Notes under the pieces: generated by a model | Told to the model about the DNA's origin: nothing | The model's input: the letters and a program-made list of their open reading frames with translations, nothing else | Database searches by the model: none | Translations under genes and position numbers: made by a program | Origin: Limnomonas spitsbergensis | Lineage: Eukaryota; Chlorophyta; Chlorophyceae; Chlamydomonadales | Direction of reading: 5' to 3' | DNA: 64,000 nt | Assembly (NCBI GenBank): GCA_037349105.1 | Contig: JAYJMM010000036.1 | Location: forward strand, 1,772,001 to 1,836,000 | Part shown: positions 1-64,000 of the stretch, one piece after another | Layout: every line of letters begins with the position of its first letter | Numbering within the stretch: the stretch's first letter is position 1

Positions 1-1325
1 CGAGATACGGCATAGCAACTGCAGGGGTAGGTGGGAACGTACAGAGCAAAACGATAAACAATACCAATACCTCTGTGGGGAGTGTGGGAACAGTATCGGT
101 ACTCACAAGCGAGAATTTTTGGTTTTAATTATTGACTTCATTAAAGCCGCACAACCCTTACCATAGTAGCAGTCGGAATTCGTTTTTGACGATAAAGGAA
201 AACGAATGGTTGTTTTGCTGATTATTTGGTCTGAAACGAAAAAGCAAACTGTAAACCGAAATGTTTTGCCCTGAAACCTGCAAATCGCGGACACATCGCG
301 TATTGCTGATCACCTCGTAGGCAGGGTGTCCTTCTTGTCAAAATGCTGCCGATATGAGAAGGCAGCTTTCTGAGTTACAAAGTAGAGCGAAGGAAAGACG
401 TGTACTCGTGTAGTGGAACCAGCAGTACCTCAGCTGACAGCACGGGCGCCCGTAGATGAGGCAGTGAATCCACCGACACATAGCTCTCCAACTCGATTTT
501 CTCTGGATCTGACGCTGCCTCGTCAGCAGCTGCCAGGTCCACCCGATCAATCACCAAAACGTCGGGAGGGCCAACAGCACAGGTGCCCGGTGATGAGAGA
601 GAGAATCTACCAAGATTGAGAACAACAAAAACCCTAAACCCTAAACCCTAAACTGATCAAACAAGAGGGTGAGTGCGTGTTAGGTAGGTTCCGGAGGGAA
701 AAAACGAGCTTCAAAAAATGGCAAATGATTCATTAATCCACAACTTGTTACTCCGCGCGGGTCAATTAGCGTAAGTGGTGCAAAGGCAAGGGAGGTATAC
801 AGCGTTTAAGTTGCCGGTAAGACGAAATTGTGCACAATTTCAGGGATCGGTTCAGTGTACATGTCCGGGTGAAATCCAGTAGGCATTTCAAGGTCAAGTT
901 CAAAAGGCAGTTCAAAAATTCAGTGCAGGGTTCAGTCCAGCACACAGTTCACTGCTTCACTTGACTCATTGGACGGTTTTATGTTGATTGCACCGTTTGA
1001 AGGTGTTAGTCGCACCGTGCAGCGTCGAAAAATTAAGCCTGGGCCTGACCCTTAATCATCAGTGGGAGTCGAAGGGTGAAACCCAATCTTTGGTCCCATC
1101 CTCTATGTGCATAATGCGCCTCCAGCGCTCAATCAGGGGGGGGGGGGGAAGTAAGAGATTTCAGTGTTTTTTTATCGCTAGTGCGATATTGTAAGGGTCA
1201 GGCTGAGGGTGAAGCAAAAAGCAATTTACAGCCATCAGGGAGTGAGTGCGTTAGCGGTGAGTAGGCGGTACCAGCAGCCCAACCCCTCGCCCCTCTCAGT
1301 GGGCATCTCGGCTGCCTGCTCTCAC
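1..1325. other. left-edge region, no recognised exon
   Basis: I searched both strands for the missing last W2-domain exon of eIF5 and did not find it. The stretch holds a telomere-like run at 631-654 and a poly-G run near 1137-1148. A minus-strand open frame at 375-557 encodes an acidic, leucine-rich peptide that I cannot assign. Short repeats of the type 'ttcagtgcagggttcag' lie around 890-950. Confidence 0.5.
631..654 (+). repeat. interstitial telomere-like repeat (CCCTAAA)3
   Basis: Three consecutive CCCTAAA units, the plant and green-algal telomere motif read on its C-rich strand. It lies inside the window, so it is interstitial rather than a chromosome end. Further runs of one to three units lie near 3346, 4787, 17975, 21535, 22205, 29080, 35690, 35862, 36026, 36208, 59206 and 59385. 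Confidence 0.9.
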
Positions 1326-4300
1326 CTCCTTGCAGCGCTCTGGGGCGGCGACGGCCACCACAAACTCAAGCGCGATGAGCTGGGCGAGCTGGCCGGCATG
1401 GTCCCCCGCACCGGCCAGCGCAGCCAGCAGCGGCTTGTTGTCCTTGAGCACATCGGCCATCTTGCGATCAGCCGCGGCGGGGGCGCAGAAGACAGCCTCA
1501 AAGAGCACTGCCATCCTGCCTGCAGGGTTCAGGGTTCAGAATTTGCTGTAAGAACTGTGCGGGAATCGGGCACAAGGAAACACAACCAGCGGTTGGGAGC
1601 CAGTGGTAACCGGGGAGGACAATGACAGAACAAAATCAATCCTGGTACATGGAAATCTGTGATGCCCAAAGAGGGAAATTGTGGAGCAAAAGCACTGGTG
1701 CAGAATGCCCGCACACTTCAGGACACCTCTATTCACCTAATGATTTGTTTTCATTAAGGAAAAACTCAATACCATGCAACGCCTGAGCCTTCGCTCACCA
1801 CGCGGTAAAACTATTTCAAACTTGCACTTCCACAGCAATTGGAATTTACCACTCTGGGCAGCAAATAAACAAATTGTGCCAAGTGCCCCCTTCTTCAAAA
1901 TGCTAAAAAGAACATACACGCTTGAAAGGTGCTCAGATTGTTGAGCCTAAAACTGCTTTGGTGTCAGAGGACCCAGGGTATCGACCTGCCATACTGGCTT
2001 GCTCGCGAGCCAGCAATTCACCCTTGCACCATCACCGCCTCATCCTTACACACCCCATGCGTAATATACCGGTATTTAAAAATATTATTTAATGCCGCGC
2101 AGCAACTCGGCGCACCTCCCCAAGGCATGGACTTTATGTGGACCGTAATGCGGACTACGGTACGGTACATGGACAAATGTTAGAAGCTGGCCATGTAATT
2201 AATTAATTTATGCACTACCGGTACCGGTACAGCATACCTGGAATTCCCCCCCTACCTAGACAGACCAAAATACAACCAAGTACAAATGATGGGCCCTAAT
2301 TGGTAGGGTGGCCCAGATGCCCCAGGGGCATTCATGTCAGGGGTAGGCAGAACTGCACTCATTAAGTTTCAACATCCGAGAGAGAAGGATAAAAACTGAA
2401 CGTCCTGCCGAGATCAGGCCCGACTAAATAAGGGGGCATCGGCTTAGGGGAGGTGCGCCTCAGTCAAAAAAAAAGTGTCGATATAAGACGCTAAGCTACT
2501 GAGACATCCGGCGCCAGAGGTCTTAGTGGCTTAGCGTCGTTACATCAACAGGGTGTGCTGCAGGCCCTGCGGGGCCGCGAGATAATTTACCTGGACGGTA
2601 TCGGTCACAAAAGAAAACGATTCTTACAAATTGTGAGTTTTCGAATATCTTTTTTTCGTGACCGACTTCGTCCAGGCATCGCGGGTGTCGTGTTGGAAGT
2701 TCTTCTTAATATGGATTATCAGAATACCCAGGAAGACATCAGGTGCACGTAAAAATATGGGCACAATTCAATACAATTTATTATTACACCTCCTCCAAAA
2801 CCGGCAATTAATGTAGAGCTGTTAAACTGATGTAAAAATCTTTTCGACCCAATCACGTCCTCTTTGACCACCACACACGCACCTGGCAGGCCCCCAGGCA
2901 CCGTCAGCGCTTTGACCGCAGCCGAGACATCTGCTGTGCTAGATCCGCCCTCGAGCATCGCGCGGATCTGGGTGACGGGGCTGTCGGCATCGCCGTTGGT
3001 GGCGGCGGCATCAACAGCAGGCTCAAGAGCAAGTTTGGCAGCCTCCTCCTGTACATTTGAGGGGAATGAGGAGGGGGATCAAGGTATGTTATGCCGGCAT
3101 CGCCATTGGGAGGGGCGGTAGCTACAGCTGCAGCAGCAGGTTTGAGGGCGAGCTTGGCAGCATGCTCCTGCACATCAATTGCAACACGAGAAGGGGTCAT
3201 AAAGCCAATTCATGCAAAGCAGGGTTGTCATTTGATTCAAAGCAGGGCTGCCATTTAATTCAAATCAAGGTTGCTATATGATTCAAATCAGGGGTTGGCA
3301 GCGGTTGTAACAATGCATCTCCTTTGTTTTAAGGCTGCTGACAGCTTAAACCCTAAACCCTAAACAAAGGAGAGGCAGTGTTACAACCGCTGTCAAAGCC
3401 AGTGGTGGTGCCATCAGGAGGCAGCATTCCAGTCATCCAATGGTGGTGCCATCAGGAGGCAGCATTCCAGTCATCCAATGGTGGTGCCATCAGGAGGCAG
3501 CATTCCAGTCATCCAATGGTGGTGCTATCAGGAGGCAGCATTCCAGTCATCCAATGGTGGTGCCATCAGGAGGCAGCATTCCAGTCATCCAATGGTGGTG
3601 CCATCAGGAGGCAGCATTCCAGTCATCCAATGGTGGTGCCATCAGGAGGCAGCATTCCAGTCATCCAATGGTGGTGCTATCAGGAGGCAGCATTCCAGTC
3701 ATCCAATGGTGGTGCCATCAGGAGGCAGCATTCCAGTCATCCAATGGTGGTGCCATCAGGAGGCAGCATTCCAGTCATCCAATGGTGGTGCCATCAGGAG
3801 GCAGCATTCCAGTCATCTTATGGTGGTGCCATCAGGAGGCAGCATTCCAGTCATCCAATGGTGGTGCCATCAGGAGGCAGCATTCCAGTCATCCAATGGT
3901 GGTGCCATCAGGAGGCAGCATTCCAAGCATCCAATGGTTGTGCCATCAGGAGGCAGCATTCCAGTCATCCAATGGTGGTGCTATCAGGAGGCAGCATTCC
4001 AGTCATCCAATGGTGGTGCCATCAGGAGGCAGCATTACAGTCATCCAATGCTTTTTTCTCCTATTCATCCAAGGATTCTGAACATTGATTTCTGATGTCT
4101 TTGTCAGTACCATGTGCAAGTCATACCTACGGCACAGAATCAAGCAAATCATGGTGTGATTTCCTAGTCGGTACCGGTGGCGACTTAAGCCAAAGAACAT
4201 ATCAAACATCTTGAAGTTGTAACGTCAAGTGCAGTCACTCAGTTATTAAGACATCCCAGCAAAGCACAGCGATCCTGGGAAACAAATTTCTCGAGCCTTC

Positions 4301-7300
4301 AGGGCATATGCGAAACGAACAATGGACTGAAAAAAACACTAAAAACAATCACAATCACTGCATGTGATACCCCACCTTATACCGTCCTGCAGTTCAGCAT
4401 TTCCTGTCATGCCCCCCTACCAACAAGACCCCCCCAAAAGCACCGCACAACCCACCCTACCTCAACAACAGACTTTCCTTGCATGCCGTGAGATGCAACA
4501 ACTGAGGCTCTCCCACCCTCACCTGCAGTGTTTCTTTTTTCGTGACTCAGCTACATGCCAGCTACACTACGGCCTCTGGCCGGCGACCCCATTTGTGGCC
4601 AGCCATGCTGCTTTGGCAAACAGTATTAGGCTGGTACAAGTGAAGTCCCATTTGCGCCTTCGGCAGCCGCCGGGCGGCCTGCGTAATGTGGACCCGTGGC
4701 CGAAAAAAGAAGCACTGGTGGTGCAGGCTCTCCCACCCTCACCCACCTGCAGGCGTACGGCCTCCTCCTCGGCCTTCTTCCAGGGTTAAGGGTTTAGGGT
4801 TTCAGGGTTTTGGGTTCGCCCACCTGCAGGCGTACGGCCTCCTCCTCCTCGGCCTTCTTCCTGATTTCCCTCTCAACCTTCTTGCGCTCCGCCTCGGCCT
4901 CCGCCTCAATGTTGCCCTGCGTCACTAGCGCCGCCGTGGCCTCGGACAGCTGCTCCTCAGCGCGCTTCTTGGCGGCTTCGGCGGAAGTGTCGGTCATCCA
5001 AACAACTCCGTCGTCATCGTCATCGTCGTCGTCGTCAGCATCGTCCTGGAGGGAGCAGGGACCAGGGTTTGGGATGAGAGCAGGGACCAGGGTTTGGGGT
5101 GAGACGAGGCACCAGGGTTGGGGATGGGACTGCAGTCCAAAGTTAAATTCAATTATAATTCCGAGGGGTGCAGGTTGAGCTGACCTCTTGTTCCTCTCTC
5201 CTAAATGCCTCTGCTTTAACATCTTTCGATTCATATCCTCCTCCTCATCCTACTCTCCAATTCGTTTGTGCTCACCGGTTGCCTAGTCAGTATTGGGATC
5301 TGACACCGTTCAAGGGACTCCAAGGTGTACCTCATGGGTATACCTCCAAGATGTACCGTAACACGATGTGTCACACCGTACAACAGTAAAATGTTGCCTG
5401 AAGAAGTGTAAAATATGAATTGCGCCGTCAAAAAGCCGACCGTCACGAAAATTGCCCAACACTATACCTATCTACCCCCTCTCACAGTCCTGACCTGCTA
5501 CCTTCCAACTGCCCTGCCCCCCACTTTTATTTCCCGCTCTGCCCGACCAACTCCCCGCTGCCATGCTAGCCCTCCCCCCCCCCTGCCCTGCCCTGCCCTG
5601 CCCCCCTCACTACCCTGCACTGCCCCCAAACAATGCCCTGTCCACTCAGCCCCCCACTGTTGCTGCTGCTGTTGACAAAGCATAAACAAAGCTAGCCAGT
5701 AGCCTTTTTTTAGAAGGCCAGGGAGGGCACTCTCGTATACTCCTCATTCCACCCACACGATCCGCCTCCCAGTCTGTGCACCACTCACCAAGTCATCACT
5801 GGCATCTAGTTAAGCCTGAAACCCTCAACCCTCCCGGTCTATGCACCACTCACCAAGTCATCACTGGCATCTAGTTAAGCCTGAAACCCTCAACCCTCCC
5901 AGTCTGTGCACCACTCACCAAGTCATCACTGGCATCTAGTTAAGCCTGAAACCCTCAACCCTCCCAGTCTGTGCACCACTCACCAAGTCATCACCAGCGT
6001 CTAGTCCAGTCTCTAAACCCCAAACCCTCTCCTTCTGTGCCCTGAGTTTTCAACCCTCAACCCTCCCAGTCTGTGCTCCACTGACCCAGCCATCGCCAGC
6101 GTCGCCATTGCCTTAAACCCTCAACCCTTCCAGTCTGTGCCTTGAGCTTTTACCTCTCACCCCTCCCAGTACATGCACCACTCACGGAGTCATCACCAGC
6201 GTCGCCATTGCCCTCATCTTGGTCGGTCTTCTTTTTCCTCTCCCTGATAAATAAGGCAGACAACAGCGCGGGCAGTGAGAAGCGTACCATGGAGCCATGG
6301 CGCTGCACATGAGCACGGATGATCTCATGGGTCATGTGCTGAACGTACATGCACAGAATCTCACTGGAGATCACTGGCAGTATATCCCACTGATGGTCTC
6401 ATGGGTCATGCACTCATGCGCAAAACGTGCATGCGCATTATCTGAAGGGTTCTCACTGACAGTGCCCCACCGATAATCTCATCCGTCATGTGCAACACAT
6501 GCGCAGTATTTGACTGGATATCACTGGAAGTAACCTACTATCACTGGAAGTACCCTCCTATCACTGGAAGTACCCTCCTATCACTGGAAGTAACCTACTA
6601 TCACTGGAAGTAACCTACTATCACTGGAAGTACCCTCCTATCACTGGAAGTACCCTCCTATCACTGGAAGTACCCTCCTATCACTGGAAGTACCCTCCTA
6701 TCACTGGAAGTACCCTCCTATCACTGGAAGTACCCTCCTATCACTGGAAGTACCCTCCTATCACTGGAAGTACCCTCGTATCACTGGAAGTACCCTCCTA
6801 TCACTGGAAGTACCCTCCTATCACTGGAAGTACCCTCCTATCACTGGAAGTACCCTCCTATGATCCTATCACTGGAAGTACCCTCGTATCACTGGAAGTA
6901 CCCTCGTATCACTGGAAGTACCCTCGTATCACTGGAAGTACCCTCCTATCACTGGAAGTACCCTCCTATCACTGGAAGTAACCTACTGGCAGTATCCCAC
7001 TGGTATTTGGATGCTACTTGGACGCTATTTGGATGCTATTTGGATGCTATTTGGATGCTATTTGGATGCTACTTGGACGCTATTTGGACGCTATTTGGAT
7101 GCTATTTGGACGCTATTTGGATGCTATTTGGACGCTATTTGGACGCTATTTGGATGGTATTTGGACGCTATTTGGATGCTATTTGGACGCTATTTGGATG
7201 CTATTTGGATGCTATTTGGATGCTATTTGGACGCTATTTGGATGCTATTTGGACGCTATTTGGATGCTATTTGGATGCTATTTGGTTGCTATTTGGACGG

Positions 7301-10300
7301 TATTTGGACGCTATTTGGATGCTATTTGGACGCTATTTGGACGCTATTTGGACGCTATTTGGACGCTATTTGGATGCTATTTGGATGCTATTTGGACGCT
7401 ATTTGGATGCTATTTGGACGCTATTTGGATGCTATTTGGATGCTATTTGGATGCTATTTGGACGCTATTTGGATGCTATTTGGATGCTATTTGGACGCTA
7501 TTTGGACGCTATTTGGATGCTATTTGGATGCTATTTGGACGCTATTTGGACGCTATTTGGATGCTATTTGGATGCTATTTGGATGCTATTTGGACGCTAT
7601 TTGGATGCTATTTGGATGCTATTTGGATGCTATTTGGACGCTATTTGGACGCTATTTGGACGCTATTTGGATGCTATTTGGATGCTATTTGGACGCTATT
7701 TGGATGCTATTTGGATGCTATTTGGACGCTATTTGGATGCTATTTGGATGCTATTTGGATGCTATTTGGACGCTATTTGGATGTTATTTGGATGCTATTT
7801 GGATGCTATTTGGATGCTACTTGGACGCTATTTGGACGCTATTTGGATGCTATTTGGACGCTATTTGGATGCTATTTGGACGCTATTTGGACGCTATTTG
7901 GATGGTATTTGGACGCTATTTGGATGCTATTTGGACGCTATTTGGATGCTATTTGGATGCTATTTGGATGCTATTTGGACGCTATTTGGATGCTATTTGG
8001 ACGCTATTTGGACGCTATTTGGATGCTATTTGGATGCTATTTGGATGCTATTTGGATGCTATTTGGACGCTATTTGGACGCTATTTGGACGCTATTTGGA
8101 CGCTATTTGGATGCTATTTGGATGCTATTTGGACGCTATTTGGATGCTATTTGGACGCTATTTGGATGCTATTTGGATGCTATTTGGATGCTATTTGGAT
8201 GCTATTTGGACGCTATTTGGATGCTATTTGGATGCTATTTGGACGCTATTTGGACGCTATTTGGATGCTATTTGGATGCTATTTGGACGCTATTTGGACG
8301 CTATTTGGATGCTATTTGGATGCTATTTGGATGCTATTTGGACGCTATTTGGATGCTATTTCGATGCTATTTGGATGCTATTTGGACGCTATTTGGACGC
8401 TATTTGGACGCTATTTGGATGCTATTTGGATGCTACTTGGATGCTACTTGGATGCTATTTGGACGCTATTTGGACGCTATTTGGATGCTATTTGGATACT
8501 ATTTGGACGCTATTTGGACGCTATTTGGACGCTATTTGGACGCTATTTGGATGCTATTTGGATGCTATTTGGTTGCTATTTGGACGGTATTTGGACGCTA
8601 TTTGGATGCTATTTGGATGCTATTTGGACGCTATTAGGACGCTATTTGGATGCTATTTGGATGCTATTTGGATGCTATTTGGATGCTATTTGGATGCTAT
8701 TTGGATGCTATTTGGATGCTATTTGGATGCTATTTGGATGCTATTTGGATGCTATTTGGACGCTATTTGGACGCTATTTGGACGCTATTTGGACGCTATT
8801 TGGATGCTATTTGGATGCTATTTGGACGCTATTTGGTTGCTATTTGGACGCTATTTGGACGCTATTTGGACGCTATTTGGATGCTATTTGGACGCTATTT
8901 GGATGCTATTTGGATGCTATTTGGATGCTATTTGGATGCTATTTGGATGCTATTTGGACGCTATTTGGACGCTACTATTGACCGATTCCATGTTAGGTGC
9001 ACCAACTCACTTCTTCTCCTTCTTCTCTTTCCCATCCTTGCCATCCTTCTCCTTCCTCTCCTTCTTTTCCTTTTTTATCTTCTTCTCCCCCTCCCCTCCA
9101 ATGGCCATGCGCTCCTCCTCAGCCTTTTTGAGCCTGCAAAAAAGAAACAAAGCGACACGATGAAGCGCAAAGCTGGACAAGCAGTTAACAGTAATCGCAC
9201 TTGAACAAAATCCTGGATTCATTGCATCTCCCAAGCTAAGCAAGCCGGCTCCTAAATAATCCGTAACCAAAGCTCCTCAGACTCCCTCCCTCCCATGACC
9301 ACAAACCATCCCCCCCCACCCTTTATGCCCTGTCACATGCTCACACGCACCTCTTCTCCTCCTTCGACATCTTATTCTCCGGAGGATTTTTGAGGATGAA
9401 TCCGTTGAGCTTGTGGCGGGGGTCCACGTCCGACACCGCACCGCACGCCTTACACTTGAGCGTGATGTTGTCCTTCTTGATCTTGATCTGGGTCTCTGGA
9501 TTGCCGCAGCTGTAGCACTGGACATACTTCTTGATGAAGCCCTCCAAGATCTCACCCAGCTGCACAAAAACAAACAAGCACTCACCGGGTGAGTGCAGGG
9601 TGAGGAGGCTCAGAGGACAGCAGCTTCCCTGCAGGACCTCACCCTACTGCACATCACGCACACTTGGAGGAGTGCAGTGTCAGCATGCTCAGGGGACAGT
9701 AGCTAACCTGTGCAATGCCACCCTGATGCACATCAACACACTAACCCACATAAAAATAAAAATAAACTGGTGGAGTGCAGGGCCAGCAAGCTTAGTATTC
9801 AGCAGCCTCTAGGACCGCAGTTTCGCCTCCTTCCATGAGCATTGGGTGGGGGCCTAGAAAATCTGGAATCAGACAAGTATTATCTAGACTCGCAGACTAC
9901 AGCGTCCAAATCAGCTGTCCTGTCTTCTCAGTCCTCTGCTACTTGTCGTGTTTTGTCTCTGTGGCATCAGCTGTCCTGTCGTCTTTGGCTTATGATACTT
10001 GTCTTTCATGTCCCGTCTCTGAGACATCAGTATCTCAAGTCTGACTAGAATTCCGTGTATTTTTTCAGCGTGTCTACCCATGTCTGCTGTCCAAAATATG
10101 ACACAACTGTCCTATTGTCTCCATAGTTCAATTTCCAGTTCATATCAAACAAATAAATGTACGGTGGGTGTGGCCCTGACTGCAGGACTGTGCTGCTTGA
10201 GCCCATGTCTGCAAGACAACCGAGATATGACCCTGGGCCGTTGACAGCCGCGGGACGGCCCACTAAAGGCAGAGTGGTATTTTTTGGCGTGTGCAGCCAT

Positions 10301-11321
10301 CTGGCATGTTCGACACTTCTCTCGCGTCCGCTTCCGGATCCAACTTTGAACTCCCCACAGCCAGCCACCTCCCTAATTACATCCTGCTTTGCCACCATGC
10401 TTGTGCATGCTGGTGCAAGCTGGTGCATGCTGGTGCAAGCTTGTGCATGCTGGTGCAAGCTGGTGCATGCTGGTGCAAGCTTGTGCATGCTGGTAAAAGC
10501 TGGTGCAAGCTGGTGCATGCTGGTGCATGCTGGTAAAAGCTGGTACATGCTGCCTGGTTTATTTACATTTGCACTGCCCACCTTTTTGTTGTCATGGGAG
10601 CCATTGACGATGCAAGTCCCTGTCTTGGCCTCATAGTTGGTCTGTGCACCGAGGTCGTAGCCACAGTATTTCAGCACGTCTGCACAACGAGGAACAGGCG
10701 TCATGGTATTGCGTGACCAAAACTAGGTAGGGGCAAGGAAGCAAGACGTTGTCTCCGCCGACCCATGCCGGCTGCATGGGGTCGAGCTTGCATGGGATGA
10801 CGGGCCAGGAGAACCGGTAGTAACAGGACAGATACTGTCAGGAGAGAAAAGGATATACTTTCTAGATCCATCTTTGACTATCTTATAGATTTGAACGAAA
10901 CAGGTGACTACCTATCCTCAATGACAGGGTGCTTAGCAAGCAAGGAACAGACGCAAGTTCATCAGTGTAGCAATCGAGGCATGCATGCGGGCAGACATGA
11001 GACTTAACAAGCACACAGGCAAGCAAGAAATCTGGTGTGAGTGTGCCAATAAACATGCACCACTACACACGAATTGGATGGTCCTTCACAAGCTAGCATG
11101 CCAAAAAATAACCCAATTGAGGGTAAACATCGATATAGAAGCTGGGAGTTACCAATTCAGGTAACATATTGGTCCGGCCTACATTCAGGAGGTCGGTCCA
11201 GGGCCTTTGCGATGTCCACATTGTTCACGATGTTCGTCTTGATGCCGTTTCCCCTGCCCTCGACCTTGGCAATGAGCTTGGGCATTTTGTACCGGTAGAA
11301 GGCTGGGCGTAGAGGGGGCAT
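1326..11321 (-). CDS. EIF5: eukaryotic translation initiation factor 5 (eIF5), 3' end missing
   Basis: Cytosolic GTPase-activating protein for eIF2-GTP during start-codon selection. Eight GT-AG exons in consistent phase: 11183-11321, 10582-10679, 9351-9559, 9011-9133, 6186-6243, 4824-5045, 2883-3048 and 1326-1519 (1209 nt, 403 codons). Exon 1 starts MPPLRP and carries FYRYKMP with the family's arginine finger. The exon 1/2 join reads [18 protein letters not shown]. Exon 3 holds a four-cysteine zinc ribbon (CYSCG then CKACG). Exons 4-5 are a lysine-rich linker. Exon 6 has an acidic run followed by [16 protein letters not shown]. Exons 7-8 enter the C-terminal W2 (HEAT) domain with [13 protein letters not shown]. 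The last W2 helices, acidic tail and stop are absent, and family members run about 430-450 aa, so the gene leaves the left edge. Several introns are filled by tandem arrays, and exons 5, 6 and 7 have duplicated edges in their introns. Confidence 0.93.
2040..2240. mobile_element. possible MITE remnant (GCGCAGCAA / AATTAATTAATT type), in eIF5 intron 7
   Basis: Contains 'ccgcgcagcaa', 'cgcacctcccca' and 'taattaattaattt', the same mosaic of motifs seen at 26172-26675, 27595-27720 and 39483-39719. It is flanked by ACCGGTACCGGTAC-type palindromes. I could not fix its ends. Confidence 0.4.
2487..2538. repeat. hairpin, 19-bp arms, in eIF5 intron 7
   Basis: Arms 2487-2505 and 2520-2538 are reverse complements at 17 of 19 positions (GACGCTAAGC... 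paired with ...GCTTAGCGTC), with a 14-nt GC-rich loop. Possibly a small fold-back element. Confidence 0.7.
2590..2676. repeat. imperfect inverted repeat, 19-bp arms
   Basis: Arms 2590-2608 and 2658-2676 (CCTGGACG...CGGTCAC and its complement) match at 16 of 19 positions around a 49-nt loop. It lies in eIF5 intron 7, 50 bp from the preceding hairpin. Confidence 0.6.
3128..3180 (-). repeat. echo of the eIF5 exon 7 acceptor edge
   Basis: On the minus strand this reads an AG acceptor followed by GAGCATGCTGCCAAGCTCGC, a diverged copy of the real exon 7 start at 3048 (GAGGAGGCTGCCAAACTTGC). Both copies are phase 0 and open ([11 protein letters not shown] versus [11 protein letters not shown]), so this could also act as an alternative acceptor or exon. 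It lies about 110 bp upstream of the real junction in the direction of transcription. Confidence 0.8.
3297..3400. repeat. hairpin with telomere-like loop
   Basis: Left arm about 3297-3330 and right arm about 3364-3398 are inverted copies of roughly 33 bp with about three mismatches (core CAGCGGTTGTAACA and CTCCTTTGTTT). The loop and right shoulder contain two CCCTAAA units. The structure sits directly before the 38-bp array. Confidence 0.8.
3399..4050 (+). repeat. 38-bp minisatellite, about 17 copies, in eIF5 intron 6
   Basis: Unit contains GGTGGTGCCATCAGGAGGCA followed by GCATTCCAGTCATCCAAT. Copies are nearly identical, with rare C/T changes (GCCATCAGG versus GCTATCAGG). Because 38 is not a multiple of 3 and the unit lacks stops, all three plus frames stay open. 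These are not genes. Confidence 0.97.
4505..4786 (-). repeat. echoes of the eIF5 exon 6 donor edge
   Basis: The real exon 6 ends at 4824 (minus strand ...GCCGTACGCCTGCAG|gtggg). A second copy of roughly the last 35 exon bases plus donor lies at about 4738-4786, separated from the first by CCCTAAA-like sequence. A third copy of the donor flank (CTGCAGGTGAGGGTGGGAGA) lies at about 4505-4530, on the far side of a MITE-like element. Confidence 0.85.
4527..4725 (+). mobile_element. non-autonomous DNA element, family 1, copy 1
   Basis: Ends are inverted: left CAGTGTTTCTTTTTTCG, and right, on the complement, CAGTGCTTCTTTTTTCG. The interior carries GACTCAGCTACATGCCAGCTAC, shared in diverged form with copies at 12157-12330 and 19349-19545. 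No clean target-site duplication was seen. The element sits between two copies of an eIF5 donor edge. Confidence 0.65.
5560..5640. repeat. C-rich low-complexity tract
   Basis: Runs of C and CCCTG units in eIF5 intron 5. No gene seen. Confidence 0.8.
5757..6120 (-). repeat. tandem echoes of the eIF5 exon 5 donor edge
   Basis: The real exon 5 ends at 6186 (minus strand GATGACTCC|gtgagtggtgca). Upstream on the plus axis are about five diverged copies of this edge plus donor (plus-strand signature GTGCACCACTCACCAAGTCA) at about 5771, 5837, 5903, 5965 and 6070, spaced about 66 bp. The spacers are CCCTCAACCCTCCC or CCTTAAACCCTCAACCC, degenerate telomere-like sequence. Confidence 0.85.
6290..6520 (+). 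repeat. degenerate ~100-bp repeat, three copies
   Basis: Three diverged units share 'tctcatgggtcatg', an alternating purine/pyrimidine core (such as 'acgtacatgcacag') and 'tcactgg'. The last unit ends in GGATATCACTGGAAGTAACC, which is the apparent seed of the adjoining 20-bp array. Confidence 0.7.
6522..6990 (+). repeat. 20-bp minisatellite, about 23 copies
   Basis: Unit TATCACTGGAAGTACCCTCC with variants AACCTAC and CCCTCG at the 3' part. It lies in eIF5 intron 4 immediately beside the 11-bp array. Confidence 0.97.
7003..8975 (+). repeat. 11-bp minisatellite, about 179 copies, in eIF5 intron 4
   Basis: Unit GGAYGCTATTT. Nearly all copies are one of two states, GGATGC or GGACGC, in an irregular order, with a few GGTTGC, GGATGGT or CTACTT variants. 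The period is exact over almost 2 kb, so all three plus frames are open ([14 protein letters not shown] translation). It is an intronic array, not a protein gene. Confidence 0.98.
9590..9815 (+). repeat. diverged ~80-bp intronic repeat, three copies
   Basis: Copies near 9594, 9672 and 9775 share the pattern GTGCAGgg..aggctcag..gacagcagc..ccTgcagga. They lie in eIF5 intron 2, just upstream of exon 3. Confidence 0.5.
10395..10555 (+). repeat. 20-bp (10+10) minisatellite, about 8 copies
   Basis: Alternating TGCTGGTGCA and AGCTTGTGCA / AGCTGGTGCA / GGTAAAAGC units. It lies in eIF5 intron 2, starting about 25 bp from exon 2. Confidence 0.9.
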
Positions 11322-12156
11322 GCTGATCAGATTTGAGGGCAACCAAGGCCAGGTTCAGAGACTAATAATAATGAATGAAGTTTCCGACCTCTCCACCTAC
11401 CATCGTCCGCGTTAGAAGAGCCAATGTTCTGCATTTTTCTTCCCGTCTGTGATATTCAGGAAAGCAGCCGTCACCGTTAGCCTGCTGCTCTAATGGCATA
11501 GTCGCATGTAGCACGCTTAGGTTACGCTGTTCGCAGTGTCTGTTCGTCACCTGTGGTTCGAGAGCGAGTAACGAGTGGATCTGCTGTCTGTGAGGCTCTC
11601 AGCCGGGCATGAATTTCTCCGTTGCAGGATTCCTGGTGACAAATGCTGCCACGAAATATCCGAAATCTGAAAGCCTTCGCTTCTTAAGAGCATACGAAGC
11701 TGCCTGCTCGTGGAAGGTGACTTGAAAGTGTCTCGAGGCAAGCTCTGCAATCGTCAGAAGGAGGTCCCTTCAATTTCTCGGCAAGACGCAATGTAAACAC
11801 GATGAGGGATAATGGGTGAGTTCTGTGAGCTGGAATGACAGCATGAATTTGTCAGGAAAGAAAATACACCTGTCAGTGTGTCAGGAGCAGTTGGCTGGCA
11901 GGCCCTGGCTGTGTCCCCAACACCAGCTTCTGAAGACATGAGATCTCACACTGATGATTTAGTGAACATTCCAAAAATCCTGGTGAAAAGGTCAAAGTTG
12001 CCATGCAAGTGATTTGCCACTTGCAATGTCAGAGACTCTCTCCCATGACCTGGGTGGATGAACACATGGATTACCTTTTTTTTGCGGAAGTTGCTCTTGC
12101 TGGTTAAAATATCGGCAACTTGGCTTGAGGGGATTCTTGGGGGCCACCTTCTATCA
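11322..12156. other. intergenic, 5' side of eIF5, nothing recognised
   Basis: Region upstream of the eIF5 start codon. I see no coding exon, RNA gene or clear repeat. The promoter and 5' UTR of eIF5 should lie here, but no element can be named from sequence alone. Confidence 0.5.
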
Positions 12157-12330
12157 TTGTTTCTTTTTTAGTGATTCAGCTACAAGTCAGCTACATGACG
12201 GTCTGAGGCTGTTGGGGCCTGGCGCAGCTGGCCTCGTAGCTTGGGCCGCCGGCCGTTGGCTGGTCGAGGGTGCCCCCATCGGCCCGGTGATGGCTGCCCA
12301 GCGGCTACCAGAAGGTGGTCTGGTGTGACT
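12157..12330 (+). mobile_element. non-autonomous DNA element, family 1, copy 2
   Basis: Shares TGTTTCTTTTTTAGTGATTC and CAGCTACAAGTCAGCTACA with copy 1 (4527-4725), then diverges. The right end is unclear. Its translation CFFFSDSATSQLHDGL parallels [16 protein letters not shown] in copy 1, but this is element sequence, not a gene. Confidence 0.55.
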
Positions 12331-12589
12331 GAAACATACATTGCTTCAAACCGGTGGGGATTCTGTTGGGTTCCTTTAATGATTACTGGATAACGATTTT
12401 ATATGAATATAATGTATATGAATAAACGATGGTTGAAGTGAGGAACACACTGGTATTGCAGCATGAATGGGATGTAGGGAATGGTTTAAAGCCACATCCT
12501 GGACTCTGCAATCTTCATGGACCCATGAACATTTGTCTTCCTTTGCCATGTAGCATGTGGCAAGGTGCCATGTAGCGTGTGGAGGCATG
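12331..12589. other. short intergenic stretch, nothing recognised
   Basis: AT-rich sequence with 'atatgaatataatgtatatgaat', leading into the truncated 5' end of the retrotransposon. Confidence 0.4.
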
Positions 12590-13519
12590 TGGAGGTGAGC
12601 GGGGTGCTTCCCACCCAACCGGACCTCTCGGATCATCGTCCGGTTGCGGCGACCTTTCAACCTCCGGTAGATAGCGGCATCGACGTGGGGGGAGGTCAGC
12701 CTGATGCTGGCCAGCCAGCAGGAAGCTGTCGAACCATCCTGACCTGGAGAGCTGATAAGGCGCACATTTACAGCGCCGCGCTAGCCCGCGATGTGCAGGG
12801 CCTACAGCGTTTCAGCCTGGCCATCGCGGGAGGTGACGACGAGGCAGCCGCAGCGGCGCTCACTGCTGTGATTTGGTCTGCGGCCGAAGCTGCTGGCATG
12901 ACGCGCACTCCGCGGCCCCATGCCCGGCATGGGCAGCATCAGCGCCCCCCTTGGTGGGATGCGGAGGTTCAGAGCGCCTATGCTGCGCTGCGAGCAAAGT
13001 CACTTTGCAGTGCCCCGGGCCTAGAGCGCAAGGCAGCCAGGCAGCGCTACAAGTCCACAGTACGACGACGTCGCCGCTACTACACGCGCCATATGGCAAC
13101 GGCTATAGCTGACAGGCTGCAGCGTAGCGAGTGCAACGTCTACCGGGAGCAGCTGCAAGAGAGGCGGCAGACCTGCCCCACCACGGCTGTCTCCTCTCTC
13201 AAGTGGGAGGCACACCTGCGACAGCAATGCACCGCCACTGTGCCCCCCTCTCTTGCGGCGCCACAGGCAAACTTGCCCCCTACCACCGCTTAGCCGGAGG
13301 ACCTAGGCGTGTCAGCTGAGCAGCTTGCCTCTTGCTTCGCAAAGGCTTTCTCCCGCATGCGCGTACACACCGCGGCGGGCCTAGACGGTCTGGCGGCACC
13401 CTTTATCTAATTGGCGATGGTAGAGGACGATTCAGAGGGGGAGCAACGGCACGTGCTGAGGGATTTGCTGCAAGACTGGTTGACTGCGATGGCGGTGCGG
13501 GGGGGAATGCCTAGTGCCT

Positions 13520-13770
13520 GGCAGCCAGTCAGGATTCAGCCTGTCAGGATTCAGTTTCCAGGATCCAGGATCCAGGATTCAGCCAGTCAGGATTCAGTTT
13601 CCAGGAAGGCGCCCCCCTCGATCCCGGTGATTACCGGCCCATCCCCATCCAGGATTCAGGATCCAGGATCCAGGATCCAGGATTCCAGGATCCAGGATTC
13701 AGCCAGTCAGGATTCAGTTTCCAGGAAGGCGCCCCCCTCGATCCCGGTGATTACCGGCCCATCCCCATCA
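13520..13770 (+). repeat. tandem duplication and CAGGATTC/CAGGATCC micro-array inside the LINE
   Basis: A segment of about 85 bp (AGCCAGTCAGGATTCAG to ATTACCGGCCCATCCCCATC) is present twice. The copies are separated by repeats of 'ccaggatccaggattcagg'. This is a post-insertion rearrangement. Confidence 0.85.
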
Positions 13771-13774
13771 CTAG

Positions 13775-15216
13775 CGTGCTTTACCGGCTGTATGCCAGCA
13801 TGCTCACTGCTATCACTGATGAGTGGGCGCGATTGCATGGCCACGTCCCTCCTGAGCAGTTTGGTTTCCAACAGCGCCGTAGCACGTTCTAGGCTGCTTT
13901 CCTCCTCAGGCATGCAGTCCATGCTCAACGGGCAGCTGCAGGCCGTGGCAAGCTGCATGTGGCCTTTGTGGACTTCACAAAGGCCTATGATAGCGTGCCC
14001 CAGGAGCAGCTGTGGCGGCATTTATGCGAGCATCTTCACATGCCTGCATGCCTGTTACGCGCGGTGCAAGCGCTTTATGCCGGTGCAGTTTACATGCTCA
14101 CTGATGGCCACAAGCGCACTGGTCCTGTGCCTTGCACCAGAGGCATCAAGCAGGGCTGCCCCCTGAGCCCCCTGCTCTTTAGCCTTTACCTCAGTGACCT
14201 GCCGTCCATGCTCGCAGCTAAGTGCCCGGCAGAGGGCATTGAGATGCAGGCAGGGCGACAACTACGCTGCCTGCTGTATGCGGACGACCTCTCCAGCAGG
14301 GCTGCAACGCATGCTTGATGCCTTGCATGAATATGCGGCACATAAACAGCTTCAGGTCAATGTCAGTAATACAGAGGTCATGGCGTTTGGCAGCCGCTTA
14401 GCAGCGCAGCGCCGACAGCCAGCCCATGTTCGCGTTTACGGCCCTGACCGTGCCGTGTTGAAGCGTGTCCAAGATTTCAAGTTCTTGGGCATCACTCAGC
14501 ACGAAAGCGGCGGCCTGAAGAGGGCCATGGAGGGTAGAAAGGCGCCTTTGGCTGCTACGCTGCACCGCGTTCGTCGCATGGCAGCCAAGGTGGGCCTAAG
14601 GCGCCATCTTCCAACCCGCATCAGGTTGGCAGCTGTGTACGCAGCGCCTGCGGCCAACTACGGCGACGTGGTTTGGGCCACCAGCCACCGTCGGCCGCAG
14701 CAATGTCTCTCCAGCAAAATGCAGTCCAGCTTGCTTCAGCACCTACGCCAGGCTGCGGGGCTACCTGCATCAGCCGCCAGTTGGGGAGTCCTGAGAGAGC
14801 TGCAGCTCCAGCCACGACAGCAAGACTGGTGGACCCATATACTCCACTTCTACAATGCAGCGGTGGCACCGGCGGCACAGCAATACAGCCCTCTCATGGC
14901 TCAAGCCATGGCAGCAGATATGCAGCTTGCAGTCAGCCAGGGCACTGGCGGCCGCACCTGGTGCTCTGATCTGCTGGGTGCATTAGAGGAGCTGGAGCGG
15001 GGGGCAGCCACCCCCAACTTGTGCGAGGCAGCAGCTGCCCTACAACGCCTACCCGTCACAGAGGTGTTGGCACTAGTTGACGCAGCCTACGAGCAAGCAC
15101 GGCTGGACCGCAAGCGGCGGTGGGGACCCCAGGGACCCTACCACCGAGCACAGATCTGCGGCGACCTACCACGCCTGGTTCCAGTCCACGGCGGATGCCG
15201 TGCTGGCGCAAGCTAA
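13775..15216 (+). pseudogene. LINE reverse transcriptase domain, broken
   Basis: RT palm motifs are clear: FVDFTKAYDSVPQ (about 13966-14004), GIKQGCPLSPLLFSLYLSDL (about 14142-14201) and LLYADDL (about 14271-14291), the last containing the two catalytic aspartates. Upstream, GDYRPIPIT-like sequence is present twice because of a tandem duplication (13546-13640 and 13650-13770). Just after YADDL the frame shifts by one and continues as LQRMLDALHEYAAHKQLQVN, so a few codons and the frame are lost. A stop also interrupts at about 13890 (...RRSTF, stop, AAFLL). Enzymatically dead as written. Confidence 0.88.
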
Positions 15217-15490
15217 GAGTCGCACTAGCCAGAGGGAGTGTGCTTGTGTGCGCATAAATTTGCGACTGCGGCTCGGCGCGATCAGCACGGCTGATACCAG
15301 AGGACGGCGCAACGGTCAGCGGCGAGAGGCACGCTGCTGCCAGCGGTGTTGGGCACAGGGGGATAGCGAGCAGGTGGAGGATGCGCAACATGTGTGCTTC
15401 CAGTGCCCTAGTGTCAGGGAGCAGTTACGGGAGCGGGGGTGGACAGGTCCTCCGGGCGCTGCCACTAACTTCCACCAGCTGTACCAGGCT

Positions 15491-15872
15491 GAGCAGGGGT
15501 GGGATGCACTTGCTTTTGTGGACTGTGCTGTGGGCATTGTTGAGGGTTCGTCTCTAGGGATTCTGAGGCGCCGGTGTCGTTGGCCTTACCGGCCTTCTCT
15601 TTTCGTCCTATTTTTGTTTGTTGTTGTTGTTGTTGTTTGCCCCCTTTTTAGTTTCTTCTCTTCTCCCTTCTAATCAGTGGGGCGCCTTTGCGGCCAAGCA
15701 GGGGTGAGATACGCTTGCTTTTGTGGCCTTTTTTTTGAGAGGCTTTGTTCAGGGCTACTCTCTAGTGGAACTCAGGTGTCGGACTTGGTTTTCTTTGCCT
15801 TCCCGGCCTCTCCTTTTGTTCCTTTCCCCCCCTCTTCCTTTTAGTTTCTTCTTTTCTCCCTTCTGAACAGTT
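15491..15872 (+). repeat. tandem duplication of the LINE 3' region (~200 bp, 2 copies)
   Basis: 'gcaggggtgggatgcacttg..tttgtgg' to 'tagtttcttctcttctcccttct' at 15491-15686 is repeated in diverged form at 15697-15872. The first copy still encodes the ORF C-terminus, and the second is untranslated. Confidence 0.75.
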
Positions 15873-15913
15873 GGGCCCACACGTCCGAGCTTTGAGCGGG
15901 CCCAGAGGTGTAA

Positions 15914-16809
15914 AGTTATTAATTTGTCTTCCTTTCAAAGCTTGAGTCCGACGTTGATCACCAAAAACGCAGAAAATAATGGCAAATAAACCACACGAAA
16001 AAACACATTGACTCGCAATGCCCGGCTGCATGATCATGTGCTGCTTAGGGTCATGCGTTACTGTTAGCCATTGGCCATGCAATGCATGGTAGCACGGCTT
16101 ACGGCAAGATACGGTGCAGGTTAGGCCGGATTGTGCTACCATGATGCAATGCACACAGGCAGGCTATACATGGTCAGTTCATGGCCAGCCCCCAATCCTG
16201 AAGGTTTGAGCTGTTGGCCACAAGGCATCTCCTTTGCACTAGGGGTGCATCCATACCAGCGCAAATTATTGATGTGGAAACGGTTTCCATTTGCAAGTCA
16301 GAGAGATTGTGTGGCGGAGGGGGAAACCGTTCAGACTCCTGAATTGACTTACCGAGCCCTTCCCCCAATGTAAAACCCTGCCATCCCCAAGCCATACCCA
16401 CCCCTCGGCAGGCCATAGCCGACGTACGGTATCTTATTAAGTAGATAAATATTTATCTGTGTCTGCATGCTCTGGCAGTTGAATTGCATGCTCTGGCAGT
16501 TGAATTGCATGCACTGCCAGTTGCAGGACAATAATTAATTAATTATCTACTGGCATTTCAAAATTCAATCCATTTTGACCTCACTTCCTCACCTAGTAGC
16601 TGCACGTCAAATTTGTGGGAATAGAGAGAAGACACCGGACCCACCTTACTCCAGTACTCCACCCGACAGCCTGAATGGGTACCGAAAGTGAGGGAGTTAT
16701 TCAAGGCTGAGCAATCCGTAGATAGGGCCTGCCTTCTGGCGCTTTCTGGTGGCGGGCGGGCCCATACAAGTCTGACACTTCCCTGGCTGTAGCCCTCAAT
16801 TTTATAAGA
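15914..16809. other. intergenic, 5' side of the aminotransferase gene
   Basis: No exon recognised. Contains a three-copy 24-bp repeat (16458-16531) and AT-rich 'aattaattaatta' near 16533. The AAT promoter and 5' UTR should lie in the last few hundred bases. Confidence 0.5.
16458..16531 (+). repeat. 24-bp repeat, three copies
   Basis: Unit TTGAATTGCATGCTCTGGCA plus GTTG-type flank. The third copy reads GCACTGCCAG. Confidence 0.9.
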
Positions 16810-29233
<12,424 letters not shown>

Positions 29234-29588
29234 GCGGATGCGAGCGGCGAGGAAGGGACTGGCGTTTAGTCAGGAGACGCTGCGTCTCAGAGTGGCGATT
29301 GTTGTATGGAATGAACAGCAAGGGGTCTGGCTTTAGGGATGCATGCGTCAAATGCGATGTTCCGGTGGATTGTAAACCAAGCCCTCATAGCGCTCCATGA
29401 GGCACGAAGCCTGAGGTATATGTCTCTATGATGGCTGAAGCCGAACGGGTTTGGAATCTGGCGCGACAGGTGGGCGGGCAAACATGATCACTACCGGTAT
29501 GTTATTTGCAGCAGCATTTGCGTCTTTGATGCGCCTCTGTAACTGAGGGGTGAGTGTGGCTGACTTTGAATGGAGGGAGTCACTGACA

Positions 29589-29646
29589 TTACACCTCTGG
29601 GGGGCGTGGGCGTGGGCGCCCAACTGTTCAGTTGGGAGAAAAGAAG
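29589..29646 (-). mobile_element. LINE 3'-end fragment, minus orientation
   Basis: Reverse complement gives CTTCTTTTCTCCCAACTGAA then CAGTTGGGCGCCC...CCCAGAGGTGTAA, matching the last ~70 bp of the LINE (15850-15913). Confidence 0.75.
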
Positions 29647-29653
29647 AATTTAC

Positions 29654-30548
29654 AGGTAGAGGTAACACAAAATTGGAGAGAGTGTTAAATGCAACTTAAT
29701 AACGGTGCTTACCCGCCGAGGTAAATGCTCGGCCGCTTGGGGCTGGTAAGGAGGGAATAATGACTAAGCTCGATTCCAGCTGAATTTGCAAAACATCCAA
29801 AAGCGTACATGAACTGCCGATTGTAATTTCAGGAAATAATCTGTTTGACTGATAGGGTACACCATATCATCGGGCCAGATCGTGGTCGGCCTGCCGCCAC
29901 GATGATGGCGTGGGATGAAGTGGCTAGATATGCATGGGCGAATGGGTGGCCGAGAGTGCACTTGCAGGCAGCTCCGGTAGCCAAGGCCACACAAAAAGTG
30001 CAAAAGGGATGTACATGACAAAAGGAAGGGGGTCACCGGAACGGTCATGTAAGGCCTGTCAGGGAAACAGTCGGGTAACACGAGCGATGTGTAGAGATCA
30101 AGCAACTTGCGCAGTGTGTGTCGCCTTCACTGGTATGTGCCGAGGCCACCGGCGACCCGGCGTTTGACGTGTCGCCGTTCGGACATGACATTTTGCCAAT
30201 CGGGTTGCCAGGTCACAAACCTGATTCTTAGGGTTGAGTGGCTACGTAGCAGAAGCCAAGCGAAGAAGCCAGCGTGTCAACAGCAAGATATTTGCCGTAT
30301 ATCTGACTGTCACTCAGTTCTTCGCAGTCGAAACTTTCTCGATCCTCCCCACCGGAGGGATAAATCACCAGCAGAACATATACACAACGCGACTCCGCTT
30401 TCCTATTAAATCATCAGTATATCTGGTGGGGTATCTCAATACATAAAATCTTATCTTCTGCACGAAGTATTTCCAAAAGCTTACTGCCGGTGCTACACCT
30501 CGAGCTCGAGCGTGCACAATTGCAGCTACTGCTTCGTCTGAAGTTCAA
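29654..30548. other. intergenic, between AAT and the ELF3-like gene A, nothing recognised
   Basis: No exon, RNA gene or array recognised. Should contain the 3' UTR of AAT and the promoter/5' UTR of the ELF3-like gene. Confidence 0.45.
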
Positions 30549-33500
30549 ATGCTGCCGAATACGTATGGATACAGTCAGGGCACAGCGCCTGGAGCACATT
30601 GGCCTGGAGCTATGAACAGCCCGGTGCGTATTCCTCCTGCGCATTATCTGTTGTTGACAATTTTGGACCAAATCACAAATTATTAGCGCTTACATTTTCC
30701 TCTGGACTGGAAAAGTCTGGAAAGTGCACATGTCCGATAAAGCGGCCCTGATAAAGTGGCCCTCCTCAATCCAGATCTTCAATCTGACACCGCGAAGCGC
30801 GACGATTCCTTCAGGAGAAAGCGGGACACCCAGTTGTTTAACCTCGGAGCCTGTGATGCTGGACTAATATTTCCGTCCCTCGTCTTGCCCCTTTCAGCAC
30901 CCATATGCGTATCCGGGGGCTTTCCCCCCCATTCGAACGACAAGCCAGACCGCAGCCCCGCACCAGTTTCAGCCCTGGGCCCAAGGAGTTCAGTCGTCTT
31001 CCCAAGCCCCGCCTCATCACGGTCACCCTCCGCCATGGGACCCACGCTACGCGCACCCCCAGCAATACTACCCTCGCCCCGGAGCATCGACGATGAGCGG
31101 CCCGCAGCAGTCCACGGCGGGCCCGGAGTCTTACAACCCCAACGCCACAGCAGCCACCTCGCAGCAGCAGCAGCCGAGCATGTACCCTGGCAGTGCTGTT
31201 GCAGCTTCAGAGATGGCCCATGGCGTTCAAGGCCTCATGGTTGGGGGTTCCCACCCTGAAGACCCTCGCATGCTGGGGAGCTTCGAGCATGCTCAAATGA
31301 TGCATGCAGCCGCAGGCACGCCCCTACCCGTCGCCACTGCCTCGCATGGCCCGGCCGCAGCTGGCCCAGCAAGGGTGATGTCCTCGCACCGCTATGGAAG
31401 CAGCAACCAGCTGTCCCATGTGCAACAGCAGCAGCAGCAGCCAGCAGTCAGCTCTGACTCAGCAGGTGGAAGCACAGCGCAGCCGCAGGTCTGTGGCGGG
31501 TACATGCACCGCTCCCATGGGAACATGGGGCCGCCACCCGAGCGGGCCCCGCAGCCTCCACCCGCACCCCGGACGATCGCGCCGGCGCGTATGCGCGAGG
31601 CGCTCGGCCCGAGCACGTTCAGTTCCATCCGCTCCCTGATGCTGCGCCAGCAGTCAACATACGTTCAGCAGCTGTTTGAGCTGCACAAGCTCTGCCAGGT
31701 AAGACGCGCGCGCGGGTGATGGTGAGCGTTGATGCGCCCTCGCTAAGGGGCTCTGAGTAAGAGGGTGGGGTGGAAAAGGAGGGAGTGTTTAATCCCAAGT
31801 GTTGGCAAAGTATCCTTGTAAAGGAGGTGGGAAGTACCGTACTGGTAAGGGAGTTCAGAGTTTTCTCCGATTTTTGTTACACTGTTTTAGTGTAACTTAT
31901 TTCGAATTAGCGCATCAGACCATGCCGGTCCTCCCCTGGGCAGAACCCCCTCACCGGCATCCCTACTGCCGAATGTACCGATGCACATCCTATTGTTCCT
32001 TACTGCGCCCAACATGTGCTCCTCACCCCTTTGCGCCGTGCCGTAGATGCAAAACTGCTCATGTGTGAGATGGAGATCCAGAGCTCGGAGGACGTCGCCT
32101 ATGATGCGTCCGAGGCTCCCACAGCCGCTGCCGAAGGCTCCTGGGGGCCTGCCCCGCGCATCCCTCAATCTGAGCAAAGCGGCGCCGTCGCCGCAGCCGC
32201 GACTGACATGTCTGCGGCCGGGGGGGATTTCCCCTCGGCCCTCTCTATGGGGCCCGGCGCACGTAGGGCAATGGAGTCGGCCGCTGCGTCCCAGCAGCCT
32301 GGTGATGTGACGCCGGACATGGCCCAGGCGCGCCAGCACAACTTCCAGCGCCTCGTGCGCTGCCTGGCCAACCTTCCCAAGGCAGTGCGGCCGGCCCCGG
32401 CTGGCGGATCCAGTGCGCTAGCCGCGTCCCCTGTCGAGCATCCGTTCCCGGGGCCGCCGCGTGGCGTGCTGCGGCCGTGCGCTGTGGTCATGATCCCTAC
32501 AGACGCGCTGATTGAGGAGTGCACCTCGGTGCAGCCCACAGTGGAGCAGCATGGCGAGCTGGACGATACAGAGACTGAGAGGGAGGGGCCAGAAGAGGAG
32601 GATGAGGATGACGACGAAGGTGGGGCCAGCGCGCCGATGGATGCTGAGGATGGTGCCTCGCCCAACGCCGTGGACCCGCTCCATAAGGTGCGCGGGCTTG
32701 GTGGTGCATGTGCCTCCTCCTCTTCACTGCAGATCTAGTCTCTGCTTACTGCGGGTCCCTGAGTGGCCAGCTGAGCGCTTTTTTGCACACTTCGTAGCCG
32801 CACATTATGCGTGGATCCGCTCACAGACGCAAAAGCCTGGAGTCTGGGGTTTTTGCGACGCTCAAGGATTGCTAGCGAGAATGCTTGTGGACTGACGTTG
32901 GCTTTGCTTCTGAACCTGTTGTACCTTTATATTGGGTGCCGCTTAGGTCCCGAAAAAGCTTTCAGACTTCGACATCGACCTGGCTCCTAGCGCCAAGACG
33001 CCACCTCCATATTTGACCAAGCCTCTGGTCCAGCAGCAGCAGCAGGAAGAAAAAATGCAGCCTTTCAGCACTTTTAGGCCAAGCCCGGCCCCGGCTGCGG
33101 CTGCTTGTACAGATCAGATCCCCAAGGCACAGCCAAGCAGGCCGCCGATCTCGCTCGCCGCGCTGCCTATCCTGCCAGCGCTTTTTTCTGCCCCAGCAGC
33201 AGCAGCGGCGGCGGCAGCGCAGCTGCAGGCAGGCCGCCTGGGGCCTGCCCCGCTGTCTAGCAGCCTCTGCCCCGCGCCACTGCCAGCGTACCTGGTGCCT
33301 CAGCAGGCAGCGGCAACTCAGGTGAGGATCTGTATGCTGTGTATATGTGTGTGTGTGTGTCCTATGCCCTAACCAATTTTCCATCCTAACGAGTGTGAGG
33401 GCCTGCCTGCTGTGTGCGGGCCTGCCTGCTGTATGTGGGCCTGCCTGCTGTGCCCTGGCCATCCTAAAGACAGCAAGGGCCTGTCTGTTGTGTGTGCGTG

Positions 33501-36500
33501 TCCCATGCCCTGGCCATCTTTAAGGCAGTAAGGGCCTGCCTGCTGTCTGTGTGTGTGTCCTATGCCCTGGCCATCTTAAAGGCAGTAAGGGCCTGCCTGC
33601 TGTCTGTTTGTGTGTCTTATGCTCTATCCACCCTAAAAATGTGCGGCCCTGCTGGCTGTGTGCCTTTGCTTGTCTGGTGCTACATCTTTCCTTGAAATAG
33701 ATGAGGGCCTGCTGTCTGTGTGTGCTGGTATGTTTTGTGTGTCCATTCTTCGGGGGGTTCTGCTTTGAACAGAGGTTGTGCTGGGCAGGGCAATCATGGC
33801 CCCGCCATGGAGTACCTGCTAACTGAATGTGTCGTTTCGTATGCCTCCTGGCTGGGCTGGGCTGGGCCGACTTCTTGTTTCGCCGGCTTTCTCGCGGGCC
33901 AACCTCCTATCGCGCCCTCCCCTCGCGCAGCCCGCGGCCCTAATCCTTCCGGCGCTGGACTTGCAAGCCGCTTGGTTCGCAAAGCACTTCGTCAGAAAGG
34001 CCAAGACCACACCCGCACCCGCCGGCGCGGCACAAGCGGCCGAGCAGGTGCTGCAGGACGGCCTGCTGCACCCCGACGGCCTCGCCTTCCCCTCACCCGC
34101 CAACGGATACGAACCGCTCGCGTCGGCGCCCGCTGGCGATGCAACGGCTGGCGTCCCCGCAGGTTCGTCTCCGTTGTCGCAGCCGGTTCGCTGGTGGAAC
34201 GACGCAGCCATGACTTTCGGGGACGTTGCGGCGCCGCAAGCGTCGGGCCGCGGCAGTGCTGGGTGCTACGAAGGGTGAGTAACACAGTTATGTCTTAAGA
34301 GCCTTGCTGGCAGGCATTTACGCCTTGCGTTGCCTGTGCCTGTACTGTCCAGGTTTATTACGAGGTGGCGGCGGCTGGCTGGCTGCATCCTCTCCTAATG
34401 CCCTTGGCCCAGTGTTAGTGGCCGCAACTGCCTCGCATTTTCCTGCCGGCCACCTCACATGATATGGAGGCGTCTTCTGATGCATCCTGCCCCATGTACT
34501 CTGATGCATCCTGCTCCATGTACTCTGATGCATCCTGCCCCATGTACTCTGATGCATCCTGCCCCATGTACTCTGATGCATCCTGCTCCATGTACTCTGA
34601 TGCATCCTGCCCCATGTACTCTGATACATCCTGCCCCATGTACTCTGATGCATCCTGCCCCATGTACTCTGATGCATCCTGCTCCATGTACTCTGATGCA
34701 TCCTGCCCCATGTACTCTGATGCATCCTGCCCCATGTACTCTGATGCATCCTGCCCCATGTACTCTGATGCATCCTGCCCCATGTACTCTGATGCATCCT
34801 GCTCCATGTACTCTGATGCATCCTGCTCCATGTACTCTGATGCATCCTGCTCCATGTACTCTGATGCATCCTGCTCCATGTACTCTGATGCATCCTGCTC
34901 CATGTACTCTGATGCATCCTGCTCCATGTACTCTGATGCATCCTGCCCCATGTACTCTGATGCATCCTGCTCCATGTACTCTGATGCATCCTGCTCCATG
35001 TACTCTGATGCATCCTGCTCCATGTACTCTGATGCATCCTGCCCCATGTACTCTGATGCATCCTGCTCCATGTACTCTGACTGCATGGTGTGCAGCATCC
35101 TGCTGTTCTGGGTCCCGACATGCCACTACCTGGCGGCTTGCACTAACACCATGGCAGCCTGCATCCTGTTCTGGATCCTGTCATGCCAATGCTTTGCAAT
35201 GACCCCATGTAGCCTGAACCCTGTCCTGGATCCTGTCATGCAACTGCTTTGCACTGGCCCCATGTAGCCTGGATCCTGCCCTGCAACTGCTTTGCACTGG
35301 CCCCATGTAGCCTGGATCCTGTCCTGGATCCTGTCATGCAACTGCCTGGCACTGGCTCCATGGCGCACTGCATGGGTGGCAGTGCTGTATTTCAGGGCAG
35401 GAGCACCAGAACGATTCTGTTTAGACTGAAGGTCGGATGTGTGTGTCCCTCTCTCACCCCCTCTGGTGTGGTGGTTTAGGGGCGACCCGATGCAGCTGCC
35501 GTACAAGAAGCGGGCCATGATGTACAACGGCAGCGTGCCCGTGACCTCTGAGGGCTATGGCATGATGGGAGACGTGCCGGCCAAGGGCTATGGAATGATG
35601 GGAGACGTGCCGGCCATGCCGGTTTCGGTGCCCCGCCCGGGGTTCAACGCTTTCAAGGTGAGAGCACTGCGCTAGTTTAGTGTCGAGGGTTTAGGGTTTA
35701 GGGCCATGCCGGTCTTGGTGCCCCGCCCGGGATGCAACGCGCGTTCAAGGTGGGAGCACTGCGCTAGTTTGTGTTGAGGGTGAAGGGCCATGCCGGTCTC
35801 TTTGCCCCGCCCGGGGTTCAACGCTTTCAAGGTGAGAGCACTGCGCTAGTTTAGTGTCGAGGGTTTAGGGTTTAGGGCCATGCCGGTCTTGGTGCCCCGC
35901 CCGGGATGCAACGCGTTCAAGGTGGGAGCACTGCGCTAGTTTGTGTTGAGGGTGAAGGGCCATGCCGGTCTCTTTGCCCCGCCCGGGGTTCAACGCTTTC
36001 AAGGTGAGAGCACTGCGCTAGTTAAGTGTCGAGGGTTTAGGGTTTAGGGCCATGCCGGTCTTGGTGCCCCGCCCGGGATGCAACGCGCGTTCAAGGTGGG
36101 AGCACTGCGCTAGTTTGTGTTGAGGGTGAAGGGCCATGCCGGTCTCTTTGCCCCGCCCGGGGTTCAACGCTTTCAAGGTGAGAGCACTGCGCTAGTTAAG
36201 TGTCGAGGGTTTAGGGTTTAGGGCCATGCCGGTCTCTGCGCCCCGCCCGGGATTCAACGCTTTCAAGGTGGGAGCACTGCGCTAGTTTGGGGTTAAGGGC
36301 CATGCCGGTCACGGTGTCCCGCCCGAAATTTAACTCAAGATAAGAGCACTGCGCTGTCTCTCTTGAGTGCGCACCACCGGCATGGGACCAGCTTGTGAGC
36401 GAGGGCTTTTCAGTTTGCACCCCGCTCTGGCTTCAGTACTCGAAACTGGTACTGATGGCTTACAACGAGTACGGTAGATTCCTACCACACGCGGATGTGT

Positions 36501-37445
36501 GAGGCCTCTCGCAATTGCAGTCAACGTTCCTGTGCCGACCCCAAATCTTGGCGACCGGTTGTACCGTATGTCTGACACTAGGACTAGTTGAAGGGTAACA
36601 GACTAACGGAGTCGGGTCGGGACCGGTCTGCTAGGGCTGTGTGCCCTCTTCTAGTAAAGAACCAAACCTGTTTATATTTTCAGGCACTCGTGAGCCTCCC
36701 AGTCGACGTTTGGAAGGGGGGGGGGTATTTTCCTGTTGCCTGTACATGCTTGCTGTCCTTCTCCTTTTTCAAACATGCACATGCTTGCTGCCCTTTCCAA
36801 ACGTGCATGTGATGTTCTTGACGTTTGATGATGAATTTTCCATTTGCAGAAACCCCGTGGCCAGCGCAAGGAGCGCAGCAAGGCGGGCAGCAACCGATTC
36901 TCGATGGGCGGCGGGGGCTGCTCGGATGGGGATGACCCAGGCTCAGGCACGGAGAGCGTTGCGGCCGAAGGCTCCAAGTGGGTGACATGTTTTTTTGTCG
37001 TACGGTATTTAACCCTTAACCCTGAATTGGAAAGTTCAAAGTGGGTGTCATGTTTTTTGTCGTATGAAACCTTGAACCCTGTACCTGAAGAATACCTGAA
37101 GGCTCCAAGTGGGTATCGTGATAATTTGCCTTCTTCTCCCTGGGATTTGGGCCTCCGCCTTTTATATAGAGGGGTTGTTGAAAGAGTTCTTGAAGGACGG
37201 AGGTGTCGGCAGCTGCTGCAGATATCTCCTTCCAACGCGCACGCGCTCTTTATTCCTTTTTCCACCTGATCGTTGTTTCCAATCCCCGTCTGACCCTGCT
37301 TTCAAAATGCTGTACTCGCAGGCGCTCTCACGCCAGTAGAGATGAGAGCAACCGGGAGACTGTCAGCGGTTGCAGTGTTCCCAAGAAAGACAACAAGAAG
37401 CTTAAGGTGGCGGCAGACGTGCTCCTATCTCTGGCCACGCGTTAG
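30549..37445 (+). CDS. ELF3: ELF3-like protein A (evening-complex scaffold family), probable 1-nt frameshift
   Basis: In land plants ELF3 is a nuclear scaffold of the circadian evening complex. Exons: 30549-30623, 30898-31698, 32047-32687, 32947-33321, 33931-34274, 35480-35657, 36850-36977 and 37322-37445 (TAG). All introns are GT-AG and phases fit except exon 3. Recognition rests on RQQSTYVQQLFELHKL at the exon 2 end joined to KLLMCEME in exon 3, matching the plant ELF3 block QQxxFxxQxFELHRLxxVQKL. Exon 2 is proline/glutamine-rich, exon 3 has an acidic run, exon 4 has polyQ and polyA, and exon 6 has LPYKKRAMMYNGS. Exon 3 starts ATGCAAAAC, one A short of the duplicate at 55438 (ATGCAAAAAC). 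Without that base the frame is lost. With it, the protein would be about 888 aa. Introns carry arrays and junction echoes. Confidence 0.68.
33340..33640 (+). repeat. ~57-bp intronic repeat, ELF3-like intron 4
   Basis: Diverged units of 'gtgtgtcctatgccctggcc' + 'atcttaaaggcagtaagggc' + 'ctgcctgctgtct'. The duplicate region has one extra unit (57-bp length difference near 57000). Confidence 0.85.
34480..35085 (+). repeat. 24-bp minisatellite, about 25 copies, ELF3-like intron 5
   Basis: Unit TGATGCATCCTGCYCCATGT plus ACTC, with a two-state C/T position (CTGCCCC or CTGCTCC). Open in several frames on both strands because 24 is divisible by 3 and there is no stop. Not a coding region. Confidence 0.97.
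35658..36350 (+). repeat. eight tandem echoes of the ELF3-like exon 6 donor edge
   Basis: The real edge (35620-35670) reads GCCATGCCGGTTTCGGTGCC ... TTCAACGCTTTCAAG|gtgaga. About eight further copies follow at roughly 85-90 bp, in two alternating subtypes (TCTTGGTG with ATGCAACGCG, and TCTCTTTG with GTTCAACGCT). TTTAGGGTTTAGGG occurs at the joins. Most copies retain AAG|GTGAGA or AAG|GTGGGA. Confidence 0.97.
36978..37115 (+). repeat. two echoes of the ELF3-like exon 7 donor edge
   Basis: The real edge reads GAAGGCTCCAA|gtgggtgacatg. Copies AAGTTCAAAGTGGGTGTCAT (about 37031) and GAAGGCTCCAAGTGGGTATC (about 37097) follow, separated by TTAACCCTTAACCCTGAA and CTTGAACCCTGTACC. Confidence 0.9.
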
Positions 37446-37797
37446 TCTTGATGCCAAGAAGTGCCCCTGGCCACGCGTTAGTCTTGATGCCAAGAAGTGC
37501 CCCTGGCCACGCGTTAGTCTTGATGCCAAGAAGTGCCCCTGGCCACGCGTTAGTCTTGATGCCAAGAAGTGCCCCTGGCCACGCGTTAGTCTTGATGCCA
37601 AGAAGTGCCCCTGGCCACGCGTTAGTCTTGATGCCAAGAAGTGCCCCTGGCCACGCGTTAGTCTTGATGCCAAGAAGTGCCCCTGGCCATGCGTTAGTCT
37701 TGATGCCAAGAAGTGCCCCTGGCCACGCGTTAGTCTTGAGGCGAAGAAGTGCCCCTGGCCACGCGTTAGTCTTGATGCCAAGAAGTGCCCCTGGCCG
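37431..37797 (+). repeat. 36-bp array carrying the stop codon, about 10 copies
   Basis: Unit TGGCCACGCGTTAGTCTTGA then TGCCAAGAAGTGCCCC. The first unit contains the last codons and the TAG stop of ELF3-like A (ACG CGT TAG). The array extends into the 3' UTR. The duplicate at 60611 has one more unit. Confidence 0.97.
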
Positions 37798-39060
37798 CAA
37801 GTCATGCCAGAACCTGACAGGGTGAATTATGTCTTGCCGGATCGTACGGGGGGAAATCTTGGTGCGTTTATATGCATAACGAGCATGGCTTGTAGGCTTG
37901 CTTGGTTTTGTCCTCACCGGCTGCCTGCCGAGGATCATCGTGGTGTCCCATGGACAGAGTAGTTGCAGGATTGGATGAAAGCCCTGCCTAGCTTGGTAGA
38001 TGGAGGATCCATGAGGCTGCAAGTAGCTTGCTCATTAGTTTTTATTGGGCGTTGCGTGCAGTTGATTTTACAAAATATTTAGTGATCGGGAATGAGCTTT
38101 TTACTGTTTTGTCAGTTGCTTTCTTTGAGTGTTTTTTGTTCCCCAGGCATACATGCCCAATGTTTATGATACATTTGGGAGGTGTGTTGTACGGGAAGGT
38201 GGATACGTTGAAATAATGTGTTCATGTCATTTAGCCTTTGTCTGGTCCAGCCCAGCCGTCTCGACTGCCTGCCGGAGCAGCCGTGGTTGTGTGGGATGCG
38301 TCTACAACGGGAGCTCCTGGCCTGTGCGTGGTTTTGTCACGAGTTGGCCCTTCCCTCCATTTTCAAGACAAATAAGAACATTTTTTGAAGGGTTGGTGTC
38401 TGTGTCCATGCTACTGCTTAATTTCCTTCCTCGTTTGTTCGCCGGCGTCACTGAGATTTGGCATGCTTATGAAAGCAGGTCGGTTTCATTGGTTGTGGAA
38501 GGTGCTACTATCATTTGGAGGCTGGGGGGCATGCCCCCATAGCCGGTTATAATATAGTATGTACCTACCAGTATGCAAAGGGGGCATTCGTATTTAAATT
38601 TTCTTGGTTCTTTTAAGACAAGTTAATTGCAAATGTTTCCAGTTACTAATGCGGTTATGTGTACTGCACTGGTTTGAAAGCATGTTGTGTTTTTACTCAG
38701 CTGCTTGTACACGTTGCTAAGCATGCCATGAAATGGCTTTCTTCCCGCACCCTCGGAGGAACTTCCCCCCTCCACAAGGGGGTGACAAATTAGTTTTTTA
38801 TTTAAGGAGGTCTTAGCAGTACTGGTATGTTCTGGTACGAATTTATTAGCCTACTGTCATGCATTGCATTTATCAGTCAAGTCTAACTGATGTAAAAAAT
38901 AAAACGGTTCAACTGTCCGTGCTTGCTGAAATGCTGGTCGAAGCACGTTCTATATTTTATTTTGCCGTGACGAGGTCATGTCTCTTGGCAAGACCTGAAC
39001 ATCATGATGACAGACAACGAGGGGACTAGGCTGGCCTCTCCCTTTTGGGCTGCTAAGTCA
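37798..39060. other. downstream of ELF3-like A, nothing recognised
   Basis: Contains the presumptive 3' UTR. Short open frames here show no recognisable family. Present in duplicate at 61013-62275. Confidence 0.5.
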
Positions 39061-39064
39061 ATGA

Positions 39065-39097
39065 CGTTACACCTCTGGGCCCTGCTCAAAAAGGCTC
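39065..39097 (-). mobile_element. LINE 3'-end fragment
   Basis: Reverse complement reads GAGCCTTTTTGAGCAGGGCC then CAGAGGTGTAACG, the terminal motif of the LINE family. A related degenerate plus-strand copy lies at about 39390-39425. Confidence 0.7.
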
Positions 39098-39482
39098 TGC
39101 CGCTAAGTGTGATGTGTGATCCCTGCCTTCCAGTCCCTGCACGGTGCATGTCTCTGTTTGGGCTAGGAGACCTACCTCTAGGGCAGAACAAAGGGAGCAC
39201 TGGACAAAACAAATACTCGAAACCCCTGGTTTCAAGCCTTCTTGTTTTTCACGATGCATTCAGAGTCAAGAGGTCTGTGTGACTAGGACTCCCAACTGAA
39301 ACGGTGGACTAGTATTGTGGCATGAATGTTGTGCAGTATGTATAGGTCACCAGGTTTGGGGGCCGAACCCTGTTCGCTACTTGGGGCGCTGACACGACGG
39401 AGCCTTTGCGAGCAGGTCCAAGAAGTGCGCATCATTAACCTCAGGTCCGATAATGACGATAAATGGAACCTTCAAAGAATAC

Positions 39483-39719
39483 TACCGTAAAACGGGATCG
39501 GGTCCACGAACCCCTGTTGATAAGTAATATATAAAATTCGTTGCGCAGGCAAAAAGTACCCTACTCCGTGCACGCGCAGCTGGATTTTTTTGATATAGGT
39601 GCCAGAAACCTACTCCGCGCAACCCCACAAATAGTTGTTAATTATTTTTCCGTCGCGCACCACCCCGCACACCTCCCCAAATAATTAATTAAACGCAGAG
39701 CCAAACCGGTTTTACGGTA
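39483..39719. mobile_element. MITE, TACCGTAAAAC family, 237 bp
   Basis: Inverted ends TACCGTAAAACGGG (39483) and CCGGTTTTACGGTA (39706-39719) share 11 terminal bases. The interior carries CTCCGYGCA and AATTAATTAA motifs as in 26172-26675. No coding capacity. Duplicated at 62698-62934. Confidence 0.8.
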
Positions 39720-40150
39720 CGGTACTCATCAACGAGATTTCCAATGTTATTATTATGTAGGGGTACCCACTAGTACCCAGAGCCGCCAAAGACAAGTTCA
39801 CCAATCTCCACCTTCAAAACCTAGCCACCACTGACCATACATCTTGTACACCACTGACGTTACACCAAAAACTTTAGGGCCCTTGAGGTTTTTGAAGGCT
39901 AGTCTCTTCAGGGGCAGGGGATACGGTGTGCCTGACATTTTTGATAGTTGTTGTTCTTGATCTGGAAGGTGAACTTGCCTTCCTTTCTTTCCTCTTGTGC
40001 CTTCTCCCTTGACTTTATATTTGCCGACGTGGTCGAGCTTCATTTAAGCAAGGCCTTGATAGAGGTGTAACGTCTTGAACCTTGGGGTCATGCTAAAAAA
40101 AGTTTCGGACGCGTCACCAAGGCCGCATCCAAACTTTGGATATATTCTCT

Positions 40151-40346
40151 TGGTACATGAGTGTTCGCAAGAACTGGATGGGGAGTCAGAACGCAACAAT
40201 AGATGGTGTGAGCACGTGGGAGGTTCAGTGCCAGCGGGCCGGCACGCACGCACCTGAAATCCTGAATACTTGATGAGTATGTGGTGCGTGCATGACCTGT
40301 GAGGTTGCGTTCTGACTACCCATCCAGTTCTCGCGAACATGTACCA
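40151..40346. mobile_element. fold-back element, arms 43-47 bp
   Basis: Left arm 40151-40197 (TGGTACAT..GTTCGCAAGAACTGGATGGG..GTCAGAACGCAAC) pairs with right arm 40304-40346 with a 4-nt indel and a few mismatches. No coding capacity. Duplicated at 63365-63560, where the left arm reads GTTCGCGAGAACTGG and pairs better. Confidence 0.85.
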
Positions 40347-40908
40347 TCACTCAAAATCACCGCCAAACAGTGCGCCAATACATAAATGTTGTCCCGAACT
40401 TTTGCGCCGAATCGTCAAAAGGCACGCACACTTGCTTGCGAATCTGCTTGCGAATGTGTCGTCGTCGTCCAGGCATATGAGGCCCGAATGAGTTGGATTG
40501 ACATGAGATGTCCTTCGCGTACACATCAATATCATAAAGATATTCACTTTTTTTCGTAGGTACATTACAATGCATGAATCGACGCAGATCAGCACAAATC
40601 GTCTAACGATGCGCACTGAACCCACCGGTGGCATGAATTTGTGTTTTTCTGACAGGGAGATTGACCGAGGTGAGCTGGCGCTACCTGAGGCTGCCACGCT
40701 GTAGATCCGATCAGCCTGCTGGCAGCGACAGATCGACGACGCCGATATCGACCACATCAAGCCTGATTTCCCCCGTCCACAATTCCGCATCAGATACTGC
40801 ACACCGATATCCTGTAAAAATCATACAATTTGCTCCATATGAAATCGCAAACGTCGATTACCTAGGACGATTAACACAGACAACGTTTGGGACGACGCCA
40901 CACCCGGA

Positions 40909-43892
40909 ATGCAGTTTAGCAACTTTCCAAACGATAATGTGCCGTGGCTGGCAACGCCGTGGCCTCCTCCTCCTGTCTCTGGCACGGTGAGCTGTTTTGT
41001 GTAAAAATATGCCTCGAAGCCTTGCACCATGCTCCCCTGCTCTATGCAGCCTCGGCCCCTGGGTTCAAAGTCTGAGCGGAAGTCACAGAGGGCGAAATTG
41101 AGCCAGTAGTTTCCAGTCTCCACGACCCCGCTGCCAATTCATCCTGTTTGCCCTCCATAACGCGACTCTTAGTAGCCGACCTCTCGCCTCCTTCCCTTCT
41201 GTGCTTCCTGCGCTGACCCGGCTGTGCCCCGCTTGCGCCTCCCCCCGGCCCTCGTCGCCCCTTTTTTAGGTGAAGACCTCCAGCGGACAGAGCGCGCACC
41301 CGCCTCCCTTGCAGCAGGTCCCCAAGCCTATGCCACGATGGAGCGTGTCCGCCCCTGCGCTGCCACACCACCATCCTCTCCGGATCCTCAGCCAGCCACC
41401 CCAGCCTTGGATGATGCCCAGCCAACCCCAGGCCTACCCTCCGATGCAGTTTGGCGCACCGCTAATGCCGCTGCCCCCTTGGTCCTCCATGCCCCTGGCC
41501 CCCCATCCCCCATTCTACTTCCTCAGCAGCCCGACCTCCAGCTGCTCCTCTGGGCTGCCCCTGCCTCTACTCTCAGCCCCGTCCAACAGCAGCGGCCCGG
41601 GCCCCGCCCTGCTGGCGAGCCGCCCGATCCACATGCCGCCCCACACCCTTGGGCTACCCTCCCCCGGATCCTACGCCGGAGACAAGCAGGCAGTCCTGCA
41701 GCGCACTGGACCTGTGAACACCACCGCCGCGGTCTCCGGTGACAGCCGAGTCAGTACGAGGCCTACTGATGACATCCATGCCAGTGAGAAAGGCCGCGCC
41801 TCCAGCAGCGGGCAGCACACCGGTGCCGAGCAACATGCCTTGGGATTCCGGAGCTTTGCGGGCAAAACCAGCTCGCAGTTCGCACTTGCCCCCTCCCCCA
41901 CCCCTGCTCCATCGGCACCTGCGCCAGCACCTCGGAAAGCGACGCCTCCCAGGGCAGTGCACCCCTACGCCGCCCGCATGCGCGAGAAGCTGGGGCCGAG
42001 CACGTTTGCCTCCATCCGCTCGTTGATGGTACGCCAGCAGGCGACTTTCACGCAGCAGCTCTTTGACATGCACAAGCTGGCTCAGGTGAGGCACTGAGGC
42101 CGCAGGAATCAGGGCAGCCGGAAAGAGGAAAATATTGTTGAGCAGCCACCTTTGAGTTCGTCTCTTGTACGCACAGCATACGGTAACGTAGCCAGTAAAA
42201 AATCTTGAGCAGATGATCCCTGATCAAAGCTGCTTCCCGCATACCGGTACTGCAAGCTACTGCACCATAGAAAGGTCGTCAAGTTGCCAACGCCTAGCGT
42301 ACCGCAGCTCGCTCATCAATGCCGTGCTGTTCCGCCATATTTTAAAAACTGTGGAGGCAATTACAGTACCTGTCTGGTGGAAGTGATGTCGCTGAGTTGG
42401 CTTTCAATCACGGTGGCTGGACCTCACATGAGCGACTCAGCCTCTGATAGAATCGTAAGGACCAGCACAGCACTATAACCGCAGAATCTGAGTTTCTGAC
42501 CCAAGCCGCTGCCGCCGCGTCCCGCCCCGCCCTGACCCTTGCCACCTCTCAAAGGTCGTCTCCCACCTCCCACATCTGCAGGTACAGAGCCTGCTCTTGT
42601 GCGAAATGGGCTTCCCGGGAATCCCCGCCTCGACCACCGAAACCGCACCGAGCTCACCCGCGCTGGCGCCTGCAAGGATGCTGCCCCCAGCCGCCAGGCC
42701 CTCGGGGTCCAAGCAGCCACTGACCGCGGGTGGGTGCGCTGTCGGGATTGATGCGGCGCCGCTCGCCACTGTCGAGCACCAAGGTGCAGCTTGGCCCACC
42801 AGCTGCGGCACCAGCCCCTCCGAGCCCCAAACGGCAAGGAAACCTCACGAGGTCTCTTGCGCATCTCAGGGGGGCGCAGCGCAGGAGCCGAGCCAGAAGC
42901 GGCAGAGGAACTCAGCGCTGGAGCAGCAGCTGCAACAACAGCAACCTCAGCTGCAGCCGCCTTCCAGCTTTGGCTGTTCCGCGGGTCTACCGGCATCTAG
43001 GCCTTTGGACGTGACTGCTGTAAACGAGGCATCAGCTCGCGTCTCGCCGTGGCGGCTGCCGGGCAGCGTTCAGAGGCCCGTGGACCTGCACGCGTCCCAC
43101 GCCAATGCGCCTGTCGCAGACACTGCACCAAAAGGGCTGCAGGAGCTGCAGGTGCAAGCCAACCAGGGGCAGCTGCCAGGAGGAGGAGGCTCGAGGCCCT
43201 TGGTCAGGCACCCACAGCTACCACCGGCAAACAGGTCAGCGGCAACTGCACCATCGGCTGCTGCACGGACCCCGTGGCCAACCATGTCCGTTGGTCGCTG
43301 GCAGCAGCAGCCGAGTGAGGCAACGCCTACCTCATCAAGGGGCACGGCAGCAGGGGGCGGCTGCCAGTCCGAGGCCTTGGCAGGTTTAGCCCCCTCGGGT
43401 ATTGACGGGGACAGCCTCGGTGCGGGCCTCCCGGCAGACGCCTCCTCAAGGGCGCCCCTTTTGCAAGAGACGATGCTGGATGGTGGTAACGGCGGCATGC
43501 AGCAGCTGGAGCTGGAGTCCCAGGTGTGCGCCCCTAACGCCTGTCCATCAAATTCAGCAGAGCGGGAGGTGAAGGCTGCGGCGGCGGCTTGGGCCGGCGA
43601 AGATGCGGCTGCGGCCTTGGGCCGCGAAATTCAGCAGACCCCCGTCGCGGGCGATGGCTGGGTGCCTTGGTGGCGAGACACCACGAAGGTCACATTCGAG
43701 AGCTCTGCCGCCGTCGCCGCCCCGCAGACGCTTCCAGGACGCGGCGCTGTGCGGCCCGCTGCGCCGGTGGGAGCGGCTGACTGCCACGTCGAGTACCCTG
43801 CACGCGGCGATCTCCCGCTGAAGAAGCGCGCCAAGTATTGGATCCCCGCAGGTCACCTTGGTGAGATATGGGGAGGGTCTCATCTGAATTAA
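40909..43892 (+). CDS. ELF3: ELF3-like protein B, divergent paralogue
   Basis: Exons 40909-40986 (starts MQFSNFPNDNV, 26 codons, phase 0), 41270-42085 (272 codons) and 42582-43892 (stop) or 42582-43850 spliced to 44339-44533. It parallels copy A exon by exon: short first exon, long proline-rich second exon ending RQQATFTQQLFDMHKLAQ, then VQSLLLCEMGF (copy A: RQQSTYVQQLFELHKLCQ then MQKLLMCEME). In the third exon GWVPWWRDTTKVTFESSAAV matches copy A's RWWNDAAMTFGDVAAPQ, and LPLKKRAKYW matches LPYKKRAMMYN, so copy B fuses the regions of A exons 3-6 into one exon. The 3' end is uncertain. Function, as for A, is inferred from the short plant ELF3 motif only. Confidence 0.62.
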
Positions 43893-44338
43893 ATAAAGCC
43901 AAGGAAGGATACATGGGTGAAGAAAATGGTACAAGATTTACTGAGGCCGTTTTTAAGCAGGTACAGAAAACAGAACCAGAGGAAGGTGTTGAAGTGTGTA
44001 TGTGTGTCTTGTGCTTACCTTTGCAGCGGTAGCTTATGGAGGTGTTGAAGTGTGTGTGTGTGTGTGTGTGTTGTGGCCTCCTTAAAAGTGGGAGCTATTA
44101 GTATAGATTAACCCGATGCGGCCCTTTACCCCACATCACTGGGAGGAGTGAGGAGCTGTAGGGCGTGTCTGTTGTGGCTACCTTTGGCGCGGTGGCTTCA
44201 ATTACTTGCTTGAAGTAAACAAGTGATGTCTCCAAACGGCCAATTACCCCAGATGATACTCTGACGGCTATTGTATATCCCCACCAGGCATTTACTTACC
44301 CTTTCTAACGTTCAACCTGTCGCTTTGCCTCTGAACAG
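43893..44338 (+). other. 3' region or last intron of ELF3-like B
   Basis: Contains two GT-rich tracts (near 43997 and 44050) in diverged copies of GGAGGTGTTGAAGTGTGTGT, and a TACCTTTG(C/G)(A/C)GCGGT direct repeat (about 44018 and 44169). If exon 3 splices at 43850, this is intron. Confidence 0.5.
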
Positions 44339-44533
44339 GAGAACACCAGATTCAGGGGAGGGCCTAGCAGCATTCCAGCGTACCCCAAAGTCTTTCAACG
44401 GAGCTGGATCTGCCCCTGCCTGGCGCTGCGAGGGGACGCCACGTCGCCACCTCGTCGGCGCAAGGCGGCGCTGCCCCCCAGGGCCTCAGGCAGGCTCGTG
44501 CAGGAGAGCTGGTGCATCTGGGCTGGTTTGTGA
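44339..44533 (+). CDS. candidate last exon of ELF3-like B
   Basis: Preceded by CTCTGAACAG, a plausible acceptor. In phase 0 it encodes 64 residues beginning ENTRFRGGPSS, with a basic RRRKAALPP segment, then TGA. Copy A's corresponding last exons are also short and basic (NRFSMGGGG, then PKKDNKKLKVAAD), but similarity is too weak to be sure. Confidence 0.35.
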   Translation, partial: ENTRFRGGPSSIPAYPKVFQRSWICPCLALRGDATSPPRRRKAALPPRASGRLVQESWCIWAGL

Positions 44534-46218
44534 GTTATTGTGCTGTGGAACCGATGCATAGCTTCCAAGCAGCTACCTGCCCGCCTGGCACCAGATGACT
44601 ATACGAATGCTATATTTTAGCCCTCCTGTTTTTCTGTGTTCGCCCATGCTTGTCATTCAAGCAGCTTTTACGAGTGACTGATGTAGCCATTCAGAACAAC
44701 CCTGAACCAAACACAATTATTTTAGTACGCTGGCCAGGGCGAAATCCCAAGGTCATGACAGTTAGATATGTACTATTTTGGGTCGGGAACGTAGGTAAGG
44801 CAACAAGTCTCTTGGGTGCTGGCGCAGGAGCGTAAGACTATATGTACTATTGCGAGTCCATTTCGATACGCCCGCTCAGAAGAGTGCTGTACTGTTTGCC
44901 TGACATGTGTGGAAGGGCATACGGGGCATGAGCGCAAAAGACATAGCAACCATGTAGAGGCAGCTTTGATCCCCGGTGTTGGCCAGCCATGCATATGGCA
45001 AGCTGCAGATGGCCTGAGATGACGTGCGTTGATATGTAAAGGGAGCGAGGATGGCTTTCGTGATGTGTGTGTCTCTGTGTGGGTTTGTTTCCTTGACCAG
45101 CAGCGTTGATTCGCACTGCGGATCTGGGGTAGATTTGGGATCTGCATTTTTCCCTCGCATGATCTGGAGGAGTAGAAGTGTGGCATGTCCTAGCAGCAGC
45201 TGGTTCACACATATGTACATTGTGTCTCTCGCTTGCTGTACACGTTACCCAGCCCAGGGTGTAAATTTGAGGTTCCTCTCGAGGTAGCAGTCAAACACTT
45301 GGCGTGGATTGTTTTTCAAAGGGATCTGCCTATCTCGATGGAATGGCACCAGGCATTCAAAATTGTGCATAGTTTCGGTGAATTTGTTTGCCAAATTGTG
45401 AATTCGTGTGCATGAATTTGTTTACAACGGTCTTTATATCCCAAGCCCAGCTTGAATTGCTTAATTATTTGGGGGTTTCCAAACACCCTGTTCAGTTCAG
45501 GTAACTGTCTGCTGATTTTCGGCCTTTTCTCCGGCTTACGAATTTGCCCTGAAATGTCGGAACTCTGCTCGTGACGTCAGAGAAACTTTGCTTGTAGCCG
45601 ACACGGAACGCCCCGGCTTTTATGTACTGGACTGCTGCTCCCGCAGTGCAGAGCTTCAATTTATGTACCTTAATTTTTTTGATGTGCCTCTTCCAATGCA
45701 CGGTGTGTGGTTACCATGTTGAACAAGTTGTCGATCAAATGAACTGGCAGGTTTGGGGCTTCCGGCAGGCACACCCTGTTTTCTCCCTTAGTCTTGAAAT
45801 TTTATAGCGTGATGGCTGAGAGATCTTTCTCTTCAGGACCATAGATGGTATGCGCCCTTGCTCAATATATGGTAGATTGGTATTGCACCTCTATGTGTGT
45901 AAGCTTCAACCTCACTTGCCAGTTGCTGCGCTGTGCACTGTAATCGTCTAATAACACGCAACATGCTTAACGCCCATGAACATTTGTCATCCTGGCACTC
46001 ATCACGCCCCCACCCAGACACACTTTTCATTGAAGTCAGCGCAGCGGCACACACACTGGAACTTACTTCCCTTGTTCTCTGTTAGTTCCCAACCTGACAG
46101 TTGGACTATATGAGGTTATAATCTAATAATATACAATAGCCTTGTCACCCCAAGGGACAGGCCAACCGGGTGGGTAAACACAAACACACACAAAAAGGCG
46201 CGGCAGGGTCTAACACGA
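44534..46218. other. intergenic, nothing recognised
   Basis: Several medium open frames on both strands have no recognisable family, biased codon use or matching splice context. I see no array or mobile element in this stretch. Confidence 0.5.
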
Positions 46219-46253
46219 CCGAGCCTCTTTGAGCAGGACCCGTAGGTGCAACG
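46219..46253 (+). mobile_element. degenerate LINE 3'-end-like fragment
   Basis: CCGAGCCTCTTTGAGCAGGA then CCCGTAGGTGCAACG resembles the terminal LINE motif GAGC..GGGCCCAGAGGTGTAACG. A still weaker copy follows at about 46335-46376. Confidence 0.45.
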
Positions 46254-46891
46254 ATATTGATCCGCATTCACACAACTTGTTTTTATACATTCCCCTCCAA
46301 TTCCTATGAGGTTTTGGGGCACCCCAACGGCTGAGCCTGTTGAGGCGCTGATCAGGGCTAAGAGGTTAAACGCCATTACCGCATTGTCACTCCTTTGAAT
46401 CCTGGGTCAAACCTAACATTTTTACATTTGAGAAAATTGGTGGAGGCGCCCAGTGGTGTAACGCTGGTGGCATCCATACCCAGGGGTTGAGGGATCGAAC
46501 GCGCCAGGCGATCTTCTATCCCCCCCCGCCTGGAAAGCCGGATTCAATGTTCCTGCCACCTCACATAGGAGGATGACATGGCTGCACCATGGCTCATGCT
46601 GTGCATGGCAGCTGGAATCGAGCCTAGTCATTCCCTACCAGCCCCACGCGGCCGAGTGTCCAGCAAGGCCCAGCGTGCATGCACCGTAATAAACATTTGT
46701 GAAGTCTGGGGGCCAGGTCTCCTAATGCTGAACTCCGCCCGGTCACTAGTCAAACAAACAGTAGCCACCAGAGAGCTGCTGTGCTTCCGACGTGATCAGC
46801 TGTTGGAGGATTCTGCATCTACTTATTCGTTGCTGCCCCTGTCCCTGTCCCAGTAGTATGCAGTGGTGTTGCCCTGGCTGGAAGTCAATGG

Positions 46892-46926
46892 CGTTACACC
46901 TCTGGGCCCTGTTCAAAAAGGCTCGG
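46892..46926 (-). mobile_element. LINE 3'-end fragment
   Basis: Reverse complement reads CCGAGCCTTTTTGAACAGGG then CCCAGAGGTGTAACG. The flanking GAAGTCAATGG also resembles the flank of the 39065 copy (TAAGTCAATGA). Confidence 0.7.
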
Positions 46927-48292
46927 CCGCCTGGCTAGAAGTGGTCGTCTGCTTGACGGTCTACCTTAGGCTCGTGCTCTGTTCTGATCTGTCTCAATGC
47001 TTGGCTGGCATCCATATCCAATCAGGTTGTAAATAATGGTTTCAATCGCCTAGCCTATTCGCTCATGCCTGAATTCAGAGTAAATTTAAGACATGTAGCC
47101 AGATCGAGAGCTAGATGCCTACACAGAAAATCTGTACTATGCTGGGCCACTGGACATTGCTTACGTACAGCAGAAAGGTAATGCAAGGATCTCTGGAAAT
47201 TTTAAAAGCATCCTAGAATTTACCTGTAGTGGCATGCAGAAAGTTCCCTTCGATCCTGGGTCCTATGACTCCTCTCGGTAGTCTCTCTAGCAACCGTCAA
47301 ACCAGGAAACCCTAACCGCTCGACCACCCGCCGCTCGACCATAATGCAAAACCCACCGGTACCGGTACCGGTCAGTCGGTCACTACCTGTTTCTCATAAA
47401 GCTACAATTTTCCACTCATCAAATTTTCTTTAGCCCCGTTCTTGCCCCCTGAGTACCGGAGTATGGCAGGAGACAGCTTCTATCATTTACGCTTAATTTC
47501 GAACCCATATTGAACTCTTAGCTTGGGCAGCAACATTCCGAAACAAAGCCTTCGCAAGTACCAGATCCGCTTTTGCGCAACGTGTCATCCCCCACCAGCT
47601 TCATAGATGCCTCCCAAGTTTGCGCTGGGCCTGGCACTGATCATCGACAAAGACGATGTTCCGCCGATGGACCATCACACCCGGGCTCCCAAGACGACAA
47701 TGGCTCCAGGAACCTTCGAGCGATGGTGCGGGATTCCGTGCAAGGCTGCTACTGCTGCTGATGCTGCCTCTGATACAGGCACTGATGCTGCACTTCATAC
47801 TTTTGAGTGGTGGACAGAGACCCCAGGGGCGGTCTCTGCCCCATAAGTCTCAGGATGACAGGATTGCGCGAGCATGCACGACCCTCGCTCCCCATGCGTG
47901 AGGCTGCTTGGACACCAGTCCAAAATCCACATGCATGCGTGGCGTGATTTGAATTTGGCCGTTCATATCATGAAACACTGACCAGATCCAAGGCTGACCA
48001 GATCCAAGGCTGACGTTGCATGCAAAGCTTCGAGGCGCCACCCGTCACCGGTTCCAGGATCCCCTCCTAGCCCATCTAATGATGGGATAGATGGATTCCT
48101 GGGGATGTTGGAACGGCTCAGTGCATGCAGTCAAGCAGTTTGTCTTATTTTAAGCAGTCAAAGATGTACAGCACTTGCCTGCATAAGGGTCAGACATGAC
48201 CATGTCTCTTGAACAATGCCATCTCTCCTGATGAATCAGTCAAATCATTCAATGGCCCAGCCCAGAATCTGGCAGCCAGGCGCCGGACATGC
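46927..48292. other. intergenic, nothing recognised
   Basis: Includes an ACCGGTACCGGTACCGGT palindromic run near 47357 and a small direct repeat of GACCAGATCCAAGGCTGA at about 47981 and 47997. A 79-codon open frame at 47607-47846 (MPPKFALGLALIIDKDD) has no recognisable family. Confidence 0.5.
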
Positions 48293-48300
48293 ATTTGAAC

Positions 48301-48451
48301 CAGTGCTGTGCCAATTACGGTCCTTACGGAGGCTGGATTACGTAGCTGAGTTTCAGTCACCGTAATTTCAAGGCAAATTCAGCTACTTTTACAGTAAGGG
48401 ACCGTAATTACCAACACGATTTCTGAATTACGGCGCAATGGCACAGCACTG
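48301..48451. mobile_element. hAT-type MITE, 151 bp, with 8-bp target duplication
   Basis: Perfect 13-bp terminal inverted repeats CAGTGCTGTGCCA / TGGCACAGCACTG, with further interior complementarity (AATTACGG near both ends). It is flanked on both sides by the 8-bp direct repeat ATTTGAAC (48293-48300 and 48452-48459). CAGTG ends plus an 8-bp duplication are the hAT superfamily hallmark. No coding capacity, so mobilised in trans if at all. Terminal identity suggests a fairly recent insertion. Confidence 0.92.
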
Positions 48452-48459
48452 ATTTGAAC

Positions 48460-48690
48460 CTGGTGTGCATGTATGGAGGAGCACACGTTTGCATGGCCAT
48501 GCATATCAGAATGCGCATGTCGGCATGTGCATATGAATGCACATGTGAACTTTTGCATGCGCGTCCGGATGTGCATGCGCATGTCTTGTATATACATGCA
48601 TGCGCATGTGTATGCGTATGTGCCATGCACGTCCAGCTCTGGCTGTGCATGAGACCATGTGCCATGCATGTTCAAGTACACATTGTTATA
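48460..48690 (+). repeat. alternating purine-pyrimidine tract rich in GCATGTGCAT
   Basis: About 200 bp dominated by GCATGCGCATGTGCATATG-like alternation, with TATATACATGCATGCGCATG at its centre. Such sequence favours left-handed DNA or cruciforms. No coding signal. Confidence 0.8.
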
Positions 48691-48801
48691 TGGATGAGCC
48701 GTCTGACATGGTGTGCAGAAGGGGCCATGTGATCTCACATGCAACTGAAATGCTGCATGCGTTTGCTGAATCTGCAGGATTCACTCCGCATGGACAACGA
48801 C

Positions 48802-51800
48802 GGGATCACGGTGGGCCGAGCAGAGATCATGGGTGGGCTGGGCAGAGGTCATGGGTGGGCTGGGCAGAGATCATGGGAGGGCTGGGCAGAGATCATGGGT
48901 GGGCTGGGCAGAGATCATGAGCGGGCTGGGCAGAGATCATGGGAGGGCTGGGCAGAGATCATGGGTGGGCTGGGCAGAGATCATGGGGGGGCTGGGCAGA
49001 GATCATGGGTGGGCTGGGCAGAGATCATGGGTGGACTGGGCAGAGATCATGGGTGGGCTAGGCAGGGATCATGGGTGGGCTGGGTAGAGATCATGGGTGG
49101 GCGGGGCAGATATCATGGGTGGGCTGGGCAGAGATCATGGGTGGGCTGGGCATAGATCTTGGGTGGGCTGGGCAGAGATCATGGGTGGGCTGGGCAGAGA
49201 TCATGGGTGGGCTGGGCAGATATCATGGGTGGGCTGGGCAGAGATCATGGGTGGGCTGGGCAGATATCATGGGTGGGCTGGGCAGAGATCATGGGTGGGC
49301 TGGGCAGAGATCATGGGTGGGCTGGGCATAGATCTTGGGTGGGCTGGGCAGAGATCATGTGAGGGCTGGGAAGAGATCATGGGTGGGCTGGGCAGATATC
49401 ATGGGTGGGCTGGGCAGAGATCATGGGTGGGCTGGGCAGAGATCATGGGTGGGCTGGGCAGAGATCATGGGTGGGCTGGGCAGAGATCATGGGTGGGCTG
49501 GGCATAGATCATGGGAGGGCTGGGCAGAGATCATGGGAGGGCTGGGCAGAGATCATGGGTGGGCTGGGCAGATATCATGGGTGGGCTGGGCAGAGATCAT
49601 GGGTGGGCTGGGCAGATATCATGGGTGGGCTGGGCAGAGATCATGGGTGGGCTGGGCAGAGATCATGGGTGGGCTGGGCAGATATCATGGGTGGGCTGGG
49701 CAGAGATCATGGGCGGGCTGGGCAGAGATCATGGGTGGGCTGGGCAGAGATCATGGGTGGGCTGGGCAGAGATCATGGGTGGGCTGGGCATAGATCTTGG
49801 GTGGGCTGGGCAGAGATCATGGGAGGGCTGGGCAGAGATCATGGGTGGGCTGGGCAGATATCATGGGTGGGCTGGGCAGAGATCATGGGTGGGCTGGGCA
49901 GATATCATGGGTGGGCTGGGCAGAGATCATGGGTGGGCTGGGCATAGATCATGGGTGGGCTGGGCAGAGATCATGGGTGGGCTGGGCAGAGATCATGGGT
50001 GGGCTGGGCAGAGATCATGGGTGGGCTGGGCATAGATCTTGGGTGGGCTGGGCAGAGATCATGGGAGGGCTGGGCAGAGATCATGGGTGGGCTGGGCAGA
50101 GATCATGGGAGGGCTGGGCAGATATCATGGGTGGGATGGGTAGAGATCATGGGTGGGCTGGGCAGAGATCATGGGTGGGCTGGGCAGAGATCATGGGTGG
50201 GCTGGGCAGAGATCATGGGATTGCAGGGAAGAGATTATGGGAGGGCTGGGCAGATATCAAGGGGGGGATGGGTAGAGATCATGGGTGGGCTGGGCAGAGA
50301 TCATGGGAGGGCTGGGCAGAGATCATGGGTGGGCTGGGCATAGATCTTGGGTGGGCTGGGCAGAGATCATGGGATGGCAGGGCAGAGATCATGGGTGGGC
50401 TGGGCAGATATCATGGGTGGGATGGGTAGAGGTCATGTGTGGGCTGGGCAGAGATCATGGGTGGGCTGGGCAGAGATCATGGGTGGGCAGAGATCATGGG
50501 TGGGCTGGGCAGATATCATGGGTGGGATGGGTAGAGGTCATGGGTGGGCTGGGCAGAGATCATGGGTGGGCTGGGCAGAGATCATGGGAGGGCTGGGCAG
50601 ATATCATGGGTGGGATGGGCAGATATCATGGGTGGGCTGGGCAGATATCATGGGTGGGCTGGGCAGAGATCATGGGAGGGCTGGGCAGAGATCATGGGTG
50701 GGCTGGGCAGAGATCATGGGTGGGCTGGGCATAGATCTTGGGTGGGCTGGGCAGAGATCATGGGATGGCAGGGCAGAGATCATGGGTGGGCTGGGCAGAT
50801 ATCATGGGTGGGATGGGTAGAGGTCATGTGTGGGCTGGGCAGAGATCATGGGTGGGCTGGGCAGAGATCATGGGTGTGCAGAGATCATGGGTGGGTTGGG
50901 CAGATATCATGGGTGGGATGGGTAGAGGTCATGGGTGGGCTGGGCAGAGATTATGGGTGGGCTGGGCAGGGATCATGTGTGGACTGGGCAGATGGCATGG
51001 GTTGGCTGGGCAGATATCATGGGTGGGCTGTGCAGAGATCATGGGTGGGCAGAGATCATGGGTGGGCTGGGTAGAGATCATGGGTGGGCTGGACAGAGAT
51101 CATGGGTGGACTGGACAGAGATCATGGGTGGGCTGGGCAGAGATCATGGGTGGGCTGGGTAGAGATCATGGGTGCGCTGGGCAGAGATCATGGGTGGTCT
51201 GGGCATGGATCATGTGTGGGCTGGGCAAAGATAATGGGAGGGATGGACATAGATCATGGGTGGGCTGGGCAGAGATCATGGGTGGGCAGGGATCATGGGT
51301 GGGCTGGGCAGAGGTCATGGGTGGGCTGGACAGAGATCATGGGTGCGCTTGGCAGAGATCATGGGTGGGCTGGGCAGGGATCATGGGTGGGCTGGGCAAA
51401 GATCATGGGAGGGATGGACATAGATCATGGGTGGGATGGGCAGAGATCATGAGTGGGCTGGGCAGAGATCATGGGTGGGCAGGGCAGAGATCATGGGTGG
51501 GGCTGGGCAGGGATCATGTGTGGACTGGGCAGATGGCATGGGTGGGCTGGGCAGATATCATGGGTGGGCTGGGCAGAGATCATGGGTGGGCTGGGCAGAG
51601 ATCATGGGTGGGCTGGGCATAGATCTTGGGTGGGCTGGGCAGAGATCATGGGAGGGCTGGGCAGAGATCATGGGTGGGCTGGGCAGATATCATGGGTGGG
51701 CTGGGCAGATATCATGGGTGGGCTGGGCAGAGATCATGGGTGGGCTGGGCAGAGATCATGGGTGGGCTGGGCATAGATCTTGGGTGGGCTGGGCAGAGAT

Positions 51801-52771
51801 CATGGGAGGGCTGGGCAGAGATCATGGGTGGGCTGGGCAGAGATCATGGGATGGCAGGGCAGAGATCATGGGAGGGCTGGGCAGATATCATGGGTGGGAT
51901 GGGCAGATATCATGGGTGGGCTGGGCAGAGATCATGGGTGGGCTGGGCAGAGATCATGGGAGGGCTGGGCAGAGATCATGGGTGGGCTGGGCAGAGATCA
52001 TGGGTGGGCTGGGCATAGATCTTGGGATGGCAGGGCAGAGATCATGGGTGGGCTGGGCAGCTATCATGGGTGGGATGGGTAGAGGTCATGTGTGGGCTGG
52101 GCAGAGATCATGGGTGGGCTGGGCAGAGATCATGGGAGGGCTGGGCAGAGATCATGGGTGGGCTGGGCAGAGATCATGGGTGGGATGGGTAGAGATCATG
52201 GGTGGGCTGGGCAGAGATCCTGGGTGGGCTGGGCAGAGATCATGGGTGTGCAGAGATCATGGGTGGGCTGGGCAGAGATCATGGGTGGGATGGGTAGAGG
52301 TCATGGGTGGGCTGGGCAGAGATCATGGGTGGGCTGGGCAGGGATCATGTGTGGACTGGGCAGATGGCATGGGTTGGCTGGGCAGATATCATGGGTGGGC
52401 TGTGCAGAGATCATGGGCTGGGCAGAGATCATGGGTGGGCAGGGATCATGGGTGGGCTGGGCAGAGGTCATGGGTGGGCTGGACAGAGATCATGAGTGGG
52501 CTGGGCAGAGATCATGGGTGCGCTGGGCAGAGATCATGGGTGGGCTGGGCAGGGATCATGGGTGGGCTGGGCAAAGATCATGGGAGGGATGGACATAGAT
52601 CATGGGTGGGCTGGGCAGAGATCATGAGTGGGCTGGGCAGAGATCATGGGTGGGCAGGGATCATGGGTGGGCTGGGATCATGGGTGGGCTGGGCAGAGGA
52701 CATGGGTGGGCTGGACAGAGATCATGGGTGAGCTGGGCAGAGATCATGGGTGGGCTGGGCAGAGATCATGC
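48802..52771 (+). repeat. 22-bp minisatellite, about 178 copies (4 kb)
   Basis: Unit ATCATGGGTGGGCTGGGCAG plus AG. Variants (GATATCAT, CATAGATCTTGG, GGGAGGG, GATGGGTAGAGG, GGATGGCAGG) recur in the same order in larger blocks, so the array has higher-order structure of several hundred bp. Stop-free in three plus frames (MGGLGRDHGWAGQRSWVGWAE). Not a gene. Confidence 0.98.
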
Positions 52772-53248
52772 AGAGCTCTAGGTTTCGGGGCTAAGGGTTC
52801 AAGGTGCAGCTTTTCATATGCTTGGGAGAGGCGACGGTTTTGTTAGTCTTTCGTACAAGTACATTTGTCACTGGTCCGGTACCTTCAGGTTTTGTGAGCA
52901 TGCAGGTTTTTTCTCAAGCTAGTTTCACCCTAAAAATTACAGCATCACGGATATGAGCGAACTAGGCAGAGTGTGGGCAAAGCCCATAATTGTAGAAGAT
53001 TACTGCATTTTCTTTGAGGATCACTTGCATGGCGGTTCGCCTGAATCTTCCGAGCACTGCCTCTAGCCATGACTCACACCAGCCCATAGCGGTGATGGCG
53101 CAGATGTGGGTGATGGCGCAGATGTGGCTTGCCTTGTTCTGTACACTCCCGTACATCCCTAGGTTGTGCTTTTTTACCAGCCCTGAACGCAAGCCAGCCC
53201 TGAAAAAACCAGCCCTGCAGCCAGCCAGCCCTGACGCTTGCTAGCCCT
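52772..53248. other. spacer between arrays, nothing firm
   Basis: Contains short direct repeats (GCGCAGATGTGG..TGATG at 53098-53128, CCAGCCCTG at 53180-53232). No recognised exon. Confidence 0.45.
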
Positions 53249-53259
53249 CTGCATGCAGG

Positions 53260-53350
53260 TGATGACTCAGTCATACAACCCCTACTAGTTCAGCGAAGAA
53301 GGCATGAGCAAAGGCAACGGGGCCGCAGGCGGTCTGCGCTACAACGTGGG
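53260..53350 (+). pseudogene. possible exon remnant
   Basis: After an AG acceptor (CTCTGCATGCAG) the plus strand reads VMTQSYNPY, stop, FSEEGMSKGNGAAGGLRYNV. Codon composition and the acceptor look exon-like, but there is an in-frame TAG and I do not recognise the family. Confidence 0.25.
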
Positions 53351-53384
53351 TGCCTACGTTATTTAAAGCATACACCATATAAAG

Positions 53385-53625
53385 AAATAGTACACGCCCT
53401 GCAGCTTGCACCGTAAATAAATAAATAAATAAATAACAAGTACCGGTACGCCCTGCAGCATGCACCATTAATAAATAAACAAGTAGTACGCCCTACAGCG
53501 TGCACCAGACATGAATACATAACAAGCACGCCCTGCAGCGTGCACCTTTAATAATATTAAAAAAAGCGCCCTGCAGCGTGCACCATTACTAAATGAATAA
53601 ATAACAAGTACGCCCTGCCGCGTGC
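53385..53625 (+). repeat. ~50-bp repeat, about 5 copies
   Basis: Units of 'gccctgcagcgtgcacc' + A/T-rich 'attaataaataaa' + 'aacaagtac'. Contains a five-copy AAAT microsatellite at about 53416-53436. Confidence 0.85.
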
Positions 53626-54310
53626 CTTGAGGAAGCTGTGCATGATCACCTTTGAGGAAGCTTTGCATGATCACCTTTGAGGAAGCTGTGCATGATCACC
53701 TTTGAGGAAGCTGTGCATGATCACCTTTGAGGAAGCTGTGCATGATCACCTTGAGGAAGCTGTGCATGATCACCTTGAGGAAGCTGTGCATGATCACCTT
53801 GAGGAAGCTGTGCATGATCACCTTGAGGAAGCTGTGCATGATCACCTTGAGGAAGCTGTGCATGATCATTTTGAGGAAGCTGTGCATGATCACCTTGAGG
53901 AAGCTGTGCATGATCACCTTGAGGAAGCTGTGCATGATCACCTTGAGGAAGCTGTGCATGATCACCTTGAGGAAGCTGTGCATGATCACCTTGAGGAAGC
54001 TGTGCATGATCACCTTGAGGAAGCTGTGCATGATCACCTTTGAGGAAGCTGTGCATGATCACCTTGAGGAAGCTGTGCATGATCACCTTGAGGAAGCTGT
54101 GCATGATCACCTTGAGGAAGCTGTGCATGATCACCTTGAGGAAGCTGTGCATGATCACCTTGAGGAAGCTGTGCATGATCACCTTGAGGAAGCTGTGCAT
54201 GATCACCTTGAGGAAGCTGTGCATGATCACCTTGAGGAAGCTGTGAATGATCACCTTGAGGAAGCTGTGCATGATCACCTTGAGGAAGCTGTGCATGATC
54301 ACCTTTGAGG
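53626..54310 (+). repeat. 24-bp minisatellite, about 28 copies
   Basis: Unit TTGAGGAAGCTGTGCATGAT plus CACC. A few units have an extra T (TTTGAGG), which shifts frame. Open on both strands, not coding. Confidence 0.97.
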
Positions 54311-54395
54311 AATATCATGGATGCTAGCAATGCGCTGATGTGGACCAAAACAAGGCCAGCCTTTGGCTGGTGGATCTAGGAGCCAGGGCTTGCTG

Positions 54396-55380
54396 CATCG
54401 GCAGGCCTCCCCCCCTTCTGCAGGCATGGCAACTAGGACCCCCCCCACCCCAGGCCCCCTTTCTCTACAGGCATGGCAACTAGCCCCCCCCCCCCTGCAC
54501 CAGGCCCCCCCCCCTTCTGCAGACAGGGCAACTAGGCCCCCTAACCAATCCCAGCCCCCTCCCCCCCCCTTCTGCCGGCATGGCAACTCCGCAACTAGAC
54601 CCCCTCCCCCATCCCAGGCCACCACCCCTTCTGCAGGCATGGCAACTAGCCCCCCCCCTCACCAGGCCCCCACCCCTTCTGCAGGCATGGCAATTAGCCC
54701 CCACCCCCCCGCACCAGGCCCCCAGCCCTTCTGCAGGCATGGCAACTAGCCCCCCCCCCCCCCACACACCAGCCCCCCCCCTCACCAGGCCCCCACCCCT
54801 TCTGCAGGCATGGCAACTAAGCCCCCCCCCCCGGGCACCAGGACCCCCCCCCCCCTCACCAGGCCCCCCGCCCTTTCTGCAGGCATGGCAACTCGCCCCC
54901 CCCCTCACTAGGCCCCACTCCTTCTGCAGGCATGGCAACTAGGCCCCCACCCCTCACCAGCCCCCCCCCCCCCCTCACCAGGCCCCCACCCATTCTGCAG
55001 GCATGGCAACTAGCCCCCCCCCCCCTCACCAGGCCCCCACCCCTTCTGCAGGCATGGCAACTAGCCCCCCCCCCCTCACCAGGCCCCCACCCGCACCAGG
55101 TCCCCACCCCTTCTGCAGGCATGACAACTAGCCCCATCCCCCCTCACCAGGCCCCCACCCATTCTGCAGGCATGGCAACTAGCCCCCCCCCCCTCACCAG
55201 GCCCCCACCCCTTCTGCAGGCATAGCAACTAGCCCCCCCCCTGCACCCGGCCCCCTCCCCTCACCAGGCCCTCACCCCTTCTGCAGGCATGGCAACTAGT
55301 CCCCTCCCCCTCACCAGGCCCCCACCCCTCCTGCAGGCATGGCAACTAGTCCCCTCCCCCTCACCAGGCTCCCACCCCTT
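54396..55380 (+). repeat. C-rich ~60-bp minisatellite, about 16 copies
   Basis: Units of 'caccccttctgcaggcatgg' + 'caactag' + poly-C of varying length + 'tcaccaggccc'. It ends exactly at the left breakpoint of the duplicated segment (55381). Poly-C runs make both sequencing and assembly unreliable here. Confidence 0.93.
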
Positions 55381-57929
55381 TATTGTTCCTTACTGCGCCC
55401 AACATGTGCTCCTCACCCCCTTTGCGCCGTGCCGTAGATGCAAAAACTGCTCATGTGTGAGATGGAGATCCAGAGCTCGGAGGACGTCGCCTATGATGCG
55501 TCCGAGGCTCCCACAGCCGCTGCCGAAGGCTCCTGGGAGCCTGCCCCGCGCATCCCTCAATCTGAGCAAAGCGGCGCCGTCGCCGCAGCCGCGACTGACA
55601 TGTCTGCGGCCGGGGGGGATTTCCCCTCGGCCCTCTCTATGGGGCCCGGCGCACGTAGGGCAATGGAGTCGGCCGCTGCGTCCCAGCAGCCTGGTGAGGT
55701 GACGCCGGACATGGCCCAGGCGCGCCAGCACAACTTCCAGCGCCTCGTGCGCTGCCTGGCCAACCTTCCCAAGGCAGTGCGGCCGGCCCCGGCTGGCGGA
55801 TCCAGTGCGCTAGCCGCGTCCCCTGTCGAGCATCCGTTCCCGGGGCCGCCGCGTGGCGTGCTGCGGCCGTGCGCTGTGGTCATGATCCCTACAGACGCGC
55901 TGATTGAGGAGTGCACCTCGGTGCAGCCCACAGTGGAGCAGCATGGCGAGCTGGACGATACAGAGACTGAGAGGGAGGGGCCAGAAGAGGAGGATGAGGA
56001 TGACGACGAAGGTGGGGCCAGCGCGCCGATGGATGCTGAGGATGGTGCCTCGCCCAACGCCGTGGACCCGCTCCATAAGGTGCGCGGGCTTGGTGGTGCA
56101 TGTGCCTCCTCCTCTTCACTGCAGATCTAGTCTCTGCTTACTGCGGGTCCCTGAGTGGCCAGCTGAGCGCTTTTTTGCACACTTCGTAGCCGCACATTAT
56201 GCGTGGATCCGCTCACAGACGCAAAAGCCTGGAGTCTGGGGTTTTTGCGACGCTCAAGGATTGCTAGCGAGAATGCTTGTGGACTGACGTTGGCTTTGCT
56301 TCTGAACCTGTTGTACCTTTATATTGGGTGCCGCTTAGGTCCCGAAAAAGCTTTCAGACTTCGACATCGACCTGGCTCCTAGCGCCAAGACGCCACCTCC
56401 ATATTTGACCAAGCCTCTGGTCCAGCAGCAGCAGCAGGAAGAAAAAATGCAGCCTTTCAGCACTTTTAGGCCAAGCCCGGCCCCGGCTGCGGCTGCTTGT
56501 ACAGATCAGATCCCCAAGGCACAGCCAAGCAGGCCGCCGATCTCGCTCGCCGCGCTGCCTATCCTGCCAGCGCTTTTTTCTGCCCCAGCAGCAGCAGCGG
56601 CGGCGGCAGCGCAGCTGCAGGCAGGCCGCCTGGGGCCTGCCCCGCTGTCTAGCAGCCTCTGCCCCGCGCCACTGCCAGCGTACCTGGTGCCTCAGCAGGC
56701 AGCGGCAACTCAGGTGAGGATCTGTATGCTGTGTATATGTGTGTGTGTGTGTCCTATGCCCTAACCAATTTTCCATCCTAACGAGTGTGAGGGCCTGCCT
56801 GCTGTGTGCGGGCCTGCCTGCTGTATGTGGGCCTGCCTGCTGTGCCCTGGCCATCCTAAAGACAGCAAGGGCCTGTCTGTTGTGTGTGCGTGTCCCATGC
56901 CCTGGCCATCTTTAAGGCAGTAAGGGCCTGCCTGCTGTCTGTGTGTGTGTCCTATGCCCTGGCCATCTTAAAGGCTGTAAGGGCCTGCCTGCTGTCTGTG
57001 TGTGTGTCCTATGCTCTGGCCATCTTAAAGGCAGTAAGGGCCTGCCTGCTGTCTGTTTGTGTGTCTTATGCTCTATCCACCCTAAAAATGTGCGGCCCTG
57101 CTGGCTGTGTGCCTTTGCTTGTCTGGTGCTACATCTTTCCTTGAAATAGATGAGGGCCTGCTGTCTGTGTGTGCTGGTATGTTTTGTGTGTCCATTCTTC
57201 GGGGGGTTCTGCTTTGAACAGAGGTTGTGCTGGGCAGGGCAATCATGGCCCCGCCATGGAGTACCTGCTAACTGAATGTGTCGTTTCTTATGCCTCCTGG
57301 CTGGGCTGGGCTGGGCCGACTTCTTGTTTCGCCGGCTTTCTCGCGGGCCAACCTCCTATCGCGCCCTCCTCTCGCGCAGCCCGCGGCCCTAATCCTTCCG
57401 GCGCTGGACTTGCAAGCCGCTTGGTTCGCAAAGCACTTCGTCAGAAAGGCCAAGACCACACCCGCACCCGCCGGCGCGGCACAAGCGGCCGAGCAGGTGC
57501 TGCAGGACGGCCTGCTGCACCCCGACGGCCTCGCCTTGCCCTCACCCGCCAACGGATACGAACCGCTTGCGTCGGCGCCCGCTGGCGATGCAACGGCTGG
57601 CGTCCCCGCAGGTTCGTCTCCGTTGTCACAGCCGGTCCGCTGGTGGAACGACGCAGCCATGACTTTCGGGGACGTTGCGGCGCCGCAAGCGTCGGGCCGC
57701 GGCAGTGCTGGGTGCTACGAAGGGTGAGTAACACAGTTATGTCTTAAGAGCCTTGCTGGCAGGCATTTACGCCTTGCGTTGCCTGTGCCTGTACTGTCCA
57801 GGTTTATTACGAGGTGGCGGCGGCTGGCTGGCTGCATCCTCTCCTAATGCCCTTGGCCCAGTGTTAGTGGCCGCAACTGCCTCGCATTTTCCTGCCGGCC
57901 ACCTCACATGATATGGAGGCGTCTTCTGA

Positions 57930-58605
57930 TGCATCCTGCCCCATGTACTCTGATGCATCCTGCTCCATGTACTCTGATGCATCCTGCTCCATGTACTCTG
58001 ATGCATCCTGCCCCATGTACTCTGATGCATCCTGCTCCATGTACTCTGATGCATCCTGCTCCATGTACTCTGATGCATCCTGCCCCATGTACTCTGATGC
58101 ATCCTGCCCCATGTACTCTGATGCATCCTGCTCCATGTACTCTGATGCATCCTGCTCCATGTACTCTGATGCATCCTGCCCCATGTACTCTGATGCATCC
58201 TGCCCCATGTACTCTGATGCATCCTGCCCCACGTACTCTGATGCATGCTGCCCCATGTACTCTGATGCATCCTGCTCCATGAAATCTGATGCATCCTGCC
58301 CCATGTACTCTGATGCATCCTGCTCCATGTACTCTGATGCATCCTGCTCCATGTACTCTGATGCATCCTGCTCCATGTACTCTGATGCATCCTGCTCCAT
58401 GTACTCTGATGCATCCTGCTCCATGTACTCTGATGCATCCTGCTCCATGTACTCTGATGCATCCTGCCCCATGTACTCTGATGCATCCTGCTCCATGTAC
58501 TCTGATGCATCCTGCTCCATGTACTCTGATGCATCCTGCTCCATGTACTCTGATGCATCCTGCCCCATGTACTCTGATGCATCCTGCTCCATGTACTCTG
58601 ACTGC
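57930..58605 (+). repeat. 24-bp minisatellite in copy C, about 28 copies
   Basis: Same TGATGCATCCTGCYCCATGT plus ACTC unit as 34480-35085, with three more units and several private variants (CCCACGTACTC, GCATGCTGCC, CATGAAATC). Confidence 0.97.
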
Positions 58606-59178
58606 ATGGTGTGCAGCATCCTGCTGTTCTGGGTCCCGACATGCCACTACCTGGCGGCTTGCACTAACACCATGGCAGCCTGCATCCTGTTCTGGATCCT
58701 GTCATGCCAATGCTTTGCAATGACCCCATGTAGCCTGAACCCTGTCCTGGATCCTGTCATGCAACTGCTTTGCACTGGCCCCATGTAGCCTGGATCCTGC
58801 CCTGCAACTGCTTTGCACTGGCCCCATGTAGCCTGGATCCTGTCCTGGATCCTGTCATGCAACCGCCTGGCACTGGCTCCATGGCGCACTGCATGGGTGG
58901 CAGTGCTGTATTTCAGGGCAGGAGCACCAGAACGATTCTGTTTAGACTGAAGGTCGGATGTGTGTGTCCCTCTCTCACCCCCTCTGGTGTGGTGGTTTAG
59001 GGGCGACCCGATGCAGCTGCCGTACAAGAAGCGGGCCATGATGTACAACGGCAGCGTGCCCGTGACCTCTGAGGGCTATGGCATGATGGGAGACGTGCCG
59101 GCCAAGGGCTATGGAATGATGGGAGACGTGCCGGCCATGCCGGTTTCGGTGCCCCGCCCGGGGTTCAACGCTTTCAAG

Positions 59179-59520
59179 GTGAGAGCACTGCGCTAGTTTA
59201 GTGTCGAGGGTTTAGGGTTTAGGGCCATGCCGGTCTTGGTGCCCCGCCCGGGATGCAACGCGCGTTCAAGGTGGGAGCACTGCGCTAGTTTGTGTTGAGG
59301 GTGAAGGGCCATGCCGGTCTCTTTGCCCCGCCCGGGGTTCAACGCTTTCAAGGTGAGAGCACTGCGCTAGTTAAGTGTCGAGGGTTTAGGGTTTAGGGCC
59401 ATGCCGGTCTCTGCGCCCCGCCCGGGATTCAACGCTTTCAAGGTGGGAGCACTGCGCTAGTTTGGGGTTAAGGGCCATGCCGGTCACGGTGTCCCGCCCG
59501 GAATTTAACTCAAGATAAGA
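59179..59520 (+). repeat. four echoes of the exon 6 donor edge in copy C
   Basis: Same CCATGCCGGTCTTGGTGCCC / CCATGCCGGTCTCTTTGCCC units as 35658-36350 but about four rather than eight, again with TTTAGGGTTTAGGG at the joins. Confidence 0.95.
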
Positions 59521-60610
59521 GCACTGCGCTGTCTCTCTTGAGTGCGCACCACCGGCATGGGACCAGCTTGTGAGCGAGGGCTTTTCAGTTTGCACCCCGC
59601 TCTGGCTTCAGTACTCGAAACTGGTACTGATGGCTTACAACGAGTACGGTAGATTCCTACCACACGCGGATGTGTGAGGCCTCTCGCAATTGCAGTCAAC
59701 GTTCCTGTGCCGACCCCAAATCTTGGCGACCGGTTGTACCGTATGTCTGACACTAGGACTAGTTGAAGGGTAACAGACTAACGGAGTCGGGTCGGGACCG
59801 GTCTGCTAGGGCTGTGTGCCCTCTTCTAGTAAAGAACCAAACCTGTTTATATTTTCAGGCACTCGTGAGCCTCCCAGTCGACGTTTGGAAGGGGGGGGGG
59901 TATTTTCCTGTTGCCTGTACATGCTTGCTGTCCTTCTCCTTTTTCAAACATGCACATGCTTGCTGCCCTTTCCAAACGTGCATGTGATGTTCTTGACGTT
60001 TGATGATGAATTTTCCATTTGCAGAAACCCCGTGGCCAGCGCAAGGAGCGCAGCAAGGCGGGCAGCAACCGATTCTCGATGGGCGGCGGGGGCTGCTCGG
60101 ATGGGGATGACCCAGGCTCAGGCACGGAGAGCGTTGCGGCCGAAGGCTCCAAGTGGGTGACATGTTTTTTTGTCGTACGGTATTTAACCCTTAACCCTGA
60201 ATTGGAAGGTTCAAAGTGGGTGTCATGTTTTTTGTCGTATGAAACCTTGAACCCTGTACCTGAAGAATACCTGAAGGCTCCAAGTGGGTATCGTGATAAT
60301 TTGCCTTCTTCTCCCTGGGATTTGGGCCTCCGCCTTTTATATAGAGGGGTTGTTGAAAGAGTTCTTGAAGGACGGAGGTGTCGGCTAGCAGCTGCTGCAG
60401 ATATCTCCTTCCAACGCGCACGCGCTCTTTATTCCTTTTTCCACCTGATCGTTGTTTCCAATCCCCGTCTGACCCTGCTTTCAAAATGCTGTACTCGCAG
60501 GCGCTCTCACGCCAGTAGAGATGAGAGCAACCGGGAGACTGTCAGCGGTTGCAGTGTTCCCAAGAAAGACAACAAGAAGCTTAAGGTGGCGGCAGACGTG
60601 CTCCTATCTC

Positions 60611-61013
60611 TGGCCACGCGTTAGTCTTGATGCCAAGAAGTGCCCCTGGCCACGCGTTAGTCTTGATGCCAAGAAGTGCCCCTGGCCACGCGTTAGTCTT
60701 GATGCCAAGAAGTGCCCCTGGCCACGCGTTAGTCTTGATGCCAAGAAGTGCCCCTGGCCACGCGTTAGTCTTGATGCCAAGAAGTGCCCCTGGCCACGCG
60801 TTAGTCTTGATGCCAAGAAGTGCCCCTGGCCACGCGTTAGTCTTGATGCCAAGAAGTGCCCCTGGCCACGCGTTAGTCTTGATGCCAAGAAGTGCCCCTG
60901 GCCATGCGTTAGTCTTGATGCCAAGAAGTGCCCCTGGCCACGCGTTAGTCTTGAGGCGAAGAAGTGCCCCTGGCCATGCGTTAGTCTTGATGCCAAGAAG
61001 TGCCCCTGGCCGC
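60611..61013 (+). repeat. 36-bp stop-codon array in copy C, about 11 copies
   Basis: As 37431-37797, with one extra unit and a second CCATGCG variant. Confidence 0.96.
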
Positions 61014-62279
61014 AAGTCATGCCAGAACCTGACAGGGTGAATTATGTCTTGCCGGATCGTACGGGGGGAAATCTTGGTGCGTTTATATGCATAACGAGCA
61101 TGGCTTGTAGGCTTGCTTGGTTTTGTCCTCACCGGCTGCCTGCCGAGGATCATCGTGGTGTCCCATGGACAGAGTAGTTGCAGGATTGGATGAAAGCCCT
61201 GCCTAGCTTGGTAGATGGAGGATCCATGAGGCTGCAAGTAGCTTGCTCATTAGTTTTTATTGGGCGTTGCGTGCAGTTGATTTTACAAAATATTTAGTGA
61301 TCGGGAATGAGCTTTTTACTGTTTTGTCAGTTGCTTTCTTTGAGTGTTTTTTGTTCCCCAGGCATACATGCCCAATGTTTATGATACATTTGGGAGGTGT
61401 GTTGTACGGGAAGGTGGATACGTTGAAATAATGTGTTCATGTCATTTAGCCTTTGTCTGGTCCAGCCCAGCCGTCTCGACTGCCTGCCGGAGCAGCCGTG
61501 GTTGTGTGGGATGCGTCTACAACGGGAGCTCCTGGCCTGTGCGTGGTTTTGTCACGAGTTGGCCCTTCCCTCCATTTTCAAGACAAATAAGAACATTTTT
61601 TGAAGGGTTGGTGTCTGTGTCCATGCTACTGCTTAATTTCCTTCCTCGTTTGTTCGCCGGCGTCACTGAGATTTGGCATGCTTATGAAAGCAGGTCGGTT
61701 TCATTGGTTGTGGAAGGTGCTACTATCATTTGGAGGCTGGGGGGCATGCCCCCATAGCCGGTTATAATATAGTATGTACCTACCAGTATGCAAAGGGGGC
61801 ATTCGTATTTAAATTTTCTTGGTTCTTTTAAGACAAGTTAATTGCAAATGTTTCCAGTTACTAATGCGGTTATGTGTACTGCACTGGTTTGAAAGCATGT
61901 TGTGTTTTTACTCAGCTGCTTGTACACGTTGCTAAGCATGCCATGAAATGGCTTTCTTCCCGCGCCCTCGGAGGAACTTCCCCCCTCCACAAGGGGGTGA
62001 CAAATTAGTTTTTTATTTAAGGAGGTCTTAGCAGTACTGGTATGTTCTGGTACGAATTTATTAGCCTACTGTCATGCATTGCATTTATCAGTCAAGTCTA
62101 ACTGATGTAAAAAATAAAACGGTTCAACTGTCCGTGCTTGCTGAAATGCTGGTCGAAGCACGTTCTATATTTTATTTTGCCGTGACGAGGTCATGTCTCT
62201 TGGCAAGACCTGAACATCATGATGACAGACAACGAGGGGACTAGGCTGGCCTCTCCCTTTTGGGCTGCTAAGTCAATGA

Positions 62280-62312
62280 CGTTACACCTCTGGGCCCTGC
62301 TCAAAAAGGCTC
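62280..62312 (-). mobile_element. LINE 3'-end fragment (duplicate of 39065-39097)
   Basis: Identical to its partner in copy A, including flanks. Confidence 0.7.
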
Positions 62313-62697
62313 TGCCGCTAAGTGTGATGTGTGATCCCTGCCTTCCAGTCCCTGCACGGTGCATGTCTCTGTTTGGGCTAGGAGACCTACCTCTAGGGCA
62401 GAACAAAGGGAGCACTGGACAAAACAAATACTCGAAACCCCTGGTTTCAAGCCTTCTTGTTTTTCACGATGCATTCAGAGTCAAGAGGTCTGTGTGACTA
62501 GGACTCCCAACTGAAACGGTGGACTAGTATTGTGGCATGAATGTTGTGCAGTATGTATAGGTCACCAGGTTTGGGGGCCGAACCCTGTTCGCTACTTGGG
62601 GCGCTGACACGACGGAGCCTTTGCGAGCAGGTCCAAGAAGTGCGCATCATTAACCTCAGGTCCGATAATGACGATAAATGGAACCTTCAAAGAATAC

Positions 62698-62934
62698 TAC
62701 CGTAAAACGGGATCGGGTCCACGAACCCCTGTTGATAAGTAATATATAAAATTCGTTGCGCAGGCAAAAAGTACCCTACTCCGCGCACGCGCAGCTGGAT
62801 TTTTTTGATATAGGTGCCAGAAACCTACTCCGCGCAACCCCACAAATAGTTGTTAATTATTTTTCCGTCGCGCACCACCCCGCACACCTCCCCAAATAAT
62901 TAATTAAACGCAGAGCCAAACCGGTTTTACGGTA
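62698..62934. mobile_element. MITE, TACCGTAAAAC family (duplicate of 39483-39719)
   Basis: Same 237-bp length and ends. One visible change is CTCCGCGCACG for CTCCGTGCACG. Confidence 0.8.
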
Positions 62935-63364
62935 CGGTACTCATCAACGCGTTTCCAATGTTATTATTATGTAGGGGTACCCACTAGTACCCAGAGCCGC
63001 CAAAGACAAGTTCACCAATCTCCACCTTCAAAACCTAGCCACCACTGACCATACATCTTGTACACCACTGACGTTACACCAAAAACTTTAGGGCCCTTGA
63101 GGTTTTTGAAGGCTAGTCTCTTCAGGGGCAGGGGATACGGTGTGCCTGACATTTTTGATAGTTGTTGTTCTTGATCTGGAAGGTGAACTTGCCTTCCTTT
63201 CTTTCCTCTTGTGCCTTCTCCCTTGACTTTATATTTGCCGACGTGGTCGAGCTTCATTTAAGCAAGGCCTTGATAGAGGTGTAACGTCTTGAACCTTGGG
63301 GTCATGCTAAAAAAAGTTTCGGACGCGTCACCAAGGCCGCATCCAAACTTTGGATATATTCTCT

Positions 63365-63560
63365 TGGTACATCAGTGTTCGCGAGAACTGGATGGGGAGT
63401 CAGAACGCAACAATAGATGGTGTGAGCACGTGGGAGGTTCAGTGCCAGCGGGCCGGCACGCACGCACCTGAAATCCTGAATACTTGATGAGTATGTGGTG
63501 CGTGCATGACCTGTGAGGTTGCGTTCTGACTACCCATCCAGTTCTCGCGAACATGTACCA
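63365..63560. mobile_element. fold-back element (duplicate of 40151-40346)
   Basis: Here the left arm has GTTCGCGAGAACTGG, which pairs better with the right arm than the copy A version. Confidence 0.85.
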
Positions 63561-63763
63561 TCACTCAAAATCACCGCCAAACAGTGCGCCAATACATAAA
63601 TGTTGTCCCGAACTTTTGCGCCGAATCGTCAAAAGGCACGCACACTTGCTTGCGAATCTGCTTGCGAATGTGTCGTCGTCGTCCAGGCATATGAGGCCCG
63701 AATGAGTTGGATTGACATTAGATGTCCTTCGCGTACACATCAATATCATAAAGATATTCACTT

Positions 63764-64000
63764 GGAGCTACGCCTCTAACATCTGGGACCCTAATTGTGT
63801 GCTTCAAGCACACCTCGAGGAGTTACGCCGCGGCTCTGCTGCACCGTAGGCGCCCAAAACAAGCCCTCCACCACTCTTTAAAGACGTTGAAGCGTCTTAC
63901 TGTCTGGGACCCAAATTTAATTCGTGGGGTTACCAAAAATGTTCCTCCCCGGAGGGGAGGATATTTTTGGGGCCCCTCTGCTGCGTGCAGCAGAGGGGCC
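63764..64000. other. unique right-edge sequence with terminal hairpins
   Basis: Begins exactly where similarity to copy A ends. Contains two copies of CTGGGACCC(T/A)AA (63784, 63904). It closes with a near-perfect hairpin at 63933-63970 (CCAAAAAT..CCTCCCC / GGGGAGG..ATTTTTGG) directly abutting a perfect 14-bp-arm palindrome at 63971-64000 (GGCCCCTCTGCTGC, GT, and its complement). No gene recognised. Possibly the end of another mobile element. Confidence 0.7.

Follow-up and report, generated by a model that had tools for sequence, protein, structure and literature searches.

The introns of this green alga collect copies of the ends of their exons, and some of these copies are set apart from one another by repeats resembling those of chromosome ends. 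About one in six splice junctions in the sampled genes is straddled by a local duplication. These echoes are best explained, with a probability of roughly 0.7, as the product of frequent local duplication that is blind to position and is seen through a selective filter.

Echoes in three genes of the window

The window, that is the whole 64-kb stretch of DNA analysed, contains three genes with echoed exon edges. The models of eIF5 and AAT (aspartate aminotransferase) were rebuilt. The spliced AAT protein comprises 435 aa and is 81% identical, over 99%, to the AAT of Chlamydomonas eustigma; the eIF5 product matches eIF5 structures. Another PDB match on the eIF5 strand, 'Crov588', was taken as spurious and attributed to repetitive-sequence similarity. 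The third gene is called ELF3-like here, a tentative name that follows the earlier note: a Pfam match is absent in the first 292 residues of its protein. Ten long plus-strand ORFs were also scanned against Pfam and gave no matches. The features are listed below.

11285 down to 1326, minus strand: eIF5 gene, 8 exons found
3131..3176, minus strand: echo of the eIF5 exon 7 start (true acceptor 3049/3048)
4739..4773, minus strand: echo of the eIF5 exon 6 end and donor GT, exon part 100% identical
4774..4815, minus strand: telomere-like filler between that echo and the eIF5 exon 6 end
5765..6214, minus strand: eIF5 exon 5 donor and array (junction 6186/6185; TRF and alignment)
16810-29233, plus strand: AAT gene, 12 exons
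18091..18328, plus strand: AAT exon 3 donor and exon-end units (junction 18124/18125; TRF 99 bp x 2.4)
20454..20740, plus strand: AAT exon 6 donor and diverged exon-end copies (junction 20477/20478)
20983..21206, plus strand: AAT exon 7 donor and 113-bp tandem copy (junction 21020/21021)
29037..29069, plus strand: AAT exon 12 acceptor echo (CAG and the first 30 bp of exon 12)
29070..29101, plus strand: telomere-like filler with a CCCTGAACCCTAAACCCC core, between the two AAT exon 12 copies
about 30550-37446, plus strand: ELF3-like gene
35612..36325, plus strand: ELF3-like exon 6 end and donor with 8 echo copies (TRF and alignment)
36967..37125, plus strand: ELF3-like exon 7 end and donor with copies (extent by eye)
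37431..37796, plus strand: array starting at the ELF3-like stop codon (TRF 36 bp x 10.2)
59133..59501, plus strand: second segmental copy of the ELF3-like exon 6 array, about half the length
60610..61011, plus strand: second segmental copy of the stop-codon array, 11.2 units

The earlier note had named ten echoed junctions in these genes, together with the stop codon. At a local alignment score of at least 34, nine of the ten are echoed: the donors of eIF5 exons 5 and 6, of AAT exons 3, 6 and 7 and of ELF3-like exons 6 and 7, and the acceptors of eIF5 exon 7 and AAT exon 12. The array at the stop codon was confirmed by TRF. The echo at AAT exon 8 falls below this threshold. In eIF5, the exon 5 array consists of 65-100 bp units containing the exon end and GTGAGTGG, with CCCTCAACCCT-like DNA inside the units, and the exon 7 echo has kept its AG, its exon part being 76% identical. 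The units at AAT exon 3 measure about 99 bp and place copies at +65 and +164 bp, whose exon parts are 100% and 89% identical, respectively. At AAT exon 6 a copy at +96 (82% identity) has lost the GT; additional copies were recognised there by eye. The tandem copy at AAT exon 7 carries the exon end and GT at about 21102-21133, and the exon 12 echo is identical to 29102-29134. In the ELF3-like exon 6 array AGGGTTTAGGGTTTAGGG separates alternate units, and the exon 7 donor echo, detected once the query held more intron, matches 11 bp of exon and 49 bp of intron. Copy number differs between recent segmental duplicates, both for the exon 6 array (35612-36325 versus 59133-59501) and for the stop-codon array (10.2 versus 11.2 units).

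Echo rates and structure of the copies

An independent sample was drawn from kinesin and chaperonin genes, in which 47 introns (94 junctions) were picked without regard to echoes; together with the window, 72 introns and 144 junctions were considered. Entry to the sample was through 68 of 72 chaperonin and 54 of 139 kinesin matches, those located within or beside the DNA analysed, candidate introns lying between neighbouring domain matches with profile gaps within -16..+12. Three of 54 candidates were dropped because their splice score was low or their length did not fit, and four of 76 introns, being shorter than 150 bp, were excluded from the echo-rate counts. Echoes are also present in these introns, which bears out the proposal that they recur across unrelated genes. 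They are confirmed as real and beyond chance: in dinucleotide-shuffled introns no junction, exon or intron-edge 40-mer found a match at a score of at least 30, the figure for intron-interior 40-mers being 2.8% (independent genes).

The comparison suggested in the earlier note, between junction and exon-interior 40-mers, gave a pronounced difference, with 25 of 144 against 2 of 130 echoed in their own intron (p=7e-6). Equal echoing of exon interiors, which the note had set against its own reading, was likewise not observed in the independent genes (2/91, junctions 16/94). In the same genes exon edges recurred in 12/94 cases and intron edges in 18/94. Intron interiors present a different picture: their 40-mers were echoed in 21 of 108 cases compared with 16 of 94 for junctions (p=0.72; independent genes), and in 42 of 177 compared with 25 of 144 when all genes were counted (p=0.17). 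In none of the comparisons made were junctions echoed significantly more often than intron positions. Exon interiors are cold spots, and the junctions are no hot spots. The density profile is without a clear junction peak and drops deeper inside the exon. Of 51 acceptors in the independent sample, 9-12 are straddled at points 10-30 bp into the exon, 6 at the junction and 7-9 at points 10-30 bp into the intron; among window donors the junction was straddled in 7 of 25, versus 3 of 25 for points 5-10 bp into the intron. This slight exon-side excess could arise from better preservation of exon-side copies. The diverged ELF3-like exon 6 copy on contig C119, described below, suggests that old copies escape strict thresholds and that the echo rates are lower bounds.

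A copy holding at least 10 exon bases is found at 28 of the 144 junctions. The copied segments extend about equally far to either side of the junction, with a median reach of 36 bp into the exon and 34 bp into the intron, the latter measured with a query capped at 50 bp. The junction end of the exon is contained in 65 of 68 copies (eight of the 68 belong to one low-identity, 65%, array in L047), as is required of a duplication that straddles the junction. Exon-edge 40-mers have direct copies in 19 of 144 cases and inverted ones in 0 of 144. Two further features described earlier hold up. The splice dinucleotide is usually retained, both at donors and at acceptors (49 of the 65 copies reaching the exon edge), and similarity decays with distance, the nearest copy exceeding the farthest at 11 of 12 informative junctions (sign test p=0.006; one further junction was tied, and three of the 12 come from one gene). 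A process focused on exon ends, on the other hand, is not supported, as intron interiors are echoed equally often and the copies reach equally far into the intron. The accompanying argument, that nothing would make an ordinary minisatellite begin at the boundary of an exon, overlooked selection: arrays lying entirely inside an exon would break the protein, whereas junction-straddling ones need not. Taken as a whole, the earlier interpretation is partly supported.

Telomere-like filler and paralogous partner sites

In 233 kb there are 90 CCCTAAA-class blocks, whereas each of the 19 alternative arrangements of these bases yields 0-9, and AACCCTGAACCCTGAACCC occurs 2058 times genome-wide, versus once for the reversed pattern: the telomere motif of this genome exceeds chance at internal sites. 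The fillers are mostly degenerate in sequence. The observation that telomere-like DNA punctuates the copies stands, in that it lies in 10 of 46 exonic gaps between copies (mean 1.9 at random placement) and in 32 of 377 non-exonic gaps (mean 14.2), in a scan that excluded low-complexity copies and pairs whose two members both fall in known exons. A special tie of filler to exons is weak, the exonic excess over non-exonic gaps giving p=0.015 and, without the window, p=0.11. Duplicated flanks, many of which are exon edges, enclose 43 of the 82 telomere-like clusters tested (one of 83 was dropped for too little flank), compared with 21% of random positions; 13 of the 43 come from the window, where several share an array. 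The window's 20 telomere-like blocks all fall inside the gene spans as drawn (38.7 of 64 kb), several again sharing arrays. Relative to transcription the blocks are not consistently oriented (C-sense 44 and G-sense 26 in the kinesin and chaperonin genes, 5 and 15, respectively, in the window), nor do they clearly cluster at junctions.

Three echoes were compared with their paralogues on contig C119, where the sites of AAT exons 7 and 12 are empty and that of ELF3-like exon 6 is not. AAT exon 7 has a single exon end there, and the introns align up to the start of the copy. At AAT exon 12 echo and filler are both absent. ELF3-like exon 6 is represented by one exon end and one strongly diverged copy, with neither array nor TTTAGGG block; the diverged copy was matched by 0 of 500 shuffles under soft scoring and by 34 of 500 under strict scoring. 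These partner sites are paralogues, and loss on C119 is possible for both filler-bearing echoes (AAT exon 12 and ELF3-like exon 6). Array length differs between the C36 and C119 paralogues. One echo with a period of 108, in L044 and L045, is common to paralogues, and each copy resembles the exon of its own gene, so that conversion or repeated re-duplication is needed. A genome search for dispersed units placed the ELF3-like unit at four sites only, three of them on C36 and the fourth on C119, and the AAT exon 12 echo with its filler occurs once in the genome. A mobile or introner-like element was rejected for these two units, the first being gene-specific and the second single.

Origin of the echoes and known systems

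Position-blind duplication would proceed as follows. The genome would frequently generate short direct duplications, tandem or near-tandem and measuring from tens to about 120 bp, with no clear preference for exon edges. A staggered double-strand break may have both ends filled in and rejoined, copying the overhang and sometimes leaving telomere-like filler between the copies; here the involvement of break repair and telomerase is inferred. Duplications inside coding exons would then be removed by selection, a step supported by their depletion, while one straddling a junction would leave an intact exon and splice site and be tolerated, its other copy becoming intron. Array length would subsequently be altered by slippage, unequal exchange or conversion, and the exon end of the array would be constrained as the copies decay; both steps have support, and the latter would explain why echoes can still be recognised and seem to grade with distance. 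A mechanism directed at exon ends, through R-loops, RNA-templated repair or breaks there, would account for the far heavier echoing of exon edges than of exon interiors, for the greater similarity of the nearest copies (11/12), for the small exon-side excess at acceptors (independent genes) and donors (window) and for the location of 20/20 blocks in drawn gene spans. It is nevertheless very improbable: intron interiors match junctions in echo rate, junctions did not significantly exceed intron positions in the comparisons made, and the copies are not cut at the junction but extend about 34 bp into the intron. Even less probable is that the copies are used, as alternative exons, alternative splice sites or decoys under selection. 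Retention of GT/AG and the echo common to paralogues speak for use, and 10 of 41 copies, in three arrays, could lengthen the exon in frame and stop-free (ELF3-like gene left out of this count); the remaining 31 would introduce a frameshift or a stop, the AAT model without copies yields a full-length protein close to its relatives, and paralogues lack two of the three echoes examined.

Two explanations have a minority chance. Slippage of replication is not a typical source of first duplications of 30-110 bp where repeats do not already exist, and this counts against slippage and unequal exchange acting alone, with breaks and telomerase uninvolved and the telomere-like blocks being common intron sequence. 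That account is unlikely though respectable, as it fits the many filler-free arrays with regular periods and the shifts in array length between recent copies; the excess of telomere-like filler between copies over random placement is at odds with it. It is equally conceivable, if tentative, that abortive telomere healing founds a subset of the echoes: telomerase would add TTTAGGG/CCCTAAA at a genic break, after which fill-in of the overhang, for example by CST-Pol alpha, and rejoining would leave two copies with telomeric filler between them. Such healing would suit the abundance of the motif relative to its permutations, the filler in exonic and non-exonic gaps alike, the joint absence of AAT exon 12 duplication and filler from the C119 paralogue and the target duplication seen with telomeric repeats inserted at mammalian breaks (PMC2246262). 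Against it, 36 of 46 exonic gaps are without filler under a strict test, the exonic excess weakens once the window is removed, and telomere-like DNA could be a fragile site rather than a product. The ELF3-like exon 6 paralogue, too, has a diverged copy lacking the TTTAGGG block, so that filler may postdate the first duplication or have decayed. It is doubtful that introns of this lineage owe most of their growth to genic breaks at which telomere healing failed, with the exon edge as the sole unchanging template; if they did, introns would be layered records of breaks, the youngest copies lying next to the exon.

The alga's echoes conform to tandem repeats or minisatellites at exon-intron boundaries: their units are direct, comprise exon and intron and vary in copy number. 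Introns are reportedly gained, in the Rogers model, by tandem duplication of an exon piece containing AGGT, which likewise combines tandem duplication with splice sites. The predicted resemblance of intron start to downstream exon start and of intron end to upstream exon end was found in 0 and 0 of 72 introns, and this type of gain was rejected. Human tandem repeats at such boundaries, for which 27 intron modifications were described in segmentally duplicated genes (PMC2812944), share roughly 30-bp units spanning the boundary and copy numbers that vary between recent segmental duplicates; in the alga, by contrast, about one-sixth of junctions are affected in genes chosen regardless of duplication, sometimes with telomere-like filler. 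Small tandem duplications are known to arise by CST-Pol alpha fill-in at breaks with 3' overhangs (PMC8355091, PMC5730883). The algal copies are similarly direct and tens of bp long, none of the 144 exon-edge 40-mers having an inverted one, but whereas those breaks were induced in mammalian cells, the alga is known from products alone and its arrays have grown. Mammalian telomeric repeats inserted at breaks show target duplication in 4.6-16% of loci (PMC2246262), and human interstitial telomeric sequences are recorded in no exons (PMC2246262, PMC7215372). The algal blocks are also short and internal, some flanked by duplications and one with an empty site (AAT exon 12); a minority of the mammalian ones carry the duplication, in contrast to 43 of 82 clusters here. 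Repair-mediated capture of nearby DNA can also copy exon pieces with splice sites locally, although that study excluded copies within 50 bp (PMC2671141) and the algal copies are adjacent and direct.

In this genome the onset of short duplications and the lengthening of introns can be followed as in a natural laboratory. The exon copy is held constant by selection, so that the direction of change is easier to read from echoes than from ordinary intron repeats, and partner sites in paralogues provide before-and-after pairs. Sequence comparison alone can address how a minisatellite is founded and whether, outside mammals, internal breaks are acted on by telomerase. Gene finders should be alert to intact decoy GT/AG sites, accompanied by real exon sequence, that adjoin the true ones.

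Splice-junction echoes in the window and in independent genes

The window covers 64 kb of contig C36 (1772001-1836000). The assembly containing it spans 260 Mb in 124 contigs, and the start of one contig (C1) is made of the CCCTAAA motif, which is taken here as the telomere motif of the genome. Echoes, that is, pieces spanning an exon edge that are copied into the adjoining intron, were described from three genes of the window. One of these, the ELF3-like gene, owes its name to the earlier note, and the part of it scanned against Pfam matched nothing. The other genes and neighbouring features are as follows.

11285 to 1326, minus strand: eIF5, 8 exons found
16810-29233: aspartate aminotransferase (AAT), 12 exons, 435-residue protein 81% identical to the Chlamydomonas eustigma enzyme, which places the host among green algae related to Chlamydomonas
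7004-8974: very long array, 11-bp unit × 179, within an eIF5 intron
48810-52770: very long array, 22-bp unit × 182
12529-15673, between eIF5 and AAT: broken reverse-transcriptase-like coding sequence, judged by eye; zero Pfam matches in the three ORFs scanned
31991-40549 and 55381-63763: ELF3-like stretch repeated within the window, 94-99% identical

The echoes are real. Nine of the ten junctions named in the earlier note have exon-edge copies above threshold, AAT exon 8 alone falling below it, and the array at the stop codon of the ELF3-like gene is present. The splice dinucleotide, GT or AG, was said to be usually retained and is present in 49 of the 65 copies that reach the junction end of the exon; across all genes examined, 65/68 copies include that end. 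Shuffled introns yielded no matches for 40-mers from junctions, exons and intron edges; for those from intron interiors of the independent genes the background was 2.8%.

These independent genes comprise two unrelated families of the same genome, Cpn60/TCP-1 and kinesin, whose introns were located from reading frame, position in the profile and splice score (51 of 54 candidates retained). The 40-mer counts cover introns 150 bp or longer, of which 47 are independent and 25 come from the window. Junction-spanning 40-mers recur in their own intron in 16/94 cases (window 9/50) and exon-edge 40-mers in 12/94 (window 7/50), whereas those located 50-90 bp inside the exon recur in 2/91 (window 0/39). 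The comparison of junction with exon-internal segments that had been proposed as a check thus reveals a junction excess in the independent genes (p=0.0008).

Position of the duplications relative to exons

A mechanism focused on exon ends had been put forward to account for the echoes. Such targeting finds no support in intron controls: intron positions are echoed no less than junctions (p=0.72 independent, 0.17 all). Intron-edge 40-mers recur in 18/94 and intron-interior 40-mers in 21/108 independent cases (window 7/50 and 21/69, respectively). Counted per base in the independent genes, 35.5% of deep-intron positions are straddled by a duplicated segment, a figure strongly influenced by long arrays; the same is true of 14/102 junctions and of 2.2% of deep-exon positions, compared with 2.8% in shuffles. 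Close to the junction the profile drops, reaching about 4% at 45-60 bp inside the exon.

With a query of 60 exonic and 50 intronic bp, 28/144 junctions have an exon-containing copy, whose median reach is 36 bp of exon and 34 bp of intron within the 50 bp available; just two copies end before the junction and four include merely 1-6 bp of intron. Exon-edge 40-mers have direct copies in 19/144 cases and inverted ones in 0/144. This is the pattern predicted by frequent local duplication blind to position, followed by loss of the cases that disrupt exons. One portion of the data leans towards the exon-end reading, namely a somewhat uneven profile near junctions, in small counts: at acceptors of the independent genes, duplicated segments straddle positions 10-30 bp into the exon in 9-12/51 cases, the junction itself in 6/51 and positions 10-30 bp into the intron in 7-9/51, and among window donors 7/25 junctions are straddled versus 3/25 positions located 5-10 bp within the intron. 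Duplicates of exon sequence, which is under constraint, can also be recognised for longer.

The decay of copies with distance from the true junction was borne out: similarity to the exon is higher for the nearest than for the farthest copy at 11 of the 12 informative junctions, and three of the twelve belong to one gene (sign test 0.006); the exception is eIF5 exon 5, and there is one tie besides. Seeding from an exon end under constraint would agree with this gradient, but neighbouring units also tend to resemble each other in any tandem array altered by local exchange.

Telomere-like filler, turnover and use of the copies

In 233 kb there are 90 CCCTAAA-class blocks, compared with 0-9 for the 19 other orderings of the same bases, and a degenerate telomere-like 19-mer occurs 2058 times genome-wide, against once for its reversed control. 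Duplicated flanks (score at least 40) surround 43/82 telomere-like clusters versus 21% of random positions; 13 of the 43 come from the window, several within the same arrays. In pairs of duplicates that do not overlap, a telomere-like block sits in the gap in 10/46 exonic and 32/377 non-exonic cases, above random placement in 500 trials (exonic mean 1.9, maximum 7; non-exonic mean 14.2, maximum 28), so that filler is enriched between copies. The exonic excess over non-exonic pairs reaches p=0.015 overall but p=0.11 (6/35 vs 24/298) without the window, from which the filler idea came, and any special tie to exons is tentative. Old copies of exon sequence are easier to spot than old intron copies.

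An echo of period 108 with telomere-like filler is common to two paralogous loci elsewhere in the genome, L044 (5854-6020) and L045 (6906-7079). Blastn otherwise left paralogous introns mostly unaligned. The two echoes are 88% and 90% similar to their own gene's exon and 81% to each other, at few informative sites, and conversion or re-duplication seems to be still at work on them.

Use of the copies in splicing is possible but unlikely, judging from sequence. If used, 31 of the 41 copies that have an intact GT or AG in AAT, eIF5 and the kinesin and chaperonin genes would cause a frameshift or introduce a stop; the remaining 10 all come from three arrays.

Among top matches in one open-access library, judged by title and abstract opening, the pattern was not found described in algae; the topics covered were interstitial telomeric repeats with tandem duplication and introns, boundary minisatellites, intron repeats of green algae, telomeric introns in Chlamydomonadales, and intron gain by duplication. 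Two articles describe tandem repeats spanning exon-intron boundaries in human genes (PMC2812944) and repair duplications with exon pieces (PMC2671141).

Paralogous sites and a possible origin

Paralogues of AAT and the ELF3-like gene reside on contig C119, where two of the three partner sites compared are empty. AAT exon 12 has there a single acceptor with neither copy nor filler, its echo with filler occurring once genome-wide, and AAT exon 7 has a single donor and no copy, the intron aligning to that of the window contig, C36, until the start of the C36 copy. The simplest reading of these alignments is duplication on C36; as the sites compared are paralogues, loss of the copies on C119 is possible instead.

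At the third site, the C119 ELF3-like exon end is followed about 50 bp downstream by one strongly diverged copy, whose score is matched by 0/500 shuffles under soft and 34/500 under strict scoring; the TTTAGGG block is missing there. A state with two copies may be older than the C36/C119 split; C36 alone has the eight-copy array with TTTAGGG. The ELF3-like unit occupies three C36 sites about 23.5 kb apart, plus one on C119; the third C36 occurrence of the exon 6 array unit lies at about 1854.9k. In the ELF3-like paralogue of C119 a 78-bp tandem array (locus L082, 1-459) precedes exon 6, and the matching intron of the window copy contains different arrays.

The duplications seen here are direct and local, and they extend to similar lengths on both sides of a junction. 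They seldom lie within exons, and two of the three paralogous sites lack them. They would start as staggered breaks that are filled in, a process that yields duplications in mammalian cells according to PMC8355091 and PMC5730883. The telomere-like fillers would mark telomerase acting at breaks; PMC2246262 and PMC7215372 argue for such activity in mammals, with target duplication accompanying a minority of insertions. A link between the two processes would be attractive, given that CST acts at telomeres as well as in the filling-in of breaks; the ELF3-like site is of no help for this link.

Three contig pairs, C36/C119, C39/C99 and C84/C114, have gene pairs whose exons are ~80-90% identical and whose introns are for the most part unaligned; at least three of these pairs (chaperonin, AAT, ELF3-like) link C36 with C119. 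The paired contigs possibly reflect an old duplication of the whole genome or of a large segment.
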